In this document: positions 1 through 64,000 of the stretch, in pieces
Position numbering within the stretch: position 1 is the first letter of the stretch
Layout of the letters: every line of letters begins with the position of its first letter
From: a virus
Direction: 5' to 3' (one strand)
Virus record (IMG/VR): IMGVR_UViG_3300047496_000204
Location: 62,001 to 126,000 of that record
DNA: 64,000 nucleotides
Notes under the pieces: generated by a model
What the model was told of the DNA's origin: nothing
The model's database searches: none
The model's input: the letters and a program-made list of their open reading frames with translations, nothing else
Position numbers and translations under genes: made by a program

Positions 1-1
1 T

Positions 2-907
2 TCCGGTGGTATTGATTCCACCGTGACCGCTCTTCTTCTCAATCATGCTGGAATTGAAGTTTGTCTTGTTGTGGCCAATTCACCGAATCAACGATATTCA
101 TCGCCGCTTGGTGGAAAATATCTTCAGAAACCTTCGCGTAATGGTTTTATAGAAGAATTTGATACCCAAATCATCAATTATCAGTGGCCTTTTTCGCTAC
201 TCACTGATGATGATGCCGTTGTCGCTAACGAAGCGGCTGGTCCGATCATCCGCAATGCTATTTTTTATGGTGTTGCAGCCAAGTTGAGATCGCGCGGACA
301 CAAGGCTATTGTAGTCGGAACTGTTAATTTTTCCGAAGCAGCATTTCTGGGGTTCTGGGGTTTAGTTTCAGATGGAGCGTGCAATTTCTACCCGATTAGT
401 CATTTGACCAAGCGAGAAGTCTATGATCTGGCTCGCGAGTTGGACGCTCCGCAAGAGATCATCGATGCTACACCGTCTGGTGATCTTTTCTTTGAAGATA
501 CAAATGATTTGAAGATGATCGGCGCGACTTATGACCAGATTCAAGAAATCATTGATTGCGCTGAATCGATTCCAAATTGGGATTGTAATGGAACATATTC
601 TCGTGGAGACTTGGTAATATATGAAAATAAAATTTATGAATATACTTGGCGGACACAACTGACTTTTGGAAATGACAATCTTGCTATGAATCCAAGTTGT
701 TCAGGATTTTGGAAAACCATTGAAATTTCTTCGAGACTTAAGCATCTCATAGAGAGTGTAGAAAATCCAGAAGTTCTCAAAGACAATATTGTTCGCAACG
801 CCTTCAAGTATTCCTTGAGTTTCCCAAATTTTCACCTAAATGATCGTCTGGAACGTTTTAGAAACTTTTCGTATAATTTTATATTAAGTGCTGCATCGGG
901 GATTTAA
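2..907 (+). CDS. nadE: NAD+ synthetase (5' end outside window)
   Basis: Last step of NAD synthesis, ATP-dependent amidation of nicotinate adenine dinucleotide. The frame is open from the window edge and begins at the ATP-pyrophosphatase loop SGGIDST, so only a short N-terminus should be missing. Core motifs GTVNFSE and PSGDLFFEDTND are present. After the core, about residues 190-240 form an aromatic-rich segment (GDLVIYENKIYEYTW) that ordinary NadE lacks and that resembles a ChtBD3/CBM5-12 sugar-binding fold; a normal C-terminal helix follows. It forms an NAD module with the genes at 3554 and 4204. The assignment is firm; the role of the extra segment is inference. Confidence 0.88.
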   Translation, partial: SGGIDSTVTALLLNHAGIEVCLVVANSPNQRYSSPLGGKYLQKPSRNGFIEEFDTQIINYQWPFSLLTDDDAVVANEAAGPIIRNAIFYGVAAKLRSRGHKAIVVGTVNFSEAAFLGFWGLVSDGACNFYPISHLTKREVYDLARELDAPQEIIDATPSGDLFFEDTNDLKMIGATYDQIQEIIDCAESIPNWDCNGTYSRGDLVIYENKIYEYTWRTQLTFGNDNLAMNPSCSGFWKTIEISSRLKHLIESVENPEVLKDNIVRNAFKYSLSFPNFHLNDRLERFRNFSYNFILSAASGI

Positions 908-908
908 T

Positions 909-1193
909 ATGTATTTCATTTTTGATAACCACGCCGTGGACGCTCTGTGTAGAGAATATGGTGGCGATCCTCGCGAAATGGCGCCTATTCTCAACAGTGC
1001 TGTTTCCAAAGAATTGCGTGATTTGGCTATGGCGGCTATTGAATACGAGGCGGCTCATTCTGAATATACAGTGGTTTTCGAAGATATACAAACATCTGCC
1101 ATTGAATTTACAGATGCTATTAACCGGCGCGATAAATCTATTACAAATTTGACTTCGGCGGTCATGGCTTATGCGCTAAAGCAAAAGAGCTAA
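909..1193 (+). CDS. hypothetical protein, 94 aa
   Basis: Not recognised. The start ATG sits one base after the nadE stop, arguing for translational coupling; a GTG 21 nt upstream is less likely. The product looks helical with a short charged C-terminus and no membrane segment or cysteine motif. It belongs to the NAD-module operon by position only. Confidence 0.7.
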   Translation: MYFIFDNHAVDALCREYGGDPREMAPILNSAVSKELRDLAMAAIEYEAAHSEYTVVFEDIQTSAIEFTDAINRRDKSITNLTSAVMAYALKQKS

Positions 1194-1195
1194 TC

Positions 1196-1585
1196 ATGTA
1201 TTACGCTAATCCAAAAATATACGAAAGCGCGCCGATAGTTTTTTACGAAATCTGTCGAAGGCACACATCGAATGATCCACGAGATTGTGGATCAATACAA
1301 GATTTTATTGTGGGAACGGCTGATTCTGAAGAAGAAGCAAAACAGGTCGTCGCGTTTCTACAAGCAAGGTCTGATATCGTAGTTCAAAAATCTTCTGGAT
1401 ATATAAATGTTTGGAATAAAATTGATGAAAATACGCGTCAAACTACCGGCGAACGGATCGATGAACTTGGATATATTGATGCTCTAAATGAATTCCGAAA
1501 GATTGATCCTTCATATATAAGCGGAGACAATCCAACTTATTATTATCGAGGAATTCATCGTTTGCCAGGGGTAAAAATATCATGA
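1196..1585 (+). CDS. hypothetical protein, 129 aa
   Basis: Not recognised. Begins 2 nt after the previous stop and overlaps the next start by ATGA, so it is co-translated. Soluble, mixed alpha/beta; tyrosine-rich near the end. The segment DSEEEAKQVVAFLQ suggests a small ferredoxin-like or ACT-like fold, but that is only an impression. Confidence 0.7.
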   Translation: MYYANPKIYESAPIVFYEICRRHTSNDPRDCGSIQDFIVGTADSEEEAKQVVAFLQARSDIVVQKSSGYINVWNKIDENTRQTTGERIDELGYIDALNEFRKIDPSYISGDNPTYYYRGIHRLPGVKIS

Positions 1586-1863
1586 TTGAACTTGGAACAT
1601 TTTGGACTTGCGCCATTTTGGGATTCTTTTCTGCCATTTTTATTTTCGCATATTTTTTAGATCAGTATAAGTTGCATAAAACTGCTGCAATATTTCTTGT
1701 AATATTTGTTGTGGTGGGTTGCTATACAAAGGCTTATATGATAGAAGAAGAAAAACAAGTTCCTAAGGAAACAGCTACGGAAATCAAACCAGTCCCTCAA
1801 GATGACAGTAAATCATCTACTAACGCACAAATAACGGTTACAGTTGAAGAAGGATCACAATAA
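1582..1863 (+). CDS. small membrane protein, two TM helices
   Basis: Two hydrophobic segments (about residues 7-27 and 34-52) are followed by a polar, Pro/Glu/Thr-rich tail of about 40 residues. Probably an inner-membrane protein with both helices near the N-terminus. ATGA overlap with the upstream gene and TAATG overlap with the downstream gene. No family recognised. Confidence 0.7.
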   Translation: MIELGTFWTCAILGFFSAIFIFAYFLDQYKLHKTAAIFLVIFVVVGCYTKAYMIEEEKQVPKETATEIKPVPQDDSKSSTNAQITVTVEEGSQ

Positions 1864-2843
1864 TGAATAAGACGTTCATTTATCACGGCGAAGGCCAGCA
1901 ACCGGAATGGAACCCGAGTGTTGAATGTATTCGACTTGGCGAAACGTCTTATCAAAAGTTATCCTATCCTCTGTCTCTATTGCGAGCAAACGCCGGTAAA
2001 TTGGGCCAATCGACTACTGGACATTCTGTTATCCTTCAGAACGCTATTACAGCCGAATCGGCACAAAATATCATCGATCAGTTCGAAGCTCGTCCGAAGT
2101 ATGCCGTGAGTGTTTCTGGCTATCCGGACGATGAAAAAGTTGGATCGCAGCGCGCAAATGCTTGGGCTACCGATTTAGCTGAAGTTCTCAATCCTTTGTT
2201 TTCTCACGCTGCTGATCTTCCAAATTTTTCTGGTGATGGTCGAAGCCTTCATTACGGCTGGGATACAGGAGATCGGAATACGCCACCAATCGACGCCCCT
2301 TTTTCAACAGAAAATACCGACTACTCGCTTATCGGAACTACGCCCTGGATGCGTTTTATGAAGTATTCTTCTAATGAAAGTAAAACTCCACGACATGTTC
2401 CTCATTTTGACGCTCCTTATTTTTGTAAAGAAGAGCAATATATTACATTATATTCGTGGGTGCTCTATCTAAACGATTTGAAAGAAGGGGACGGCGGGCG
2501 TCTTCAATTTATCGATGATGGTTACACAAATATTCATGAGCAAGATCGTCCTACAGAAGCATTTTCTGATTGGCGTGAAATGGCTGATCCCGGCAACGTA
2601 ATTTACTCTTTGGCTCCCAAGCGTGGCACTCTTATTATTTTTCCGCATTGGGTTTGCCACCAAGTGGAAAATTTTGTTGGTGACGTTCGTTACATGATTC
2701 GCGGCGACGTGGCTTACAGTATCAATCCGCGCAAGGTGAATCATCTTCAGCGACTTATTGATACTGCTAGAGAAACCGGACGTGATGTAACTGACCTTTC
2801 TGACGAAGACTTCTTTAAGTCCCTAACGGCTCCCCCAGCTTGA
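1863..2843 (+). CDS. 2-oxoglutarate/Fe(II)-dependent dioxygenase
   Basis: Prolyl-4-hydroxylase-like oxygenase of 326 aa. Iron ligands are visible: HxD in PHFDAPYF (His181, Asp183) and the distal His266 in CHQVENF, followed by Arg about ten residues later for 2-oxoglutarate. GGRLQFIDD fits the central double-stranded beta-helix. Such enzymes are common in T4-like phages of aquatic hosts, where their substrates are mostly unknown. The N-terminal 60 residues are not recognised. Last gene of a tightly packed run starting at nadE. Confidence 0.85.
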   Translation: MNKTFIYHGEGQQPEWNPSVECIRLGETSYQKLSYPLSLLRANAGKLGQSTTGHSVILQNAITAESAQNIIDQFEARPKYAVSVSGYPDDEKVGSQRANAWATDLAEVLNPLFSHAADLPNFSGDGRSLHYGWDTGDRNTPPIDAPFSTENTDYSLIGTTPWMRFMKYSSNESKTPRHVPHFDAPYFCKEEQYITLYSWVLYLNDLKEGDGGRLQFIDDGYTNIHEQDRPTEAFSDWREMADPGNVIYSLAPKRGTLIIFPHWVCHQVENFVGDVRYMIRGDVAYSINPRKVNHLQRLIDTARETGRDVTDLSDEDFFKSLTAPPA

Positions 2844-2852
2844 AGGAACCAA

Positions 2853-3011
2853 ATGATGGGACAAGTAATGGATTCGGTTACGAATATCAAGGACAGTGCC
2901 ACACAGTTACGCGAGCTTGCGTTGATCGCTGGCAGCATATCTTTGGCTTGTAAACTTCTAAATATTACACTGATGACCGAAAGGCGGCGTACCCTGTTGA
3001 AACCCCATTGA
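2853..3011 (+). CDS. small ORF, 52 aa
   Basis: Preceded by GAAGGA at good spacing; reads to a TGA that overlaps the next promoter. The composition is GC-richer than the surroundings. No family recognised. It may be the first piece of a transferred cassette (2853-3376). Confidence 0.45.
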   Translation: MMGQVMDSVTNIKDSATQLRELALIAGSISLACKLLNITLMTERRRTLLKPH

Positions 3012-3036
3012 CACAACCGGGTAATAAGGTTACAGT
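3008..3036 (+). promoter_or_regulatory. sigma70-type promoter
   Basis: TTGACA, 17 bp, TACAGT; followed by an AAGGAGG Shine-Dalgarno 16 nt further on. Drives the 3064 gene. Confidence 0.6.
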
Positions 3037-3063
3037 AGAGATTACAAGACCAAGGAGGGTCAG

Positions 3064-3300
3064 TTGGCAGTACAGTTAGGCGCAGACGGCAGTGTTCGTC
3101 CTAAGCTGGTAGATGTTTTCAAGTATATGTTGGAGGCGCAGGAACGGGGCAACATCAACATGTTGGGAGCAGGGCCATACCTGCAACTGCGGTTCGACAT
3201 GACCGCCAACGATGCACGGCATGTTGTCGCCCTGTGGCTGGACCACGGAGACCGCAATAAAACCCCGGAACAGATGGTGGAGGGCTTGGATTATGTCTGA
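3064..3300 (+). CDS. small phage protein with GAGPYL motif, 78 aa
   Basis: TTG start chosen because a full AAGGAGG lies directly upstream. The central NINMLGAGPYLQLRF followed by a helical ALWLDHG region resembles a small family common in other tailed phages (GxNMxGAxPYL...). GC-rich codon use unlike the AT-rich neighbours suggests horizontal acquisition. Function unknown. Confidence 0.65.
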   Translation: MAVQLGADGSVRPKLVDVFKYMLEAQERGNINMLGAGPYLQLRFDMTANDARHVVALWLDHGDRNKTPEQMVEGLDYV

Positions 3301-3376
3301 AAAGTCCCACGTTTCAATGGAGCAGAATGTCTGCCTCGTCTGCTGTGCCACGTTTGACACCGGGAAGCAGTCTTGA
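3293..3376 (+). pseudogene. truncated CxxC zinc-ribbon phage protein
   Basis: Starts in overlap with the previous stop and reads MSEKSHVSMEQNVCLVCC then ATFDTGKQS before TGA. The start resembles a phage family of about 70-80 aa with a VCxVC...FDTG beginning and a second Cys pair near its end; here only 27 aa remain. The junction to AT-rich sequence occurs right after the stop, as if the cassette was cut here. Confidence 0.5.
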
Positions 3377-3548
3377 AGAATCTGCAAAGAAAATTTCGCA
3401 ACTTCCCCCTCTCCAATGTTGTTTGATTTTGACTCAACATGGTTTTGGTAGCTACTATGATGTTCAACCTAGTGATTGGGGGCAATACTACGAAACGGAT
3501 GAACTTCGCGATTTTGCTATTGCACATGTTTTTCCAAACGCCGAGTAA
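3327..3548 (+). CDS. hypothetical protein, 73 aa
   Basis: Out of frame with the truncated ribbon gene it overlaps. The last 60 residues (from SLEESAKKIS) have native AT-rich codon use and look like a genuine small protein ending TDELRDFAIAHVFPNAE; the first 15 residues come from the GC-rich cassette. The true start may have been lost when the cassette joined. Start uncertain. Confidence 0.45.
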   Translation: MSASSAVPRLTPGSSLEESAKKISQLPPLQCCLILTQHGFGSYYDVQPSDWGQYYETDELRDFAIAHVFPNAE

Positions 3549-3553
3549 AAATA

Positions 3554-4207
3554 ATGGATGCATGGTATCAAACGATGGCAGAAAGATACGGCGAAGAGTT
3601 TTGCCGTATCGCTGGCTATTTTGATGAAACCAAGCCGTTCACTGTGCCATATGGATCAGTGTTTAATCTTCCAGAAAACAAATTGGTAATTCAGTTTTCA
3701 GGTGCATTTTTTCCATTTCATGAAGGGCATCTCGAAACTGTTAAAAACACCGTTCTATATATTTTAGATCATCATTATGCAGATATAGTCATCATTATCC
3801 ATGCTGATCATTCAGAATATAGGCATTCAAAAGGAACTTATTCAGAGGAAAATTTCCTGAATTCGTTCAGTATGCTTAACGATTTTTGCAAAATTGTTTC
3901 CGATAGTAAATCACATGTTGAATGGCAATTAATTTCTGAAGATTCTATGCCTGACGGCTGTTCCAGAAATTTTACGCGACTTTATTCAGAACTCATGGAA
4001 AAGAATTTAGATGTTATTTTCCTGAGTGGTGGCGATAGAGCGAATTTTGCCTTGACCTTCCTTGATAAGGGACAATGTATCATTAGCGGCAGAGACAAAG
4101 CAGAAAACTTCAAAAAATATAACTATTTGCAATATAATACTGTTCGTATAACATTTCTTCCGGGAAATATTGAGGTATCCTCTACACTGATAAGGAGCCA
4201 AGCATGA
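3554..4207 (+). CDS. NMN/NaMN adenylyltransferase-like nucleotidyltransferase
   Basis: Joins nicotin(amid)e mononucleotide with ATP to make the dinucleotide. The (H/T)xGH signature appears as SGAFFPFHEGHL (about residues 49-60) and the second ATP-binding signature as VSSTLIR near the C-terminus; both are diagnostic of the HIGH-type nucleotidyltransferases. The N-terminal 40 residues are extra. It overlaps the phosphoribosyltransferase by ATGA and lies downstream of NadE. A related adenylyl- or cytidylyltransferase activity is the main alternative. Confidence 0.75.
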   Translation: MDAWYQTMAERYGEEFCRIAGYFDETKPFTVPYGSVFNLPENKLVIQFSGAFFPFHEGHLETVKNTVLYILDHHYADIVIIIHADHSEYRHSKGTYSEENFLNSFSMLNDFCKIVSDSKSHVEWQLISEDSMPDGCSRNFTRLYSELMEKNLDVIFLSGGDRANFALTFLDKGQCIISGRDKAENFKKYNYLQYNTVRITFLPGNIEVSSTLIRSQA

Positions 4208-4890
4208 CTTTCAAATATAAAGCTTTTGAAGAAGCATCCAAGAAATCTGACAAACAACTTTCTACTTTAAGAAAAGTTCTATTAGAAAAACAGCCGAAGT
4301 TTAATGGAGCCAGTAGCGAAATCAAAGAAATTATGGTTCGATGCTATACACCTGAAGTTTTTGTTCTTCAATCAAAGATTTGTGATCTTATTGCAGAATA
4401 CACCGATATGACGCCTATCCCGGTTGATCACACTAATTTGTCTCTTGAAGATTTTGACGTTGGTGATGCTATGCCGATCAGCATTGATAAGCATCTGGCT
4501 CACGGGTTTAACATTCCTTACATTCGAATTTCTAGGGTGTTTGACATTGAAGGCAATCTTCGGGAACGAATGATTCGAATTCCACAAGGATCGCAGTTCA
4601 AGAATATTTGCATCATCGACACCGATATTTGCAGCGGCGATACTATGAGGATGGCATGCCGAATGTTCGAAACTACAAAATTTCGTGTTCCGTTACAAGT
4701 CGGCCCCAATCAAGACTTGATTGATGTAGAAGATTTGATCTTTGATGACAGCCTACTTTTCAATGGTGGAACCGTGAGCTATCTTGCCAATGCGGAATTC
4801 TTTTCGAAAAGAACTTCTCTTCCAAAAGAACTTTATGATCCGATCTACAAAATGATTGTAGAAACAGACGCTCGATCCAATTTCATCTAG
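4204..4890 (+). CDS. type I phosphoribosyltransferase-like protein
   Basis: 228 aa with a PRPP-binding signature ICIIDTDICSGDTMRMA (about residues 139-155): hydrophobic strand, acidic pair, then a phosphate-gripping SGDT loop. The TD in place of DD is slightly unusual. It is not the pyrE of this genome (31722). Coupling to the adenylyltransferase suggests it makes or recycles a ribonucleotide for NAD, but the base is unknown. Confidence 0.65.
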   Translation: MTFKYKAFEEASKKSDKQLSTLRKVLLEKQPKFNGASSEIKEIMVRCYTPEVFVLQSKICDLIAEYTDMTPIPVDHTNLSLEDFDVGDAMPISIDKHLAHGFNIPYIRISRVFDIEGNLRERMIRIPQGSQFKNICIIDTDICSGDTMRMACRMFETTKFRVPLQVGPNQDLIDVEDLIFDDSLLFNGGTVSYLANAEFFSKRTSLPKELYDPIYKMIVETDARSNFI

Positions 4891-4899
4891 GATAAAATC

Positions 4900-5511
4900 A
4901 TGCGAACGAATAATTCCAATAGCTATTCTTATCTATTTCATTCTGGCGGTTTTCCTGCCGTATGGAATATTGAAACAGCTTTTTCTATGGCGGGAGTTGC
5001 TACTTGGGCGTTTGATGGTATCACGGCCAAGGACAATGGTTCGTGGTTTTTGTGTCATATAAAAAATGACAAAGTGGTTAATAGCTCTCTTTACCTTCAG
5101 ACGGAGTATAAAGAAAAAATCGCAAATTCTGCAAAAATTCATATTTCCAATAATCTTGGTGTAATCGATATGTTGGATGGTCATTTCGAATTGGTAGAAA
5201 AAGCTTTGTTAAAGGCTTTGACTGAATGCGGTTTTCTAATTTCTCAGGAACAGTATGAAAGAGATTATCCAGAAAAAGTTCTTATTCAGGATAATTTTAA
5301 CGAATTTTGGGCCGATGCTGATGCAGCCGATGCTCGTGGAGAAAAACTTAAGTTTGACATCAAGTATTCTCTATGGATGCGACCGTCAGATGGTGGTGCT
5401 CGGGATGAAGATTATACTCGTGCCGATCAAATTAAATATTTTCGATCTGTTGCCGCCGCACGTGGCATAGATCAAGCTATCATTGATGCCACGTGGCCTG
5501 AAGGAGAATGA
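4900..5511 (+). CDS. hypothetical protein, 203 aa
   Basis: Not recognised. Globular, no signal or membrane helix. C-terminal part has YTRADQIKYFRSVAAARGID, reminiscent of the helical end of small phage proteins that bind nucleotides, but no catalytic motif is clear. Follows the NAD module by 9 nt and overlaps the next gene by ATGA. Confidence 0.65.
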   Translation: MRTNNSNSYSYLFHSGGFPAVWNIETAFSMAGVATWAFDGITAKDNGSWFLCHIKNDKVVNSSLYLQTEYKEKIANSAKIHISNNLGVIDMLDGHFELVEKALLKALTECGFLISQEQYERDYPEKVLIQDNFNEFWADADAADARGEKLKFDIKYSLWMRPSDGGARDEDYTRADQIKYFRSVAAARGIDQAIIDATWPEGE

Positions 5512-5695
5512 AACTGCTCACGCTTAAGGCCTGTGATGATCTAATTCCTTTCAGAGATGTACGGGGGGTGAGACCTATACTGCATATGGTTTTGACGCCA
5601 TTGAAACTGTAATAGCTCTTAAAAAAGCCGCGATTCGGTTCCACGATTGGACTACGCCAACTCCAACCGGTTTCAAACATGAACGAAACATTTAA
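5508..5695 (+). pseudogene. small gene split by a shift in a G6 run
   Basis: ATG with AAGGAG upstream opens a frame that reads 18 sensible residues and then runs out of frame at six Gs (5563-5568). With one more G the frame continues as RGGETYTAYGFDAIETV and on to TAA at 5695, giving 62 aa whose end overlaps the next start. Decay, an assembly error or frameshifting could explain it. Confidence 0.5.
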
Positions 5696-5885
5696 AGATA
5701 AGGAGTATTTAGTTATTGCGATAGATTTGAAGAAGAATGGTTTAACTCAATCTGAAATTTATGAATGGTTAACCATAAACATTCTTCCAAATCATGTAAA
5801 TATGCTATGGGATCATAGAAGATTTGTTGTCTTTTTTATTATGAAAACGAAAATTGGCTTCGAGATTCTACTCTTTTTAAGTTAA
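5679..5885 (+). CDS. hypothetical protein, 68 aa
   Basis: ATG lies inside the end of the preceding (shifted) frame, consistent with coupling. N-terminal part is amphipathic, C-terminal part ends in a hydrophobic stretch with MKTKIGFEILLFLS. No family recognised. Confidence 0.5.
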   Translation: MNETFKDKEYLVIAIDLKKNGLTQSEIYEWLTINILPNHVNMLWDHRRFVVFFIMKTKIGFEILLFLS

Positions 5886-5896
5886 GGTGGTATTAG

Positions 5897-6136
5897 ATGT
5901 CGAACCTTTCAATTTTTGGCCTAGTCGCAGTCATAATATCCTTAATATGTTATGCCCTTGAGGTTAAATCTCACTGGTGGGTTCTTGGTTTTGCAATTTC
6001 ATGTATTTTTTGCGCTATCTATGGGTTTATGCAAGGGGCATGGCCAATAGGTGTAGCTGAAATTGTGTGGTGTGGTGTTTCCTTGCATAAGTGGCGGGTG
6101 CATCACAAAGCAATGTTAGAACGAGTTCCTTCTTGA
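5897..6136 (+). CDS. small three-TM protein, CBU_0592-like
   Basis: 79 aa, three hydrophobic helices. The last, WPIGVAEIVWCGVSLHKW, carries the tryptophan pattern of the CBU_0592 membrane family seen in bacteria and phages. Function unknown. Ends at the promoter at 6133. Confidence 0.6.
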   Translation: MSNLSIFGLVAVIISLICYALEVKSHWWVLGFAISCIFCAIYGFMQGAWPIGVAEIVWCGVSLHKWRVHHKAMLERVPS

Positions 6137-6161
6137 CAACGCTGTTCAACGTGGATATCTA
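6133..6161 (+). promoter_or_regulatory. sigma70-type promoter
   Basis: TTGACA, 17 bp, TATCTA. Overlaps the stop codon of the upstream membrane protein gene. An imperfect CAACGC...GCGTTG inverted repeat surrounds the start site. Confidence 0.6.
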
Positions 6162-6185
6162 TATTGAGCGCAACCGTGAGCGGCG

Positions 6186-6368
6186 TTGAATGAAACGCAG
6201 AGGATATCATATTGTAGAAATTTGTTTGTTAGTCATTGCAAGGACGTCTTACAAAGGAATACGGGGATGGTATTAAAATCTGAAGGAATTTGTTATTCCT
6301 TCAAGGGGATATTCGTTGTTGAGCGAATGTTTCCACAACTCGTGAACGACCTAAAGCATTTCCCGTAA
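6186..6368 (+). CDS. doubtful small ORF, 60 aa
   Basis: TTG-initiated frame just after a good promoter, with no clear Shine-Dalgarno site. The second half (from an internal ATG, MVLKSEGICYSFKGIF) looks more protein-like than the first. A competing 28-aa frame starts 4 nt later at an ATG. May be another eroded gene. Confidence 0.3.
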   Translation: MNETQRISYCRNLFVSHCKDVLQRNTGMVLKSEGICYSFKGIFVVERMFPQLVNDLKHFP

Positions 6369-6386
6369 TCAACCGGGCCACGGCGC

Positions 6387-6884
6387 CTATTCCAGTTTCA
6401 ACGTTATAGAATTGATAAGCGGGATACCATATTTAATGCATCCTGGCAGCGTATGTTCCATATTGTCGTCAACCAAAACTTCAAGTCCCATCTCGCTGCA
6501 TACTTTACCTTTCCAGGTATAGTAATATTCCTCGGCCGCCGTTAGGGGACCAGTTAAACGGCCTCGTTTACGCAAATATTCGTCTTGATTACATGCTACC
6601 CAGGCTTTGTGAGAAATGGTTACCACTCCATCAAAATCGGTCTCATCCAATCCGGCATGGTTTTGTGCGAGTTCTTGAAAAATACTATTAACCCAACCGT
6701 CAGTTCTGAACGTTACAATTACATGTTTTTTGTTGGGAGTATTTTCAATAAAATCGTAAAACAGTTTGTCATGACGATTATCGATCAGAGTGTTGTCAAA
6801 ATCCCAAGCAATACTTGAAAAATTATTCAATACCGACAAACGGCTATAAGTTTCAATAAGAGATATACTATTTCGGATGGCCAT
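6387..6884 (-). CDS. HAD-superfamily phosphatase with capsid-targeting-like N-terminus
   Basis: 165 aa. HAD motif I WDFDNTL (about residues 27-33), motif II region VTFRTD and a motif III/IV region EVLVDDNMEHTLPGC give a small HAD-type phosphatase with minimal cap. The N-terminus MAIRNSISLIET matches the short basic-hydrophobic (I/L)xE tag shared by many genes here, suggesting packaging in the head and cleavage after LIE. A late promoter element lies 6 nt before the ATG and there is no SD site. Substrate unknown. Confidence 0.75.
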   Translation of the reverse strand: MAIRNSISLIETYSRLSVLNNFSSIAWDFDNTLIDNRHDKLFYDFIENTPNKKHVIVTFRTDGWVNSIFQELAQNHAGLDETDFDGVVTISHKAWVACNQDEYLRKRGRLTGPLTAAEEYYYTWKGKVCSEMGLEVLVDDNMEHTLPGCIKYGIPLINSITLKLE

Positions 6885-6890
6885 ATCTAC

Positions 6891-6897
6891 TATTTAT
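6891..6897 (-). promoter_or_regulatory. T4-type late promoter (ATAAATA)
   Basis: ATAAATA with a 6-nt gap to the ATG of the HAD gene. Confidence 0.55.
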
Positions 6898-6945
6898 CTT
6901 AGAAGCAACTTCATCCACCATGACGCATAACCAAAGTATACAAGA

Positions 6946-7270
6946 TCAGAAAATCTTAGCATTTCTCACGGCTTCAAAATCAACTTCTCCGTAATAGTCT
7001 TCCCGAAAATTTCCGTAGAAACCTTCCATGACGAACCAGCCTGTTTTCTTTTCATGATCGTCGAGCAAGCCTACAAAAGCATCTTCAAGCATACCATTTT
7101 CACTTCAAGATTGGCTGATCCACCTTCATAGGCATATTCGTTGATTTCCAAATGAAGCGAGTCATATTCTTTGGTTTCTGGATTCCATTAGGTTCAGGTC
7201 GCAAACTTTTTTGATAATCTTCGTATTCTTTTTCTTCTGGTGTCTGATCCAGCACTTCAATATTCGCCAT
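6946..7270 (-). pseudogene. small gene broken by two frameshifts
   Basis: Start at the ATG of MANIEVLDQTPEEKEYEDYQ with GGAG upstream. The initial frame ends at 7100. The reading frame becomes protein-like again after two single-base gains: first near 7190 (giving NPETKEYDSLHLEINEYAYE) and then at an A4 run near 7097 (giving NGMLEDAFVGLLDDHEKKTG, to TGA at 6946). The 48-aa final piece could itself start at 7092. Ancestral product of about 108 aa, function unknown. Confidence 0.5.
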
Positions 7271-7287
7271 GATTATCTCCAACGAAA

Positions 7288-7314
7288 AAGGCTCCGCTGA
7301 ATAAGCGGAGCCTT
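7288..7314 (-). terminator. intrinsic terminator
   Basis: 11-bp stem AAGGCTCCGCT with 5-nt loop, followed on the minus strand by TTTTTC. Ends the 7335 transcript. Confidence 0.8.
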
Positions 7315-7334
7315 GATCATGTTTCCTAGAAATA

Positions 7335-7541
7335 TTAGGAAGCGGTCTTATCAGATCGAGTGGAATGTTCTACGCGAAGAATGCTCAGGATTTTGTCCTT
7401 AGCAGCGTCAAAGCCTTGAGCCAATTCGCCTTCGACCTTACGAATCGCGTTTTCAATATGGGGAGTAGCCATCTTTGAAGGGGCGATAGGACCCTTTTTA
7501 CCATTCCACTTGATATCTTCCGAGGTAGTTTCGTTAGCCAC
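7335..7541 (-). CDS. hypothetical protein, 68 aa
   Basis: GTG start chosen because AGGAGG lies 7 nt upstream on this strand; earlier in-frame codons have no such site. Product starts MANETTSEDIKWNGKKGPI and ends in a helix rich in charged residues. Resembles small phage proteins of unknown role. Followed by a terminator. Confidence 0.65.
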   Translation of the reverse strand: MANETTSEDIKWNGKKGPIAPSKMATPHIENAIRKVEGELAQGFDAAKDKILSILRVEHSTRSDKTAS

Positions 7542-7604
7542 TTTGGGCCTCCTGTTTGTTAATAACCACACTATCGGCTTTTATGAGCAGTTCGTCAATA
7601 TTTT

Positions 7605-7979
7605 TTATGATGCCTTCTTACAAATCGGGATGAGTTTGGACATGATAACACTTTCCGGTAAAGACGAAATTGGGGTGGTTATATAACCAGCATTTCCTAT
7701 CAAAACGACCAAATAAAATTTGTGAGATTCATCATAGATGCCATTTCCAAAAACAACATTAGCTGTAAAGGTATTACCTGTTAATTTTACGACTGGTTGA
7801 GGATACCATAATCCATCATTAGAATAAACCAAAGCTTGTAAAGATGTTATATTTGGTTTTACATGGCCAGTAATTACATATTCTTGAGGAACTTCATGTA
7901 AAGGAAGATTCACATGGATATCTCCATCAAGGCCAATAACTGCTGCCAACATATATTCAAAATACTTTGTAATGTTCAT
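7605..7979 (-). CDS. late hypothetical protein, 124 aa
   Basis: Start at MNITKYFEYM, preceded by CGGAG; upstream in-frame codons run through a terminator and are not used. A late promoter element lies at 8003-8009 and the leader forms a small CCGAG/CTCGG hairpin that covers the SD site. The beta-rich sequence suggests a virion or decoration-type protein, but no family is recognised. Confidence 0.6.
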   Translation of the reverse strand: MNITKYFEYMLAAVIGLDGDIHVNLPLHEVPQEYVITGHVKPNITSLQALVYSNDGLWYPQPVVKLTGNTFTANVVFGNGIYDESHKFYLVVLIGNAGYITTPISSLPESVIMSKLIPICKKAS

Positions 7980-8002
7980 AAAAATCTCCGAGTTTACTCG
8001 GC

Positions 8003-8009
8003 TATTTAT
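8003..8009 (-). promoter_or_regulatory. T4-type late promoter (ATAAATA)
   Basis: GATAAATAG just downstream of a terminator; restarts transcription for the 7979 gene. Confidence 0.55.
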
Positions 8010-8017
8010 CACAAAAC

Positions 8018-8046
8018 AAAAAGGGGAGCCGGAAGCTCCCCTTTTT
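8018..8046 (-). terminator. strong intrinsic terminator
   Basis: 12-bp stem AAAAAGGGGAGC with a 5-nt loop and U-rich exit; works in either direction. Confidence 0.85.
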
Positions 8047-8396
8047 GTAGAGATTTTTCGCATCTCTCAAGGGTCGATACATGTCCCTCGCGACTAAACA
8101 GTGGTAGTTTTATTTCAATCGCGTTTCGCACTGTCACGCTAATAAAACATCTGTTCGCATTATGAGTGCTACCTGCTTATCGGTTATAGTTGATCCACAT
8201 TTATTTTCCAATTTACAAAAGTCCTCTGAGGACAACAAGGCGGTTACATAATAAATTCTCCTGTATGTTGATTAAACTTACTATTCATTCACTACGCATA
8301 TTTTCAAACTAAATGCTTAAGTCCGAAGGGTTACATGATGATCTCCTTTTCAGATTTAATTTAATATATTGCTATATTGCTATATTGCTCTTCAAC
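8018..8396 (-). ncRNA. candidate non-coding transcript with two SD-AUG-UAA sites
   Basis: Bounded by a TTGACT...TAATAT promoter and the strong terminator, with no ORF above a few codons. It carries two strong ribosome-binding sites each followed at once by a start-stop pair: AAGGAG then ATGTAA at 8336-8331, and CAGGAG then ATGTAA at 8249-8244. Downstream lie nested pairings (GGTA/TACC enclosing GCACT/AGTGC) and a GTCCT/AGGAC hairpin. A decayed gene or a regulatory RNA are both possible. Confidence 0.45.
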
Positions 8397-8402
8397 TTTC
8401 TT

Positions 8403-8429
8403 ATATTAGCAAAAAATAATTTTAGTCAA
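8403..8429 (-). promoter_or_regulatory. sigma70-type promoter
   Basis: TTGACT, 15 bp, TAATAT (or 16 bp to AATATA). Reads leftward into the non-coding region. Confidence 0.5.
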
Positions 8430-8436
8430 GCGATTT

Positions 8437-8820
8437 TTACGCTAAAATTTCATCTCCAAATAGGATGGCTAACGGAATAATTTTTTCATTTGAACATCGA
8501 ACTGTAAATGTTTGATCAAATAAAGATAAAACCAATATCAACCGTTCATTATTGATGATAATTTCCAGACATCTACTAGGCCGTCGTAGGGCCGGTAAAA
8601 ATATTGGTTCGGAGTAAAATGTCTGCCATTTTATTTTACATTTTTCGCCAATTTTTTCAGAAAAGTTTATCAAGCGAGTCAAAAATAGAGCCCAACAACC
8701 AGATTTTTCCAAAGCATTTTTGTGTCTGTTTGGATCAAACCAAGCGGATTCAATATCTTCAATATGGAGAACAATGGGAAGATCACTGTCAAACGCAGCG
8801 CAATCTAGAAAATCTATCAT
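8437..8820 (-). CDS. hypothetical protein, 127 aa
   Basis: Not recognised. Soluble mixed alpha/beta protein with one long basic central region. Lies upstream of the 8424 promoter and is probably expressed with the genes above it on this strand. Confidence 0.6.
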   Translation of the reverse strand: MIDFLDCAAFDSDLPIVLHIEDIESAWFDPNRHKNALEKSGCWALFLTRLINFSEKIGEKCKIKWQTFYSEPIFLPALRRPSRCLEIIINNERLILVLSLFDQTFTVRCSNEKIIPLAILFGDEILA

Positions 8821-8879
8821 TAAAATAAAGCCTTAAGATTAAGACTTCATCCTAATGAGGGAGATTCAGCTTTTCAATA

Positions 8880-9090
8880 TTAAAGAAAGCTCTTGAGAGC
8901 TTTTAGATCGTCGCCGATTAGATCGACATGGATGGGTCCAATACCCAAGGCGGTAACGCCTTTAACATTCTTCTTTGCCGGTATAAAGACGATCTGATCT
9001 AAGAATTACAGCATCGGGTGGCGCATGATTGATATATTCTTCAATGAGTGTGTCAAGACTTTCTTGTAAAGTCTTGACTTCAATGTCCAT
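8880..9090 (-). pseudogene. small gene with one-base insertion
   Basis: ATG opens a 43-aa frame (MDIEVKTLQESLDTLIEEYI...) ending at TAA. Removing one G in TACCGGCAAAG restores KKNVKGVTALGIGPIHVDL and on to the TAA at 8880, about 69 aa in all. Both halves have coding character. No family recognised. Confidence 0.45.
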
Positions 9091-9093
9091 ACT

Positions 9094-9241
9094 TCAATCT
9101 CCAACATTTGATCCAAGGATCAGAGAACCATCAAAAAGCTCTAGCACTTCATACACTATTTGTCTACTAAACATATCATCATTCAAAATCAGCATGATTT
9201 ACTAACAATTTCTTGCAATCTTCTGTTGAAATTTTAGACAT
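9094..9241 (-). pseudogene. small gene with one-base insertion in a T4 run
   Basis: Starts 4 nt after the upstream stop as MSKISTEDCKKLLVNHAD. Loss of one T from TTTT would continue as NDDMFSRQIVYEVLELFDGS to TGA at 9094 (about 48 aa). The second part could also initiate from its own ATG. Function unknown. Confidence 0.4.
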
Positions 9242-9244
9242 ATA

Positions 9245-9781
9245 TCAATCTCCGCAATCTTCGCCCAACCAAAGTTGGTTGTTTCGATCTTCGAGGACAA
9301 AATAACTTACGCCGCCCTCTGTGCCATCCAGATAAAATCTTCGGATAGTAAGAAAACATTCAGCCGGAAGCATCATCGTGTTATTATCTTCGCAGGTTAT
9401 TAGGTATTCTTCATCATAATAATCGCTATTTACATTAGTGGCAGAATATTTTCCACCACGTTTCCACTTTTTTGGATTAATAGACGCCTTTTTTACGGCT
9501 ATATCTTTTTCCAAATATTTTAATTGCATGCTAGGATCGGAAAAAGAATGATCTAATAATTGTGGATTTTTAGAGAAATAGTCTGAAAGAAATTCTCTAC
9601 AATCATTGGTAGTGACTATTGGACTAGCAGGTTGCTTACCAAATGATGGTGGAGCTTCCTCAACTTCGCACACTTCACATAGACTATCGTCATTCAAAGT
9701 TTTAGACAGAAACAAAAGACTGCAACCCTGGCATTCTTCCGCATCTTCTTCCGGATTAAATTCTTTCCATAGTATACTCAT
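9245..9781 (-). CDS. hypothetical protein with CxxC pairs, 178 aa
   Basis: N-terminal Cys pairs ECQGC (about residues 17-21) and LCEVC (34-38) suggest one zinc-ribbon knuckle pair. The rest is acidic with a beta-rich C-terminus (YFVLEDRNNQLWLGED). Overlaps the upstream gene by ATGA. Function unknown; a DNA- or protein-binding adaptor is possible. Confidence 0.6.
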   Translation of the reverse strand: MSILWKEFNPEEDAEECQGCSLLFLSKTLNDDSLCEVCEVEEAPPSFGKQPASPIVTTNDCREFLSDYFSKNPQLLDHSFSDPSMQLKYLEKDIAVKKASINPKKWKRGGKYSATNVNSDYYDEEYLITCEDNNTMMLPAECFLTIRRFYLDGTEGGVSYFVLEDRNNQLWLGEDCGD

Positions 9782-10032
9782 AATTCCGAAACCTGAACCA
9801 TTAAATTAGAGATTTCGAGAACTAAACCAACTGCATTATTGACGCCCATTTTAACCATAAAAGCATCAGCCAAGGTCGGCACCATGACAGAAAAGCCGTT
9901 CGAATCTTTAGCTTTCTTGCACGTTGTACCTAATTGTTTGATAACTTTTTCGATTTCTTTATCGGTATCAGAGCCTTTGAACGTGACGATATAACCCCAA
10001 TCTTCAGGGTTAGCCTCATTCTTACTAGGCAT
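9778..10032 (-). CDS. hypothetical protein, 84 aa
   Basis: Small alpha/beta protein with no recognised family. Its stop overlaps the next start by ATGA, so it is co-translated with the zinc-ribbon protein. Lies 30 nt after the HD hydrolase gene and probably shares its promoter. Confidence 0.6.
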   Translation of the reverse strand: MPSKNEANPEDWGYIVTFKGSDTDKEIEKVIKQLGTTCKKAKDSNGFSVMVPTLADAFMVKMGVNNAVGLVLEISNLMVQVSEL

Positions 10033-10061
10033 TCATTTTCTTTGAAAAATGGGACGCAAAA

Positions 10062-10643
10062 TCAATTGCGCCCCTGATAGTTACGATAGATCATCATAGC
10101 TTGCTCGTAAAGGATGGGATCACCATCTGATAGAATTTGTAACAAGGCGCCTTTTTCAGACATCCACTTCCTCGCAAAACCGCCAGAATTTTCAATAATT
10201 CCAGGAGCGTTACTAATCAGGTCCGCAAGTTTTATTGTATGCACATCGGTAGTTTGTTCCGCCGTATGTGCCAAATCAATAGCCTTTCGAACCTTTCTGT
10301 TGCCTTCCCATGGCATGCTTACATCGGTCAATCCAGACACAAGCCGCCGAACTTCTGGACCAAATTCTTGTTCGATCAGATCAAGCGTAATTCCTTCTAG
10401 CATTACACCGTTTTCAAATACGCGTGTATCTTCGACAGTATCGTGGAGCAATGCAGCCATTTCCATCTCAACAGTGACACCAGATGATTCGGGAAGTTCT
10501 TGCAGGATCGCACATACATCAATCGGATGAACAATGTATGGAGCGGGCTCTTCACCCGGCTCAGCATACTTACGCGTCTGCCGCACGGCAGCATGAGCCG
10601 CGCTTGCGAAGATGCGGGCGTTGTTCACGCGAGGATTACTCAT
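10062..10643 (-). CDS. HD-domain (p)ppGpp hydrolase-like protein
   Basis: 193 aa. Motifs of the SpoT/MESH1 hydrolase family in order: a His in the N-terminal helix, YIVHP, LLHDTVEDT (HD plus EDT) and IKLADLISN. Size matches a stand-alone hydrolase with no synthetase domain. It would remove the stringent-response alarmone during infection. The start at MSNPRV is chosen because the promoter predicts an RNA beginning near 10664, at or after the upstream alternative start codons. Confidence 0.75.
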   Translation of the reverse strand: MSNPRVNNARIFASAAHAAVRQTRKYAEPGEEPAPYIVHPIDVCAILQELPESSGVTVEMEMAALLHDTVEDTRVFENGVMLEGITLDLIEQEFGPEVRRLVSGLTDVSMPWEGNRKVRKAIDLAHTAEQTTDVHTIKLADLISNAPGIIENSGGFARKWMSEKGALLQILSDGDPILYEQAMMIYRNYQGRN

Positions 10644-10670
10644 ATCTGCTGTTCTATATGTCATATTCAC

Positions 10671-10698
10671 ACTATAATAGAAAAATCATTTACGTCAA
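10671..10698 (-). promoter_or_regulatory. sigma70-type promoter for HD gene
   Basis: TTGACG, 16 bp, TATAGT; one half of a divergent pair with 10708-10735. Confidence 0.7.
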
Positions 10699-10707
10699 CC
10701 TTTTTCC

Positions 10708-10735
10708 TTGACGATTTTCATTTTTATGTTATTGT
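10708..10735 (+). promoter_or_regulatory. sigma70-type promoter
   Basis: TTGACG, 16 bp, TATTGT; drives the 10768 operon, which has AAGGAG before its ATG. Confidence 0.6.
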
Positions 10736-10767
10736 AATTTTATAAGGGCAACCAAGGAGAAATAATT

Positions 10768-11034
10768 ATGTTCATCGTAATGACTGCGAGCGCCAAGGTT
10801 TCTAGCAAACTTCGTCAATACGGTGGTCAATATCGCCATGTGGCTGTTGTTGAAATTGATCCGTCTGTATGTGAAATTCCGGCGATGATCAGTACGCATG
10901 CAAAAGGCGTTATTCGGATCGTGAGTGACAGCGGTGCTCTTAAAGTCGGATCGACCGAACGATGCGCGTGGTTTCGGGCTGTAGAAGAAGCAAATGTTCT
11001 GGCGGCGAAGCTCAATGATTCCGTTCCGGCATAA
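10768..11034 (+). CDS. hypothetical protein, 88 aa
   Basis: Strong AAGGAG upstream and a dedicated promoter point to early expression. The beta-rich start (MFIVMTASAKVSSKL) and later VAVVEID look like a small soluble fold. No family recognised; a host-takeover protein is plausible from position alone. Confidence 0.65.
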   Translation: MFIVMTASAKVSSKLRQYGGQYRHVAVVEIDPSVCEIPAMISTHAKGVIRIVSDSGALKVGSTERCAWFRAVEEANVLAAKLNDSVPA

Positions 11035-11045
11035 GGAAATTTAGT

Positions 11046-11513
11046 ATGCGTTTTGTTCATGATGAAACCCTTGATGATCTTGCCCACATCACGGCATCGG
11101 TTAATATACCGCGCAGTCAAGCATCTAAAGAAAATCCGATGCTTGCCACGATTACCATCGATCCATCAACTCTTTTCTCTATTCTGACATCAGCGACTCT
11201 TTATCGTTATGATAATCCGGTTAAGATGAAGGGAGATTTGGAATCATATCGAGAAAACAAAGATTGGTATGATCTCCAAGGTGATGCCATTCGGGTTCTT
11301 GAAGGGCGTTTGTCTGTTGCTTGCGATCCAGATTACGGCCATAGTAGAGACAAGGAAGTTTCACAAGATCGAAAGTTTCGGCGACTTTTTGAAGAACAAA
11401 AGCTGGATAACCCGGAAGAAGAAATTCAAGAAGAAACCATGCAAGATTTGAGAAACAAAATTGCAAGACTCGAATCGCAACTGGCTCGCGTCAAATCAGC
11501 AATAGAAGGATAA
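11046..11513 (+). CDS. hypothetical protein with C-terminal coiled coil, 155 aa
   Basis: Follows the previous gene by 11 nt. The last 45 residues (QDLRNKIARLESQLARVKSA) have clear heptad character. The middle contains DPDYGHSRDKE. No family recognised. Confidence 0.6.
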   Translation: MRFVHDETLDDLAHITASVNIPRSQASKENPMLATITIDPSTLFSILTSATLYRYDNPVKMKGDLESYRENKDWYDLQGDAIRVLEGRLSVACDPDYGHSRDKEVSQDRKFRRLFEEQKLDNPEEEIQEETMQDLRNKIARLESQLARVKSAIEG

Positions 11514-11517
11514 CAAT

Positions 11518-11769
11518 ATGGGTTTTTTAGTTTCAGGGCCTGATCCAAAGAGTAAGAGAACAAAACATTCTCTAACTCAAACAATTATGGCCAATAGACT
11601 TTTAGATTTTCTGGAACCAACAGTTACGTATCGTCGCCAGAAACCATTAGTCGCCGCAATTGGTAAGTATATTTCGATACTCATCTTGTTTGGGCTGGTT
11701 GGTCTTATAGTGTTTGAGGTTCTATTATATGTGAATACTCTAAAACCTCCCCAACATATCAATGGCTAA
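11518..11769 (+). CDS. single-TM membrane protein, 83 aa
   Basis: Basic N-terminal half, then one hydrophobic helix (about residues 50-72) and a short tail. Probably inner membrane with a cytoplasmic N-terminus. Its 3' end overlaps the convergent 11740 gene by 30 bp. Confidence 0.6.
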   Translation: MGFLVSGPDPKSKRTKHSLTQTIMANRLLDFLEPTVTYRRQKPLVAAIGKYISILILFGLVGLIVFEVLLYVNTLKPPQHING

Positions 11770-12678
11770 ATCAACGTCTCCAAATATTTTCTTGAATTTT
11801 GGATAAAGCCATACATCAGTTTTAGAAGTATTTTTCATTTCCGTATGAAGTTTATTCTTTAAGCTGTCATTGGAAAATAACAACTGCTCCAATCCTGAAA
11901 TATTTGAATCATTTTCTAATACAGAAATTTGTTTTTCAGTCTGTATCAAATCGTCCCAAGGAATGATAACTAATTTTTTCAAAAAATCAATCAACTCATA
12001 TGATTCTTTGAATGCCGCTTTTATTTTTGTTTTTGAGAATTGATCATTTCGAGCCAAAGCAATTAATTTGGCCACGTTTTTATATCGTTCAATAAATTCT
12101 TTACCCATGATCGCCAATTCTCCACGAGTTATAGTAAAATTGCCTTTATATTTTACAAAATCGCTCATCTTTACAAATAATCCTGACATATCTTCGATGC
12201 CTTCCATTACACCGTCTATGCCACCATAGGATAAAAATTTAGAGATCACGTTCAGCCATTTTGGTATTTCATCCGGATAGTAAATATAATTAAGACCACC
12301 GCACCAAACAGGTTTATAATTTTTTGGAGAAGCTGATATATTTTTACAAATGTCACGTAAAACAACATATCCTTTAAGATGTTCATCGGCACGAGATATT
12401 GGAATTATTGTATTGTCTATAAGAGAAATCATCACATAACCAATTTCGCCCATCTCACCCTTAATCGGATAAAAATAACGCGTATTTTCCTTGGCATTTC
12501 TTTTTTCACCAGCCAATGCTTGTTTTTTAGAATAGCCTTCGTATTGGATAGCCTTCCAATTTTTGTAATCACGCAATGAGCCGGTCATTACATAATTTTC
12601 TGGGTTAAGCTCTGGATGAAGGATGAATGGTGCCCGCTTAACAGATTCCACGATATTTATAAAATGACGCATAGACAT
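11740..12678 (-). CDS. packaged-type protein of unknown function, paralogue of 13022
   Basis: 312 aa. N-terminus MSMRHFINIVES fits the capsid-targeting tag with an IVE cleavage site. Next comes a conserved PENYVMTGSLRD block, then a domain with TIIPIS and YPDEIPKWLNVISKFLSYGG, and the end GDVDLAIDMLGRF. All are shared with the 13022 gene. No enzyme motif is obvious. It overlaps the 12678 gene by TAATG. Confidence 0.65.
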   Translation of the reverse strand: MSMRHFINIVESVKRAPFILHPELNPENYVMTGSLRDYKNWKAIQYEGYSKKQALAGEKRNAKENTRYFYPIKGEMGEIGYVMISLIDNTIIPISRADEHLKGYVVLRDICKNISASPKNYKPVWCGGLNYIYYPDEIPKWLNVISKFLSYGGIDGVMEGIEDMSGLFVKMSDFVKYKGNFTITRGELAIMGKEFIERYKNVAKLIALARNDQFSKTKIKAAFKESYELIDFLKKLVIIPWDDLIQTEKQISVLENDSNISGLEQLLFSNDSLKNKLHTEMKNTSKTDVWLYPKFKKIFGDVDLAIDMLGRF

Positions 12679-12863
12679 TAGTAATTTGTGACCCCTTCAA
12701 TTTCATAAGAATTTTTATTTCTTTCTCTTATTTTAGAAAATCGTATACCTGTTGCTTTTTCAGCATTGTAGATAGCATTATTGATAAAATTTATACATTC
12801 ATCGGTTGCGAATTGAATTGGCATGTTTTCGTTGATGATATCAATAAAATTTCTTATAGACAT
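12678..12863 (-). CDS. tag-bearing small protein, 61 aa
   Basis: MSIRNFIDIINEN is another capsid-targeting-like N-terminus, followed by 48 residues with no known fold. It may be the stump of a third paralogue left by the duplication that made 11740 and 13022. AAAGGAAAA lies upstream, and two ATAAATA elements precede that. Confidence 0.5.
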   Translation of the reverse strand: MSIRNFIDIINENMPIQFATDECINFINNAIYNAEKATGIRFSKIRERNKNSYEIEGVTNY

Positions 12864-12870
12864 GCGTTTT

Positions 12871-12910
12871 CCTTTATATGTATTTATTGTCCTTTATATG
12901 TATTTATTGT
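12871..12910. repeat. 20-bp tandem direct repeat
   Basis: Two exact copies of CCTTTATATGTATTTATTGT, each carrying an ATAAATA late-promoter element on the minus strand (12881-12887 and 12901-12907). Confidence 0.85.
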
Positions 12911-13009
12911 AGCGGCCATTTACCAGTCAAAATAATCGATCCGATTCCATAAGAAAAACACAAATAACACCGATTATTCCAAGTATGATTGCAAAAACTA
13001 CAGCCGTAA
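12896..13009. repeat. 114-bp copy of the end of the 13945 gene
   Basis: Nearly identical to 13937-14051; the only difference seen is one A missing in an A-run. It carries the late promoter and the 3' end of the two-TM gene, marking the edge of a segmental duplication. Confidence 0.85.
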
Positions 13010-13021
13010 TGTGAATAATCA

Positions 13022-13933
13022 CTAAAACCGTCCAAGCACATCAATAGCTAAGTCTATATCTCCCCAGGCGCGCATTTCAGTGCGTTGTTGAGAATAGTCA
13101 GGTGGTTCGCCTCTTGCTATTTGAGCCTGAAGTTGTTTTAAACTGATATGAACTTTGTTCTTGATACTATCAAAACCGAACAAATAATTTTCGAGGCCGG
13201 GAATATTCTGCTCCTGTTGTAGGATAGCAATATGGTTGGACATCTCCTTAATTTCTTTCCACAATTTATTGGGAATAAAAAAAGCTAACTTTTCGAGCAT
13301 CACTGGTATTTCCGCAGCGGCCTTGAAGGCGGCATTTATGGTTGATGGCATCAAACTGCCTCGCGCTTTGGATAGGGCTTGTGCGGTTCTCTGATAGGTT
13401 TCCACAAAGTATTTACCGATAGGCGCCAACTGCCCAGGCTCCACATTGATATTTCCATTTGATTCCACAAATTGTTCGAGTGTCATCGCAACTTTATGCA
13501 TGTCATATGAACCATTTAGTGTTCCATTTATTCCACCGTAGCTGAGAAACTTGGTTATGACATTGAGAAGAACTGGTATTTCATCCTCGGTGTAGATGTA
13601 GTTACGGCCAGATGCATCGATTGGCACGTAGTCTCTGTCGTTGAAATTATATCGTCGTCCCAAAGTGTATAGAACATCTTTACCGGTATGGTGATCATCA
13701 TTATTGGCAATCGGAATGATCGTGTTATCTTTTGTGGATATCATTACGTATCCAACTTCATCCATCTCGCCCTTTGAACCACCATTATTGGCAACATAAG
13801 TCATGGCTCGCCAACGCGCAACATCACGAAGAGAGCCAGTCATTATGTAATTTTCTGGTTTCAGGTTAGGTTGAAGTATAAACGGAGCACGCCGAACAGC
13901 TTCTACAATATCGATATATTTTCTTATAGACAT
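13022..13933 (-). CDS. packaged-type protein of unknown function, paralogue of 11740
   Basis: 303 aa. Start at MSIRKYIDIVEAV, because the upstream in-frame codons lie inside the late promoter and the duplicated segment. Tag with IVE cleavage site, PENYIMTGSLRD block, TIIPIA, EDEIPVLLNVITKFLSYGG and C-terminal GDIDLAIDVLGRF. Differs from 11740 by a shorter insert after residue 50. Late element ATAAATA with an 8-nt gap and no SD site. Confidence 0.65.
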   Translation of the reverse strand: MSIRKYIDIVEAVRRAPFILQPNLKPENYIMTGSLRDVARWRAMTYVANNGGSKGEMDEVGYVMISTKDNTIIPIANNDDHHTGKDVLYTLGRRYNFNDRDYVPIDASGRNYIYTEDEIPVLLNVITKFLSYGGINGTLNGSYDMHKVAMTLEQFVESNGNINVEPGQLAPIGKYFVETYQRTAQALSKARGSLMPSTINAAFKAAAEIPVMLEKLAFFIPNKLWKEIKEMSNHIAILQQEQNIPGLENYLFGFDSIKNKVHISLKQLQAQIARGEPPDYSQQRTEMRAWGDIDLAIDVLGRF

Positions 13934-13936
13934 TAG

Positions 13937-14051
13937 ATATGTATTTATTGTAGCGGCCATTTACCAGTCAAAATAATCGATCCGATTCCATAAGAAAAAA
14001 CACAAATAACACCGATTATTCCAAGTATGATTGCAAAAACTACAGCCGTAA
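13937..14051. repeat. 115-bp direct repeat, second copy
   Basis: Partner of 12896-13009; this copy sits in the intact context (end of the 13945 gene plus late promoter). Confidence 0.85.
13942..13948 (-). promoter_or_regulatory. T4-type late promoter (ATAAATA)
   Basis: ATAAATA 8 nt before the 13933 ATG; duplicated upstream of 12678. Confidence 0.5.
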
Positions 14052-14193
14052 GCAGCCAAGGCCTTATGTATTCTTCCCAATATGTTTCAATAAACATAAT
14101 AATTGAAAGGATTATTGCAAAAAAACATACAACGAAAACTAAACCGACAAAACCAGTCCCCAAGTATCCTGCCATCAAAGCGATAAAGTTCAT
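13945..14193 (-). CDS. two-TM membrane protein, 82 aa
   Basis: Two long hydrophobic helices (about residues 5-33 and 47-70) joined by a polar loop ETYWEEYIRP. AGGAG on this strand before the ATG. Function unknown; size and topology fit a small phage membrane effector. The last third is duplicated at 12896. Confidence 0.6.
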   Translation of the reverse strand: MNFIALMAGYLGTGFVGLVFVVCFFAIILSIIMFIETYWEEYIRPWLLTAVVFAIILGIIGVICVFSYGIGSIILTGKWPLQ

Positions 14194-14202
14194 AATTTTC
14201 TC

Positions 14203-14526
14203 CTATACGTAGAGCACAACAATTTTCGAAGTTTTTTCGAATTGATTGTAATTGACTTCGTGTTTCTCTCTGATGACTTCTCGGACATTACGGCGCCTAT
14301 CCAGGCCCTTCAAAAGCTTCCTGGCGATGGTTAGGCGATCCTCATATCGATCTGGCACGAGCGCATAGAAGGACGCTGTAGGTGGAATTACTGAGCACAA
14401 GCCTTCAAAAGGATTTTGTCCACCATGCGTATAAAAAGCTGGAACGTCCATGCGATCAAAAGAGGCATACAAAGTTTCTACGCTTTGTATGGTGACTCCG
14501 TTCGATCCTGTATCAACCGATATCAT
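14203..14526 (-). CDS. hypothetical protein, 107 aa
   Basis: Not recognised. Soluble; middle segment SFYALVPDRYEDRLTIARKL and a basic region RRRNVREVIREKHEV. Lies between an acidic protein and a membrane protein in the same transcript. Confidence 0.6.
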   Translation of the reverse strand: MISVDTGSNGVTIQSVETLYASFDRMDVPAFYTHGGQNPFEGLCSVIPPTASFYALVPDRYEDRLTIARKLLKGLDRRRNVREVIREKHEVNYNQFEKTSKIVVLYV

Positions 14527-14586
14527 TTTAATTTATTCCATCTGGATAGGTTTCAGGTTCCTTGATTTTCTGCACGAATCAATTTC

Positions 14587-14916
14587 CTAACAAAGACGGC
14601 CCATAATGGATACGCCGTAAAGTTCCTCGAAATTCTTGGCTTCATTCATTACCGCTTCGATATAAAAATCTTCCCAAGTCGAAATATCCGGATCGAAGCG
14701 ATCACCTTCCGCTTCAGCTTCAGCTTCAGCTTCTTCCAAGGCAACTCGAACCGCCAGCGTGGAAGGGGCTTGGCCGTGATATTCCTTAAGGATGGGATAA
14801 ACTTCTTGATATTCCGATTCGCGGAAAGCACGTTCCGCCAAATCACAGAGAAGAAAATCCTTCGCCAGTTCTTGAGCGAATTGCTGAGCAGTAAAAATCT
14901 GGGACATGCGGCTCAT
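14587..14916 (-). CDS. hypothetical protein with Glu-Ala repeat, 109 aa
   Basis: First gene behind a strong promoter. Helical, with an (EA)5 run coded by a GCTTCA tandem repeat. Starts at MSRMSQIFTAQQF, preceded by AGGAG. Early expression likely. No family recognised. Confidence 0.6.
   Translation of the reverse strand: MSRMSQIFTAQQFAQELAKDFLLCDLAERAFRESEYQEVYPILKEYHGQAPSTLAVRVALEEAEAEAEAEGDRFDPDISTWEDFYIEAVMNEAKNFEELYGVSIMGRLC
14711..14733. repeat. hexanucleotide tandem repeat
   Basis: Nearly four copies of GCTTCA inside the 14587 gene, coding for alternating Glu-Ala. Confidence 0.7.
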
Positions 14917-14956
14917 AAAATTTCTCCTATTAAATTGTTTTCCCGGTATGAAATTG

Positions 14957-14984
14957 ATACTATCCTATTCTTGGTTTCTGTCAA
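14957..14984 (-). promoter_or_regulatory. sigma70-type promoter
   Basis: TTGACA, 16 bp, TAGTAT; drives 14587 leftward. Confidence 0.65.
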
Positions 14985-15008
14985 CCAAATTATGTAGGAT
15001 TTATAATT

Positions 15009-15629
15009 TTGTTTGTAGAAGATTTTATTACTGAACTATCCCATAAAACAGTCAAATTCAAAGAGTGGGATGAAAAATTTGTAAATAGCATTAAGACGCA
15101 AATAGAACGCGATAAAGGACTATCAACTAAGCAAATAAAAACATTTCAAAACATAGTCGGCAACTACAAAAAATCCCTTATCGCAGAAGGATTTTCAAAT
15201 CATGTGATAGAAGAAATACTTCTGCGTCCTCGTTATAGAAACGATCCTTATCAATCTATAAACTTACCTAATGAGGTTAGATATTTAGGGGATAACAAAC
15301 TTGGATTTCGATTTAAACCAACACCCGAACTTATCGCCTTAATAAAAAATACTAGAAAACCAGTAACTTCAAAGATTAAACCAGTTTTCAATAGAAAACT
15401 AAAAATTTGGGTTTTAAGTATTACTCCTGCAAATTTCTCTTCAATTATGGACTTAGTTTCGCATTTTGAATACGATGATGCCGTTTTAGAATATCTAACT
15501 CTTTGTGAAAATAGTAAACAGGAAAAAAGTACATTTTTCATTGAAGGAGATGAAATTTTAGCAAATATTTCTAACAATATATATTTGGATTGTTGGGTAA
15601 GAAATATGCTTTATGGAGAAATTTTGTGA
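15009..15629 (+). CDS. HARP/SNF2-accessory-like protein, 206 aa
   Basis: TTG start with a weak GGAT site. Residues about 77-170 (RYLGDNKLGFRFKP, then KPVFNRKLKIWVLSITPANF) resemble the strand-rich substrate-binding region that precedes the motor in HARP/SMARCAL1-type phage helicases. No helicase motor is in this ORF; the next gene could hold a degenerate one. Lies two genes upstream of uvsW. Assignment tentative. Confidence 0.45.
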   Translation: MFVEDFITELSHKTVKFKEWDEKFVNSIKTQIERDKGLSTKQIKTFQNIVGNYKKSLIAEGFSNHVIEEILLRPRYRNDPYQSINLPNEVRYLGDNKLGFRFKPTPELIALIKNTRKPVTSKIKPVFNRKLKIWVLSITPANFSSIMDLVSHFEYDDAVLEYLTLCENSKQEKSTFFIEGDEILANISNNIYLDCWVRNMLYGEIL

Positions 15630-16261
15630 ATACCGATTTTGCTCTTAAAAAAACGCCAGCAATGGCCAGACGCATTATAGAACTATCAGAAGTTTTTGAC
15701 CTTAATATTGATCCTGCCATAAAAGAATTGGCCAGGGAAAATCTGATAACAGAAGTCGATTTTGAAGGTTATAATTTTACCTCAGAACAAAAACGAATGG
15801 TACAAAAGTTAATTGATTACAACTTTAGAGCCATTATGCCATTAGAAACCGATGTAATTATGGCTGCTGCTAATATAGCCAATATAAAAACGGTAGTAGT
15901 CAATTCTATTATTGATTTTGGAGATGAATACAAAAATAAAATCATATATAAACAGTTTTCTTCGGTAATACCTAAGGATTATTCTGATTTTGCTAAAGCC
16001 CATAGAGATGGCATACTAATACTACCTGCCATTCTTCCGGGTTACATATCTATTTTAACAAGCGATTTCTACAAAACAATTTTTGTTACAGCGTCGTCAT
16101 CAAAGTCTCCATTAGTCAGAGCACTATTTCCAAATTATGAAGAAAAAATGCTTATTAGTGACAAGCAGTATGCTGATTTCCCAAAAAAACAACTTGGTCT
16201 CAACAACGATAATAACAAAAATTTAGGATTCTTGGTAAACATTATAAATAATGAATGCTGA
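15626..16261 (+). CDS. degenerate helicase-like protein, 211 aa
   Basis: GTG start overlapping the previous stop, with GGAG upstream. Residues about 58-90 (FTSEQKRMVQKLIDYNFRAI) look like a Q-motif helix and first strand of an SF2 motor, but the expected GxGKT loop is replaced by PLETD, so ATP binding would be lost. With 15009 it could be a split, inactive relative of a phage SNF2-like helicase. Inference only. Confidence 0.4.
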   Translation: MNTDFALKKTPAMARRIIELSEVFDLNIDPAIKELARENLITEVDFEGYNFTSEQKRMVQKLIDYNFRAIMPLETDVIMAAANIANIKTVVVNSIIDFGDEYKNKIIYKQFSSVIPKDYSDFAKAHRDGILILPAILPGYISILTSDFYKTIFVTASSSKSPLVRALFPNYEEKMLISDKQYADFPKKQLGLNNDNNKNLGFLVNIINNEC

Positions 16262-16833
16262 TCAAAGAATTATATGGTGTCAAAGCACATAAACAGGAAT
16301 GGCCTGTATTAACCACAAATAAATATTTAGATGCTAACAATCTAAAGAACTATATGCAGAAATTAGGTTTTAGTTATGTAAATGGTGGACTTTATTCAGA
16401 AGTTTTTACCGATAATAAAAATATAGTAAAAATATTTAGAGACAACGATTTTGCTTATAGAGATTTTATTAAATATTGTAATGAAAATAGAAATAATCCC
16501 GCTCTTCCAAAATTTAAAGGAAAAGCGGTAAGATTAACTTCAAATGTTAGAATGATACGAATGGAGATATTATCACCGGTTCCATCGAATTATTCAGATG
16601 ATTATAGAGTTATCATGAATTACTATTATGGAATTTATTCTTATTATACTTCTGGTTCCGGAAGGTATCCCATTAAATTAACCGATTTAAGCAGACCTAT
16701 GAGAATATTTATGATAACGCTCAAAGACCTTAGAGATTATAATAAAGATTATTTTATGGATTTACACCAAGGGAACGTAATGATGCGGGGCGATCAACCC
16801 GTAATTATTGATCCGTATGCAATGGTAAATTAA
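16255..16833 (+). CDS. protein-kinase-like fold protein
   Basis: 192 aa. Glycine-rich loop region (NGGLYSEVFTDNKNIVKIF, with a Lys in the VKIF strand) and catalytic-loop-like MDLHQGNVMM followed by VIIDPYA, as in aminoglycoside-kinase/RIO-type folds. It shares the layout FKGKAVRLTSNVRMIRMEIL with the 38529 protein (FRGSPAKLTDNAKMIRIERL), so the two are paralogues. Its N-terminus MLIKELYG resembles the packaging tag weakly. Substrate unknown. Confidence 0.65.
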   Translation: MLIKELYGVKAHKQEWPVLTTNKYLDANNLKNYMQKLGFSYVNGGLYSEVFTDNKNIVKIFRDNDFAYRDFIKYCNENRNNPALPKFKGKAVRLTSNVRMIRMEILSPVPSNYSDDYRVIMNYYYGIYSYYTSGSGRYPIKLTDLSRPMRIFMITLKDLRDYNKDYFMDLHQGNVMMRGDQPVIIDPYAMVN

Positions 16834-16892
16834 ATTGAAAAAATCGACCATTTCGAGTATTATTTGATGATAATTTAACTGGTATTGATTTA

Positions 16893-18359
16893 GTGATAGC
16901 GACAATAGTAATAAAAGATCAAGTAAACGTAAAAATTACAGGTTTAGACCCAGAACTTAGAAGGAAAATTGTAGCATCTTCTAAATATATGGTTCCTCAT
17001 GCTTTTCATACCGATAAGTATAAAATGGGACGATGGGATGGAAAAGTAGCTTTTGCTACTATTGGTGGTGGCACATTCATCAATATGTTAGATAAAATTC
17101 TCCCAATGATAATTGGTGCTGGTTATGATATTGAAATTGATGATAAACGACCAGCGTATAATTTCTATTTTCCTGAAATATCGGAAGAAATATTTTCTGA
17201 TACCTTGTGGCCAGAAGGCCATGACCGTGCAGGAGAACCAATTATTCTGCGGGATTATCAAGTTAAGGCGATAACTAGCTATTTGCGTTATAATCAATCA
17301 ATTATCCCCATTGCAACTGGCGCAGGTAAAACGATTATATGTGCGGGATTATCCAAACTTACTGAACCATATGGTAGAAGTCTTTGTATTGTTCCGTCCA
17401 AAGACTTAGTTATACAAACCGAAGAAGATTACAAAAATCTTCGGCTAGATACTGGTGTATGGTTTGGAGACAGAAAAGAAGACGGGCATACCCATACTAT
17501 AGCAACATGGCAATCTCTTGGCGTGTTTGATAAAAATAGTAAGAAATATGATGCTGGAAGCAATTTCTCACTCTTTCTTAAAGATGTGGTTTGTGTAATT
17601 TCCGATGAGGCGCATGGAGCATCAGCAACCATCTTACAAAATTTGTTGACGGGGCCGATGGCGAATATTCCTATTAGAATTGGTATGACTGGAACAATTC
17701 CAAAGGAAGAATATCTTCAAGTATCCTTGGAATGTGCCATTGGTAAAATTCAAACAGAAAATCAGGTCATAACAAAAGATTTACAAGAACGAAAAGTCTT
17801 GTCTGATTGCGAAGTAAAAATAGTTCAATTGCAAGATGAAGAATTTGATTTTGCTACTTACGATGCTGAACATGATTTCCTAATTTCTGATGAAGATCGT
17901 TTGAATTGGATAGCCGCATATTGTAAAAAGATAGTTGCAGAAAGCGGGAACACTCTTGTAATCGTGGACAGAATAAAAACTGGTAATTATTTAGTAAATG
18001 CTATTGGAGACGACGCAGTGTTCATTAATAGTACAGTAAAAACTAAGGATAGAAAGCGAGAGTATAAAGAATTTGGAGATGTTAACGGGAAAATACTTAT
18101 TGGCACACCTGGATGTATAGCAACTGGAGTAAATATAGTCAGAATATACAACCTTGTTATTATTGAACTGGGCACAAGTTTTACTAGAACTATTCAGTCA
18201 GCGGGGCGTGTTTTGCGTAGAGGCAAGGATAAAAACTATGCTATTATTCATGATATTTATTCTAACTTAAAGTATTCCAAAAAACATTTAGCAAAAAGAA
18301 AGGGTTTTTATATAGAAGCAGGTTTCCCAGTTGAAAGTATAAAAATAAAATATTTATGA
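16893..18359 (+). CDS. uvsW: UvsW-like SF2 recombination helicase
   Basis: 488 aa, GTG start. N-terminal substrate-binding domain (about residues 1-110), then the SF2 motor: Q-region LRDYQVKAI, Walker A ATGAGKT (about 141), DEAH box SDEAHG (about 238), motif III GMTGT and motif VI QSAGRVLRRG. T4 UvsW remodels branched recombination and origin intermediates and helps switch replication mode. The next gene overlaps its stop and is a homing endonuclease. Confidence 0.9.
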   Translation: MIATIVIKDQVNVKITGLDPELRRKIVASSKYMVPHAFHTDKYKMGRWDGKVAFATIGGGTFINMLDKILPMIIGAGYDIEIDDKRPAYNFYFPEISEEIFSDTLWPEGHDRAGEPIILRDYQVKAITSYLRYNQSIIPIATGAGKTIICAGLSKLTEPYGRSLCIVPSKDLVIQTEEDYKNLRLDTGVWFGDRKEDGHTHTIATWQSLGVFDKNSKKYDAGSNFSLFLKDVVCVISDEAHGASATILQNLLTGPMANIPIRIGMTGTIPKEEYLQVSLECAIGKIQTENQVITKDLQERKVLSDCEVKIVQLQDEEFDFATYDAEHDFLISDEDRLNWIAAYCKKIVAESGNTLVIVDRIKTGNYLVNAIGDDAVFINSTVKTKDRKREYKEFGDVNGKILIGTPGCIATGVNIVRIYNLVIIELGTSFTRTIQSAGRVLRRGKDKNYAIIHDIYSNLKYSKKHLAKRKGFYIEAGFPVESIKIKYL

Positions 18360-20107
18360 ATGCATTTACAGAGAAAGAAAAAGATGAACTTAAAACTATT
18401 TTTAAGCAGGTAAAGCATTGGCAAAAAATAAAGAAAATTATTTCTTTTGAGTGTTCTCAAGAAGATGCTTATAATATAATTTATCCTGATATTTCATCGA
18501 CTAGTGAATGCGGAAAGTCGAAGACATTCATTAGCCTGTCTGTTGGTTATACTTTTTGTGGAACAACTAGAGGAGATAATCGTTGTCAATGTGCGATAAA
18601 AACGATGGTAGAAAAAGTTGCCAAAGCTAGAAATAATTTAACAGAAGAACAAAAAACGGAAATCCATGAAAAGTACAAAAATTCTATGTTGGCTATTTAT
18701 GGTACAGATAATATATTTAAGGACAAAAATTTTATTGAAAAAAATAAATTCAGTTGGACTGAGGAATCTTCAAATAAAAGAAAAATGACTAACCTAGAGA
18801 AGTATGGAGTAGAGAATCCTCGTCAAAATATTTATGTAAGCGATAAAATAAAAAAAACTTGTTTAGATCGATATGGAACGGAAAACCCGCTATCAAGTGA
18901 TATTGTAAAAGAAAAAGTAAAGAGTACAATGGAAAAAAAATACGGGGAAACTATTCCTGCCAGAATTCCATCTGTAATGAAAAAGACAAAAACAACAAAT
19001 TTGGAAAAATATGGCGTGGAAAATGTATCCTATTCACCAGAAATTATTGAAAAGATTAGAGAAGTCTTAATAGAAAAATATAAAAAAAGAGTATTGGAGA
19101 GAATTAATAAAGATTTTATACTAATTGATGATTATAAAGGAGTTTGTATTGATCATAAATATATCAGATATTCTATGCAATGCAAAAAATGTAGTAGTGT
19201 ATCTGATTATATAATAGCAAATGAAATAAATCCTATATGTAGAATATGTACCCCGATAGGATCGGGTGGTGAACAAGCTATATATGACTGGTTATTAAGC
19301 GAAGGTTTTCATACAGTCACACGGCATAACCGACAAATAATTAAACCGTTTGAACTAGACTTGGTGATAGAAGACAAAAAAATAGCAATTGAATATTGTG
19401 GTTTATATTGGCATTCCGAAGAATTCATAGATAAATTTTATCATAAAAATAAGCTTCAAATAACAAATGCCGCTGGCTATAGATTAATTACTATATTTGA
19501 AGATGAATGGTTAAGTAATACTGAAGCAACAAAAAATAGATTACGCCATATATTAGGAAAAACTAATAAGAAGTTATTTGCTAGAAAAACAAAATTATCA
19601 AAAATATCATGTGAAGAAATCGGAGAATTTTTAGATAAACATCATCTACAAAAAACTTGTAATGCATCAATAAACTATTGTTTAAAAAATATTGATAATG
19701 ATGTAGTGGCAGTAATGAATTTTTCCAAAGCTAGATTTTCCAAGAATACAGAGGCATGGGAGTTAGTGCGATTTGCGTCTGATGGGTTAGTGGTTGGAGG
19801 AGCACAGAAACTATTCAGTGCTTTCATCAAGGATTATCATCCTAAAAAAATAATATCATATGCAGATTTGCGATGGAGTAATGGAAAATTATATGAAATA
19901 CTTGGATTTGACTTGATAAGTATAACATCTCCGAATTATTGGTATTTCAAGAATCTACAGCGTCTCAATAGAATGCGTTTTATGAAATCTAAACTAATAA
20001 AAGACGGTTATGATAGTTCATTAACAGAAAGTGTAATTATGAAAAGTAAAGGATATAACAAAATTTGGGATTGTGGTAGTCTAAAATATGAATGGAAATA
20101 TCGATGA
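18356..20107 (+). CDS. EDxHD-type homing endonuclease
   Basis: 583 aa. Residues about 130-240 hold repeated LEKYGVENP-type modules (DNA-binding), then an uncertain Cys pair region, then a Vsr-like nuclease core with FELDLVIEDKKIAIEYCGLYWHSEE split over positions about 341-363, the hallmark of the I-Bth0305I (EDxHD) family. The C-terminal 170 residues resemble a GNAT-like tail seen with these enzymes. Free-standing, overlapping uvsW by 4 nt. A paralogue sits after gp41 (52161). Confidence 0.82.
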   Translation: MNAFTEKEKDELKTIFKQVKHWQKIKKIISFECSQEDAYNIIYPDISSTSECGKSKTFISLSVGYTFCGTTRGDNRCQCAIKTMVEKVAKARNNLTEEQKTEIHEKYKNSMLAIYGTDNIFKDKNFIEKNKFSWTEESSNKRKMTNLEKYGVENPRQNIYVSDKIKKTCLDRYGTENPLSSDIVKEKVKSTMEKKYGETIPARIPSVMKKTKTTNLEKYGVENVSYSPEIIEKIREVLIEKYKKRVLERINKDFILIDDYKGVCIDHKYIRYSMQCKKCSSVSDYIIANEINPICRICTPIGSGGEQAIYDWLLSEGFHTVTRHNRQIIKPFELDLVIEDKKIAIEYCGLYWHSEEFIDKFYHKNKLQITNAAGYRLITIFEDEWLSNTEATKNRLRHILGKTNKKLFARKTKLSKISCEEIGEFLDKHHLQKTCNASINYCLKNIDNDVVAVMNFSKARFSKNTEAWELVRFASDGLVVGGAQKLFSAFIKDYHPKKIISYADLRWSNGKLYEILGFDLISITSPNYWYFKNLQRLNRMRFMKSKLIKDGYDSSLTESVIMKSKGYNKIWDCGSLKYEWKYR

Positions 20108-20907
20108 AAAATATAGTTTTCTTCATTACCCATAAAACGTTATCGCTGAAGCATGCAAATGCTACCTTCTACTCAATGTCCAAACAAGATATTAGAGATA
20201 CTGCTAATTTCGATGTTCTTTACATCTATAATACGCATGAAGATGAACTATCCAATGAAAACCTGTTAGAGTTATACAAAAAATATGATCTAGCTCGGTT
20301 CTTCAACAGTGTGGAAATATTTCCTTACGACAAAAACACCCATAAATCACTTGGTGGTGATACACATGCTATAAGAACGTTTATGCAACAACGATACTTG
20401 GCAGATGATCGCTACCTAATGCTTAAGTCTGATTGCGTATTGTCGAAGAATTATTTTGATGAAATATTACATATTGGGCCGGGATTGATTAGTTTCATTG
20501 CGCCTTTTATCTGCGCTAAAGAACGTTTAACCGACGAAGAGATTTTTGAGTATGCTGAAAGGGATCGATATATCCCTTCCGACTCTATCACATTTTTTGT
20601 AGAGGATCAGTTCAACTCTCCTAATAACGATTTCAATAATCGTCCTGGTGTGAATGTGACTGATCATGAAATCAAGTTTACCTCTTGTTATGTTATAACA
20701 GATTTCTCTGCTCATTTTATAAGTGTAGAATTAGCAAGTAAGATGAATATCAATACACAATCATGGGGCGGTGTAAAATTTTATCTATTAGCTCCGTTCT
20801 TTATAGGAACTGATCGTTGTTTTGTGATACACAAATACCACGATATAATTTCCGAAAATAGAAGCACAGACAGAGAAGGGCCAGTCAAAACTTGGCTAAA
20901 AAGTTAA
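20104..20907 (+). CDS. glycosyltransferase-like protein, 267 aa
   Basis: Start at MKNIVFFITHKTLSL, overlapping the endonuclease stop. Early strand MKNIVFFITHKT and acidic YLMLKSDCVL fit a GT-A type fold, though no full signature is present. With the next two genes (methyltransferase and another glycosyltransferase-like protein) it forms a glycan or surface-modification set. Donor and acceptor unknown. Confidence 0.5.
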   Translation: MKNIVFFITHKTLSLKHANATFYSMSKQDIRDTANFDVLYIYNTHEDELSNENLLELYKKYDLARFFNSVEIFPYDKNTHKSLGGDTHAIRTFMQQRYLADDRYLMLKSDCVLSKNYFDEILHIGPGLISFIAPFICAKERLTDEEIFEYAERDRYIPSDSITFFVEDQFNSPNNDFNNRPGVNVTDHEIKFTSCYVITDFSAHFISVELASKMNINTQSWGGVKFYLLAPFFIGTDRCFVIHKYHDIISENRSTDREGPVKTWLKS

Positions 20908-20908
20908 T

Positions 20909-21613
20909 ATGACAAATCTTTACAATAACTCATCTGATATTCACGCAAATCAAAACATTTACGATAGTTTTAACAATTTCATATTCTCCAAAGATCGAAA
21001 TGTCTTTAACAAACTCCATAGTAAGTTCTGGTTCTATGGAATGACCAAGCATCTTCATGGTGATATAGTTGAGTGTGGCGTATTTAAAGGTTCTGGTCTC
21101 CTAAGTTGGTTGAAGATCATAGATATTTACGAACCGAGAAGTATCAAAAAAGTTATGGGTTTTGATTTCTTCGATTCGACATTCGTAGATAATATGGTGG
21201 ATGGAGTTGATAAAGACACCATGGCACAAGTTTTTGACCGCTGCAAAGAGTTAAGCAACGATGATATATCTATGGAAGGAATTCGTCATAAGATTCTTAA
21301 TGCTGGATTTGACGAAAGTAAGTTTGAGCTTATCCAAGGAGATATCGCGCTGACTTCCGGAAAAATAATTGGTAATCGTCCTGGATTCAGGATTAGTATT
21401 CTCTATTTGGATATGGATTTGGAAAAACCTACATACGATGCCTTAGACACAATGTGGGAACGTGTTGTTCCGGGTGGTGTCGTGGTTTTTGATGAATATG
21501 CTTACCATAGTTGGAGTGAATCCAATGCCGTAGACCGGTTTCTTAAAGAAAAGGGGCTCACTCTTATCAAAATGAACATTGCCGCCCCAACAGCTTACAT
21601 AATCAAGGAATAA
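20909..21613 (+). CDS. TylF/MycF-type O-methyltransferase
   Basis: 234 aa. SAM-binding motif GDIVECGVFKGSG (about residues 50-62), acidic strand LYLDMDLEKPTYDAL and VVPGGVVVFDEYAYHSW are typical of macrocin-O-methyltransferase-like sugar methyltransferases, including the metal-binding Asp residues. Placed between two glycosyltransferase-like genes, it may methylate a sugar on a glycan or on phage DNA. Confidence 0.8.
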   Translation: MTNLYNNSSDIHANQNIYDSFNNFIFSKDRNVFNKLHSKFWFYGMTKHLHGDIVECGVFKGSGLLSWLKIIDIYEPRSIKKVMGFDFFDSTFVDNMVDGVDKDTMAQVFDRCKELSNDDISMEGIRHKILNAGFDESKFELIQGDIALTSGKIIGNRPGFRISILYLDMDLEKPTYDALDTMWERVVPGGVVVFDEYAYHSWSESNAVDRFLKEKGLTLIKMNIAAPTAYIIKE

Positions 21614-21615
21614 CT

Positions 21616-22335
21616 ATGTCAGAAATGAACGATTTTAAGATTGCTATTCTTTTACTTGGTAATATAAGAACTTGGGAAAGTTGTAAAGAAAGTTTTCAAC
21701 AGACTTTTGGAATGCTTAACGCGGATGTATTTGTTGATACTTATGATCTACGCTATGGATATCATCCTTACATTAACGGCCGATTTGAGGGAGATGATGA
21801 ATTACTTACTCCTGATCAAATTAAAATTATGTTTGAAGGTATTAACGTAGTCAACTTCAATATAGATAGTGCCGAAGAAAGACATGCTTATTATAACTCG
21901 ACGGTAAATACATTACATCCAAATTTTCAAAACATGGAAAATTGTTTCGCACAAAGTGTTAAATTGGTCAACGCTTTTATTCCAGTAATGCATACGGAAT
22001 ATGTTGACGGAAAAGAATATGATATCATCATTAAGACACGTTGTGATATGGTATACAATCCAGTCAATTTCTCGCAGATTTTGAATAAGGTAATTATAGA
22101 TAGTGGAAATGTATATCCAAATGATTGTATCATTATGTCTGACAGAGATACTATGTTTAACATCGCCAAAATGATGCATGCGGAGTATTTTATTCCTGAA
22201 TTAGGATCAGATACGCATGAAGTTCCTCCACATCGGTTACTTCAACGAGCCGTTGAAAAACTAGAATTGGAGTTTGACGCTCAGAAAATCATGGATTATG
22301 TGATGCGGAGAAATAACATACCTCAACGGTATTAG
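21616..22335 (+). CDS. glycosyltransferase-like protein, 239 aa
   Basis: IAILLLGNIRTWESCKESF at the start and YDIIIKTRCDMVYNP (about residues 134-148) match the pattern of GT-A-like proteins with an RxDM acidic motif found in polysaccharide clusters and large phages. Last gene of the three-gene glycan set. Acceptor unknown. Confidence 0.6.
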   Translation: MSEMNDFKIAILLLGNIRTWESCKESFQQTFGMLNADVFVDTYDLRYGYHPYINGRFEGDDELLTPDQIKIMFEGINVVNFNIDSAEERHAYYNSTVNTLHPNFQNMENCFAQSVKLVNAFIPVMHTEYVDGKEYDIIIKTRCDMVYNPVNFSQILNKVIIDSGNVYPNDCIIMSDRDTMFNIAKMMHAEYFIPELGSDTHEVPPHRLLQRAVEKLELEFDAQKIMDYVMRRNNIPQRY

Positions 22336-22440
22336 TGAAATATTATCACGATAATTCAGATTGCAAATATATATTGCAATCAATAAAATAGAATTGTATT
22401 ATCCCTTTGATTCTATACAGAATATTATTAAAGGAGCCAA

Positions 22441-22944
22441 TTGCAAATACTTACCCCAGAAAATGAGCCGTTTGAGATGTCGGCTATGCCTAATTTAGTT
22501 GATGATTTACGATATTGTGTGTTAGATTATTCAGATCAGAACAATGTAGATTTTATTTGGATTCCAGTTTTTTATTTGGATGTATTCCCTAGACCTGCGG
22601 CTGATCTTCAGATTGGACCATATCGCATACAAATGCCTCTAGATTGGAGTGTTATTATTGCTGATAAACATCTTGGAAATATGGAGATCATAGAGCTAAA
22701 ACACCTGAATGATCGTGAATTCGAAGTTTTTGTATTGAATCCGATCACTGGTTATATCCCACAATTTTGTGAAATCACTATCCAGAATGTCTTTCCAGAC
22801 GTGACTTGGCATATTCCTAAACTTAAAAGAGGGCATATTTTAGCAGTTCCTTTGATTTCTGGTCCGTGTCCTCCTTGTGCTTTTTTTGTCAAAGACACAA
22901 ATAAGCTTCCCGATAATCTAGATATTAGTAAGGTATTTGCGTAG
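22441..22944 (+). CDS. conserved phage protein of unknown function, 167 aa
   Basis: TTG start with AAGGAG 5 nt upstream. Beta-rich with LQIGPYRIQMPLDWSVIIAD and WHIPKLKRGHILAVPL. I believe similar proteins occur in T4-like phages of aquatic hosts but cannot assign a role. The 105-nt gap before it contains an 8-bp GATTGCAA inverted repeat. Confidence 0.6.
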   Translation: MQILTPENEPFEMSAMPNLVDDLRYCVLDYSDQNNVDFIWIPVFYLDVFPRPAADLQIGPYRIQMPLDWSVIIADKHLGNMEIIELKHLNDREFEVFVLNPITGYIPQFCEITIQNVFPDVTWHIPKLKRGHILAVPLISGPCPPCAFFVKDTNKLPDNLDISKVFA

Positions 22945-22951
22945 ATAAATA
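22945..22951 (+). promoter_or_regulatory. T4-type late promoter (ATAAATA)
   Basis: GATAAATAG just after the 22944 stop. Confidence 0.5.
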
Positions 22952-22954
22952 GAT

Positions 22955-22990
22955 ATGATCATACCTGATCTCGGATCATACCACCTATGA
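22955..22990 (+). CDS. 11-aa leader ORF
   Basis: ATG 3 nt after the late element; codes MIIPDLGSYHL and its TGA overlaps the ATG of the 22987 gene (CTATGA). With no SD site before 22987, coupling through this mini-ORF is the simplest way to start that gene. Confidence 0.35.
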   Translation: MIIPDLGSYHL

Positions 22991-23394
22991 AAATTTCAGA
23001 TTTATATGGTAAATTTGTAAAACATGACGGAATAATTTACATTCTTTTATTTTTGGCCATAATTTCAGCATTCGCCGCTGGTTTAAATTTCGACAAATTA
23101 CAAAATTGGACGGTAAAAGCTTATTCTACTTCAATACAAAATAAAAAGGATATTATACAAAATCATACTGAAACAACTATAACCAATATTCAAGTTGCTA
23201 AAAACACATCTATAATTCAGCAAAACGCAGCACAGACCAATATACAAATAGCTAAAAATGCCACCCAAACTCATAAAGATCAAGATGTGACAATCGAAGA
23301 ACTTCGGAAAACTAAATTAGCTATCTCTAAACTTGAAGGAGAAATGGTTATTTTACAAGCAGAAGTTTCACGCAAAAAACGACCATTGCTTTAG
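22987..23394 (+). CDS. single-TM coiled-coil protein, 135 aa
   Basis: MKISDLYGKF (tag-like start), one TM helix (about residues 17-35), then an Asn/Thr/Gln-rich heptad region and a final helix ending in RKKRPLL. Layout recalls spanin- or tape-associated membrane coiled coils, but no signature confirms it. Confidence 0.6.
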   Translation: MKISDLYGKFVKHDGIIYILLFLAIISAFAAGLNFDKLQNWTVKAYSTSIQNKKDIIQNHTETTITNIQVAKNTSIIQQNAAQTNIQIAKNATQTHKDQDVTIEELRKTKLAISKLEGEMVILQAEVSRKKRPLL

Positions 23395-23418
23395 TTCGTT
23401 CTGTGTTGCGATTTTTAT

Positions 23419-23631
23419 ATGGTTATTTTGTCTGACGATAAGGTAAAATACGGAATGATAAAAAATCCCGATCCTAAAAATGAACCATCTGATGATGAGA
23501 TATCTGATTTTCTAGCAAAGAATCCAGGACATAGCTGGTATACGGCCAGAGAAAAATTACGAGAACAAGCCTATGGCGGAAGGCCCCCAGGTGGTTTTCA
23601 ATCTTGGGGCGATTATTGGAAAGCATACTAA
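23419..23631 (+). CDS. hypothetical protein, 70 aa
   Basis: Acidic start, then GHSWYTAREKLREQAYGGRPPGG split by a Gly-Pro turn and a Trp/Tyr-rich end. Overlaps the MazG start by one base (TAATG). No family recognised. Confidence 0.55.
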   Translation: MVILSDDKVKYGMIKNPDPKNEPSDDEISDFLAKNPGHSWYTAREKLREQAYGGRPPGGFQSWGDYWKAY

Positions 23632-23939
23632 TGACTGATTTCAAAATTGGTAGCCACAACTGGTCGGGTATAAGCAAGCTTGTAGAAGAAGCGGGCGAGG
23701 TTATGCAAGTCTGTGGAAAGTTGATTGGAACCGGAGGAAAATTAGAGCATTGGGATAATGGTCCTAACCTCAAAGATAGACTTGAAGATGAATTGGCTGA
23801 TTTACTTGCCGCAATAGATTTTGTTAGTAAAATTAACCACTTAGACCAAGAAAAGATAAATGATAGAGTATTCGCAAAATATCAATTATTTTTAGAATGG
23901 CATAAAGCAACAAGAATAAAGGAAGATAAACATGAGTAA
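23631..23939 (+). CDS. mazG: MazG-like nucleotide pyrophosphohydrolase
   Basis: 102 aa. KLVEEAGEVMQVCGK and RLEDELADLLAAIDF give the EExxE and ExxD metal s of the all-alpha NTP pyrophosphatases. Phage MazG proteins hydrolyse dNTPs or alarmone-like nucleotides; the exact substrate cannot be read. Start at MTDFKIG, overlapping the previous stop. Confidence 0.8.
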   Translation: MTDFKIGSHNWSGISKLVEEAGEVMQVCGKLIGTGGKLEHWDNGPNLKDRLEDELADLLAAIDFVSKINHLDQEKINDRVFAKYQLFLEWHKATRIKEDKHE

Positions 23940-24384
23940 GAGAGACATTATCGAAGGTCTTCTTAAAAATCACGACGGATTTTTAGGGACTGGTAACATG
24001 AAAATGGCATCCCGTCAGATTCCACTTTTGATCCGAGCCCTGTTGGATTACGTGGAAGAAATAGATGATCGCAAGTCGGCGCCAGCTAAACAGGCGGAAA
24101 TGGATAATCTTTTGGCTACCATCCGAGAGAAAAATATTACCATTCCACCAGTCTTGGCCGTAGAAGAGCCAGCGAAGCCTTGCCCCCCTTGTGACGTGAC
24201 AGAAACTAATCCTGAACCAGAAAAACGTATTGATTTCGAAGCTTTGAAAACGTCAAAGGACGAAACTTTATATGACTTAGACACGGCTTTAGCTGAAGTT
24301 GAAAAAGCGGAAGAAGAACTTATAAAAGAAGATGCTATAATTGAGGCTGAAGGTAAGCCTGGAAAGACTTCAAAGAAAAAGTGA
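23932..24384 (+). CDS. hypothetical acidic protein, 150 aa
   Basis: Helical N-terminus, a Pro/Cys-rich linker (EPAKPCPPCD) and a Glu/Lys-rich helix at the end. Overlaps MazG. No family recognised. Followed by a large hairpin. Confidence 0.55.
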   Translation: MSKRDIIEGLLKNHDGFLGTGNMKMASRQIPLLIRALLDYVEEIDDRKSAPAKQAEMDNLLATIREKNITIPPVLAVEEPAKPCPPCDVTETNPEPEKRIDFEALKTSKDETLYDLDTALAEVEKAEEELIKEDAIIEAEGKPGKTSKKK

Positions 24385-24392
24385 GTTAACAA

Positions 24393-24428
24393 TTATCCCC
24401 ATGAGAAAATTAAGTCTCATGGGGATAA
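24393..24428 (+). terminator. 14-bp hairpin, terminator-like without U-tract
   Basis: TTATCCCCATGAGA pairs perfectly with TCTCATGGGGATAA across an 8-nt loop, right after the 24384 stop. No U-run follows, so it may protect an mRNA end or mark a processing site rather than terminate. Confidence 0.6.
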
Positions 24429-24507
24429 CCGGAGCAACCAATAGCAGGGAGATGCCATTGAAAATCGTGACTCAATTGTCTACTTCTATTTATAGGAAAA
24501 TTTTATT

Positions 24508-24798
24508 ATGACCGTTTTAGTCTATCATTTCTCCAAAACTTACGAAACTGATCAAGATTTGCGTCGCTTAAAGTTCATTGAATTTGGTGCAGAACTCAGT
24601 GATTTTGTGAATTCAACTCGTGTAAATTATTGTTCATGGCATGAAGCGAAGTTAGAAGATTTAACCTTCACTGTTACCAAATTCTACGAGATCGGTGACA
24701 GAGATGTTGAAATTCAGTTTAGAAAATTATTCCCTCCGGATGAAACACAACCGGGTAAGTGGTATGGAGATTGGGATATTGGCGAACCACAAGCTTGA
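24508..24798 (+). CDS. hypothetical protein, 96 aa
   Basis: Tyr/Phe-rich alpha/beta protein (MTVLVYHFSKTYETDQDL). Overlaps the clamp-loader gene by 20 nt. No family recognised; position suggests a replication accessory role. Confidence 0.55.
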   Translation: MTVLVYHFSKTYETDQDLRRLKFIEFGAELSDFVNSTRVNYCSWHEAKLEDLTFTVTKFYEIGDRDVEIQFRKLFPPDETQPGKWYGDWDIGEPQA

Positions 24799-25297
24799 TA
24801 TTTTCGAGACTTTGAATGCAATAGATAAACACGATCTTGATTTCTACGACAAACTTGAGCCAGAAATCAAGAAAGGATTTGCTGCTCCTGTTGTATTACG
24901 ATGGGCAAGTGCTGTCACGGATGGAAGTGCATCTGAACATTATCTAATCTCGGTCAACGACCGGGCCAATAAAAATTTCTGGGAATTGACTGATCATCCA
25001 GAACTTCAATATAAATTACTCGCATCCTGTGGACTGGGGAGACAGAGCCGTCATCAATGGATTCCCATGGTGGGAAAAGGGAAAAGTGTTGATACGATAA
25101 ACGAATTTTTAAGCGAGTTTTGGCCTGATGCCAATGATTTTGAACTTAAAATTTTGATAAATCAATTCACAGATGATACATTCAGAGAATTCGTTTTGTT
25201 CTCCGGATGCACTCCAGAAAGAATTCAAGAGATTTTAGACGCATATGATCGTTATATCGGAAAATCAATTACAAAATCAAAAAAAAGAAAAACCTAA
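24779..25297 (+). CDS. 62: clamp-loader small subunit, gp62-like
   Basis: 172 aa, TTG start with GGAGAT upstream. The block AAPVVLRWASAVTDG, then NKNFWELTDHPELQYKLL and RHQWIPM follows the pattern of gp62-type sliding-clamp-loader small subunits in distant T4-like phages. gp62 works with gp44 to load the gp45 clamp; neither is in this window. Confidence 0.65.
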   Translation: MANHKLDIFETLNAIDKHDLDFYDKLEPEIKKGFAAPVVLRWASAVTDGSASEHYLISVNDRANKNFWELTDHPELQYKLLASCGLGRQSRHQWIPMVGKGKSVDTINEFLSEFWPDANDFELKILINQFTDDTFREFVLFSGCTPERIQEILDAYDRYIGKSITKSKKRKT

Positions 25298-26072
25298 ACT
25301 TGTTTGTTCAACATGTGATAAAGTATATGTTAATCAAAAAAGTTTTGACAAACATGTATGCCCGGCGTTTAGTTATACTAAACAAAAATTAGAAGAAGAA
25401 AATAAAGAAAATTATTGTTCATACTGTAAGAAAAATTTCAAGAATGCGCGTTCTTTTTATGCTCATATGTGCGAACAAAAACGTAGATGGAATGATCAAG
25501 ATACTAAATATGTAAAGCTTGGTTTTTCCATTTTTAAACGTTTTCATGAATTTAAAGGAAGAAAAGAAAAAACATTTGAGGATTTTATAAAAAGTAGTTT
25601 TTATACAACATTTACTCATTTTGGTCGGTATTTACTTAACATGAATGCGATAAGACCAAAAGATTTTATTGATTTTCTTATTAAACATCAAGTAAAAATG
25701 AATAAATGGGAAAGTCAGACTACATACGAGACATATATACGAGAATTAAATAAGCGAGAGACACCAGATGCCGCAATAGAAAGAACGTTGCTGCTTATGG
25801 AACAGTGGTCAAATGATACAGGAGAGCCATTAACAGATTTCTTTAGAAAGATAACTCCAGTATTAGCCACTCAGTGGATACGATCAGGACGTATAAGTCC
25901 TTGGTTATTATTCGCTTCTTCAAGTGGTAGTGATTTACTTCAACGTCTTTCAGAAGAACAACAATCATTAGTTTGGCAAAATATTGATCCAGCGTTTTGG
26001 GAATTCAAAATATTGAAGGCTGGCAATGATATTGATGTAATACGAGAAACTTTAGATGCAGTAGGATTATAA
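25245..26072 (+). CDS. C2H2-type zinc-finger protein, 275 aa
   Basis: Two finger-like segments: CSTCDKVYVNQKSFDKHVC (about residues 21-39) and CSYCKKNFKNARSFYAHMC (57-75), then a helical domain with SSFYTTFTHFGRYLLN and SGRISPWLLFASSSG. I recall proteins of this layout in T4-like phages of aquatic hosts; role unknown. Overlaps gp62 by 53 nt; the true start may lie slightly later. Confidence 0.7.
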   Translation: MIVISENQLQNQKKEKPKLVCSTCDKVYVNQKSFDKHVCPAFSYTKQKLEEENKENYCSYCKKNFKNARSFYAHMCEQKRRWNDQDTKYVKLGFSIFKRFHEFKGRKEKTFEDFIKSSFYTTFTHFGRYLLNMNAIRPKDFIDFLIKHQVKMNKWESQTTYETYIRELNKRETPDAAIERTLLLMEQWSNDTGEPLTDFFRKITPVLATQWIRSGRISPWLLFASSSGSDLLQRLSEEQQSLVWQNIDPAFWEFKILKAGNDIDVIRETLDAVGL

Positions 26073-26423
26073 ATGACTAACAATGAGATAGGCGAGAAAG
26101 AAAAACAAAAATTACGAGCTATGATGTATGACAACACATCCTCTGATGAGCCCGCTACTCACACAAAAGGTATCAGTAGTGATGCGTTTAAAATCAGTTA
26201 TTCTGGTGGAAAATCTACATCTATATCTGCGGATGGAAAACAAGTTGAAATTCCGAATATAGGATATGTTAACAGTCTGGAACAAAAAATAATCGCCCAA
26301 CATAGGGTCATTGTTAAACTACAAAATGTAATAAATGCTCTACGAAGTTCTTTAAACAAACACACGGATGATATTAATAACTTGAAACGAGACTTGAATA
26401 ACAAAATGAATATGAAAGATTAA
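26073..26423 (+). CDS. coiled-coil protein, 116 aa
   Basis: Ser/Thr-rich N-terminal half followed by a heptad helix from about residue 75 (VNSLEQKIIAQHRVIVKLQ). Directly follows the zinc-finger gene and abuts 26424, so it is part of the replication-type operon. No family recognised. Confidence 0.6.
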   Translation: MTNNEIGEKEKQKLRAMMYDNTSSDEPATHTKGISSDAFKISYSGGKSTSISADGKQVEIPNIGYVNSLEQKIIAQHRVIVKLQNVINALRSSLNKHTDDINNLKRDLNNKMNMKD

Positions 26424-26885
26424 ATGATTACAGTAATTATAAATGATTTGGTTTCAGAACGTCGAACGGCCATACTATTAGATATCAATGATTTTCAAAA
26501 AATTGATTCTCAATGGTACGAGAAGGACAAACTGTTAGTTGATCTTGCGAAAACAAACATAAATTTTAAAAATCGAACTCATTGGTTTGAATTAACGCCA
26601 ATATTGTTTAGATTGTTAATAGAAAAAAATATAGAAAAAGCGGCTAAACTTTCTACTGAAGAGCAAAATGATAAAAATAATCCTGTTATGGTTAGTTTAG
26701 TATTTTTGTTGACAGGATTAGTTAAGTCTTTTGGAATTTTAACAGATAGTACATTGGATTTGATACGAATAAATCGCATTTCAAAAAACGAAGTGTTATA
26801 TGATTATACAGGAAGTATGAGTGATTTTGCATCGCTAAAACGTCCTGAGAAAACGCCACTTAAAGTAGTAGTTGATAACGCATGA
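26424..26885 (+). CDS. hypothetical protein, 153 aa
   Basis: Helical core with FRLLIEKNIEKAAKL and a hydrophobic helix LVFLLTGLVKSFG; ATGA overlap with the DnaE-like gene. No family recognised. Confidence 0.55.
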   Translation: MITVIINDLVSERRTAILLDINDFQKIDSQWYEKDKLLVDLAKTNINFKNRTHWFELTPILFRLLIEKNIEKAAKLSTEEQNDKNNPVMVSLVFLLTGLVKSFGILTDSTLDLIRINRISKNEVLYDYTGSMSDFASLKRPEKTPLKVVVDNA

Positions 26886-27490
26886 AAGTAACAACAGATA
26901 TTGATATAGATTTTGCGAATCGTGATAAGGCTTTGCAAAATCTAAATTACATATCCGCAAGCATGTCTCAAAATGGAAATCATGTTAAACATCCAACTGG
27001 TGTATATTTTCAAGATATTCCGGTTGATCCGTTGACTGGATATGCCTCTTTGAATTACAAGGATGCTGAAAATTTAGGATATTTCAAGATAGATTTCTTA
27101 AATAACTCCATTTATGCTGGTGTTCAAAGTGAAGAACATCTTGAAAAACTTATGGCTGAGCCAGATTGGGATTTGTTTGAATCAGAACATATTGTTGGAA
27201 TGCTGGCTCACATTCATTCCAGTTTCGGTATCGTTAAATCCATAGAGCCGCGATGCGTAGAAGATTTAGCGGTAATCCTTGCTCTCATGCGGCCCGGTAA
27301 AAAACATTTGATGGGTAAATCCAGACAGGAAATTGACGATGAGATTTGGCTTCCGGTAAATGATGGATATCAATTTCGACGTTCACATGCGATAGCCTAT
27401 GCAGTTTCTATAGTTGTTCAATTAAATTTGTTGATTGAGCAAACTGCTCAAAAAATTGATAATGTCTCAGAGGAATTTTTCAAAATATGA
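26882..27490 (+). CDS. DnaE-palm-like fragment protein
   Basis: 202 aa. DIDIDFANRD followed by HPTGVYF, LGYFKIDFLNN and VILALMRPGKK reproduce, in the same order, short motifs of the bacterial Pol III alpha palm/fingers (DIDIDF, KIDFLG, AL.RPG), but most of the polymerase is absent. Similar compact proteins exist in T4-like phages of aquatic hosts, I believe. Catalysis is unlikely; a remnant or adaptor is more plausible. Confidence 0.55.
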   Translation: MKVTTDIDIDFANRDKALQNLNYISASMSQNGNHVKHPTGVYFQDIPVDPLTGYASLNYKDAENLGYFKIDFLNNSIYAGVQSEEHLEKLMAEPDWDLFESEHIVGMLAHIHSSFGIVKSIEPRCVEDLAVILALMRPGKKHLMGKSRQEIDDEIWLPVNDGYQFRRSHAIAYAVSIVVQLNLLIEQTAQKIDNVSEEFFKI

Positions 27491-27710
27491 TGTCTAACGA
27501 AATAATAGATGAACAATATTGGATAAGATATAATCTATATACTGATGATGGTCGTTTGATGGAAGAACATACTATCCACGATTTATCATGGCGATTGCTT
27601 CGATGTGTTGCGACACATTTAGAGAAAACTATAACGAAAATATATACAAAGATCAGGTATATATTCGAAATTATCAGGAAGCTATTCATTTCAAAATGAG
27701 ATGGTCATGA
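27487..27710 (+). pseudogene. small FKxRW-family gene with one-base loss
   Basis: The open frame gives 70 aa ending in poor sequence. One base inserted near 27602 restores CCDTFRENYNENIYKDQVYI and the ending QEAIHFKMRWS, the same ending as the 28717 gene. The family (small T4-like proteins ending in EAxxFKxRW) is known only as hypothetical. Confidence 0.5.
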
Positions 27711-27720
27711 TCGTTTTGGG

Positions 27721-27748
27721 TTGACTAATCATTTTTTTGTGGTAATGT
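27721..27748 (+). promoter_or_regulatory. sigma70-type promoter
   Basis: TTGACT, 16 bp, TAATGT; drives the 27785 gene. Confidence 0.6.
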
Positions 27749-27784
27749 TATTTCCATAATTAATTTACAGATGGAGCCACTTCT

Positions 27785-28018
27785 ATGAATAAAGTTCAAT
27801 TTCGATCCCGCACTGTTCGCGACGGTGTTATTAAGCCAGTTTTCTCCAAGACGATTTCGCGACCGGGCTATAATGAGGAACAATGGGATAGCCTCCAACA
27901 TCGTGCGAAGAATCGCTGGCTGGATCGTGCGCGACAAGCTGCTTGCATGCTCTTCAATGACATGGCAGTCGTGGAACGGCTTCCTTGCCTCACCAAGAAC
28001 CTTTTGAGCCGGGTGTAA
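27785..28018 (+). CDS. hypothetical basic protein, 77 aa
   Basis: Arg-rich (MNKVQFRSRTVRDG...RWLDRARQAACM); TGGAG upstream and its own promoter. May bind nucleic acid. Unknown function. Confidence 0.6.
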   Translation: MNKVQFRSRTVRDGVIKPVFSKTISRPGYNEEQWDSLQHRAKNRWLDRARQAACMLFNDMAVVERLPCLTKNLLSRV

Positions 28019-28020
28019 TT

Positions 28021-28506
28021 ATGGCCAACGAAGAACTCATTCTGGCTATCGCCAATAAGGTAGCCCAAGCAGTTAATCTGGCTCTTGCTGGTGTAAACGC
28101 GGAAGGCCGTCTTTCTGCTGATGGTGATGCCGCCAAGTATTTGGCTGAAGAAATTATGGCTCTGCTGCCAGAACCAGTCGAACCAGTCGAACCAGTCGAA
28201 CCACCAAAGGTAGAAACTCGTGCTGAGCTTTTGAAGCGAGCCAATATGGATTCCTTTGCCGCAAATACTGGCATAGTTCGGTCAACAGACAACAATTTCA
28301 GATTGGGCGTAAAATCCGGAATGCATCCTTACGGGGATTGTGTCAGTATTCAAGTGATGTTCGAAAAAAACCCCGGTCTTTGGTATTATTCTCATTTTTC
28401 TCCTGCCCGCGCACGAGTGATTGCCAATTCGCTAATTGCTCAAGCGGAATATCTTGAGCGCAATGATCCTGGCATGCGTTGCGTCGATAAGTTGAAGGAG
28501 GATTAG
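28021..28506 (+). CDS. hypothetical protein with EPV repeat, 161 aa
   Basis: Helical N-terminal 50 residues, an (EPV)3 linker, then a domain with VSIQVMFEKNPGLWYYSHFS. Start at MANEEL, 2 nt after the previous stop. The linker suggests two joined modules. No family recognised. Confidence 0.6.
   Translation: MANEELILAIANKVAQAVNLALAGVNAEGRLSADGDAAKYLAEEIMALLPEPVEPVEPVEPPKVETRAELLKRANMDSFAANTGIVRSTDNNFRLGVKSGMHPYGDCVSIQVMFEKNPGLWYYSHFSPARARVIANSLIAQAEYLERNDPGMRCVDKLKED
28171..28197. repeat. 9-bp tandem repeat (three copies)
   Basis: GAACCAGTC repeated, coding Glu-Pro-Val, inside the 28021 gene. Confidence 0.8.
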
Positions 28507-28507
28507 T

Positions 28508-28699
28508 TTGACCAAAATTATTCTTAACGGTGTCGTAGAATCTGAACCAGACGACGGCGGTTCAGCACTTGTTGCAGAAATTGGCTCGGACAATGACGCG
28601 TTTTTCGTCAGGCTTCAAAGTTGGGATGAAACTAAGAAGCATTCTTTCATGCAGAGTCTTGAAGGTCGCAAGGTTCGAATCATAATTGAGACAGTTTGA
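28508..28699 (+). CDS. hypothetical protein, 63 aa
   Basis: TTG start with AAGGAGG directly upstream. Beta-rich small protein (VVESEPDDGGSALVAEI...GRKVRIIIE). No family recognised. Confidence 0.6.
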   Translation: MTKIILNGVVESEPDDGGSALVAEIGSDNDAFFVRLQSWDETKKHSFMQSLEGRKVRIIIETV

Positions 28700-28703
28700 C
28701 TTG

Positions 28704-28710
28704 CTAAATA
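28704..28710 (+). promoter_or_regulatory. T4-type late promoter (CTAAATA)
   Basis: CTAAATA with a 6-nt gap to the 28717 ATG. Confidence 0.45.
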
Positions 28711-28716
28711 GCGGAA

Positions 28717-29007
28717 ATGATTATATTCCATCCTGGACTTAATGTATATCAGCATTTTGCAAACCCTATTCAGGTTAGTGCGCAACATGCTTACAAACCT
28801 ATAGTATTGTGTAGCAAATACACTGACTTCTTTGATGACTCAGGAAAAATGGAAGTTGAATTTTATGAGCCAACAATGAATGAATGGTTACTAACGCATA
28901 TTCGAAAACAAATTTGATATTTTGGGTCTTTGGGGTTTTTCGGTCATGGCACTCTTTATTTTGCGGCGCCATCCGAAGCTATTCATTTTAAAATGCGATG
29001 GCTTTAA
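28717..29007 (+). pseudogene. small FKxRW-family gene with in-frame TGA
   Basis: Reads 66 residues to TGA at 28915-28917, then continues in the same frame as YFGSLGFFGHGTLYFAAPSE and ends AIHFKMRWL at TAA 29007. The ending matches that of 27487, so the TGA interrupts a real gene of 96 codons. TGG to TGA is a one-base change. UGA is an ordinary stop elsewhere in the window. Confidence 0.55.
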
Positions 29008-29010
29008 TAC

Positions 29011-30294
29011 CTATTCTTTATGTAATATGTTGATATTTTGATCAGTGAATAAAACGTAGTTGTAATGTTTTTCTAATTTATCACGCGTAGAACCAGTATA
29101 ATATTTTATTCCGGATATTCCATATTTTAGTAGCAACAATGATGCATGTTTCTTAGCAGTATTTCGATCCATGCCTTTTTCAGTGAAAATAAAAACTATA
29201 TCCTCATATATACTCGACCCAGACCGATATTGTAAATCATATCCATACCAAGAATTATATTCATCTTTTTCAAATAATTCTGGTTCGGTAGCTCTTAAAC
29301 TATTTTTTACACTTTCTGACTGTTCATCAAAATCGAAATCCCATAATAGAAAATTGGCATCATCTGGAATATTAACTTTGTATAATTTTCCCTTTAAAGG
29401 AAGATACTTCATGCCCTTAATAGATAAAAAAGCCGCCGCTGTCATGAGTTTTATTGAATATAATTCATCATCATAAACTCCTCCAAGATCGCGGATAATT
29501 TTTTTAAACCAACTCGCTGGAGTTTCTAAACTTTTGGGGTCTTCAAATATTGAAACACGAATATGTCGTATGATCCATTTTTTATACCATTCCCGAGTTT
29601 CTTCTCCACTCGCGAAATCTGTTTTTTCTAATGGCGCATATTTGTCAATAAATTTTCCAATTCTTTCATTCAATAAAGGATCACCATCAATAAAAACTTG
29701 ACCATCTATTTCTACTTCTTGTCCTTTATTGGAAGGATCAGTAAGATTTTTGCGATACCAGTCGGCAATTTTTCTCAAATCGGTGAAATATAATCCCCAA
29801 CCATACATGAAATTTCCTTCACCAGTTCCTATATGATCGGTTGAGAATTGATCAAAATCGTGCTTGGTTCCGTGCCAAACATCTTCTTCTATATTTCCAC
29901 GAGGATTTCGATACATCAACTCACTGATCGTAAAATCTTTGTTCCGACCTTTATTGAGAATAAATCCAAATCTTTTATAGAAGCCTATTAGACGGCTCTG
30001 GGAGGTCGTTCCCTTATTTGGGTCCTTGGTAGCAGGAGATAGTAGAACGCGCCTGTGGTGGCTATCAGCGAACCTACAAAGGGCTTCCATAGCCTTACTA
30101 CCGGTTCCTTGCTTCTTATTTGTGACTTCGATCATCATTAGTTTTAAATCGCCATTACGTTGAAGTGAAACGTCGAAGAACTTCAATCCAAGTTTAAGGC
30201 GAATATCATCTGACCATTTATCAATTGCTTCTCGTGTCAAAGGGCTCCCAATTTCTGGAAGCCCTTCGTTTTCAAAAAGATCAATGATTTTCAT
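29011..30294 (-). CDS. GNAT acetyltransferase fused to ADP-ribosyltransferase-like domain
   Basis: 427 aa. Tag MKIIDLFENE with LFE site. Residues about 40-128 are a GNAT fold (NKKQGTGSKAMEALC, then LIGFYKRFGF). From about 138 follows an ART-like domain of the type found in MuF and large polyvalent phage proteins: VWHGTKHDFDQF, YGWGLYFTD, LYKVNIPDDANFLLWD and GIKYYTG...NYVLFTD. Likely injected with the DNA to modify host proteins. Late element CTAAATA 5 nt before the ATG, no SD. Confidence 0.75.
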   Translation of the reverse strand: MKIIDLFENEGLPEIGSPLTREAIDKWSDDIRLKLGLKFFDVSLQRNGDLKLMMIEVTNKKQGTGSKAMEALCRFADSHHRRVLLSPATKDPNKGTTSQSRLIGFYKRFGFILNKGRNKDFTISELMYRNPRGNIEEDVWHGTKHDFDQFSTDHIGTGEGNFMYGWGLYFTDLRKIADWYRKNLTDPSNKGQEVEIDGQVFIDGDPLLNERIGKFIDKYAPLEKTDFASGEETREWYKKWIIRHIRVSIFEDPKSLETPASWFKKIIRDLGGVYDDELYSIKLMTAAAFLSIKGMKYLPLKGKLYKVNIPDDANFLLWDFDFDEQSESVKNSLRATEPELFEKDEYNSWYGYDLQYRSGSSIYEDIVFIFTEKGMDRNTAKKHASLLLLKYGISGIKYYTGSTRDKLEKHYNYVLFTDQNINILHKE

Positions 30295-30840
30295 TCAACT
30301 ATTTAGCGCGTCATGATACTCTTGAAGTTCTTTACGCAGAAGACATTTGCCTTGTGCTCTTTTTTGGCGATGATCAATCTTCTTCGAAAGGGCAACACCA
30401 TGCATCCGCTGACGGCGGCATGAACCGTTGCGATAGACTTCATTGTGAATACGAAGCCACTTCTGATATTCATCATGATCCTTTTCGTCGAAATCTGGAT
30501 TCGGTATCCAAATATCAACGGTATGATAATCGGAAGGTTCTTCCCATTTTTCATACATTGGTGCATCATATTTAGTGCCGAAATCACAAGGCTGCCCAAA
30601 ACGTGCCTGATCTCTTAGAAATTCTTCCTCATCAGCCGGTATATAAACCCATGGCCAATGATATTTTTGCTCTAAATATTTTTTGTAGACAAATTGCCTA
30701 GACCATTGCCCGCGATTCTGGTCTTTCAGCTTAGGAGTATTTTTAAGGATATTATAGTCAAGGCGGTTGAATGGTCCGTTTGGATACAATTTAACACCAC
30801 GAGGGCGATCAAGCGGGAGCTTACGCACAGTTCTGCTCAC
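30295..30840 (-). CDS. hypothetical protein, 181 aa
   Basis: GTG start with AGAAGGAG upstream. Basic, Trp/Tyr-rich (KYHWPWVYIPADEEEFLRDQ) with YQKWLRIHNEVYRNGSCRR. Similar short blocks occur in phage proteins of unknown role. Preceded by a structured leader of about 170 nt. Confidence 0.6.
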   Translation of the reverse strand: MSRTVRKLPLDRPRGVKLYPNGPFNRLDYNILKNTPKLKDQNRGQWSRQFVYKKYLEQKYHWPWVYIPADEEEFLRDQARFGQPCDFGTKYDAPMYEKWEEPSDYHTVDIWIPNPDFDEKDHDEYQKWLRIHNEVYRNGSCRRQRMHGVALSKKIDHRQKRAQGKCLLRKELQEYHDALNS

Positions 30841-31015
30841 AGGATTATCTCCTTCTATTATGGATTCATGGGACAGCCTTTCTAGTTAATTGCACACGCA
30901 ATAACCGTTATGGAAAACCAAATGTTGTTTGGTTTATCCGTTATAAAGTTGTTGGTTAACTTTGTAACCAATTCAGAATAAGTTTTATCAACGTAGAACT
31001 TAATTCTTAATGTAA
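30841..31015 (-). promoter_or_regulatory. structured 5' leader of the 30840 gene
   Basis: Two stem-loops are clear on the minus strand: TTGGTTA/TAACCAA with a 6-nt loop and AAACCAAA/TTTGGTTT with a 5-nt loop, the latter extended by GGA/TCC. The two stems share GGTT/AACC sequences and could pair alternatively, as in a switch. Confidence 0.4.
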
Positions 31016-31043
31016 GTTATCTCATATATTTTGAGATTGTCAA
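31016..31043 (-). promoter_or_regulatory. sigma70-type promoter
   Basis: TTGACA, 16 bp, GATAAC; sits between the aldolase gene and the structured leader. Confidence 0.5.
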
Positions 31044-31053
31044 GTGTAAAATA

Positions 31054-31713
31054 TTACAAGAAATCCTTGTAGTTTCCGCTAAGTAAAACAATTTCACAGA
31101 TATGCGATAATCGTTCTATATGTTCAAATGCTCGCCAAGGAGTGGTCGCAACCGCAACAACGCCATGACCTTCAAACCCAACAATGTCGTATTCCAAATT
31201 ACCTTCCGCATCCAGGCCCATACTTTGATGACAGGCTATTCCTAATTCTTCAGTCTTTGGTTCTATATAACCAACATTTGGTGCGACCCTTGTATATTGA
31301 GTTAATTCAGGGAAACATTGAGCCATTTTATCAAGTTTGATACCCGCTCTAATTGCCGCAACACAATAGGTTGGATGAAAATGAAGAACGACCCGAGTCT
31401 CTACCGGTGGATTACCCAATTCCTGCTGCAAACCCAAATGCAATGGAAGCTCGCCGCTCGGACGCAACTGCGAACTGATCGACGTATAGTCCATGGTTGT
31501 GCTTCGATATTTGACCCTATCCAGGCTATCAGTATATTTATAGATAGCCAATTTCTTGAATTGGTCAGGCTGCAAAGTTTGTTTTCTTACACCAGCCGGT
31601 GTGATGTAAAAATGGGATTGACCATGTGTTCTCAAGCTGGAGTTACCGTCTCTACTGGTTATCCAGTTCCGCTTGTAACCTTCAACCATGATATCGCAAA
31701 TTGTCTCTAACAT
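31054..31713 (-). CDS. class II aldolase/adducin-family protein
   Basis: 219 aa. SRDGNSSLR, PSGELPLH, the zinc HxH in HFHPTYC (about residues 114-120) and a later GHGVVAVA follow the fuculose-phosphate-aldolase pattern. Could be an aldolase, epimerase or decarboxylase for a sugar phosphate. Lies 8 nt after pyrE; phage carriage of this family is unusual. Confidence 0.8.
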   Translation of the reverse strand: MLETICDIMVEGYKRNWITSRDGNSSLRTHGQSHFYITPAGVRKQTLQPDQFKKLAIYKYTDSLDRVKYRSTTMDYTSISSQLRPSGELPLHLGLQQELGNPPVETRVVLHFHPTYCVAAIRAGIKLDKMAQCFPELTQYTRVAPNVGYIEPKTEELGIACHQSMGLDAEGNLEYDIVGFEGHGVVAVATTPWRAFEHIERLSHICEIVLLSGNYKDFL

Positions 31714-31721
31714 TTCGTTTC

Positions 31722-32279
31722 CTAAATTTCTCTCAAAAGTTGTTTACCAGTGTAGATAGATGTCAGCTTTACACCTTCATTCGCAAACAATTCATGACCG
31801 CCTTCTTCGCGATCAACGATACAAAGAACTTCATCCACATACGCGCCCGCATCTCTCAAGATATTGACGGCATCCATAGAACTTTTACCAGAGGTTACCA
31901 CATCTTCTAGGACAAGCACGCGTTTGTCTCTCAAACTTCCGGTAAACTCGATTTGACGTTTGGCTCCATGATCGTTTTTATTTTTTCGAAGATAGAACCC
32001 ATGTAATTCATGACTACAATAATCCGCCGCTACAGCCAGGGCGACCAATGGAATAGCTGCCGTTTCCATGCCTGAAACGTATTGATAATTGCCTTGTTGA
32101 ATTGCAGCCCGAAGGTTAACAGAGATTTGACTTACAAATCTCCAATGCATTAACACTGATTTCAGATTCAGATAATATTCACTGGTTTTCCCGCTGGCGA
32201 GAATGAAAAGATGCCCTTCGAGAGCTTTGGTTACAGTATTTTCTGCTAACCATTTGATGAATGTTTCGTTATCTTCCAT
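31722..32279 (-). CDS. pyrE: orotate phosphoribosyltransferase
   Basis: 185 aa. PRPP signature VLVLEDVVTSGKS (about residues 119-131), loop SGKTSEYYLNLK and VDREEGG match PyrE, which makes OMP in pyrimidine synthesis. Adds to phage control of nucleotide supply. Overlaps the upstream 32279 gene by one base (TAATG). Confidence 0.85.
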   Translation of the reverse strand: MEDNETFIKWLAENTVTKALEGHLFILASGKTSEYYLNLKSVLMHWRFVSQISVNLRAAIQQGNYQYVSGMETAAIPLVALAVAADYCSHELHGFYLRKNKNDHGAKRQIEFTGSLRDKRVLVLEDVVTSGKSSMDAVNILRDAGAYVDEVLCIVDREEGGHELFANEGVKLTSIYTGKQLLREI

Positions 32280-32716
32280 TAATCACCATAATATTTCAGA
32301 GCATCTACTTCAATTTTAAGCTGGCGAATTTCAGCCTTCAATTCATTTATTTCATAAAGATAGTTGTCAATAGATTCTTGTAGTTTTTCAATCTCAGTTT
32401 TATCTGGACCCAAAATTTTCAAAATAAAACCAGCGACATCCTTATAAGGTTTTTTCGACATTCGCCAATTACGACCATCTTGTTCCGGATCACCGCCGTT
32501 ATCTTCTGGAAGATCACAAAAATATGGTTGGCCCATATAACCACCATACAATTTGAAGAAAATTTCAGTGGCAACCCATTCGATCTGTTCTTCTAATGGA
32601 GCCGAACGCAATTCTTTTTTATATTGAATGCCACGTTCTATAGCACGATCTAGTGCAGTTTTAAGTCTATCCGCATCTTCTTCGAAGATAAGAATTTCAG
32701 GATCAGATTTGTTCAT
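32279..32716 (-). CDS. hypothetical protein with C-terminal coiled coil, 145 aa
   Basis: N-terminal helical part with LRSAPLEEQIEWVATE, then YMGQPYFCDLPEDNGG and a heptad helix from about residue 108. Overlaps its upstream neighbour by ATGA. No family recognised. Confidence 0.6.
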   Translation of the reverse strand: MNKSDPEILIFEEDADRLKTALDRAIERGIQYKKELRSAPLEEQIEWVATEIFFKLYGGYMGQPYFCDLPEDNGGDPEQDGRNWRMSKKPYKDVAGFILKILGPDKTEIEKLQESIDNYLYEINELKAEIRQLKIEVDALKYYGD

Positions 32717-33033
32717 AGCATCAACCTCGCCATAATAGCGTCCATTTCATTTTTAAAGAAGAAAAATGCTTCATAATCGTCAAAAACACATATGTCTATA
32801 TCTTTATTTTTTGACTTTTCTTTACGAAGAATAAAATAAGTCCATTCGTCTTGTATCTGGTGAATAGTTTGGTCGTCAAAAAAACTTTTTTTTCTCGGTT
32901 CAAAATTGATATTATTGTCGCATGTGATGACGAAATTGAATGGGTATTTTTCCTTGAAGAAAGACACATCTATATCGCGATAATCTATATTACCAAAAAA
33001 GATTTCCCAGCTAACAAATTTCGACAAACACAT
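32713..33033 (-). CDS. hypothetical protein, 106 aa
   Basis: Phe/Asp/Lys-rich alpha/beta protein (FSREWEIFFG-type start, ending FFFKNEMDAIMARLML). No family recognised. Co-transcribed with the pyrE group. Confidence 0.55.
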   Translation of the reverse strand: MCLSKFVSWEIFFGNIDYRDIDVSFFKEKYPFNFVITCDNNINFEPRKKSFFDDQTIHQIQDEWTYFILRKEKSKNKDIDICVFDDYEAFFFFKNEMDAIMARLML

Positions 33034-33050
33034 CCATATATTTTATGATT

Positions 33051-33242
33051 TCAGGCTGTAATAGTCAATAAAAAAGAAGGGCCGGAACGACCATCCCGAC
33101 CCTTACGATTATATTTGCTACCCTTCCCCTTTATAGGGGGTTGGGCATAGGTTCCGCTTCGCCGGTTGGAAAGCATGGCGTGAGCAATGGGATTTCGCGG
33201 TGTCGGGGCTTTACCCGTAATTTTCAAATCTCTGCGTTTCAT
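33051..33242 (-). CDS. small basic phage protein (RNPIA type), 63 aa
   Basis: AAAGGAG upstream and own promoter. RNPIAHAM followed by KYNRKGRDGR recalls a family of short basic phage proteins with RNPVAxA...YxRK. The terminator overlaps its 3' end. Role unknown; likely nucleic-acid binding. Confidence 0.6.
   Translation of the reverse strand: MKRRDLKITGKAPTPRNPIAHAMLSNRRSGTYAQPPIKGKGSKYNRKGRDGRSGPSFLLTITA
33077..33104 (-). terminator. intrinsic terminator inside gene end
   Basis: AAGGGTCGG pairs with CCGGCCCTT (one G-U) and is followed by CTTTTTT on the minus strand. Confidence 0.7.
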
Positions 33243-33269
33243 GACTATTCTCCTTTCAAAGTATGATCT

Positions 33270-33298
33270 TATTTACTGTAAGAAAGGAATCAAGTCAA
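33270..33298 (-). promoter_or_regulatory. sigma70-type promoter
   Basis: TTGACT, 17 bp, TAAATA; drives the 33242 gene. Confidence 0.6.
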
Positions 33299-33544
33299 CC
33301 TAAGCTCTGGATTTTCATTCTTTATTTTTTCATGTGTATATGCCGCCGCCGCCACCATTTTCTTAGCTTCTTGTGGTGGCGCCATCTTAAATAATTCTTT
33401 TGCCTTCAAAGCTAATTCTTCATTAAGATTATCGAAACCAGTAATACCATTACATGAAGACCAAAACATCATGAAAGCGGCAAATAGTTCCGCATTTTCA
33501 AAATCCATATCTTCTGTATAAATCTTAGGGTCTAGAAATGTCAT
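33290..33544 (-). CDS. hypothetical protein, 84 aa
   Basis: Start at MTFLDPKIYTEDM, just past the upstream stop; an upstream alternative would overlap the previous gene. Helical, acidic N-terminus, Ala/Met-rich centre (FKMAPPQEAKKMVAAAAYTH). No family recognised. Confidence 0.55.
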   Translation of the reverse strand: MTFLDPKIYTEDMDFENAELFAAFMMFWSSCNGITGFDNLNEELALKAKELFKMAPPQEAKKMVAAAAYTHEKIKNENPELRLT

Positions 33545-33545
33545 A

Positions 33546-33743
33546 TTATCTTTCAGACTTTGTAAGTTTACGACGCAGAGCCGAAACAACTTCCGATATA
33601 TCTTTATCCCAAAGATGAGAAATCATGACAACCGTTACCGAAGGAATTTCCTCCGGTTTGTCTTCTTCCATAAAAGTAGTATCATCATTCAGAGCAACCC
33701 ATGCAAGGGCTTCATGATATCCAGGCCGAATTGACTTGGGCAT
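33546..33743 (-). CDS. hypothetical protein, 65 aa
   Basis: MPKSIRPGYHEALAWVALND then acidic linker and a basic C-terminus (SALRRKLTKSER). One base between neighbours on both sides, so part of one transcript. No family recognised. Confidence 0.55.
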   Translation of the reverse strand: MPKSIRPGYHEALAWVALNDDTTFMEEDKPEEIPSVTVVMISHLWDKDISEVVSALRRKLTKSER

Positions 33744-33744
33744 C

Positions 33745-34134
33745 TTAATCCTCTGCTTCTGACATAGAGGTTAGATCACGACCAAATCGCCATTCACCTT
33801 GAGTCCAAACATACGCATAATATTCCGAAATATTAAGCAATGCTTCTTTAAGAGAAGGAAACACTTCTCCGTCCACATCTTCTTCGCCGCGATCTCGACC
33901 ATAATACACGGTCTGGCCTGGAACCTTGGTTTCGTAACTATGACCAGGGCAACCGTCGCAACGTGGCCCCAAGCTCGAAATATCTCCCAAAACAACAGCT
34001 TCCGCTTGTTCTTGGGTGGTATAATGTTCAACTAATGTTCGACCAATACCAGACGGATATCCGTCGAAATGAACATAGACTTTCTTAGCCGAACCATCTG
34101 ATCGTTCGACAATGATGTTTGAATGCGTGCTCAT
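33745..34134 (-). CDS. conserved small phage protein (MSTxSxIxxE...HFDGYP), 129 aa
   Basis: MSTHSNIIVE, then VYVHFDGYPSGIGRTLVEHY matches a widely seen phage/bacterial family of unknown function. A C-rich segment CDGCPGHS is added in the middle. Overlaps the tiny ORF at 34131 by ATGA. Confidence 0.7.
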   Translation of the reverse strand: MSTHSNIIVERSDGSAKKVYVHFDGYPSGIGRTLVEHYTTQEQAEAVVLGDISSLGPRCDGCPGHSYETKVPGQTVYYGRDRGEEDVDGEVFPSLKEALLNISEYYAYVWTQGEWRFGRDLTSMSEAED

Positions 34135-34190
34135 GATGCCAACCTTTCACGAAAAGGACTATCCACAAATCCATTCACGAGTCTGTTCAT
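34131..34190 (-). CDS. 19-aa leader peptide ORF
   Basis: ATG with AGGAG at ideal spacing codes MNRLVNGFVDSPFRERLAS and ends in ATGA overlap with the next gene; probably couples its translation. Confidence 0.45.
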   Translation of the reverse strand: MNRLVNGFVDSPFRERLAS

Positions 34191-34219
34191 AATTTTTCTC
34201 CTAAGAAATTATGAAAATC

Positions 34220-34247
34220 AATTTACCATATTTTCGTTGACTGTCAA
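34220..34247 (-). promoter_or_regulatory. sigma70-type promoter
   Basis: TTGACA, 16 bp, TAAATT; drives the 34190 to 33290 operon. Confidence 0.6.
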
Positions 34248-34642
34248 TCCATTTTTCGAACAAGAGTTACCTGTCTTTTGCGCACACGACGAGCAATAGT
34301 TTCCTGAAGGCTTACTGATGGCCCAGCTTTCAAATCAAAATCCTTACGACTAAAGTGTTTTATGTAGGGCCTAAAGAGTTTTGTTTTGTCCTTCAAGAAA
34401 ATATGAATAGGAACTTGACGATTACTTTCCCACCACCATTGTTGCCCTAATTCCAAAAACAATGGTCTTAACTCAGCCGGGATCATATCTAAAGAATATA
34501 GAGATATTAGTTGATTATCCGAATTTAAAATAATTCCTAAATATGGAACATCTAACATAATACCATAACTCAAAAAAGGAAACTTTTCGAGAATAGCTTT
34601 TATGTCATCATTTATACCATCATTGTCCATTAATTTATCCAA
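34244..34642 (-). CDS. hypothetical protein, 132 aa
   Basis: Mixed fold with FLELGQQWWWESNRQ and a basic C-terminus (ARRVRKRQVTLVRKMD). Ends over the promoter at 34220-34247. No family recognised. Confidence 0.55.
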   Translation of the reverse strand: MDKLMDNDGINDDIKAILEKFPFLSYGIMLDVPYLGIILNSDNQLISLYSLDMIPAELRPLFLELGQQWWWESNRQVPIHIFLKDKTKLFRPYIKHFSRKDFDLKAGPSVSLQETIARRVRKRQVTLVRKMD

Positions 34643-34708
34643 TTTTTACTCCGCATTATATTGCTATTTGAAAGTGTCATTATTTAGTCTTATAAAAAAT
34701 CATATAGA

Positions 34709-34715
34709 ATAAATA
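34709..34715 (+). promoter_or_regulatory. T4-type late promoter (ATAAATA)
   Basis: ATAAATA, 4-nt gap to ATG, no SD site. Confidence 0.6.
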
Positions 34716-34719
34716 ATAC

Positions 34720-37125
34720 ATGCGCTATTCTGAACTCAAAGAATCGAAATATTTTCCAGTTGAAATACGCGGAACTAGACTAGACGTTATTAAAAATCCT
34801 AATCATAATGATATTTTAAGATTATTTGCCGCTATTAGAAAATATCTTAGGAATAGTAATCCAAAATTAAATGAAGAAGCAAGAGGGTTATTATTTGATG
34901 ATGGCGATCTATATGTTTGGAATGCTTATGAAGCTTCACATGATCAAATTGCAGGAGCTTTAAAATTATATGATTTTTGCGATAATCTCTACTTTAGTTC
35001 TCCAACTACCGTGACTGCATCACATGATTCTGAAATACAACGTAAAATGGATTCTCCAAAATTTGATAATCTGCGTATCGCTTTAGGCGTTAGAGCTAAT
35101 GTACTAAAAGAATATCAAAAAATGGAAATAGCCACTATTCCTGGAAAAATATACAAAAAATCAGTTCCAGTATGGATTAATCCTAGTCGAAAAGAATTGG
35201 ACAAATTAATTGGTAAATTCAAAATAGGTAAAAGTTATAATAAAGATGATGGATACGCACGCGGAATAGTAGACACCAAAGGAAATATATTTGTATGGGA
35301 TTCTTATGAAGCAGAGCACAACCAAATAATACGTAATATGGGCATCGATCCGTTATATCTGTTCTATATAATAGATACAACTCCTACTGGAATACTGGTC
35401 TATGATTTATATAATGATCTTGTTCCACTTGAAAAGATTAGCTTTCCACACTTCAAAGAAATTTGTAAAGGAAAACTTTCAGAAAGTATTGAAATTCTTC
35501 CTATATCATATGGGCCACATCAAAAAAAAGACATAACCGTTTGGAAAAACGAACCAAATCTTGAAGCTATAATGAAAAAAACTGGAAATAGTGTAAGAGG
35601 CATCGTGGATTCACAAGGTAATCTATATGTTTGGGATGAATACGACGCAACGCATTTCGAGATAAAAGAAGTTTTAGAAAAAGGTGGAGCGATTACTGAA
35701 GAAGATTTGTGGAATGAAAATAATGGTATCAAAATATATTGCGCGCGTGATAAACAATACTATGTAGCTCCGAATGGTGTTTATGGTCAACATACCTTTG
35801 ACGATCCTAAGGTTCCAGAGTTCATTCGAAATGCTTTAGTTAAGATCAAGAAGCCAAAAATCACTGAAGGCAAAGTAGAATTTGTTTCGATTAAAGGAAT
35901 AACCACCAAAGTATTGAAAAATCCGTCTAATACAGAATTGTTAAATCTCATTAACAATATTGAAGTATTCAAAAATACTGGTATTGGGAAAATTAAAGGT
36001 ATTATTGACAATAAAAAAGACTTATATGTTTGGGATGCTTATCTAGCTCATCATAATCAAATAAAATTTATGTTAGCTTTAAATGTTCAGTGTAATGTTT
36101 ACATAGAATATTATTCAAAAGAAAATAATTTTGTTTATAACGCTTTTCGAAAAGAATATGACGCTCCTAAAAATGCTATTGTTTTTCCTTCTTTTCGAAA
36201 AGCGTTGAATTTACAAAAACTTGCAGAAGGCCGATTAGAAGATTTCAAAAAATTAGCCGATGATCAGCGATATCGTCCGGAACTGGCGATGCTTGATGCT
36301 CAAAAAGTTTTACATAATTATCCAAATGGCGCCTCTTTAGGATATGCGCTTGAACATGTTGGTGACTTGACTCATCGCATGTCTCAACGATTCTGCGAGC
36401 GCATGGGATATGGTGAAGAATGGGTTGCTCCAAAAGTTAAAATTGGTTTACAATACTTGAAAAATATTCCTGATACGGAAGCAGCGATGGCTATTCCAGA
36501 CCTTCCAGAGTTGAAAACCTACGCAACTGAACATGCTAAGCTAAAAGTCTACAACGCGGTTCAGAAGGCCGCTAGAGATGCCGCTGTTGCCTTAGGATAT
36601 CGCAAATTCAATTTGGCAAGAAAAAACTTGGAATATCTTCAAGGATTAATCGATAGCGGTAAATATCAAGAAGAAGCCGCAAAGTATGAATTAACCGAAA
36701 CAGCCCAGCCCTTCTACAGAGGTTTTTGGATCACCGACAAAGGAGAAATTTTGAATTGTGATTATGAAAACGATATTCATCATGCCGATTTGCTGGTTAA
36801 TTACTTCAAGATAAAACAACATAGAGATAAAGACAACGATATTAATTGGGATGAATATTATGGAAATACTGATCTTGCTTTAAAGCATGGATGGGTACGA
36901 TGCTCTATATCTGGAAATAAACTAAACATTCAAATGGTAGGTCCGTTAAGTAAAGCAGCAGATCACTGTTTACTTGATTGGGTGTCGAAATATGGAAAAA
37001 TGTTTGGCGGTCTCTTTATTGAGAATCCGTATACCAAAGAAACTACAAAATATTTTGATCGAAATAAATTCTATTCTGAAATAAAAAAGCGAATATCGGG
37101 GAGGAAGGCAGATGAAGTTAACTGA
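34720..37125 (+). CDS. packaged-type protein with four YVW-H repeat domains and a GWVRC domain
   Basis: 801 aa. Tag MRYSELKES. Four copies of an approximately 85-residue domain follow, each with a basic strand ending in (K/I)N(P/E), a R-G-(I/L)xD turn and (L/I)(Y/F)VWxxxxAxHxxI, the YVW core at about residues 64, 190, 302 and 434. A helical segment (about 505-660) leads to a C-terminal domain FWITDKGEILNCDYEND...HGWVRCSISG shared with 37112. No catalytic motif recognised. Overlaps 37112 by 14 nt. Confidence 0.7.
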   Translation: MRYSELKESKYFPVEIRGTRLDVIKNPNHNDILRLFAAIRKYLRNSNPKLNEEARGLLFDDGDLYVWNAYEASHDQIAGALKLYDFCDNLYFSSPTTVTASHDSEIQRKMDSPKFDNLRIALGVRANVLKEYQKMEIATIPGKIYKKSVPVWINPSRKELDKLIGKFKIGKSYNKDDGYARGIVDTKGNIFVWDSYEAEHNQIIRNMGIDPLYLFYIIDTTPTGILVYDLYNDLVPLEKISFPHFKEICKGKLSESIEILPISYGPHQKKDITVWKNEPNLEAIMKKTGNSVRGIVDSQGNLYVWDEYDATHFEIKEVLEKGGAITEEDLWNENNGIKIYCARDKQYYVAPNGVYGQHTFDDPKVPEFIRNALVKIKKPKITEGKVEFVSIKGITTKVLKNPSNTELLNLINNIEVFKNTGIGKIKGIIDNKKDLYVWDAYLAHHNQIKFMLALNVQCNVYIEYYSKENNFVYNAFRKEYDAPKNAIVFPSFRKALNLQKLAEGRLEDFKKLADDQRYRPELAMLDAQKVLHNYPNGASLGYALEHVGDLTHRMSQRFCERMGYGEEWVAPKVKIGLQYLKNIPDTEAAMAIPDLPELKTYATEHAKLKVYNAVQKAARDAAVALGYRKFNLARKNLEYLQGLIDSGKYQEEAAKYELTETAQPFYRGFWITDKGEILNCDYENDIHHADLLVNYFKIKQHRDKDNDINWDEYYGNTDLALKHGWVRCSISGNKLNIQMVGPLSKAADHCLLDWVSKYGKMFGGLFIENPYTKETTKYFDRNKFYSEIKKRISGRKADEVN

Positions 37126-38017
37126 TATCTTTTCTTCCGATAGACCCATTATGGAAATGGCTTATGGTGGAATAAACAATGAAAGCAGTGCTCCTAACAT
37201 AAGAGGTTTTTGGATAACCGACAAAGGTGAATTTATCAGTTGTGATTATGATAATGATAAACATCATGGGGATTTATTAAATAATCATTTCGATCTTCCA
37301 TCAGTTAGAAAGACTCAAAATCATTTTGATTGGAATATCTATGAAAAAAATATAGTTGTAGCATTACAACACGGTTGGGTTCGATGTTCTTCTTCAACTC
37401 GTGATATCAATATTCAATGGGTTGATCCTTTAAGCCAAGAAACTAAAAAAACATTGCTTAAATGGATATCAGAATATGGCAAGATGTTTGAAGTAATGCA
37501 TATCGATAAGCCATATTCTACTGGTAGTGATTACTATAAAGAACCTACTAAATTTTATGCTATACTTAAAACTTTGTTGGAGAAACAACACAAATTAAAA
37601 GAATACAAAATAGAAAAAGCCGAAGTTGGTAAAAACAACCGAGAGATAACAATCTATAAAAATCCAAACTACAAAGAAATGCAAGAATTGTATGATAAGG
37701 TGTTGAAGACTACGGAAATTCGCGGATTGCTTGATGATAGTGGGATATTATATGTATGGAAAGCGTATGAAGCCAATCATGATTCCGTTGCATTGAGTTT
37801 GGGTGTAAAAATGAAACTTCGTCTCTATATGGACAAACCTGATAGAACTATTGGATATCGTCCAGGCGATGTTTTAGAACGGCCAGTTCTCATGTCAAAA
37901 GAACTATTAACTAAGTATCCCATGTTAGCTCGCGCTATTAAACCTAGAACTATACGCGAAGAATTTGAATCTCCGGAACGGTTTGCCGAATTGGCCAAGA
38001 GATGCAGCAATACGTAA
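37112..38017 (+). CDS. packaged-type protein: GWVRC domain plus YVW-H domain, shifted end
   Basis: 301 aa. Tag-like MKLTDIFSSDRPIME, then the GWVRC domain (RGFWITDKGEFISCDYDND...HGWVRCSSS) and one YVW-H domain (YKNPN...RGLLDDSGILYVWKAYEANH, given in parts). The frame ends at NT shortly after EEFESPERFAELAKR. One inserted base near 38001 would join it to the ART-like ORF at 37965 as AKRDAAIRKTDGMDVLYRGH, making one protein of about 470 aa. Confidence 0.65.
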   Translation: MKLTDIFSSDRPIMEMAYGGINNESSAPNIRGFWITDKGEFISCDYDNDKHHGDLLNNHFDLPSVRKTQNHFDWNIYEKNIVVALQHGWVRCSSSTRDINIQWVDPLSQETKKTLLKWISEYGKMFEVMHIDKPYSTGSDYYKEPTKFYAILKTLLEKQHKLKEYKIEKAEVGKNNREITIYKNPNYKEMQELYDKVLKTTEIRGLLDDSGILYVWKAYEANHDSVALSLGVKMKLRLYMDKPDRTIGYRPGDVLERPVLMSKELLTKYPMLARAIKPRTIREEFESPERFAELAKRCSNT

Positions 38018-38528
38018 AACTGACGGAATGGACGTTCTGTATCGTGGTCATTACGATGAAGAAATTAATGATAATTCTTTCATGACCGATTGGGTTGGGC
38101 ATGCTTCTGGTGGAGAGGGAAAAATTGATGCCTTCGCATATGATCCAAATGATGTGTTATACTTTAATGATGCCCAATTTGAACTTATGCGAAACAGTAT
38201 TAAAAGGTTTTCAGACAAACGACTTGAAGTTGTCTATAAAGCCGCTCTTGTCGGAAATCGTCATGCTGACTATTTGATGGGTGATTTTCATTTAGTAAAG
38301 GAAGTATTGAGAGGGAACAAACCATATTCTAAGATTTCCGATAGTCCGCATTTGAATGATCCAATTGTTCCACTCTTGCAAGCTTATGCTCGGGAGAAAG
38401 GTAAGAATATTATTGCTTTCAACGGAAATGATTATGCGGACTATGGAGGGCAGACCGAGTATGTTGTTGGATCGGTTTCTAAGCTGATCAATCTCCGCGA
38501 ACTTTATACGAAAATTAAAAATAAGTGA
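37965..38528 (+). CDS. ART-like domain, probably the C-terminus of 37112
   Basis: From about 38027 the frame reads VLYRGHYDEE (Arg motif), then FAYDPNDVLYFND and GGQTEYVVGSVSKLI with a QxE pair, the R...QxE layout of ADP-ribosyltransferases. Its apparent start has no SD site, and the first 20 residues run out of the 37112 frame, so it is likely separated from that gene by one base. Confidence 0.5.
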   Translation: MNLRNGLPNWPRDAAIRKTDGMDVLYRGHYDEEINDNSFMTDWVGHASGGEGKIDAFAYDPNDVLYFNDAQFELMRNSIKRFSDKRLEVVYKAALVGNRHADYLMGDFHLVKEVLRGNKPYSKISDSPHLNDPIVPLLQAYAREKGKNIIAFNGNDYADYGGQTEYVVGSVSKLINLRELYTKIKNK

Positions 38529-39224
38529 TTATTCATCATCCCAAGGTAAACTACCCCAACCATCTTGGTCTGTATCCGCATAAGGATCAATTATGACTGG
38601 TGTATTCCCACGTTTCATTACATTTGCTGGATGAATATCAATAAAGGTAGTTGGTCCAGCTTTTCCTACTATTTGTCGAATTGTATCAAGTAACTCTTTT
38701 TGTTCTTCTGTTAAATCCCATAATTCATATTCGTTAAAACCATTTTTTGCAATATTTGTTAAAGTTTTAATTTTATTATTCGCAAATTCTTGATAGGTTA
38801 TTGGTTCTAATCGTTCTATACGAATCATTTTGGCATTATCTGTTAACTTGGCTGGCGAACCCCTGAATTTTGGTAGAAATTTGTTTTCTGGATGTTTCTT
38901 ACAAAAATTAATAAAACGATCATATTGAGGATCGTTATAAATTTTTAGAACTTTGTCGTTCCCATCTTTGGCGAATACATAACTATATTCTCCGGAGCCA
39001 ATTTCTTTATACCCAAACTTTTTCATATATTCTGAAATGTTTCTTGGATTTTTCAAAACCGCTAAGTGTTGCTTAACGCCAGCCAGTTCCGTAATGGGAG
39101 CCTTTGGCTTGAAATAGCCTTTTGGATCGACCATTTTATTTGCTTTTTTACGGTCAATTTCACCGTTTGCCTTGGTCGCACTGGCAATGGTTTCAAATTC
39201 AGAAATGATTTCGTGATATCGCAT
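38529..39224 (-). CDS. protein-kinase-like packaged protein
   Basis: 231 aa. Tag MRYHEIISEFE with ISE site. Gly-rich EIGSGEYSYVF, VLKIY lysine strand, and catalytic-loop-like DIHPANVMK with VIIDPYADTD (about residues 191-215). Paralogue of 16255. An extended T4-type late promoter TATAAATACTAT ends at the ATG, with no SD site. A kinase injected with the DNA is the natural guess; substrate unknown. Confidence 0.7.
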   Translation of the reverse strand: MRYHEIISEFETIASATKANGEIDRKKANKMVDPKGYFKPKAPITELAGVKQHLAVLKNPRNISEYMKKFGYKEIGSGEYSYVFAKDGNDKVLKIYNDPQYDRFINFCKKHPENKFLPKFRGSPAKLTDNAKMIRIERLEPITYQEFANNKIKTLTNIAKNGFNEYELWDLTEEQKELLDTIRQIVGKAGPTTFIDIHPANVMKRGNTPVIIDPYADTDQDGWGSLPWDDE

Positions 39225-39228
39225 ATAG

Positions 39229-39236
39229 TATTTATA
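39229..39236 (-). promoter_or_regulatory. T4-type late promoter (TATAAATA)
   Basis: TATAAATACTAT, close to the extended T4 consensus; 4-nt gap to ATG. Confidence 0.75.
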
Positions 39237-39295
39237 AAAAGTGGATGCGCGATCTAATGAATCTTATTGAGAATGCTCTGAAGATGGAGCTTGAA

Positions 39296-39326
39296 GTAGT
39301 GGAAGATGTAGCATATCTCCCACTAC
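39296..39326. other. stem-loop
   Basis: GTAGTGG pairs with CCACTAC, with AGAT/ATCT inside the loop; first of a row of hairpins in this gene-free stretch (39225-39502). Confidence 0.5.
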
Positions 39327-39331
39327 TCCAA

Positions 39332-39433
39332 AGAAAAAGTAGACCTTTCAGCTACTTTTTCTTATTCTGACGGCCTAGACCGCCAACCTTTTCAAGAAAG
39401 GTAAGAGGGAACGCTCCGAAAAGCGTTCCCTAT
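39332..39433 (-). ncRNA. candidate small RNA with three hairpins
   Basis: Begins about 7 nt after a TTGACA/TATTAA promoter. Hairpin 1: AGGGAACGCT/AGCGTTCCCT (10 bp). Hairpin 2: ACCTTT/AAAGGT. A GGC-rich hairpin follows. The end is a terminator-like stem AGAAAAAGTAG/CTACTTTTTCT with U-rich exit at 39332. No ORF above a few codons on this strand. Confidence 0.5.
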
Positions 39434-39439
39434 TCTCAC

Positions 39440-39466
39440 TTAATACTAAGAGAATAAGCATGTCAA
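39440..39466 (-). promoter_or_regulatory. sigma70-type promoter for small RNA
   Basis: TTGACA, 15 bp, TATTAA. The spacing is short, so confidence is moderate. The TTGACA overlaps an AAGCATGT/ACATGCTT inverted repeat. Confidence 0.45.
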
Positions 39467-39502
39467 ATACTAACATGCTTCCTTTGAAGAAAGAATATTA
39501 CC

Positions 39503-39707
39503 CTATCCTTCTTCAATCTGACGGCTTTCGCCGCCAACATCCCGATTTAAGGCCGAGATAGTTCCTGCGGCACGCTTTGCAATAGAATGCCGATATTGTT
39601 TGGAGATGACCAAATCCGGATGGGCATCACAGGTGTTTTTGATAGCACCTTCGATGATTCTTAGCAATAGGGCTTGTGATGGCGTTGCTCGTTTAGGAGA
39701 GTGGTCA
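39503..39707 (-). pseudogene. small gene needing one base near its start
   Basis: The frame SPKRATPSQALLLRIIEGAI...DVGGESRQIEEG (given in parts) has clear coding character but no start codon where the upstream gene ends. The ATG overlapping that stop (ATGACCAC) connects if one base is added (MTTSPKR). Helical, about 68 aa. Function unknown. Confidence 0.4.
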
Positions 39708-39854
39708 TTCCTTTTCCGCTCTATCCTTTTTAGGTTTGGGTGTCTTGCACAGTAGAGGAAAATTGTGACGATGCCGTGCTTCACCCATTGCACTACGAGC
39801 CACGTGGCCGCAGGAACAGGTAAGTTGTGCTCGATCTAGCCAATGTCTTGCCAT
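39705..39854 (-). CDS. small zinc-ribbon protein, 49 aa
   Basis: MARHWLDRAQLTCSCGHVAR carries CxC and a later Cys (PLLCKTPKPKKD), fitting a short zinc knuckle. Begins 2 nt after the 39857 stop. Confidence 0.5.
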   Translation of the reverse strand: MARHWLDRAQLTCSCGHVARSAMGEARHRHNFPLLCKTPKPKKDRAEKE

Positions 39855-39856
39855 CG

Positions 39857-40141
39857 TTAAACAATCTCCAAGATAGCCAGAGCGCGCCGCTGAATTTCCT
39901 TTATGATCAAGTGATCGTCATCAAACGCTGGATCATAACTGGCAAGAATCGCTAGGATAAACCGCATATTAGGTGCGAGGGTAATCAAATTGGCATTGGC
40001 TTCTGCAACTTCATCGTATTGCGCGCCTTCAGCGTAGACCTTTGCAATATGACGCCGACTTGAGGAAGAAATACGGATATTACCCGGATGGTCCGCATCA
40101 CGAACCTTTATCCATTGTCCAACACTATGCTTAGCAATCAT
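39857..40141 (-). CDS. hypothetical protein, 94 aa
   Basis: Start at MIAKHSVGQWIKV because GGAGAG lies upstream; the longer frame lacks support. Contains ITLAPNMRFILAILASYDP. Short phage proteins with NMRxxLxxL blocks are known only as hypothetical. Confidence 0.6.
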   Translation of the reverse strand: MIAKHSVGQWIKVRDADHPGNIRISSSSRRHIAKVYAEGAQYDEVAEANANLITLAPNMRFILAILASYDPAFDDDHLIIKEIQRRALAILEIV

Positions 40142-40200
40142 TATCGCTCTCCATTTAATGCTTATGATTTTTTGTATCACTTTTTTTATTTCTGTCAAGC

Positions 40201-40207
40201 ATAAATA
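40201..40207 (+). promoter_or_regulatory. T4-type late promoter (ATAAATA)
   Basis: GCATAAATA, 5-nt gap to ATG, no SD site. Confidence 0.6.
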
Positions 40208-40212
40208 ATGGA

Positions 40213-41112
40213 ATGACCGCTACCGTTGAAATTTACAATATGCCAAAAGTCACAACGCTGACGCTTGTGAGTAGTGGAACAGGAGCCAGCCAAATGAATT
40301 ATCCTATGAATACAACAGAAATTAGCTTATTAAAAGGTGTAACCAACGACGTTTATTTTTTCGTAAAAGATGTTGATCGCAAACCAGTCACCGCAAATGC
40401 TATGGCGAATGCCAATATCAGCAATGTTCGTATTGTTATAACAGACCCTAATGCTACTGGTAATGCCGCTTTATTATTAGGTTCTCAACTTCCACCAATG
40501 GCAGGAGACCCAAGCTATCTTGTTCCAGCACCAAATATTGATGCCGCCAAAGGATGTTGGATGTTTACGGCTAACTCATCATTAACGTATGATTGGCCTA
40601 TTTCTGCTTTAAATTACAGTATTATTTGTGATAGAATTTCTGGTGGTCCAGTCATGTTATATACAGATAGAAACTATAATCCAAAAAGTAATATATACAT
40701 GCTTCCTGGACCTTTTCCGGGACCATCGGAAACAATTTATGTTAGCAATAATGCGTTTGTTCAACAAGGCATGAGTATATTCAGTGGTCCTTATCCCGGA
40801 GCAGCACAGATAGGAAATCTAAGTGGACAACATAGTATGGTAGCAAACGTGGCTATGTTCACAGGAAGTATTTCAGTACAAGCGTCTTTAGAAAATCAAG
40901 CTCCAACTGAAGATACTGATTGGTTTGAAGGAAATATTACTTCCACAACCGCCGGAACTATAACAAATCCTGGAACGGTAACAATTAATGTTGATCAATC
41001 TGATCCAGTTTATATTTCTTTCCAAGGAAATTACATGTGGGTTAGATTTATTGTCTACAATAATGTCATGGGCGGCGGCTATTTCTTTAATTTAGACTAT
41101 AGAAATGATTAA
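40213..41112 (+). CDS. putative virion structural protein, 299 aa
   Basis: Beta-rich, Gly/Asn/Pro-rich with few charged residues, no tag. SLLKGVTNDVYFFVKDVDRK followed by a series of short strands and VYISFQGNYMWVRFIVYNN at the end resemble T4-like neck, tail or fibre-type proteins. The late promoter placed for leaderless expression supports a structural role. Family not identified. Confidence 0.6.
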   Translation: MTATVEIYNMPKVTTLTLVSSGTGASQMNYPMNTTEISLLKGVTNDVYFFVKDVDRKPVTANAMANANISNVRIVITDPNATGNAALLLGSQLPPMAGDPSYLVPAPNIDAAKGCWMFTANSSLTYDWPISALNYSIICDRISGGPVMLYTDRNYNPKSNIYMLPGPFPGPSETIYVSNNAFVQQGMSIFSGPYPGAAQIGNLSGQHSMVANVAMFTGSISVQASLENQAPTEDTDWFEGNITSTTAGTITNPGTVTINVDQSDPVYISFQGNYMWVRFIVYNNVMGGGYFFNLDYRND

Positions 41113-41691
41113 CTACACAACACCAATACCGTCACATCCAGGACAAATACCTCCATCTGGATCAATATATCTAGGGCATTCACCTGTACCATCGCAAGTA
41201 ATACAGGTATGTTTAGGTACATATTCGGATTTAGGTTTTGGTTTAAAACTATAAGAAGAAACACTCGGTGGATTATTTTTATCACCCAATGCATATCTAA
41301 CATTTATGGTATCTAAATTTTCTACACTATTATTGGTATATTGTGTCATTTTGACTTTACCTTCGTAATCTTCAAAATAAACACCAAAAGATGAAATGGG
41401 TTTCAAACCAAGGGCTGGTCTCATTCCCATATGTGGAGCATCGAAACCGTTCCAAACATAAAGATCACCTGATGTTTTGTCAATTAATCCGCGCACATCT
41501 TCATTTTGTCCACTGTCATCATATCGATCTTTGTTTTCTTCTTTAGCCGTTTGACATAATTTAAGCAATTCTCGATTCGATGGATTTATGAAGACTTTAA
41601 CTTCAACACCGTAAACGGTTACTTTCTCAATCTTAAATTCATTAAGAATTTGTATACTTTCAATAAGGTTGATGAGCGAACGCATATCCAT
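41113..41691 (-). CDS. packaged-type protein: YVW-H domain plus DnaJ-type zinc motifs
   Basis: 192 aa. Tag MDMRSLINLIES with LIE site. One YVW-H domain (INPSNREL, RGLIDKTSGDLYVWNGFDAP). The C-terminus has two CxxCxGxG-type units, CITCDGTGEC and CPGCDGIGVV, as in the DnaJ zinc domain. Late promoter with a 5-nt gap, no SD. Convergent with the 40213 gene with no gap. Confidence 0.65.
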   Translation of the reverse strand: MDMRSLINLIESIQILNEFKIEKVTVYGVEVKVFINPSNRELLKLCQTAKEENKDRYDDSGQNEDVRGLIDKTSGDLYVWNGFDAPHMGMRPALGLKPISSFGVYFEDYEGKVKMTQYTNNSVENLDTINVRYALGDKNNPPSVSSYSFKPKPKSEYVPKHTCITCDGTGECPRYIDPDGGICPGCDGIGVV

Positions 41692-41696
41692 ATTTT

Positions 41697-41703
41697 TATT
41701 TAT
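41697..41703 (-). promoter_or_regulatory. T4-type late promoter (ATAAATA)
   Basis: GATAAATAAAAAT then ATG. Confidence 0.6.
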
Positions 41704-41704
41704 C

Positions 41705-41733
41705 TTGACGTTGCTATTAAAATTTCATATATT
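41705..41733 (+). promoter_or_regulatory. sigma70-type promoter
   Basis: TTGACG, 17 bp, TATATT. Start site falls close to the 41739 ATG. Confidence 0.5.
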
Positions 41734-41738
41734 ATGAT

Positions 41739-42023
41739 ATGGAAATTTTAGAATCTTTTGAAGGATGGATTGAAGAGATCACTCCTGAAATCATTTACGC
41801 TACTATAATCAGTCTTATCGATGAAGAACGATTTTATGTAGAGTTCACACATGACCAATTTAAAGTTTCGGTGGAACCAGTGTTGGGAATGATTTTCACT
41901 ATGAATGTATATGAAAATAAACTTGAATTTGTCATTCCTCCACCCTGGACACAAGAAGAATTAGATGCTATTTATAAAGAGTCAAAAGAAATGGCCGAAA
42001 AATTATCAAAACTTTTTATATAA
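41739..42023 (+). CDS. hypothetical acidic protein, 94 aa
   Basis: Glu/Ile/Phe-rich, beta then helix (PPPWTQEELDAIYKESKEM). Same frame as and 12 nt before the phosphoesterase. No family recognised. Confidence 0.55.
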   Translation: MEILESFEGWIEEITPEIIYATIISLIDEERFYVEFTHDQFKVSVEPVLGMIFTMNVYENKLEFVIPPPWTQEELDAIYKESKEMAEKLSKLFI

Positions 42024-42035
42024 GGAGAGTATAAA

Positions 42036-42791
42036 ATTCGTATCCATCTGATCAGTGACGTTCACCGAGAATTCGGAGACATGCAGAATTACACGATCCC
42101 GCAATGCGATGTTGTGATTCTTGCTGGCGACATTGACGTTGGTTTTCGTGGTGTCACTTGGGCTGACAAAACTTTTGGTGATATTCCTACGATTTATATA
42201 GCCGGTAACCATGAGTATTATGGTGGCATTATCCCAAATGTTATGAATGCGATGAAGGCAGAAGCTATTGGAACAAACGTCCATGTACTCGATAATGAGA
42301 GTATTGTTATCAATGGTGTAAGATTCATTGGGTCTACGCTTTGGACTGATTTTGATCTTATGGGTCAGGCACCGGTTCATATGCTGAAGGCTCAAATGGA
42401 AATGAACGATTACCGAAGGATTAAAATTTCTCAAAGGGTAGCTCTAACGGCAAATGATACGCAGGAATTTCATAAGATTGCTCGTGCGTATTTAACGGAA
42501 GAATTGTTCAAGCCGTTTGAAGGGCCTACTGTGGTTGTGACTCACCATCTACCTTCAGAATTGTCTGTTCCGGAAAGATTTGCTGGAGATTCTTTGAATC
42601 CCGCTTACGCTTCTCGACTGGAAAATCTGATTTTGGATACGAATCCAAATATTTGGTGTCATGGTCATACCCATGATAATTTCGATTACATGCTGGGTGA
42701 TACGCGGATAATTTGTAATCCAAGAGGATATCAAGGACATGAACTTAACCCTAATTTCAACCCTTCGTTTGTAATTGAAGTTAATACCTGA
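42036..42791 (+). CDS. calcineurin-like metallophosphoesterase with AUU start
   Basis: 251 aa from ATT at 42036. Metal motifs in order: DVH (ISDVHREF), GDID, GNHEYY, THHLPS and GHTHD. The first ATG (42081) is downstream of the DVH motif, and the frame upstream is closed by TAA at 42021. A TAAGGAG site precedes ATT at good distance, so an AUU (or CUG at 42048) start is needed. Phosphatase or nuclease activity; substrate unknown. Confidence 0.8.
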   Translation: MRIHLISDVHREFGDMQNYTIPQCDVVILAGDIDVGFRGVTWADKTFGDIPTIYIAGNHEYYGGIIPNVMNAMKAEAIGTNVHVLDNESIVINGVRFIGSTLWTDFDLMGQAPVHMLKAQMEMNDYRRIKISQRVALTANDTQEFHKIARAYLTEELFKPFEGPTVVVTHHLPSELSVPERFAGDSLNPAYASRLENLILDTNPNIWCHGHTHDNFDYMLGDTRIICNPRGYQGHELNPNFNPSFVIEVNT

Positions 42792-42802
42792 GTTAAGTAA
42801 AT

Positions 42803-42830
42803 ACGCATGCTAATAAATATTAGCATGCGT
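42803..42830 (+). promoter_or_regulatory. 12-bp hairpin containing late promoter and start codon
   Basis: ACGCATGCTAAT pairs with ATTAGCATGCGT across AAAT. ATAAATA (42813-42819) sits at the loop and the ATG of the 42825 gene lies in the 3' arm. It may end the phosphoesterase mRNA, start the next gene, or hide its start codon in read-through RNA. Confidence 0.6.
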
Positions 42831-43157
42831 ATTTTACCTGTTTTGTTTTTTGTAATTGTTGCCACGACTGCGGAAGCACAAGTGGTAACGTCCATAAATC
42901 CTGCACTGAATAGTAATAATGATCAATGCCGTATTCCAAGTATTGGATCGGCAACTGCTCTTAACATTTCTTTAGAGATTTCTTCTGGTTTGCTTGATAA
43001 AAATTGTGTAAAAATCAAAGACGCTCGTATGTTGAATGATTTGGGCTATCCTAAGGCAGCGATTCAATTAATGTGTGGTGATAAAAATATAAAAACAGCT
43101 ATGGATATAGCTGGAACACCATGTGAAGCCCAAGTGGAAAAATCACATGCAAAATGA
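42825..43157 (+). CDS. secreted protein with signal peptide, 110 aa
   Basis: MRILPVLFFVIVATTAEAQ is a clear signal peptide (cleavage near AEA-Q). The mature part has four cysteines (CRIP, KNCVK, MCGD, GTPCE), suggesting two periplasmic disulfides. Start chosen after the late element with a 5-nt gap. Similar small secreted proteins occur in other phages without known function. Confidence 0.65.
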   Translation: MRILPVLFFVIVATTAEAQVVTSINPALNSNNDQCRIPSIGSATALNISLEISSGLLDKNCVKIKDARMLNDLGYPKAAIQLMCGDKNIKTAMDIAGTPCEAQVEKSHAK

Positions 43158-43650
43158 AATAAAAAATGCCATGACAAAATATACTGGAATAATAGGATTA
43201 CTTTTACTTGTCTATATTTTCAGTTCTTCGTTATTTTTTAACGGATTTTCGTATTATATGGCCGAAAAAAATACAAAAATATTCACTTTGGCAAAGCCAA
43301 TAGAAATATTGGACATGAATTTCCAAGATTTCAAAGGAAATATCATAAAAGCTGGTAGTCCGGTTATTTTTAAATCATATGCTCATCTTAATGCATTACA
43401 GTGTTCGGGAAGATTTATACGATATCTTGTAGGTCCAGTTGTTTACACATATCCTCCGATTTATACTACTATGGCAGCTAGTATAACTGTTTCTCCTCCA
43501 ATTCAGGTAGTAGAATTATTTGATAGAATACCTACTGATCTTCCTCCTGGAAAATATCATATGATGATGGCTGTCTATCCTACCTGTCAAAATATTGACT
43601 TGAAACCATATAACACGGACATGCTCGTCGATATAAATGTTATCAAATGA
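43147..43650 (+). CDS. membrane-anchored protein, 167 aa
   Basis: Start MQNEIKNAMTKYTG in the end of the upstream gene. One TM helix (about residues 14-36) then a soluble domain with an SPVIFKSYAHLNALQCSG strand region, probably periplasmic. Paired with the secreted protein upstream, possibly a cell-envelope pair. No family recognised. Confidence 0.6.
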   Translation: MQNEIKNAMTKYTGIIGLLLLVYIFSSSLFFNGFSYYMAEKNTKIFTLAKPIEILDMNFQDFKGNIIKAGSPVIFKSYAHLNALQCSGRFIRYLVGPVVYTYPPIYTTMAASITVSPPIQVVELFDRIPTDLPPGKYHMMMAVYPTCQNIDLKPYNTDMLVDINVIK

Positions 43651-43651
43651 T

Positions 43652-43680
43652 TTGACTTTTTACCATCAATCGAATAGATT
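43652..43680 (+). promoter_or_regulatory. sigma70-type promoter
   Basis: TTGACT, 17 bp, TAGATT; drives the 43736 gene. Confidence 0.5.
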
Positions 43681-43735
43681 TCTTTCAGTGAGTGATTGCG
43701 ATGCTGAAACCATTCACTATTTTTAAGGATATAAA

Positions 43736-44083
43736 ATGAGAGATATTGCAAGTAAAATTGCTGAACTGAAAGAAATTTGTAAAATATATTGTGAGTCAAG
43801 GGTCGGGTGGATTAAGGATGCATTTTTAGAAGAACTTAACGATATGCAGAAAATAGCCGATAGTCTTAAACCCAATCAATTTGCGTTCGTACATCTTCCA
43901 GATAAAGAAGAAATGGATGAAATAGAAGAAACAAAAACATGGTTGGAAAACAATTTATCAGGAAGATATAATACAAAAGTTATTAATAAAATAAAGTTTA
44001 CTCAACCATATGAAACTTATGAAATCATAGATTTTGGTGATGATACAGAAGCCGCAGCATTATTCAAATTATTCAATTCATAA
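43736..44083 (+). CDS. small FKL-type phage protein, 115 aa
   Basis: Charged helical first half, then YEIIDFGDDTEAAALFKLF at the end, the EAxxFK signature of a family of small T4-like phage proteins. Its neighbour 44084 is a paralogue. Confidence 0.6.
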   Translation: MRDIASKIAELKEICKIYCESRVGWIKDAFLEELNDMQKIADSLKPNQFAFVHLPDKEEMDEIEETKTWLENNLSGRYNTKVINKIKFTQPYETYEIIDFGDDTEAAALFKLFNS

Positions 44084-44391
44084 ATGTTAGATGAAGTATC
44101 TACTCTGCTTTCGGAGCTAAAATCTAAAAACTATCCAAAGCCAGTATATGATATTTATTTTTCTATCTATACAACAATCATTGAAGAATATGGTGAAAAA
44201 ATAAATTCATATTCTTCGAAGATAGTGTTGGGTACAAATCAAAATTTAAATGGTTAATGGAAAATTTACCCAAAAAATATTTTATCAAAAAACTACAACA
44301 TGTATCTATATTCGCAGTCTCTATATTCGTATTAGATTTTGGAGATAATACTGCGGAAGCGGTTTTATTTAAATTATTTCATGATTATTGA
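44084..44391 (+). pseudogene. paralogue of 43736 broken in an A6 run
   Basis: ATG opens 57 aa (MLDEVSTLLSELKSKNY...) then leaves frame at six As (44196-44201). One added A continues as KFIFFEDSVGYKSKFKWLM and ends LDFGDNTAEAVLFKLFHDY, matching the end of 43736. Confidence 0.55.
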
Positions 44392-44422
44392 CGGTTCCTA
44401 TCAAGCTGTATAAAATTGTATC

Positions 44423-45499
44423 ATGGCTAATATGCTCTCGGAAATGCTTGCGGACAGTTTCGTTTGGGACGCGATCAACTCTCATATAAGAAATACTCGC
44501 CGTGGGTCCAATGGTTCCATGATGATCAATTGCACCATGTGTGTAGAACGAGGGGAAACTCCTGATACTCGTCATCGTTGTGGCATAAAACGTGAGCCAG
44601 ATGGTGTCATGATTCATTGTTGGAATTGTGCTTTTAAAGCAGCATTTCATTCTGGTGAAACGATTTCACCAAAAATGAAGAAATTTTTAAATTCTATTGG
44701 AGTAGGTCAAAAAGACATTCAAAGATTGAGTTTTAAAGCGCTCCAATATCGTAGAATGATTGGTGGAAACGAAGCTGCTCAATCGATTGTTCAAATTAGT
44801 CATTCTCCAAATTTTTTAGAAATATCTCTTCCAGATAATGCCTATACTCTTAAGCAATGGATAGACAATGGAATTGATGACAAAGATTTTTCTGACGTAA
44901 TTTCTTATCTGTATAGCAGAGGAAATACCGTAGCAACAGCTATAGATTATTTTTGGTCGCCAACTCAAGATTATAATTTCAATCGACGGTTTATTATTCC
45001 GTTCTATCATAATAAAAAAATCATTGGCTTCAGTGGACGATTGGTTGATAAAGCCACATCAGCCAAGCCAAAATATTGGACGAATGTTCCATCGAATTTC
45101 ATTTTCAATAATGAAAAACTGGACATGGATCGTAAATTTATTATTATTGCAGAAGGTCCATTAGATGCTTTGGCGGTGGAAGGATGTTCGCCGTTAGGTG
45201 GGAACATATCTCCAGAGCAAGCCATGTGGCTCAACACCAGTAATAAAACAAAAATAGTTTTACCTGATAGAGACAAAAGCGGGCAACGATTGATTGATCA
45301 CGCGCTAACACATGGATGGATGGTTAGCTTTCCTAAACTAGCGGATGGACATGGTTTCAAAAACTGGTGGGATGCGGACATAAAAGATGCCGCGCAAGCT
45401 ACCGAACGTTACGGAAAGCTTTATACCATCCGCTCTATTATTGAGAGCGCAACGTCTAACAAAATTGAGATTGGTGTTAAAAGGAAACGACTGTCATAA
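44423..45499 (+). CDS. 61: DnaG-type primase, gp61-like
   Basis: 358 aa. N-terminal zinc finger CTMC...HRCG...CWNC (about residues 37-69), then a TOPRIM core with EGPLDALA (about 242-249) and LPDRDKSG. Makes RNA primers for lagging-strand synthesis with the gp41 helicase (50705). Its stop leads straight into the structured element at 45501. Confidence 0.85.
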   Translation: MANMLSEMLADSFVWDAINSHIRNTRRGSNGSMMINCTMCVERGETPDTRHRCGIKREPDGVMIHCWNCAFKAAFHSGETISPKMKKFLNSIGVGQKDIQRLSFKALQYRRMIGGNEAAQSIVQISHSPNFLEISLPDNAYTLKQWIDNGIDDKDFSDVISYLYSRGNTVATAIDYFWSPTQDYNFNRRFIIPFYHNKKIIGFSGRLVDKATSAKPKYWTNVPSNFIFNNEKLDMDRKFIIIAEGPLDALAVEGCSPLGGNISPEQAMWLNTSNKTKIVLPDRDKSGQRLIDHALTHGWMVSFPKLADGHGFKNWWDADIKDAAQATERYGKLYTIRSIIESATSNKIEIGVKRKRLS

Positions 45500-45500
45500 A

Positions 45501-45613
45501 CTCTAACAAGTTGCTACTAATTGATAAGCCAATTAGTCACTTTTGAACTGAGGGCTCAAAAAGTCTACCCTATACCCGTAGGTATCCTCTTTTAGGGAGG
45601 CAACTTGTTAGAG
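45501..45613 (+). other. multi-helix RNA-fold element at the primase gene end
   Basis: Outer 14-bp helix CTCTAACAAGTTGC/GCAACTTGTTAGAG encloses ACTAATTG/CAATTAGT (8 bp), ACTTTT+GA/TC+AAAAGT with one bulged A, ATACC/GGTAT with a 4-nt loop and CCTC/GAGG. Could be a terminator between convergent genes, an mRNA end or a free RNA. No own promoter is convincing. Confidence 0.55.
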
Positions 45614-45636
45614 GGGAAAACTTATCATTTTTTCAA

Positions 45637-45783
45637 CTAAAATTCTACTACATTAATATCTAGAGAAAAAGTATCTCCAAGCTTCACCCAGAAACGACAT
45701 GTCTTGGGACAAGTTCCACCAAATTTTTTTGTAAGCAATTTCTTATTCGGGCTGTCAACTACAGAAAAGGTTAAAAGTTTCAT
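45637..45783 (-). CDS. hypothetical protein, 48 aa
   Basis: MKLLTFSVVDSPNKKLLTKK then a Cys pair (GTCPKTCRFW). Start chosen at the internal ATG because the longer frame would run through the terminator. It begins 14 nt past the U-run, so it may be switched by that terminator. Confidence 0.5.
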   Translation of the reverse strand: MKLLTFSVVDSPNKKLLTKKFGGTCPKTCRFWVKLGDTFSLDINVVEF

Positions 45784-45796
45784 TATCTCACATTTG

Positions 45797-45928
45797 AAAA
45801 AGTCCCGGCTTTCGCCGGGACAGTCAGAGCACAACACACGGTTTAGAGCGGATAACCATTCGGGCTTCGTAGAGACAAGCTCTCCACCCGAAAGGTCGTT
45901 TAATCACTTAGTGATCCCTATCTAAACT
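45797..45928 (-). ncRNA. candidate structured small RNA or leader
   Basis: About 130 nt with its own TTGACA/TATTCT promoter and a textbook terminator (GTCCCGGC/GCCGGGAC, GAAA loop, UUUUU). The 5' end GTTTAGA pairs with TCTAAAC at 45847-45841, closing a junction with an ATCAC/GTGAT hairpin and a long arm (ACC, TTCGGG, then GTGGAGA over GCTTG). An unpaired stretch of about 20 nt precedes the terminator. No ORF. Confidence 0.65.
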
Positions 45929-45934
45929 AAAAGT

Positions 45935-45962
45935 AGAATACCACGATAACCGTGGATGTCAA
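45935..45962 (-). promoter_or_regulatory. sigma70-type promoter for the structured RNA
   Basis: TTGACA, 16 bp, TATTCT; lies just past the AAA ATPase stop. Confidence 0.7.
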
Positions 45963-45969
45963 CCAATTT

Positions 45970-48831
45970 TTAGAGCATGGAAATAAGTTTTTTCCAGTTG
46001 CTTGTCAGACGAAGGTCAAATGCCTGTTGGATTAGACGGAAGTTGATAGCTTTCTTCAGTTTTCCCATCGTATACAATTCCCGAATCCAATCGACAACTT
46101 CTTGCTTTTGCTCATCATTCAACGCGGCTGGAATGTGTGATTTAATCTTGTCGATATAATCAAGCATTTCTCCGGAAGAGAAGTTCATGTTGATAGTGAA
46201 TGCACGTGTGAGAATTGCGCTATCCCATTCAGCTTCATCCATGTTTGAGATGAAAATAATACGACCTTTGAAATCAATTTTGTTTGGAAGGTGCATCGTG
46301 ATATATTTTTGAATTTCGTGAATTTTTTCTTCATCACTATCGCCATCTTCTTCATCATAATCTTCGTCTTCCATATCTTCATCACTAGAAGGTTTTGATT
46401 TTTTCTTTTTCTTTTTTAAATAACGGTCGAACATTTCAATGTCGCCTTCTTCGGGAACATTACGTAGAATTCTCGACATAGCATCAACCAAAATTTCACG
46501 ATCTTCATCATCCATGGTTGCTGTATTGATACCACCGCGAACGTCGTAAGAAATTTCACGAACTGGATCGGTATCCAAAGCACCCTTAAGCATGTTGACG
46601 GCTGCTTTTTCTTCAACTACTGAGTCACAGTCATCAAAGATAACCAGACCATTGACACGCTCGATCAATGTTCTATACATAGAGTTGGTAGTGATGTAAC
46701 CCTTTTTAACAACATAGTCGCGACCAGCTTTCAAACCTAATTCGCGAATAGTTTGCATAACTACGAAGGTATTGTGCGTAGGGACATAAGATCGAGAGCA
46801 AAGGAAAAGATGCGAAGTAGAATCAACTGTAATACACCGAACAGGAACAGAATCTATTTCTTTACATTCCACAATGGTTCTAGAAGTAACATCTCTTTTA
46901 AATTCATCTTTGATTCTAGCTATTTTTCGATCAAATCTGAATACAGAAAGAGAAGTAGTGAAACCGATTCGATATTTTTCACCTTTATCAATACCATTTA
47001 TGGTAGAACGACCAATACCGAACGTAGCTTTTATACCCAAACCTTTAACCAAATCAAATACATCCTCTGCCAATTGTTTGTTAGTAGAAGTAAATTCGCA
47101 TCGTCCATCATTAATGCAACCATCAGTATCCATAAGACCTTGTAATAAAGAAAAACGTTGTTTTTCTGAAGCCCTTAAATAAGAATTGGGAATATGTTTG
47201 TTATTGATAAGATTAAGTAAACGCAGTTTAGATATTACCTTTTCATTATTTTTTCCACCGCGACCTTTAGATAAACGGATAATCCAATTTTTCTTTCGAC
47301 TATCTGGTGCAATTTTATAATCTTGATTTTCATATTCTAATAACGTGAGCATTTGTTTTAAATCATCATTACCACAAGATACTGTTGCTCCAGATGAAGT
47401 TCCATCTCCCAACCAAACTCCCAGAATATAAGGACTTACAGGCAAATCTTTTTCGTGACCAACAAAAGGTTTCGCAACGTCAATTCTATGATTTAATTTT
47501 CCAGTAGAATATAACGTTTTTGAAATTTCCTCGGTATTAACAATTTTTGGAAAGATTCTTTTATTGGATTGATCTGAACCGTTAGGTTGAAGAGGTAATG
47601 CACCTTCAAACCATCGCTTTTGTGATCGCTTTTCTGATTGTCTTGAAGCTTGAGTATTAGTAAGCCAACGATGTTCAGCGTCAGCTACAATTTTAGTTCC
47701 ATCATCAAAAGTCATTTCAAAGCATTTACGATTTAATTGAACGGGAGTAGCAAAAGTAACTTGACACGGATGACCATTTTCATCAAACAATGTATCTCCT
47801 ATCTTTACTTCGCCCATTGTTGTCCATCCAGAAGGAGTAGGGATAGGAGTATTCAATGCCAACGCTTTACCAGACGAAGGCGCACCGGTAATCAGCAATG
47901 ATTTGATGAAGGCGGATTCACCACCGGCAACAAGACGAACCTTTTCTTTGAGCATGTCATATTGCTCTTCCATGCCGTCACGGTTATCTCCACCACCGAG
48001 ACTTTCAATATGACGAGAATGCATTCTTGATAACTGCTCAAGCATATCCTCAACAGATTCAGGAAAACGAAAGAACTTATTTGTTCTTGGATTTCTTCCC
48101 ATCAACCAAAGCTTACCACTATAAGTCATTTTTTTAACAGTTTTGATTTTATCCAAAGCTCTTAAATCTTGGGCCATTGGATCATCATCTACTGGTAACT
48201 GGTCATCAAATTCGCCGCCGAGTTCATTGGCGGCGCCAGTCATATCAAAACCCGGAGTAGAGCTGATGCTTTTTCCTGACAAATTCCAGTGGTGAGCATC
48301 AACTTTTAAATTTGGATTTCCTCTAATGCTCGATGGAATTTGCACGTCATTATCTTTAGCGATCTTCATCATGTCAGTTAAAGATAACGAATGAACGGTG
48401 TCTGGCATGTCTCTACGTGCCATCGCCATAAATTCTTCATCGCTGCTTCGACGTGCTTCATCGAGCATTTCTTCTGTCAGTTCTTTACCAACAGAAGGAA
48501 ACTTAAGCCAATGCACGACCTGATCTAAAACTTCAGGAAAAGATATACCTTCTGGTATATCTAATTCATAATCAGGCAATCTATTTAAGTCTAAATGATT
48601 CCAGACATAAAAGGATTTTACTTTTGGTCCACTAGGGCTTTTGACCCAAGACATACCAAAAGCTTTTAAAGTTCCTTCAAAAACATATATAACACCAGTT
48701 TGATTACCGACAGTATATACACGATTTTTACCACCAATTCTAGTGATTCGTCCACCCAAATGAGATCGGAGGGCATTTAAAACGGCTGGTGGGGCAAGCG
48801 TAGGATCGCTATAAAATTCTAATAAACGCAT
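45970..48831 (-). CDS. AAA-type ATPase interrupted by an intein
   Basis: 953 aa before splicing, 588 after. MRLLEFYSDP start, an N-terminal region without known family, then a P-loop GAPSSGK|T split by the intein at residues 323-687, Walker B VIFDDCD, an acidic linker with KKKKKKS, FKGRIIFISNMDEAEWD (sensor) and a C-terminal lid. Related AAA proteins occur in T4-like phages with unclear roles. Normal SD (AGAGGAAA) and a CTAAATA element 28 nt upstream. Confidence 0.82.
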   Translation of the reverse strand: MRLLEFYSDPTLAPPAVLNALRSHLGGRITRIGGKNRVYTVGNQTGVIYVFEGTLKAFGMSWVKSPSGPKVKSFYVWNHLDLNRLPDYELDIPEGISFPEVLDQVVHWLKFPSVGKELTEEMLDEARRSSDEEFMAMARRDMPDTVHSLSLTDMMKIAKDNDVQIPSSIRGNPNLKVDAHHWNLSGKSISSTPGFDMTGAANELGGEFDDQLPVDDDPMAQDLRALDKIKTVKKMTYSGKLWLMGRNPRTNKFFRFPESVEDMLEQLSRMHSRHIESLGGGDNRDGMEEQYDMLKEKVRLVAGGESAFIKSLLITGAPSSGKALALNTPIPTPSGWTTMGEVKIGDTLFDENGHPCQVTFATPVQLNRKCFEMTFDDGTKIVADAEHRWLTNTQASRQSEKRSQKRWFEGALPLQPNGSDQSNKRIFPKIVNTEEISKTLYSTGKLNHRIDVAKPFVGHEKDLPVSPYILGVWLGDGTSSGATVSCGNDDLKQMLTLLEYENQDYKIAPDSRKKNWIIRLSKGRGGKNNEKVISKLRLLNLINNKHIPNSYLRASEKQRFSLLQGLMDTDGCINDGRCEFTSTNKQLAEDVFDLVKGLGIKATFGIGRSTINGIDKGEKYRIGFTTSLSVFRFDRKIARIKDEFKRDVTSRTIVECKEIDSVPVRCITVDSTSHLFLCSRSYVPTHNTFVVMQTIRELGLKAGRDYVVKKGYITTNSMYRTLIERVNGLVIFDDCDSVVEEKAAVNMLKGALDTDPVREISYDVRGGINTATMDDEDREILVDAMSRILRNVPEEGDIEMFDRYLKKKKKKSKPSSDEDMEDEDYDEEDGDSDEEKIHEIQKYITMHLPNKIDFKGRIIFISNMDEAEWDSAILTRAFTINMNFSSGEMLDYIDKIKSHIPAALNDEQKQEVVDWIRELYTMGKLKKAINFRLIQQAFDLRLTSNWKKLISML
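46771..47865 (-). other. intein with LAGLIDADG homing endonuclease
   Basis: 365 aa starting with Ala (ALALNTPIPTPSGW) and ending HN before Thr. Splicing blocks: DGTKIVADAEHRW (TxxH-like) and the end LFLCSRSYVPTHN. Dodecapeptides ILGVWLGDGT and LLQGLMDTDG mark the endonuclease. Ala1 inteins splice by direct attack from the +1 residue, here Thr. Confidence 0.88.
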
Positions 48832-48859
48832 ATTTTCCTCTTTAAGAGATTATTTCTTC

Positions 48860-48866
48860 TATTTAG
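48860..48866 (-). promoter_or_regulatory. T4-type late promoter (CTAAATA)
   Basis: CTAAATA 28 nt upstream of the ATPase ATG; unlike other late genes it leaves room for an SD leader. Confidence 0.4.
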
Positions 48867-48880
48867 TTTATTATGGCTAC

Positions 48881-48908
48881 TTGACATAACCTAAAAAAGG
48901 ATTATACT
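48881..48908 (+). promoter_or_regulatory. strong sigma70-type promoter
   Basis: TTGACA, 16 bp, TATACT; drives 48927, which has AAAGGAG. Confidence 0.7.
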
Positions 48909-48926
48909 GAAAGAAAGGAGAAAACT

Positions 48927-49148
48927 ATGACATATGATTTTGATGATTTTCTAACATGTTCACCCGAAGAGCTTTCTGTCTTGGATAGAATAGCCGAAGG
49001 AGAACTATTGGATACGGACCCAATTATCGAAAGTCTTCTTGAACGAAATATTATCGATAATTATCTCGGAAAACCAATGATGGCCTTTATGGTGTCTGGT
49101 TTATGGAAAAAGTTTAAGGAAACCTATCCAGAAAAATTCAAGTCATAA
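48927..49148 (+). CDS. hypothetical acidic protein, 73 aa
   Basis: Helical, acidic (DFDDFLTCSPEELSVLDR). Strong promoter and SD suggest high early expression. No family recognised. Confidence 0.6.
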   Translation: MTYDFDDFLTCSPEELSVLDRIAEGELLDTDPIIESLLERNIIDNYLGKPMMAFMVSGLWKKFKETYPEKFKS

Positions 49149-49505
49149 TTTTTCAACAAGATTAATAAAATGTCTAATTGAGGTACACTCGTAAAGATTT
49201 TCTTTAAAAAATTTTAACTTCACCGGATCGGACACCCCTTCTGGATTTAGAGAATCATAATGCTTTCCATTAAGCATAATCCATGCATGATTATATTCAT
49301 CAATGGTATTATATTCATTGGCCGTATAATTATCTCCATGCTTGCTAAGCCATGATCTGGAGTCTATTTCTATAGGTTTATATCCAAATTTCGTTAATTC
49401 TTGGTATAGGAATTCTGCAAATTCCTAGCATCTTCCACCACAAATACTTTCTGCACTATAACCAAATTGGTCTATTGCCTGTAAACAGATTTCTTTAGGG
49501 CTCAT
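49143..49505 (-). pseudogene. papain/transglutaminase-like peptidase with in-frame TAG
   Basis: 120 codons with one TAG at codon 27 (49427-49425). Around it: ICGGRC*EFAEFLYQEL fits the nucleophile helix C-x-EFA, and NHAWIMLNGKHYDSLNP gives the catalytic His/Asp strands. The C-terminus SIRHFINLVEKL repeats the packaging tag (MRHFINIVE) found at N-termini elsewhere. Overlaps the ART stop (TAATGAG). TAG is used as a normal stop in other genes. Confidence 0.55.
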
Positions 49506-50074
49506 TACAAGACCAATTTAGCCAATTTGAACAAAGGCATTGCTTGGGCTGGCCTTAAGATAATATACGATGTGCTTCCTCGATTTTCAAACTCATTCTT
49601 GTAAGAAAATCCATCGATGCCTTTTGTTTCAAGAATTTTTCTAATAATCTGATAAATATCAGAGTTAGGTATTATGGGTGTTTTATTATATAGTTTAGTC
49701 ATAATATCTATTTCAGGCCATTCTTTTTCTATAATAGAAGCAAAGTTATAAGCGACATGCATACCTGTGTCTTTAATTATCATAGGATTTTGTATAGATA
49801 ACAAGAAAGGTTTAGTGAAAGAAAAATCATCGTTAACTTCCATACTCCTTTTGTATTTGTAACGCATGCGGGCTGCGGTCGCAGTTCCAAAATGCGTGAA
49901 CGGTTTTGGTAGTTTCCAATTTCCTTCACCAGAATGATAAACTATTAACGGTGCGCCCTTATTATCTACGACTGTTGAATTCTTGAACCAAGATTGAAAA
50001 CGAGAATTATCTTGAAGTTTATTCAAGATTTCTTTCCAAGGTTCGCTTTTTTGTAGTAATTCATCTATACGCAT
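49505..50074 (-). CDS. ART-like packaged protein, copy 1
   Basis: 189 aa. Tag MRIDELLQKSE. Then the phage ART-like pattern: IVYHSGEGNW, PFTHFGTATAARM, LSIQNPMII and DGFSYKNEFENRGSTSYIIL. 54 bp at its 3' end are identical to copy 2. Substrate unknown. Second gene of a tandem pair. Confidence 0.65.
   Translation of the reverse strand: MRIDELLQKSEPWKEILNKLQDNSRFQSWFKNSTVVDNKGAPLIVYHSGEGNWKLPKPFTHFGTATAARMRYKYKRSMEVNDDFSFTKPFLLSIQNPMIIKDTGMHVAYNFASIIEKEWPEIDIMTKLYNKTPIIPNSDIYQIIRKILETKGIDGFSYKNEFENRGSTSYIILRPAQAMPLFKLAKLVL
49517..49570. repeat. 54-bp exact repeat, copy 1
   Basis: Codes the shared C-terminus SYIILRPAQAMPLFKLAK; identical to 50088-50141. Confidence 0.9.
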
Positions 50075-50075
50075 T

Positions 50076-50618
50076 TTATAACACCAGTTTAGCCAATTTG
50101 AACAAAGGCATTGCTTGGGCTGGCCTTAAGATAATATACGAGACACTCCCTTTATGCTCATGCTTATTAATGTAATCGAAACCATCATACCCATTGTTCT
50201 CTACTATACGTCTAATATTTTGAAATCGTTCGCTCGATCTGGTCGAAGAAAATGATTGTCTAGTAGAAAATGGTATCTCTCGAATTAAATAATCCTCATA
50301 ATCCGAAGGAGTATGATTATTTAAATCTGGTATTTCTAATGGATTTTGTATAGATAAAATGAAGGGAATAGTGAAAGAACCCCCTTTACCGTGAGGATTG
50401 CCATCATATCTTTGAAATGCGGCATACTCAGTTCCAAAATGAGTAAACGCCCGAGGCAAACGCCAATCGCCCATTCCCCAATGATATACTATTTTCGGTA
50501 TTCCTTCTTCCATTACTTTGGATTTCTTGAACCAAGCTTTGAATCTTGGATTCTTCTGTAAGTTTTCCAATACAGTGATCCATTTCTCATTTTTTTGTAG
50601 TAATTCATCTAGACGCAT
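50076..50618 (-). CDS. ART-like packaged protein, copy 2
   Basis: 180 aa. Tag MRLDELLQKNE. IVYHWGMGDWR, AFTHFGTEYAAF, LSIQNPLEI and DGFDYINKHEHKGSVSYIIL mirror copy 1. Late promoter with a 5-nt gap and no SD site. Confidence 0.65.
   Translation of the reverse strand: MRLDELLQKNEKWITVLENLQKNPRFKAWFKKSKVMEEGIPKIVYHWGMGDWRLPRAFTHFGTEYAAFQRYDGNPHGKGGSFTIPFILSIQNPLEIPDLNNHTPSDYEDYLIREIPFSTRQSFSSTRSSERFQNIRRIVENNGYDGFDYINKHEHKGSVSYIILRPAQAMPLFKLAKLVL
50088..50141. repeat. 54-bp exact repeat, copy 2
   Basis: See 49517-49570; suggests recent gene conversion. Confidence 0.9.
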
Positions 50619-50623
50619 TTAAA

Positions 50624-50630
50624 TATTTAT
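50624..50630 (-). promoter_or_regulatory. T4-type late promoter (ATAAATA)
   Basis: GGATAAATATTTAA then ATG. Confidence 0.65.
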
Positions 50631-50646
50631 CCATGCCAGTTTAATT

Positions 50647-50676
50647 TTGACGCGGCGCGCACTGACTCGATATGAT
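50647..50676 (+). promoter_or_regulatory. sigma70-type promoter
   Basis: TTGACG, 18 bp, TATGAT; followed by a CCTCA/TGAGG hairpin whose 3' arm holds the SD of gp41. Confidence 0.5.
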
Positions 50677-50704
50677 GCCTCATATAATTATTTGAGGTAT
50701 ATGA

Positions 50705-52171
50705 ATGAAAGATGAATCAGAAGACTTTGGTAAAGAAATTCAAAAACTAATATTGGCGTGTATGATTGATGATCATCAATCCTTCGCATTAGCACAAAAC
50801 ATAATAAAATCAGAATACTTTGATGATAACTTGCGGCCAGCGGCTCGTTTTATATTAGAATATGCCAACAAATACAAAAAATTACCTACTCGGGTTCTAG
50901 TATATGCTGAGACCAACGTTAAGATTATTGAAGATGATGCGTCAAAACTCGGAACATGGTTCATTGATAAAATAGAGAAATTTTGTCAATATAGAGCACT
51001 TGAGGGTGTAATTCTTGAGAGCATGGAGCTTATAGACCAAGGCAAAGGCGGCGAAGTTCAGAGACGCATCAAAGCGGCTATGGAAATTAGTTTGGTAAAA
51101 GACCTCGGATCAAACTATTGGGATGACATTCAACACAGACTGGAGCGTCTAAAGGATAGAAAAAATATTGTCAGTTCCGGATGGAAAACCTTAGATGACA
51201 AGCTTTACGGTGGTTTTGAAAGAGGGTCATTGAACATTTTCTGTGCTCCATCTGGACAAGGAAAAAGTTTATTTCTACAAAATATAGCAAGAAATTGGTC
51301 AATAGCTGGAAAAAATGTCATTTATATATCGTTAGAACTAGGCGAAGATTTAATAAATCTTCGCCTTGATGCTATGATAACAAATCAAAGCACTTCTGAA
51401 GCGTTAAAAGGGCCTAAAAATACCGCCTTAAAAGCGGCCATGATATCCAAACAAACCAAAATCGGCAAGCTGATGGTAAAACGATTGCCAGAAGCAGGAA
51501 CAACCTGTAATACTATAGCGGCCTATGTAAAAGAGTTTGAAATACAAGAAGGCATTAAACCTGATGGCTTAATCGTAGATTATCTTGATTTGCTTTATCC
51601 GAACAATGATAAGTTAGATGTTTCCAATTTATGGGTCAAAGACAAATATGTAGCTGAAGAATTAAGAAGCGTTGCCGGTGATTTAAATATTCCTTGTGTT
51701 AGTGCTTCACAATTAGGGCGGACGGCAATCGAAGCACAAGAATATGATAATAGTCACATTGCCGGTGGAATATCTAAGATAAATACTGCGGATAATGTGT
51801 TTGGTATTTATACTTCTATGAGTATGAAAGACAGAGGAGTTTTTCAGCTACAATTTTTGAAAACAAGGACTTCTTCTTCCGTTGGGCAAAAGATTGAGCT
51901 GGCCTATAATACTTCAACGATGGCGATTGATGACTTACCGGAGGATAATTCCAAAATTCTAAAACCAGAAACTACGGAAGAAATAAAAAAGAAACTTAAT
52001 GCTCCAACTATAACACCAATTAATGAACCAACTATGTCCATTTCACAAATGGCACATCCAGAACATAAAAGTAGAGAACAAATAGAGTCAGAAAAAAAAT
52101 CATCAAACAATCCAGATATGAACCAAGTTGCCAATTTAATGAATAGAATTAGGAACAAAAATGAAAACTGA
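50705..52171 (+). CDS. 41: replicative DNA helicase, gp41-like
   Basis: 488 aa. DnaB-type: an N-terminal helical domain (about residues 1-130), then a RecA-like motor with Walker A APSGQGKS (about 181), VIYISLELGED and GLIVDYLDLLYP (Walker B). C-terminal Ser/Pro-rich tail. Unwinds the lagging-strand template with the gp61 primase. The next gene, an endonuclease, overlaps its stop. Confidence 0.88.
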   Translation: MKDESEDFGKEIQKLILACMIDDHQSFALAQNIIKSEYFDDNLRPAARFILEYANKYKKLPTRVLVYAETNVKIIEDDASKLGTWFIDKIEKFCQYRALEGVILESMELIDQGKGGEVQRRIKAAMEISLVKDLGSNYWDDIQHRLERLKDRKNIVSSGWKTLDDKLYGGFERGSLNIFCAPSGQGKSLFLQNIARNWSIAGKNVIYISLELGEDLINLRLDAMITNQSTSEALKGPKNTALKAAMISKQTKIGKLMVKRLPEAGTTCNTIAAYVKEFEIQEGIKPDGLIVDYLDLLYPNNDKLDVSNLWVKDKYVAEELRSVAGDLNIPCVSASQLGRTAIEAQEYDNSHIAGGISKINTADNVFGIYTSMSMKDRGVFQLQFLKTRTSSSVGQKIELAYNTSTMAIDDLPEDNSKILKPETTEEIKKKLNAPTITPINEPTMSISQMAHPEHKSREQIESEKKSSNNPDMNQVANLMNRIRNKNEN

Positions 52172-54008
52172 TGAATTAAGAAGCGAGGTTTTGGGACTTG
52201 GTTTTGTTGTTGACGGTAAGTCTTATTGCGGAAAACTTAAAAATACAATGTATTCAGACCTTGTTGAAAAGATTTATGCGGATTTTTACTATATTAATGG
52301 ACGAAACCCGATTAAGATTTCAGAAGCGATATACTGTCTATATCATATAGTTAAACCTTTTAAGTGCCTATGTGGAAAAGATACGTCTTTTATAGATTTC
52401 AAGAACGGCTATAATAAAAATTGCTCTTCTAGGTGTGCTGCTCTAAATCCAGAAGCTCAGTGGAAACTTAAACAGACTAATATACTTCGGTATGGAGTAG
52501 ATAATCCACTAAAAAATCCGCAAATACAAGAACAAATTAGAGAGACTATGAAAACTCGATATGGTGTAGATAACCCGACAAAAAGTGAAGGTATTCGCAA
52601 TAAAGCTAAAGAAACTAATAGACAAAGGTATGGTTCCGAATTTGTATTGCAGAATAAAGAGATTAGAAAAAAAGGCAAAGATACTATGGTGGAACGATAT
52701 GGGGTTGACCATCCATTGAAGTCTATTGTTTTTCAAACAAAGCAAAGAGAGACCAACCTTGACCGACTTGGGGTAGAATATCCAACTCAAAATGCAACCG
52801 TTGTTTCCAAAAGCGTAGAAACGAACTTTAGGCTGCATGGTGTTAAGAATTCGATGCAGCGTGAGGAAGTTAAAGACAAAGCCAAGGCAACTTGGACTAA
52901 AAAATATGGTGTTGACAACCCTATGTTAAACCAAAAGCTAGTCAACGATATGCTTAATAGTAATATAAAGAAATATGGAGTTAAAGCAACGAGTCAAGAG
53001 CATTATTCTTTTTATGCTCGCGAAATACTTTTCAATAAAGAAAAGTTCAATGATTTTATGAATGGAAAATCATTGAACGAAGCCTCTAAAATTTTAGGCA
53101 TCGATCCAAGCACTGTTGGTGATTATTGTAAAAATTATGACATAGTAATATCGAGATCATCATATGAAACAGAAATAGCGACATTTCTGGACTCTTTAGG
53201 CTTACAATACTTAAATAATACTAGATCAATAATACCACCAAAAGAATTGGATTTTTATTTACCAGATTATAACCTAGCCATAGAATTTAATGGTCTTTAT
53301 TGGCATTCCCATGAAATAAATGGGAATAAACGTTATCATTTGGATAAATTTTTAAGTTGTCAATCTAAAGGTATTCAATTAATTATGATAAATGAAGACG
53401 AATGGATTGAACGATCATCAGCTATAAAAAATAAAATCAAAAACGTATGTAAATTGTCTAACAAAGGTGTATCTGCTAGAAAACTAACAATAAAACAGAT
53501 ACCCAATACTATTGGAAATGAGTTTATGAATCAATATCATATTCAAGGAGAATCATCGGGTGTTATTATAAGCTTTGGTGCTCATTATGATGACTTACTT
53601 GTAGGAGTAATACAATTTTCAAAGCAAAGAAATACGGGTGATATAGAATTAACAAGATTTTGTTCGGACGATCACACTCATGCGGGAATGTTTAGCAAAT
53701 TATTATCGTATTCCATTAAATCGCAAGACTATAAAAAAATAATTTCGTTTGCGGATAGAAGATACTCAAAAGGAGATGTTTATGAAAAAAACGGATTTAG
53801 TGCCATAAACGTTATTCCTCCAGACTATAGATACATAAAAAACCTCAAAACTTTTCACAAATCAACTTTTAAAAAAAAGAGGATACAAGAGAAATTCGGC
53901 TTAGATGTTACCAATCTAACTGAGTCAGAAGCTATGACGCAATTGGGTTATAGAAAAATATATGATTGTGGAAAAATTAAATACGAATGGAAACATAATG
54001 AAAACTGA
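52161..54008 (+). CDS. EDxHD-type homing endonuclease
   Basis: 615 aa. Eight-odd YGVDNP-type modules (RYGVDNPLKNPQIQEQIRET style) fill residues about 110-280, then a helix-turn-helix-like KSLNEASKILGIDPST and the Vsr-like core ELDFYLPDYNLAIEFNGLYW with following HS, as in I-Bth0305I relatives. Paralogue of 18356 with a similar C-terminal tail. Starts inside gp41; the first 12 nt of the gene recur exactly at the start of the next gene. Confidence 0.82.
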   Translation: MKTDELRSEVLGLGFVVDGKSYCGKLKNTMYSDLVEKIYADFYYINGRNPIKISEAIYCLYHIVKPFKCLCGKDTSFIDFKNGYNKNCSSRCAALNPEAQWKLKQTNILRYGVDNPLKNPQIQEQIRETMKTRYGVDNPTKSEGIRNKAKETNRQRYGSEFVLQNKEIRKKGKDTMVERYGVDHPLKSIVFQTKQRETNLDRLGVEYPTQNATVVSKSVETNFRLHGVKNSMQREEVKDKAKATWTKKYGVDNPMLNQKLVNDMLNSNIKKYGVKATSQEHYSFYAREILFNKEKFNDFMNGKSLNEASKILGIDPSTVGDYCKNYDIVISRSSYETEIATFLDSLGLQYLNNTRSIIPPKELDFYLPDYNLAIEFNGLYWHSHEINGNKRYHLDKFLSCQSKGIQLIMINEDEWIERSSAIKNKIKNVCKLSNKGVSARKLTIKQIPNTIGNEFMNQYHIQGESSGVIISFGAHYDDLLVGVIQFSKQRNTGDIELTRFCSDDHTHAGMFSKLLSYSIKSQDYKKIISFADRRYSKGDVYEKNGFSAINVIPPDYRYIKNLKTFHKSTFKKKRIQEKFGLDVTNLTESEAMTQLGYRKIYDCGKIKYEWKHNEN

Positions 54009-54279
54009 TTTCAAAGATTTAATAGTAGAGGCAGCGGTTTGCCAAATAGCGGTAGATGATTTTCACGCCGAAGGCGATGATAATAAAGCAGCCTATTCCG
54101 ATCTTCAGATCGAACTCTGTAGAGCAAAAATCAATCTAGTCAATTATATTCTCGAAAATCCCATGATAAAAATGAAATTGGAGTTGGAGCAAACCAAACG
54201 CTTAGCAGATGCTAAGACCAAAGGATTAGTGATGACGCATTGTGTTGACGAAGAAATTTTAAAGTTACTCATTAAATGA
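53998..54279 (+). CDS. hypothetical protein, 93 aa
   Basis: Start MKTDFKDLIVEAAV, sharing ATGAAAACTGAT with the endonuclease start. Helical, acidic. Probably the original follower of gp41 before endonuclease insertion. No family recognised. Confidence 0.6.
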   Translation: MKTDFKDLIVEAAVCQIAVDDFHAEGDDNKAAYSDLQIELCRAKINLVNYILENPMIKMKLELEQTKRLADAKTKGLVMTHCVDEEILKLLIK

Positions 54280-54505
54280 AATATTCATTTGCTACCGTGG
54301 CATATGAAGAAGATTATAGTCTTCTACTGCTACAAGCCAAGTCAATAATGGCGGCCCTTTTTTGGCTATTCATCGAGCAGCTATACTTTTGATGGATGAT
54401 ACCGGACAAACTACACTTGCTAAATTTTGGTTCGAAAAACAACTTTTTAGTAGTATAGATCGCGGAATACAGTATTTAAAGACTGGTGATATATCTACTT
54501 TGTAA
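54276..54505 (+). pseudogene. small gene with one-base loss
   Basis: MKYSFATVAYEEDYSLLLLQ leaves frame near 54345 (CAATAA). With one A added it continues NNGGPFLAIHRAAILLMDD and ends QYLKTGDISTL at TAA 54505, about 76 aa. Overlaps the previous stop by ATGA. Confidence 0.5.
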
Positions 54506-54522
54506 AGACTTACGCCGACATG

Positions 54523-54530
54523 TATAAATA
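54523..54530 (+). promoter_or_regulatory. T4-type late promoter (TATAAATA)
   Basis: TATAAATA, 5-nt gap to ATG, no SD site. Confidence 0.7.
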
Positions 54531-54535
54531 ATCGA

Positions 54536-54829
54536 ATGAGCATGTCAAACCAACAAATGAAAGATTTCATAGAGATCACTGATGACTTGCTGCGCGCATA
54601 TGTGAGCATGGAGCCAGTAATGATCGTTGAAGATAGCAAACCCATAAAGCCTATGGTGAACCCAATAATTATGGAATGCAAAGATTTGGTTTTCAAGCTG
54701 AGAGCTTTCATGGAGGATGCGAGTAGTGGCGACTATGCTCTTGGTCTTGAGATGGGGATGCAACGAGCAGCGGATATGATTGAAAATCTTATTCGTCGCC
54801 ATGAAAAGGAAGACGATGACCGATCCTAA
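54536..54829 (+). CDS. hypothetical helical protein, 97 aa
   Basis: MSMSNQQMKDFIEITDDLL start is close to, but not a clear match for, the packaging tag. Helical throughout, ends acidic. First gene of the late operon running to 58717. No family recognised. Confidence 0.55.
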   Translation: MSMSNQQMKDFIEITDDLLRAYVSMEPVMIVEDSKPIKPMVNPIIMECKDLVFKLRAFMEDASSGDYALGLEMGMQRAADMIENLIRRHEKEDDDRS

Positions 54830-55079
54830 ATTTAGAAGTTTAGTCGAAGAGCTAACTGATTACGCACCAGTTAAGGATCGCGATCTCTTTATTGAGAGCC
54901 GTGCTCAACAAGTGCTGGCCAGCGTTAGCCATCTTATGCGTCTCATTCGGGAAAGTTATGATGTTGAAACCGCTGATGATCTACAGAAACGTTTGATAAA
55001 TTCTATGAGAACTGATGATGAGAACAAATTCCGTCGTAGAATTAAGCAAATTCGAGAAGCGAAGGAACCTAAAATATGA
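54816..55079 (+). CDS. hypothetical helical protein, 87 aa
   Basis: Start MTDPKFRSLVEEL with AAGGAAG upstream. RAQQVLASVSHLMRLIRESY and a basic C-terminus. No family recognised; could be a small head or neck component. Confidence 0.55.
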   Translation: MTDPKFRSLVEELTDYAPVKDRDLFIESRAQQVLASVSHLMRLIRESYDVETADDLQKRLINSMRTDDENKFRRRIKQIREAKEPKI

Positions 55080-56296
55080 ATAATATACTTAACGAATTAA
55101 GTATTGCTGATCGTTTAAAATATATGGCGACCAATGGAGTTAAAAATGCGGTTGATCGCGCGCTAACTGTTAGTGGAAGCGGTAAAGCAAGAGGTAGATT
55201 AATATTAAGAGCGGGAACCGCTAAACTATATAAAGGTTGGCGTGAATATGTTGGAAGAGAAGAATTAGCCGGAAATAAAGATATCGAAGACAATCCAACT
55301 ATTACTGATTTGGTAAATTATCTGGATACTGCATATAGTTTAAACATGAGTGCCGAAACTATTGAAAGAATAATGAATGGTGGTGCACCTTCTGAAGAAG
55401 AACAATCTTCTGAAAATTCAGAAACAACATCGGATGTTTATAATAAATTAAAGGAATTATTAACTAATTTTCATAAACAGAATCCAGCACATTCAATTAA
55501 GTTAAGTCAACCAACATTTGATTTTATCCATAGCAAAACAAATATAGATATAGAAAATATCAAACAAATTCTACAGAAATTTATAGATGAAGGGTTTTTG
55601 AAGGATAATGGTAAAGGATCATATGACATTATTATAGATAATAATCATCCAAGTACTAACGAAAGTATATCTCGCAGAGAATTCGAATATTTCAAAAACA
55701 TGTTTAATTCTAATGCTTTATACGAAGATGTAGTATTAATGGAAAAAGCAGAATTTGATCCTAGAACATTATTTCCGAAAATAGCTAATATTTTAATCAA
55801 AAATGGTACGATGACGGTTGATCTTGGTGATGGTAAGGGTGGTTCTACTGGTGGAGGCAACAATGCCACATTTGGCGTTAATGCTCAAGAAATGAAAAAG
55901 AATCTTGAAACATTTCATTTAACTTCTAAAAATATTGACTTTATAAAAAATACTGATTTGCGGATTATTTACAAAAAAACCAGAATCGATTCAGTCGTAA
56001 CAAACACTGTTATAGGATTAGTATATTCTTTATCGAAATCATGGTCTAACAAGATAGACTCAACAAAAAATATTACAGCTAGTGGCAATACAATAGATAT
56101 GTCAATATTAGTAAAAAGTTTATCAGATCATTTGTACGGCAATTTCAAAGTATTAGAAATAATTAAACGTGATACAGACAAAGACAGAAATAAAGCCATA
56201 TTAGAAATGGAAAAAATATTAAAGGGTAGCTCATCAAAAGCAGAAATGATCTGCGATATAGCTTATGCCGTAGCACAAGCTATCACAAAGGCATAA
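55076..56296 (+). CDS. late packaged-type protein, 406 aa
   Basis: Begins MNNILNELS with an LNE site. Helical, with a Ser/Glu linker (about residues 105-118) and a Gly-rich spacer DGKGGSTGGGNN (about 260). No enzyme motif seen. ATGA overlap with the gene upstream; part of the late operon. Confidence 0.6.
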   Translation: MNNILNELSIADRLKYMATNGVKNAVDRALTVSGSGKARGRLILRAGTAKLYKGWREYVGREELAGNKDIEDNPTITDLVNYLDTAYSLNMSAETIERIMNGGAPSEEEQSSENSETTSDVYNKLKELLTNFHKQNPAHSIKLSQPTFDFIHSKTNIDIENIKQILQKFIDEGFLKDNGKGSYDIIIDNNHPSTNESISRREFEYFKNMFNSNALYEDVVLMEKAEFDPRTLFPKIANILIKNGTMTVDLGDGKGGSTGGGNNATFGVNAQEMKKNLETFHLTSKNIDFIKNTDLRIIYKKTRIDSVVTNTVIGLVYSLSKSWSNKIDSTKNITASGNTIDMSILVKSLSDHLYGNFKVLEIIKRDTDKDRNKAILEMEKILKGSSSKAEMICDIAYAVAQAITKA

Positions 56297-56297
56297 T

Positions 56298-57044
56298 TTG
56301 TTTGATTTCATTAATACTTTGTCCGAAAGTAGGCTGATAGCATCTAAAGGAAATCTTCTTCGCTACTCTGCTATGGAACTTGCTGATCTGGCAGTTCTAT
56401 ACTTTTGTGCATTGTATATAATGTATGAAACCAATAGAACTCATGATTTTGCCGAGAACTATGCGAAAAGAACCATCCAATATGGTGTAAATTTCAACAA
56501 ATGGCTTAATTCTTCAACTGATCTCTACGTAATTTTATATGGTCTCACGTCAAATGAGCTTGACGACCCAGACAGTGAAAAGTTCCTTAAGAACCTACCT
56601 TTTGGTCATAATTTACTGATAAAGTGGCTGAGAGGCATTGCCAGTGATAAGCTGCGTGATTCAGATCACCGCGCGTTCTTTGTTCGTTTGGACTTCAATT
56701 TCAAGATCAACAATTCTTCAATCAAAGCAATTCGACGTTTGGTCATGGATTGGAAGAACCTTTCCCAGCATGAGAAGGGATTGGCGACTACTCGTTTGCT
56801 TCAATTGCTACGAGCGCGGGCACCTAAAAGTGAAATCTTGGCCAACTTTATAAACATGGCCAGGGATAAAGACTTAATTTTGGGCGATGTTTGTGATCCA
56901 GAGACAGGTATAGGTTGTGGAAATATAGCTAAAATTGTGGTTAAAGAACCAGAGAAAAAGAAAAGTAGTTTCCTCATTGCTTTGGCTTCGGTTGCCGCTG
57001 GTGTAGCTGTATCTAACATGATTAGTCATAAGGATAAGAAGTAA
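56298..57044 (+). CDS. late packaged-type protein with C-terminal TM, 248 aa
   Basis: TTG start; MFDFINTLSES has an LSE site. Helical body, then a Gly/Cys segment DPETGIGCGN and one TM helix (SSFLIALASVAAGVAVSNM) near the end. Could anchor in the membrane after injection. No family recognised. Confidence 0.6.
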   Translation: MFDFINTLSESRLIASKGNLLRYSAMELADLAVLYFCALYIMYETNRTHDFAENYAKRTIQYGVNFNKWLNSSTDLYVILYGLTSNELDDPDSEKFLKNLPFGHNLLIKWLRGIASDKLRDSDHRAFFVRLDFNFKINNSSIKAIRRLVMDWKNLSQHEKGLATTRLLQLLRARAPKSEILANFINMARDKDLILGDVCDPETGIGCGNIAKIVVKEPEKKKSSFLIALASVAAGVAVSNMISHKDKK

Positions 57045-58717
57045 TGCTTGTCCAAGACTTATTTGAAGGTAGAGATGCCCCACTATATCATGCGACTGAT
57101 TTGACACACGCTATACATTCAAGCTATGCAAAAATTATTGAACTGGCAAAAAAACATAATATTCCGATCATTGATCATAGGACTATTGCTAAACAGTCGG
57201 TTTCAGAAGCAGTAGAAAAAGTAGCCGTTGATGGTCATCCGGTTATAGTATTGAAAAATCCTACTCGTGAACAGTTCTTCAATTTTGCTGAAAAATACCG
57301 TGCTATTCGTGGATTACTTTCTTACAATGGTAAGAATATTTGGCTTTGGAATGCAGCGGCGGCTGTTCATTCGACTATGATAATGAAGCTTGGTATAGAA
57401 TATGTATATTGTGTATTCTATAATGATGGACGCTGGTCGGGACCAGTTGATGATTATGACGACAAATATAAGGAAGTTATCGAACGATTGACTCCTAAAC
57501 CGGCTAGAAAATACGATCCGGGTGAGATTGATGCTATACTCAAAGCATTGGAAGACGATATATTTGAAAATGCTTCTGGAGGCGCAACAGGTTCAGCAAG
57601 CGTTGCAACAGCCGTTGGAGGTTTAGGGGCTGGGTTTGACAACGACTATAGCAAAAGTATTTACGGAAAACAGCCCAAAGCAAAGAAACCCTTGATAATC
57701 AAACGAGTTTCCGAAGATATTCTAGATGAAATTACACTCATTCCAGATTTCGATGACAATTTGAATTCTTTTCGTAGAGAAAATAGATACGCGGAATGGG
57801 CTATCCCTAAAACCGCCAAAAAGATTGGGGTAATAGGAGAATTCAATCTCTACAAAAATCATGCCTATGATACAGATACTTACTATCTACTAGACAAAAA
57901 GAAATTTCCTATGGGTAAGGCAAATGTAATAAAGACAAATGGTGATTTTTATAAAATATCTCACATTTGGTTTGATCCGTCTATTAGAGGCAAAGGATAT
58001 GGATTCAAGTTCTATGAATATCTATTGAATACTGGTATTTCATTAGTATCTGATTACGATCAAACTAGATTTAGTAAAGGTGTTTGGCAAAAACTTGCTC
58101 AAAAATATACAGTGAGACCGTTCGATAAATTCAGTGGTAAATTATACACCCCAATAAAAGATACTTCATCGATTTACGGAACTGCCAAACTTTTGATCGC
58201 CACTAAAAAACCAATGAAGGAATCTCATAAAATTGAAGAAATCAACATCATTGGTGATTTTGATGATGACATATTGAGTGATGACAGCACTTATAGAGAA
58301 ATTATGTGGGCTTTACCAAGCGGTGCTAAAAAAGTTGGTAAAATCGGTGATCTCGATATTTTCAAGGACAATGATAATTATTTTATAGTTGATGATACGA
58401 AAAAGACCATGGGTAAAGCTACTATTGCTAAATTAGTTGGAGGATACAAGGTGTCGAACATACTGTTTGATCCATCTATTAGAGGTAAAGGTTATGGTTT
58501 CAAATTCTATGAATACTTACTGGATAAAGGCATTTCTATAATTTCTGATAAGAAACAAACCAGATTTAGTCAAAAAATTTGGCAAAAACTTGCTCAAAAA
58601 TATACAGTGAGACCTTATATAAACGGACGAAAAGGCGATCCAGTAGACGACCTATCAAAGTTTTATGACCACTCCAATAAAACCGTCTTGTTGATCGCCT
58701 CAATAAATCTAAGGTAG
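57044..58717 (+). CDS. packaged-type protein: YVW-H-like domain plus two tandem GNAT domains
   Basis: 557 aa. Tag MLVQDLFEGR with LFE site, then LYHATDLTHAI (possible ART stump), one divergent YVW-H domain (KNPTRE, IRGLLSYNGKNIWLWNAAAA), a Gly/Ala linker, then two GNAT domains of about 155 residues each, both with DPSIRGKGYGFKFYEYLL (acetyl-CoA loop) and WQKLAQKYTVRP. Likely acetyltransferase delivered by the virion; target unknown. Confidence 0.7.
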   Translation: MLVQDLFEGRDAPLYHATDLTHAIHSSYAKIIELAKKHNIPIIDHRTIAKQSVSEAVEKVAVDGHPVIVLKNPTREQFFNFAEKYRAIRGLLSYNGKNIWLWNAAAAVHSTMIMKLGIEYVYCVFYNDGRWSGPVDDYDDKYKEVIERLTPKPARKYDPGEIDAILKALEDDIFENASGGATGSASVATAVGGLGAGFDNDYSKSIYGKQPKAKKPLIIKRVSEDILDEITLIPDFDDNLNSFRRENRYAEWAIPKTAKKIGVIGEFNLYKNHAYDTDTYYLLDKKKFPMGKANVIKTNGDFYKISHIWFDPSIRGKGYGFKFYEYLLNTGISLVSDYDQTRFSKGVWQKLAQKYTVRPFDKFSGKLYTPIKDTSSIYGTAKLLIATKKPMKESHKIEEINIIGDFDDDILSDDSTYREIMWALPSGAKKVGKIGDLDIFKDNDNYFIVDDTKKTMGKATIAKLVGGYKVSNILFDPSIRGKGYGFKFYEYLLDKGISIISDKKQTRFSQKIWQKLAQKYTVRPYINGRKGDPVDDLSKFYDHSNKTVLLIASINLR

Positions 58718-59608
58718 TTTGAAATCGCTTTCCCATATTTGAACTAAATTATATCCAGAAGATTCAATATCTTTGATTTTCTGAATAGTCCGCGAATAAA
58801 GATAACCATAAGATTTTTTAATTACTGGATGAATAGCGGCTTGATCAAACTTATTTGGATTACCGTGCCAATAATCACCCCAAAATTCATACGCAGTATT
58901 AGTGAGTGGATTAAAACCATCAACTTTAACATACTTCCCTGTATGCAGTTTAAGTTTTAATTGTCGATGTTCTTTATCATCCGGAAGACCAAGAGAGTTA
59001 AGCCATTTTGTTTCGCCTTTACTGATAATTTTCGAACATTTTGGACAACCATGATTTGCCAAATGATTATCTATGGTTTGATTAAAGATTTTATGGATTG
59101 GGCATATTATTTCTATTTTTTGTTTGTTTGACAGATAATCAAAATTTGAATATGAATATTTATTTTTATGAATAATGGAAGATTTTTTTACAAAATTATT
59201 GAAATTGGATTTTAACGTGCCACCACATACATTACAACCGTATCCTTGAAGATGCTCTCTGGGCATCTGCGTAAAATAATCATTATGTTTTTTACAAAAT
59301 ATTTCTATCGGTGTAATGCTGTTTACATAAAAATCATATCTATAAATATTTCCATGTATAGAAAATGCTTTTTCTACAAAATCTTGTAATGACCTTCTTT
59401 GTTTATTAGTAGTTTTTTGACGACCGCAATCATTGCAACCACATCCAGAAATATGACTGTAAGCTTCTTGCCAGAAATAACCATGTTTTTTACAACCAAT
59501 TTCTATTTTTTTCTTAGCCGTAAAATATTGCACTCTTGTATAATCATACTGATTTGAGTGAATTTTCCGAGCACGCTCTATAAATTCTTCTGTTGTTAGA
59601 CTTTTCAT
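58709..59608 (-). CDS. repeat-type HNH/REase-like homing endonuclease
   Basis: 299 aa. Three to four DUF723-like zinc repeats, each KHGYF-x-H-GCGCNDC style, then a nuclease-like end KVDGFNPLTNTAYEFWGDYW with HGNP. Convergent with 57044. Close relative of 60242, on the other strand; the pair brackets the structural gene 59680. Confidence 0.7.
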   Translation of the reverse strand: MKSLTTEEFIERARKIHSNQYDYTRVQYFTAKKKIEIGCKKHGYFWQEAYSHISGCGCNDCGRQKTTNKQRRSLQDFVEKAFSIHGNIYRYDFYVNSITPIEIFCKKHNDYFTQMPREHLQGYGCNVCGGTLKSNFNNFVKKSSIIHKNKYSYSNFDYLSNKQKIEIICPIHKIFNQTIDNHLANHGCPKCSKIISKGETKWLNSLGLPDDKEHRQLKLKLHTGKYVKVDGFNPLTNTAYEFWGDYWHGNPNKFDQAAIHPVIKKSYGYLYSRTIQKIKDIESSGYNLVQIWESDFKLP

Positions 59609-59637
59609 ATGTTATTTTCATAATATTTAGAATTAAG

Positions 59638-59644
59638 ATAAATA
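59638..59644 (+). promoter_or_regulatory. T4-type late promoter (ATAAATA)
   Basis: AGATAAATAA about 35 nt before the 59680 ATG, which has its own AAAAGGAAA SD. Confidence 0.5.
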
Positions 59645-59679
59645 ACTTTATCACTCCTTAAATAAAAAGGAAATATAAA

Positions 59680-60150
59680 ATGTCTTTGTCTTCTAATCGT
59701 GTAAACGGATTTGCAATAAGTCCCGCTGAGCATCTGACTTCTAATGTTCAATTTTTTACTATCAATACTTCAGTTGATTTGGCTAACACTTTGGCCACAA
59801 ATGCTGTCGCTACAGTTGCCTTGCTTCCAGCGGCATTAGCTAATAATGCGCTTGCATATGTTAATGGCGCAACTGCTTTGGATAAACTGATCGAAATTTT
59901 CTCTCTACGTGGTCAACCAGTAATCATGGCTCCAATCACGTTCGCGTCGGCTACTGGCTATACTCTGTCTCTGATGTCCGAGCACAATGGTTCATGGTCA
60001 CTGACTGGTTCTTTCACTGTTGATAACTCTGCGGTTGATTTGGCGGCGGCTCTAAATGCAGGCGGCGTTGATTATGGTTTCGCTATCCCAGCAGCGAACG
60101 TAGTTGTTTCATCGTCTCTGTTTCCAGCATATCCGGTTTTTATCGAGTAA
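59680..60150 (+). CDS. putative structural/decoration protein, 156 aa
   Basis: Ala/Ser/Val-rich beta protein with very few charges (NTLATNAVATVALLPAALAN). Late promoter, good SD, own terminator: consistent with an abundant virion protein. Family not identified. Confidence 0.6.
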   Translation: MSLSSNRVNGFAISPAEHLTSNVQFFTINTSVDLANTLATNAVATVALLPAALANNALAYVNGATALDKLIEIFSLRGQPVIMAPITFASATGYTLSLMSEHNGSWSLTGSFTVDNSAVDLAAALNAGGVDYGFAIPAANVVVSSSLFPAYPVFIE

Positions 60151-60175
60151 TTTTACTCACATTTATCGAAAATAC

Positions 60176-60204
60176 AAAAACCCTGTCCGTTGGACAGGGT
60201 TTTT
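60176..60204 (+). terminator. intrinsic terminator
   Basis: 13-bp stem ending AAACCCTGTCC/GGACAGGGTTT with a 3-nt loop and a U-run. Confidence 0.85.
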
Positions 60205-60241
60205 TATTGAAAATTTATCTCGATCTTTAGTATAATTTGTT

Positions 60242-61144
60242 ATGAAAAGACTGTCAAATGAAGAATTTATCGAAAAAATAAATCTCATACATCCTGGAAA
60301 ATATCAATATCCAGAAAAATATATCAATTCTCGACAAAAAATAAAAATTATTTGTCCAACTCATGGATCATTTTTTCAGCTAGTTTCGGATCATTTAGGC
60401 GGTCATGGATGTAAAGATTGTGCTCATAATAGACCGTTAGATACTAACAAATTTGTTGAATTATCTATTAATATTCATAGAAATAGATATAATTATGATT
60501 TTGTATCATATAAGAATTCTTCTACTTATGTAAAGATAAAATGTTCTATACATGGTATATTTTTACAAAAACCAAACTCTCATCTTCAAGGAGAGGGATG
60601 TCCTAAATGTGGCAATCAATTGATATCTGAACTAAAAACTTCAAATATAGATGAGTTTATTCTAAAAGCCAATGCTATTCATAATAATAAATATAGCTAT
60701 ACAAATTCTATTTATATTGATAGTTATACTAAAATAGAAATAATTTGTTCTCAACATGGCAAATTTTGGCAAAAACCAAATGCTCATATGCAAAACGCTG
60801 GTTGTCCAAAATGTGCTGGAAGAATAAGCAAGAAAGAATTGGCATGGCTTGATTTTGTTGGAGTTCCAGATGATAAACAGCATCGCCAAGTAAAATTGCC
60901 GTTTCATAGCGGAAGAAAATATAAAGTAGATGGATATGATCCGTCTACAAATACAGTGTATGAATTCTGGGGAGATTATTTTCATGGTAATCCACGAACT
61001 CGCGGAAAAGACCCAGAGGCTATGAATAAAAAATTAAAGAAAACATTCGGTCAATTATATGAGGAGACCTTACAAAAAATCAGAGATATTGAAGTCTCTG
61101 GTTACAAATTAATTTATATTTGGGAAGATGAATTTTGCAATTAA
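60242..61144 (+). CDS. repeat-type homing endonuclease
   Basis: 300 aa. HGSFFQLVSDHLGGHGCKDC, HGIFLQKPNSHLQGEGCPKC and a third like repeat, then KVDGYDPSTNTVYEFWGDYF with HGNP. Same family as 58709. No SD stronger than the hairpin-proximal sequence; start by first Met. Confidence 0.7.
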   Translation: MKRLSNEEFIEKINLIHPGKYQYPEKYINSRQKIKIICPTHGSFFQLVSDHLGGHGCKDCAHNRPLDTNKFVELSINIHRNRYNYDFVSYKNSSTYVKIKCSIHGIFLQKPNSHLQGEGCPKCGNQLISELKTSNIDEFILKANAIHNNKYSYTNSIYIDSYTKIEIICSQHGKFWQKPNAHMQNAGCPKCAGRISKKELAWLDFVGVPDDKQHRQVKLPFHSGRKYKVDGYDPSTNTVYEFWGDYFHGNPRTRGKDPEAMNKKLKKTFGQLYEETLQKIRDIEVSGYKLIYIWEDEFCN

Positions 61145-61147
61145 ATA

Positions 61148-61176
61148 TTGACTTAATCGTTTTTGTTCATTTATAA
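61148..61176 (+). promoter_or_regulatory. sigma70-type promoter
   Basis: TTGACT, 17 bp, TTATAA (or 18 bp to TATAAA); drives hsp20. Confidence 0.6.
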
Positions 61177-61238
61177 ATTGTCAATGTGATGCCTTTTCAG
61201 GGTCACATTAACTTTTTTGCTTATAAAGGAAAAACGAA

Positions 61239-61667
61239 ATGAGTATTATCGCAAGACGTTTAATTGATGATTTTTTCAATTGGGGATTTCAAGAACACTA
61301 TGCCTTGGAACCTCAAAATACCTGGGAAACTTATTCTGTCAAAGGTTTCCCTCATTATAATATAGCTCGTGTTAATGAGCGAAATTATAATATAGAAGTA
61401 GCTTTGGCAGGATATTCTGTTGATGATATCAAAGTTGAGCTTGAAAATGATGTTCTTACTATTACTGGTAAAAATAAAGAAGTAAGTAATAAATATGCGT
61501 ATAAAGGTATAACTACACAAGCATTTTCAAGAGACTTTTGTCTTCATCCTGGGGCAGACATTGGAACTATAAGTTTCGAAAATGGAATATTAACAATTCC
61601 AGTGCATGTTCCTGAGATAGAAAATACAAGAAAAACATTACAGATAAAACAAATAAAAACTGAGTAA
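61239..61667 (+). CDS. small heat-shock protein, Hsp20/IbpA-like
   Basis: 142 aa. Alpha-crystallin core: YNIEVALAGYSVDDIKVELE, LTITGK, then AFSRDFCLHPGADIG and the hinge motif NGILTIPV. Holds unfolding proteins; common in T4-like phages of aquatic hosts. Own promoter and terminator, so a stand-alone unit. Confidence 0.9.
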   Translation: MSIIARRLIDDFFNWGFQEHYALEPQNTWETYSVKGFPHYNIARVNERNYNIEVALAGYSVDDIKVELENDVLTITGKNKEVSNKYAYKGITTQAFSRDFCLHPGADIGTISFENGILTIPVHVPEIENTRKTLQIKQIKTE

Positions 61668-61674
61668 ATTAACG

Positions 61675-61701
61675 AAAAGGGGGACTAACAATCCCCCTTT
61701 T
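61675..61701 (+). terminator. intrinsic terminator
   Basis: AAAAGGGGGA/TCCCCCTTTT with a 7-nt loop and a U-run. Confidence 0.85.
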
Positions 61702-61939
61702 TTAGTCCAAATATGCCGTATCGTTTTCCAATATCAATCCATTTTCAGAGGCAAGTTCTTTTGCATATTTGAACGCGACGTGTGGATCACATAGAATCTG
61801 TGTCTTGAGGCCACATCGTATTCGCTAATTTCGTATCCCATACCTTGGCAGATTTCAACCGTAGCCAGCGTTTCCGGTTTCCACATGGATAAACAATTAT
61901 CCATGTGCTATCAGCATTGAAATAGGGTTCATAAGACAT
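61702..61939 (-). pseudogene. small gene with at least two frameshifts
   Basis: Start MSYEPYFNADST, then the good frame moves to NCLSMWKPETLATVEICQGM and EISEYDVA, then to DPHVAFKYAKELASENGLIL ending at TAA 61702. Original product about 80 aa. Function unknown. Confidence 0.45.
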
Positions 61940-61983
61940 ATTTCACTTATAACTGATAAAAATTAAAAGTCAACCATGTTATG

Positions 61984-61990
61984 CTAAATA
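61984..61990 (+). promoter_or_regulatory. T4-type late promoter (CTAAATA)
   Basis: CTAAATA, 5-nt gap to the 61996 ATG, no SD site. Confidence 0.6.
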
Positions 61991-61995
61991 CACCT

Positions 61996-63795
61996 ATGAG
62001 AAATTTTATTAATGAAGTTGAACAAAAATTAGAAGGTGGTTTTGATTTTGCTGCTTCTCTTAAAACTATGCTTGGCATAGAAGACAACGAAGTTGAAGAA
62101 ATTATTGAAAAACTATCGGTAGATGAGTTATCTGATCTTATTGATGCATGTTTGAAGAAAAATAAGCAGGTAGCTCGTGAAATTATTGATAACTTAAACG
62201 TGGATGAAAAGGAAATTCCGCGAAAAAAATCTCGTAAACATCACCATAAAGAAGAAGAAATTGAAGAAGAAGTTTCTAGAAATATTGGTGATCCTGTTTC
62301 AGTTAATGGAAAAGAAGCAACTATAAAATATCCACAGGCGCCGAATGATACTGTTGGAGTTTTAATTGATGGAGAATTACAAATGGCTAAAAGTAAAGAT
62401 GTTAAAAAGGTTAAAGAAGCCATTCTTGGAATGTCTCCTTTACCTGGATTAAATGGAATGCAAGATGATTCTCAAAACGATGATATTCGTCGTATGAAAG
62501 AATTGGCTGGTGTTCGCGATGAAGTTCCGGCTGAAATGCCAGGACAACCTCCTATGGTTCCTCCAAGTATGGAAGCCCATCCTGACGAGCGTCTTCCATT
62601 TCATAATATGGATTTTGATAATTACGAAGAAGATGAAGGCAATTTTGATACTTTTGGCGATGATTATCATGAACCCGTATCGGCTGAAACCCCTACGATT
62701 CCTATTCCTATGCCATCCGAAACTATTGGCGCGGAAGAAGGCGACTACGCGTCCATAGAAGGGGCTATCACTGAAATTGAGGATATGATCCCAAATATTA
62801 AAATAAGCGAATACAAGGCCCTTGTAGCGCGTTTAAAGGCATTGCTGTCTATGGCTGAAGGTGCGGGTCGTTCGGCGTTGGCTGAAGCCGCTAAAAAAAA
62901 GGGTAGACGTTTAAGAGAAGGTTTCGAAAATGGCGTTTGGGTTGAACCAAACGGTGGCGGTGATAATAGTGATGAAGTAGAATATGTAGTTGTTGGTAAA
63001 ACACCTAAAAACAAATATTATCGCTTAGGAACAGTTGAAAGTTCTGATGCCGATCTATCCAAATTCAGTCCAAAATCTAAGGATGATAAAGTCGTTATTA
63101 TGAGCAGAAGTAATAATGGAAAATTCAGTCTTGTTAAGAATGTAGATGAAAGTGATCGTCTACAAAGGTCTGGGAAATTCAAGGTAGGACAGCGCATTGA
63201 GGCTGGGAAAAAGGGCACTGAAGACTATGACACAGGCCGCGTGACGAAGGTCGAAGGTGATCAGATCACCGTGGCATGGGATAGCGGGTCAAAGACGACT
63301 CAGCCTTCACGGGCGCTGAAAGTAGATTCAGAGTCACGAAAGGATGCGGCCAATGCGGTAAAAAAACTAGAACCTAAAAAAGAAGATCGAATTCTTCCAA
63401 AGGATGCTCCTAAAAAGGACAAGCCTCGTAGTGATGAACCAACTGGAACCCGTAAGACTTTGATGGACTATGTTTTTGAAGCTGATGACGATGGTATGCA
63501 GACTATTGGAGCTAATCGCAATGATGCCATAAAAGCATTAAAGATGAGAATGGGACCAAATATTTCTGATCAACAAGCCAGTGCGGCATTTGATGGTATG
63601 ATGAAAGCTGGTACAGTAAAACAAGATGGACCAGCATTTAAAATGCCAACTATGAGCGATGATGCACTAAAAACTTCTATGGCTCCTAATACAAATACTC
63701 CAAATAATTCTGGTATGTCTAATGGCCCAACAAATTTAGGTACGGACATGAATCAAATCAATCAAGGTCCAATTCAAACAATTAAGCCACGATAA
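61996..63795 (+). CDS. large acidic head/scaffold-like protein, 599 aa
   Basis: Start at MRNFINEVEQ, preferred over the ATG 15 nt earlier because that lies inside the late promoter. Tag with INE site. Acidic and Pro/Met-rich middle (MPGQPPMVPPSMEAHPDERL) with DIRRMKELAG, a short KOW-like segment RVTKVEGDQITVAWDSGS and a long acidic/basic low-complexity end. Looks like a prohead core or internal protein; no firm family. Confidence 0.6.
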   Translation: MRNFINEVEQKLEGGFDFAASLKTMLGIEDNEVEEIIEKLSVDELSDLIDACLKKNKQVAREIIDNLNVDEKEIPRKKSRKHHHKEEEIEEEVSRNIGDPVSVNGKEATIKYPQAPNDTVGVLIDGELQMAKSKDVKKVKEAILGMSPLPGLNGMQDDSQNDDIRRMKELAGVRDEVPAEMPGQPPMVPPSMEAHPDERLPFHNMDFDNYEEDEGNFDTFGDDYHEPVSAETPTIPIPMPSETIGAEEGDYASIEGAITEIEDMIPNIKISEYKALVARLKALLSMAEGAGRSALAEAAKKKGRRLREGFENGVWVEPNGGGDNSDEVEYVVVGKTPKNKYYRLGTVESSDADLSKFSPKSKDDKVVIMSRSNNGKFSLVKNVDESDRLQRSGKFKVGQRIEAGKKGTEDYDTGRVTKVEGDQITVAWDSGSKTTQPSRALKVDSESRKDAANAVKKLEPKKEDRILPKDAPKKDKPRSDEPTGTRKTLMDYVFEADDDGMQTIGANRNDAIKALKMRMGPNISDQQASAAFDGMMKAGTVKQDGPAFKMPTMSDDALKTSMAPNTNTPNNSGMSNGPTNLGTDMNQINQGPIQTIKPR

Positions 63796-63799
63796 GAAA

Positions 63800-64000
63800 A
63801 TGGATGATGACAAAATTCTACTGGGTGAAACGAGAAGAGAGGCCATAAATCGCTTACAAGAGCGACTTGGCCCTATGACTTTGCGTCATCTTGCCGAAAA
63901 AACCTTTTGGGAATTAGCTAAAAAAGGTATCATCACTAAGAATCAAGACGGTGCTTATTTGATTAAAACTATTTCTAATGAAGTACCACTGTTGCGTGAG
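63800..64000 (+). CDS. hypothetical protein (runs past window end)
   Basis: MDDDKILLGETRREAINRLQ then a helical, basic stretch to the window edge, 67 codons visible. Follows the scaffold-like gene by 4 nt, with a weak AAGAAAA site. No family recognised from this part. Confidence 0.55.
   Translation, partial: MDDDKILLGETRREAINRLQERLGPMTLRHLAEKTFWELAKKGIITKNQDGAYLIKTISNEVPLLRE

Follow-up and report, generated by a model that had tools for sequence, protein, structure and literature searches.

Within the window, by which we mean the whole stretch of 64,000 nucleotides that was analysed, the hexamer TAAATA lies 4 to 8 nucleotides ahead of the ATG at all 12 genes named in the original prediction, which had read these boxes as T4-type late promoters abutting the start codon. 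A 13th site, absent from that list, has its box at 16245..16250 (+), 4 nucleotides (N4) before the ATG at 16255 of a T7-kinase-like protein of 192 aa. The other boxes on the plus strand lie at 28705..28710 (N6, ATG 28717, a 66-aa ORF), 34710..34715 (N4, ATG 34720, an 801-aa repeat protein), 40202..40207 (N5, ATG 40213, a virion structural protein, PHROG 14467), 42814..42819 (N5, ATG 42825, 110 aa, with a hydrophobic N-terminus resembling a signal peptide and an additional box at 42798-42803), 54525..54530 (N5, ATG 54536, 97 aa) and 61985..61990 (N5, ATG 61996, 599 aa). On the minus strand, they occupy 6891..6896 (N6, ATG 6884, 165 aa, with a weak phosphatase-like match below the cut-off), 13942..13947 (N8, ATG 13933, 303 aa), 30300..30305 (N5, ATG 30294, 427 aa), 39229..39234 (N4, ATG 39224, a T7-kinase-like protein with the N-terminus MRYHEIISEF), 41697..41702 (N5, ATG 41691, 192 aa) and 50624..50629 (N5, ATG 50618, 180 aa, with a weak ART-PolyVal match).

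Leaderless late mRNAs are predicted, among others, for the ART-like gene at 29011..30294 (-), whose ART-PolyVal match falls just under the Pfam cut-off, the repeat-protein gene at 34720..37125 (+), the virion structural gene at 40213..41112 (+) and the gene at 61996..63795 (+). The upstream neighbor is divergent at 34720 (gap of 77 nt), at 41691 (gap of 47 nt) and at 61996. The least secure members of the class are 28717, with its short ORF, which as a single site may still be due to chance, and 13933, with its N8 spacing and a predicted leader of ~3 nt. A longer ORF that opens at 13960 overlaps the latter candidate start, although we favor 13933 because a paralogue at 12678 has an identical N-terminus.

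The genes of this class had been described as encoding late head proteins, a label that proved too narrow. Those in the window encode ADP-ribosyltransferase-like and T7-kinase-like proteins, one virion structural protein and others without an assignment, and homing endonucleases belong to the class elsewhere on the record. In relatives, the class consists of late structural and packaging genes and includes terminase, neck, head-tail adaptor, baseplate (wedge) and tape-measure genes.

A/T-rich genomes might be expected to put TAAATA near ATG by chance, and two observations fit such an origin: the window has no excess of the hexamer itself (90 occurrences versus 108 expected), and the raw pattern, counted with no ORF requirement, is just about twice as frequent as in shuffles (16 versus 6.6, maximum 14). 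As the original prediction anticipated, a motif search against shuffled controls gave counts in excess of the shuffles, with TAAATA at N4-6 before 12 ATGs that open ORFs of 60 aa or more, against 0.14 (maximum 2) in 200 dinucleotide shuffles of the window. We also applied a stricter null to the whole 134.5-kb record, in which the real ORF starts were kept and the other offsets served as background. Under this null, TAAATA occurred at N5 13 times versus 0.89 expected per offset (P = 1.5e-11) and at N4-6 of 21 ORF-opening ATGs versus ~2.7 expected (P = 1.3e-12), and when all hexamers were ranked by their N4-6 enrichment on this record, TAAATA came out on top. The TAAATA signal is entirely its position. 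Given a P of about 1e-12 against other offsets of the same genome, and given that other phages show the pattern independently (see below), chance is refuted for the class as a whole, and we regard it as having next to no probability.

The boxes are of the TATAAATA-type that defines a T4-type late promoter. At the N5 sites, position -12 carries A (85%) or C (15%), TAAATA itself being invariant by virtue of the search, and from -18 downstream no strong base appears outside the box. In the window's phage, -13 is usually G or A and rarely T, unlike in T4. The late box of T4 is numbered from -13 and functions without a -35 element (PMC2988020). Since the T4 box spans -13 to -6, an N5 spacer would put +1 on the A of the AUG.

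Two further features are those expected of leaderless mRNAs. When six genomes were pooled, 82 ATG sites had the box at N4-6 versus ~9 expected, whereas GTG (2 sites) and TTG (5 sites) both remained at background. The claim that the listed genes have no Shine-Dalgarno (SD) site was borne out by anti-SD duplex energies, which averaged -0.70 for the class, while ORFs no shorter than 150 aa averaged -2.75 (p = 0.0013). Regarding the early-type genes with which the class had been contrasted, SD sites are indeed present at many genes outside the class, but the TTGACA promoters ascribed to early-type genes are at chance level, with 70 sigma-70-type matches versus 68.5 in shuffles (window positions 1-20000).

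Single-protein searches of viral contigs found no close relatives, and relatives were obtained via an alignment of UvsX homologues. An N5 spike is present in G004, a 338-kb relative with only 11-65 kb of which the window's record, a fragment, is colinear (19 versus 1.06 expected), in the cultured Pelagibacter phage HTVC008M (12 versus 0.74) and in three related contigs, G009 (8 versus 0.23), G012 and G014 (3 each versus ~0.1). The N5 excess in G002, G005 and G010 is only weak, and we left these out as leaderless lineages. We relied on per-genome tests rather than a pool of 80 contigs because the pooled N5 signal comes partly from a conserved coding stretch (MRKLRSQ...). In T4, Syn9, S-PM2, P-SSM4 and, mainly, Melnitz, the box peaks at N19-29 instead.

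In HTVC008M, most N5 sites coincide with starts that the depositors annotated for tail, neck and baseplate genes (gp2-, gp4-, gp25-, tape-measure- and baseplate-type). Some SD-like sequence is kept at 31% of its N5 sites. The terminase gene has the box at N4-6 in 10 different contigs. Orthologues change between the leadered and the abutting layout: gp4 is at N5 in HTVC008M versus N24-26 in P-SSM4, Syn9, S-PM2 and T4, gp25 is at N5 in HTVC008M versus N16 with GGAG in Melnitz, and the head-tail adaptor gene is at N5 in G004, G009 and G014 versus N22-25 in G005 and G010. Moreover, G004 holds both layouts, one at N4-6 without an SD (31 sites, SD energy -0.31) and one at N15-30 with an SD (59 sites, -4.43; p = 3.4e-9), and its portal and tail-fibre genes retain the leader.

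These comparisons bear on whether the boxes could instead be host sigma-70-type -10 elements adjoining the ORF, in which case the mRNAs would be leaderless without being late-specific. Such a layout exists in bacteria: Deinococcus-Thermus has leaderless mRNAs with a "-10 region adjacent to ORF" (PMC12340547), so that there, as predicted here, a promoter element adjoins the start codon and the RNA begins at the AUG, and neither model involves a -35 element. However, the Deinococcus-Thermus element is of the host sigma-70 type and lies in a cellular genome, whereas the enriched hexamer here is precisely TAAATA, not TATAAT-like, and matches a phage late box. In addition, orthologous late genes of T4, the cyanophages and G005/G010 have the same box plus a leader, and the relatives' class genes are late structural and packaging genes. 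We therefore consider a sigma-70 origin very unlikely.

A/T-rich upstream regions are frequent at SD-less genes, and TAAATA-N5 could thus be a translation-initiation signal inside longer mRNAs rather than a promoter. Yet hexamer and spacing are both strict, and the same genome can have TAAATA at N15-30 with an SD. At some sites in G004, G009, G012, G014 and HTVC008M, terminator hairpins (-14 to -19 kcal/mol) that carry T-runs lie 10-13 nt upstream and would leave a leader no room; a search for such upstream terminators at the sites of the window's own record found none. On that record, the upstream neighbor is divergent at no fewer than 9 of the 22 class genes (at least 9/22), which places the transcription start within a short intergenic stretch. 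We judge a purely translational role very unlikely, slightly more so than a sigma-70 one. A pyrimidine is usual ahead of a transcription start, and at -1 pyrimidines are enriched in HTVC008M, G009, G005 and G002, with no such bias in the window's own phage.

Very probably, then, these are gp55-type late promoters that abut the ATG and would yield leaderless late mRNAs. This core reading is well supported by the enrichment, the missing SD, the restriction to ATG, the recurrence, the coexistence of layouts in G004 and the orthologue comparisons; sequence and comparison thus uphold the original proposal, while the 5' end at the AUG stands as a prediction. A gp55 gene is present in HTVC008M and G004, and a search of the window's 134.5-kb record found none, so the late sigma factor of this phage is inferred from its relatives. 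As we picture it, gp55 would recognize boxes ending 4-6 nt, mostly exactly 5 nt, ahead of the start codon, transcription would, by T4 spacing, start on the A of the AUG or within one base of it, and ribosomes would recognize the 5'-terminal AUG in place of an SD. Earlier read-through RNA from upstream promoters would bring the class genes without a ribosome-binding site, and for that reason translation would occur only once late transcription begins.

T4-type late genes are the textbook example of expression timed by transcription, after which translation proceeds in the ordinary, SD-led way. The window's phage shares with the T4 system (gp55/gp33/gp45) an 8-bp box upstream of late genes and at operon heads, and differs in that the box precedes the ATG by only 4-6 nt, the SD is missing and -13 is rarely T, whereas in T4 and cyanophages the box is mostly 20-30 nt before the ATG, in T4 with an SD between. 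A functional parallel may be T4 I-TevI, segB, gene e and soc, which have a late promoter just upstream and are translated only late, the earlier read-through RNA remaining untranslated (PMC3014915); there, however, a hairpin hides an existing SD, while the window's phage has no SD to hide. HTVC008M, in its late operons, has TAAATA at N5 of 12 ORF-opening ATGs of its own, most of them annotated starts, but belongs to the Kyanoviridae, and on the UvsX tree its layout change is separate from that of the window's lineage.

More tentatively, and with the odds somewhat against it, several T4-type lineages may have repeatedly made late promoters leaderless, some (G004) running two classes of late mRNA, with leaderlessness acting as a late-only lock. 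Because early and middle read-through RNA would have no ribosome-binding site, effectors, homing endonucleases and packaging/neck proteins would stay silent until gp55-dependent transcription. If true, a late promoter fused with the start codon would unite the transcriptional and translational steps, making translation of these genes conditional on the promoter that made the RNA. The idea is testable because the layout recurs across unrelated lineages and one of these is a Pelagibacter phage in culture; the sister pair HTVC008M/Melnitz offers a natural comparison. Start-codon calling, in which gene finders search for SD sites, would also be affected, and one may ask by what means infected cells achieve efficient translation of leaderless mRNAs.

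We considered phage-encoded bS21 as a correlate of the layout. It is present in HTVC008M, G002, G004 and G005 and absent from T4, Syn9, S-PM2 and CBB; however, Vibrio phage 2.275.O and Atu_ph07 have bS21 with no clear N5 peak, and the mainly leadered Melnitz is reported to carry it (PMC9004378), so we rejected it as not specific. N-termini resembling the T4 capsid-targeting sequence show no significant link to the class in the window's phage, and a significant one only in G004, where they occur in 5 of 36 class proteins versus 9 of 342 (p = 0.006).

All 12 sites at which a T4-type late promoter box (TAAATA) had been predicted to abut an ATG and give leaderless late mRNAs are present in the window. 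The spacers between box and start codon (Nx for x nt) measure N4 at ATG 34720 and 39224; N5 at 30294, 40213, 41691, 42825, 50618, 54536 and 61996; N6 at 6884 and 28717; and N8 at 13933. A 13th site, ATG 16255 (N4), was absent from the original prediction. The record is 134,526 bases long, with the window at 62001-126000; the remainder was also retrieved and its genes called. TAAATA by itself is not enriched (90 found versus 108 expected), and it is therefore position that matters. On the record, 13 ORF-opening ATGs carry the box at exactly N5 (P = 1.5e-11) and 21 at N4-6 (P = 1.3e-12), versus 0.89 per offset at other distances, and in the window 12 such sites compare with 0.14 in 200 dinucleotide shuffles (maximum 2). 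When all hexamers were compared, TAAATA came top at that position in the window phage, its 338-kb relative G004 and the cultured Pelagibacter phage HTVC008M.

Several features suggest that the resulting mRNAs would lack a leader. T4 late promoters have an 8-bp TATA box whose numbering begins at -13; it sits roughly one helical turn ahead of the start and has no accompanying -35 element (PMC2988020). If the box spans -13 to -6, an N5 spacer sets +1 on the A of AUG. As predicted, Shine-Dalgarno (SD) sites are almost absent from the N4-6 class (mean -0.70 kcal/mol, versus -2.75 across the full set of ORFs of 150 aa or more; p = 0.0013). In six pooled genomes, ATG alone is enriched at N4-6 (82 sites versus about 9 expected), with no enrichment of GTG or TTG, and restriction to ATG is expected of ribosomes recognising a 5'-terminal AUG. 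At least 9 of the record's 22 class genes are divergent from the gene upstream, which mostly lies <100 nt away. At some N5 sites of G004, HTVC008M and the related contigs G009, G012 and G014, a stable hairpin and T-run ends just 10-13 nt before the box and, if it terminates, leaves a downstream RNA start possible only at or near the AUG; of the window phage's own sites, 0/20 showed one.

The arrangement recurs in relatives. G004, whose 11-65 kb part is colinear with the window record, holds two separate sets, 31 N4-6 sites without SD and 59 leadered N15-30 sites, peaking at N19, with SD (-0.31 versus -4.43, p = 3.4e-9). An N5 peak also occurs in G009, G012 and G014, and in HTVC008M, whose 12 N5 sites match depositor-annotated starts (among them those of the DNA end protector, head closure, tail tube cap, baseplate wedge and tape measure genes). 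The box instead peaks at N28 in T4, N20-21 in Syn9 and S-PM2, N19 in P-SSM4 and N29 in Melnitz, the sister phage of HTVC008M, none with a significant N5 excess. RaK2, CBB, PAU, phiM12, phiM9, Cr30, phiW-14, Phosso and Tunturi_5 showed no clear excess over a reversed-pattern control.

Orthologues convert between the layouts. Gene gp4 is N5 in HTVC008M versus N24-26 in P-SSM4, Syn9, S-PM2 and T4; gp25 is N5 in HTVC008M versus N16 with GGAG in Melnitz; a head-tail adaptor gene has the N5 layout in G004, G009 and G014 versus N22-25 in contigs G005 and G010; and a 1080-aa gene is N5 in G004, G009 and G012 versus N20-27 with SD in G005 and G010. Terminase genes on 10 different contigs are N4-6 with mostly unrelated flanks. 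That the same box occurs with and without a leader argues that the box is the promoter and the leader the varying part. A UvsX tree requires at least three layout changes; HTVC008M and Melnitz are sisters on it and differ in main layout. In Melnitz, two orthologues, those for the cyclase and the DNA end protector, retain N5.

The sequences themselves show the layout, the lack of SD, the ATG restriction, the recurrence and the conversion. Beyond this, we propose that the late sigma factor gp55 would recognise the boxes, with +1 at the A of AUG and translation initiating on the 5'-terminal AUG, and that read-through RNA would be unable to express class genes. The nearest functional parallel to such a lock is T4 I-TevI and gene e, whose SD is hidden by a hairpin in early but not late transcripts (PMC3014915). 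gp55 is encoded by G004 and HTVC008M and was not found on the window's record, a fragment. A literature search, with most subscription journals outside its reach, found no description of leaderless T4-type late mRNAs; the paper on Melnitz puts that phage's late promoters at 15, with no mention of leaderlessness in the passages available (PMC9004378). In AR9, transcript leaders span 26-491 nt; the paper reporting this describes phage transcripts in general as often leaderless (PMC5312081).

Class genes in the window encode ART-PolyVal-like proteins (30294 and 50618; weak matches), two T7-protein-kinase-like proteins under a late-type box (16255-16833 (+) and 38529-39224 (-); PHROG 15752) and a virion structural protein (40213); the others have no assigned product. 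Elsewhere on the record the class includes an ART-PolyVal protein and GIY-YIG, DUF723 and HNH-type homing endonucleases, and in relatives terminase, head-tail adaptor and gp25-like wedge; the G004 portal and tail fibres are leadered. N5 genes often open with short peptides (MRYHEIISEF, or MRAKEFITEQ in G004) resembling the T4 capsid-targeting sequence MKTYQEFIAEA. Such N-termini were noted in the window at 38529-39224(-), 34720-37125(+), 29011-30294(-), 41113-41691(-) and 61996-63795(+), and in G004, the only phage in which their association with the class is significant.

Ribosomal protein bS21 is encoded by all four of HTVC008M, G004, G005 and contig G002; its link with leaderless late genes lacks specificity, as phages that have no N5 peak encode it too. 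Intein-like insertions of similar sequence occur in an AAA-type ATPase and in the large terminase ('TPIPTPSGWTTMGEVK' versus 'TPLPTPTGWTTMGEVK'; carriers at window 45970-48831(-) and record 9837-12401), and a second, truncated terminase-like ORF left of the window (record 52519-53070(-)) adjoins a homing-endonuclease-like gene. Three paralogues of about 300 aa each lie at window 58709-59608(-) and 60242-61144(+) and at record 85-987, the last, a DUF723 match, being probably a homing endonuclease. A repeat with a VWxxYxAxHxQI-like motif is common to the proteins at window 34720-37125, 37112-38017, 41113-41691 and 57044-58717, the 801-aa member having a single weak match in the phage collection. 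The phage also encodes an Hsp20-like protein (window 61239-61667(+), PHROG 432).
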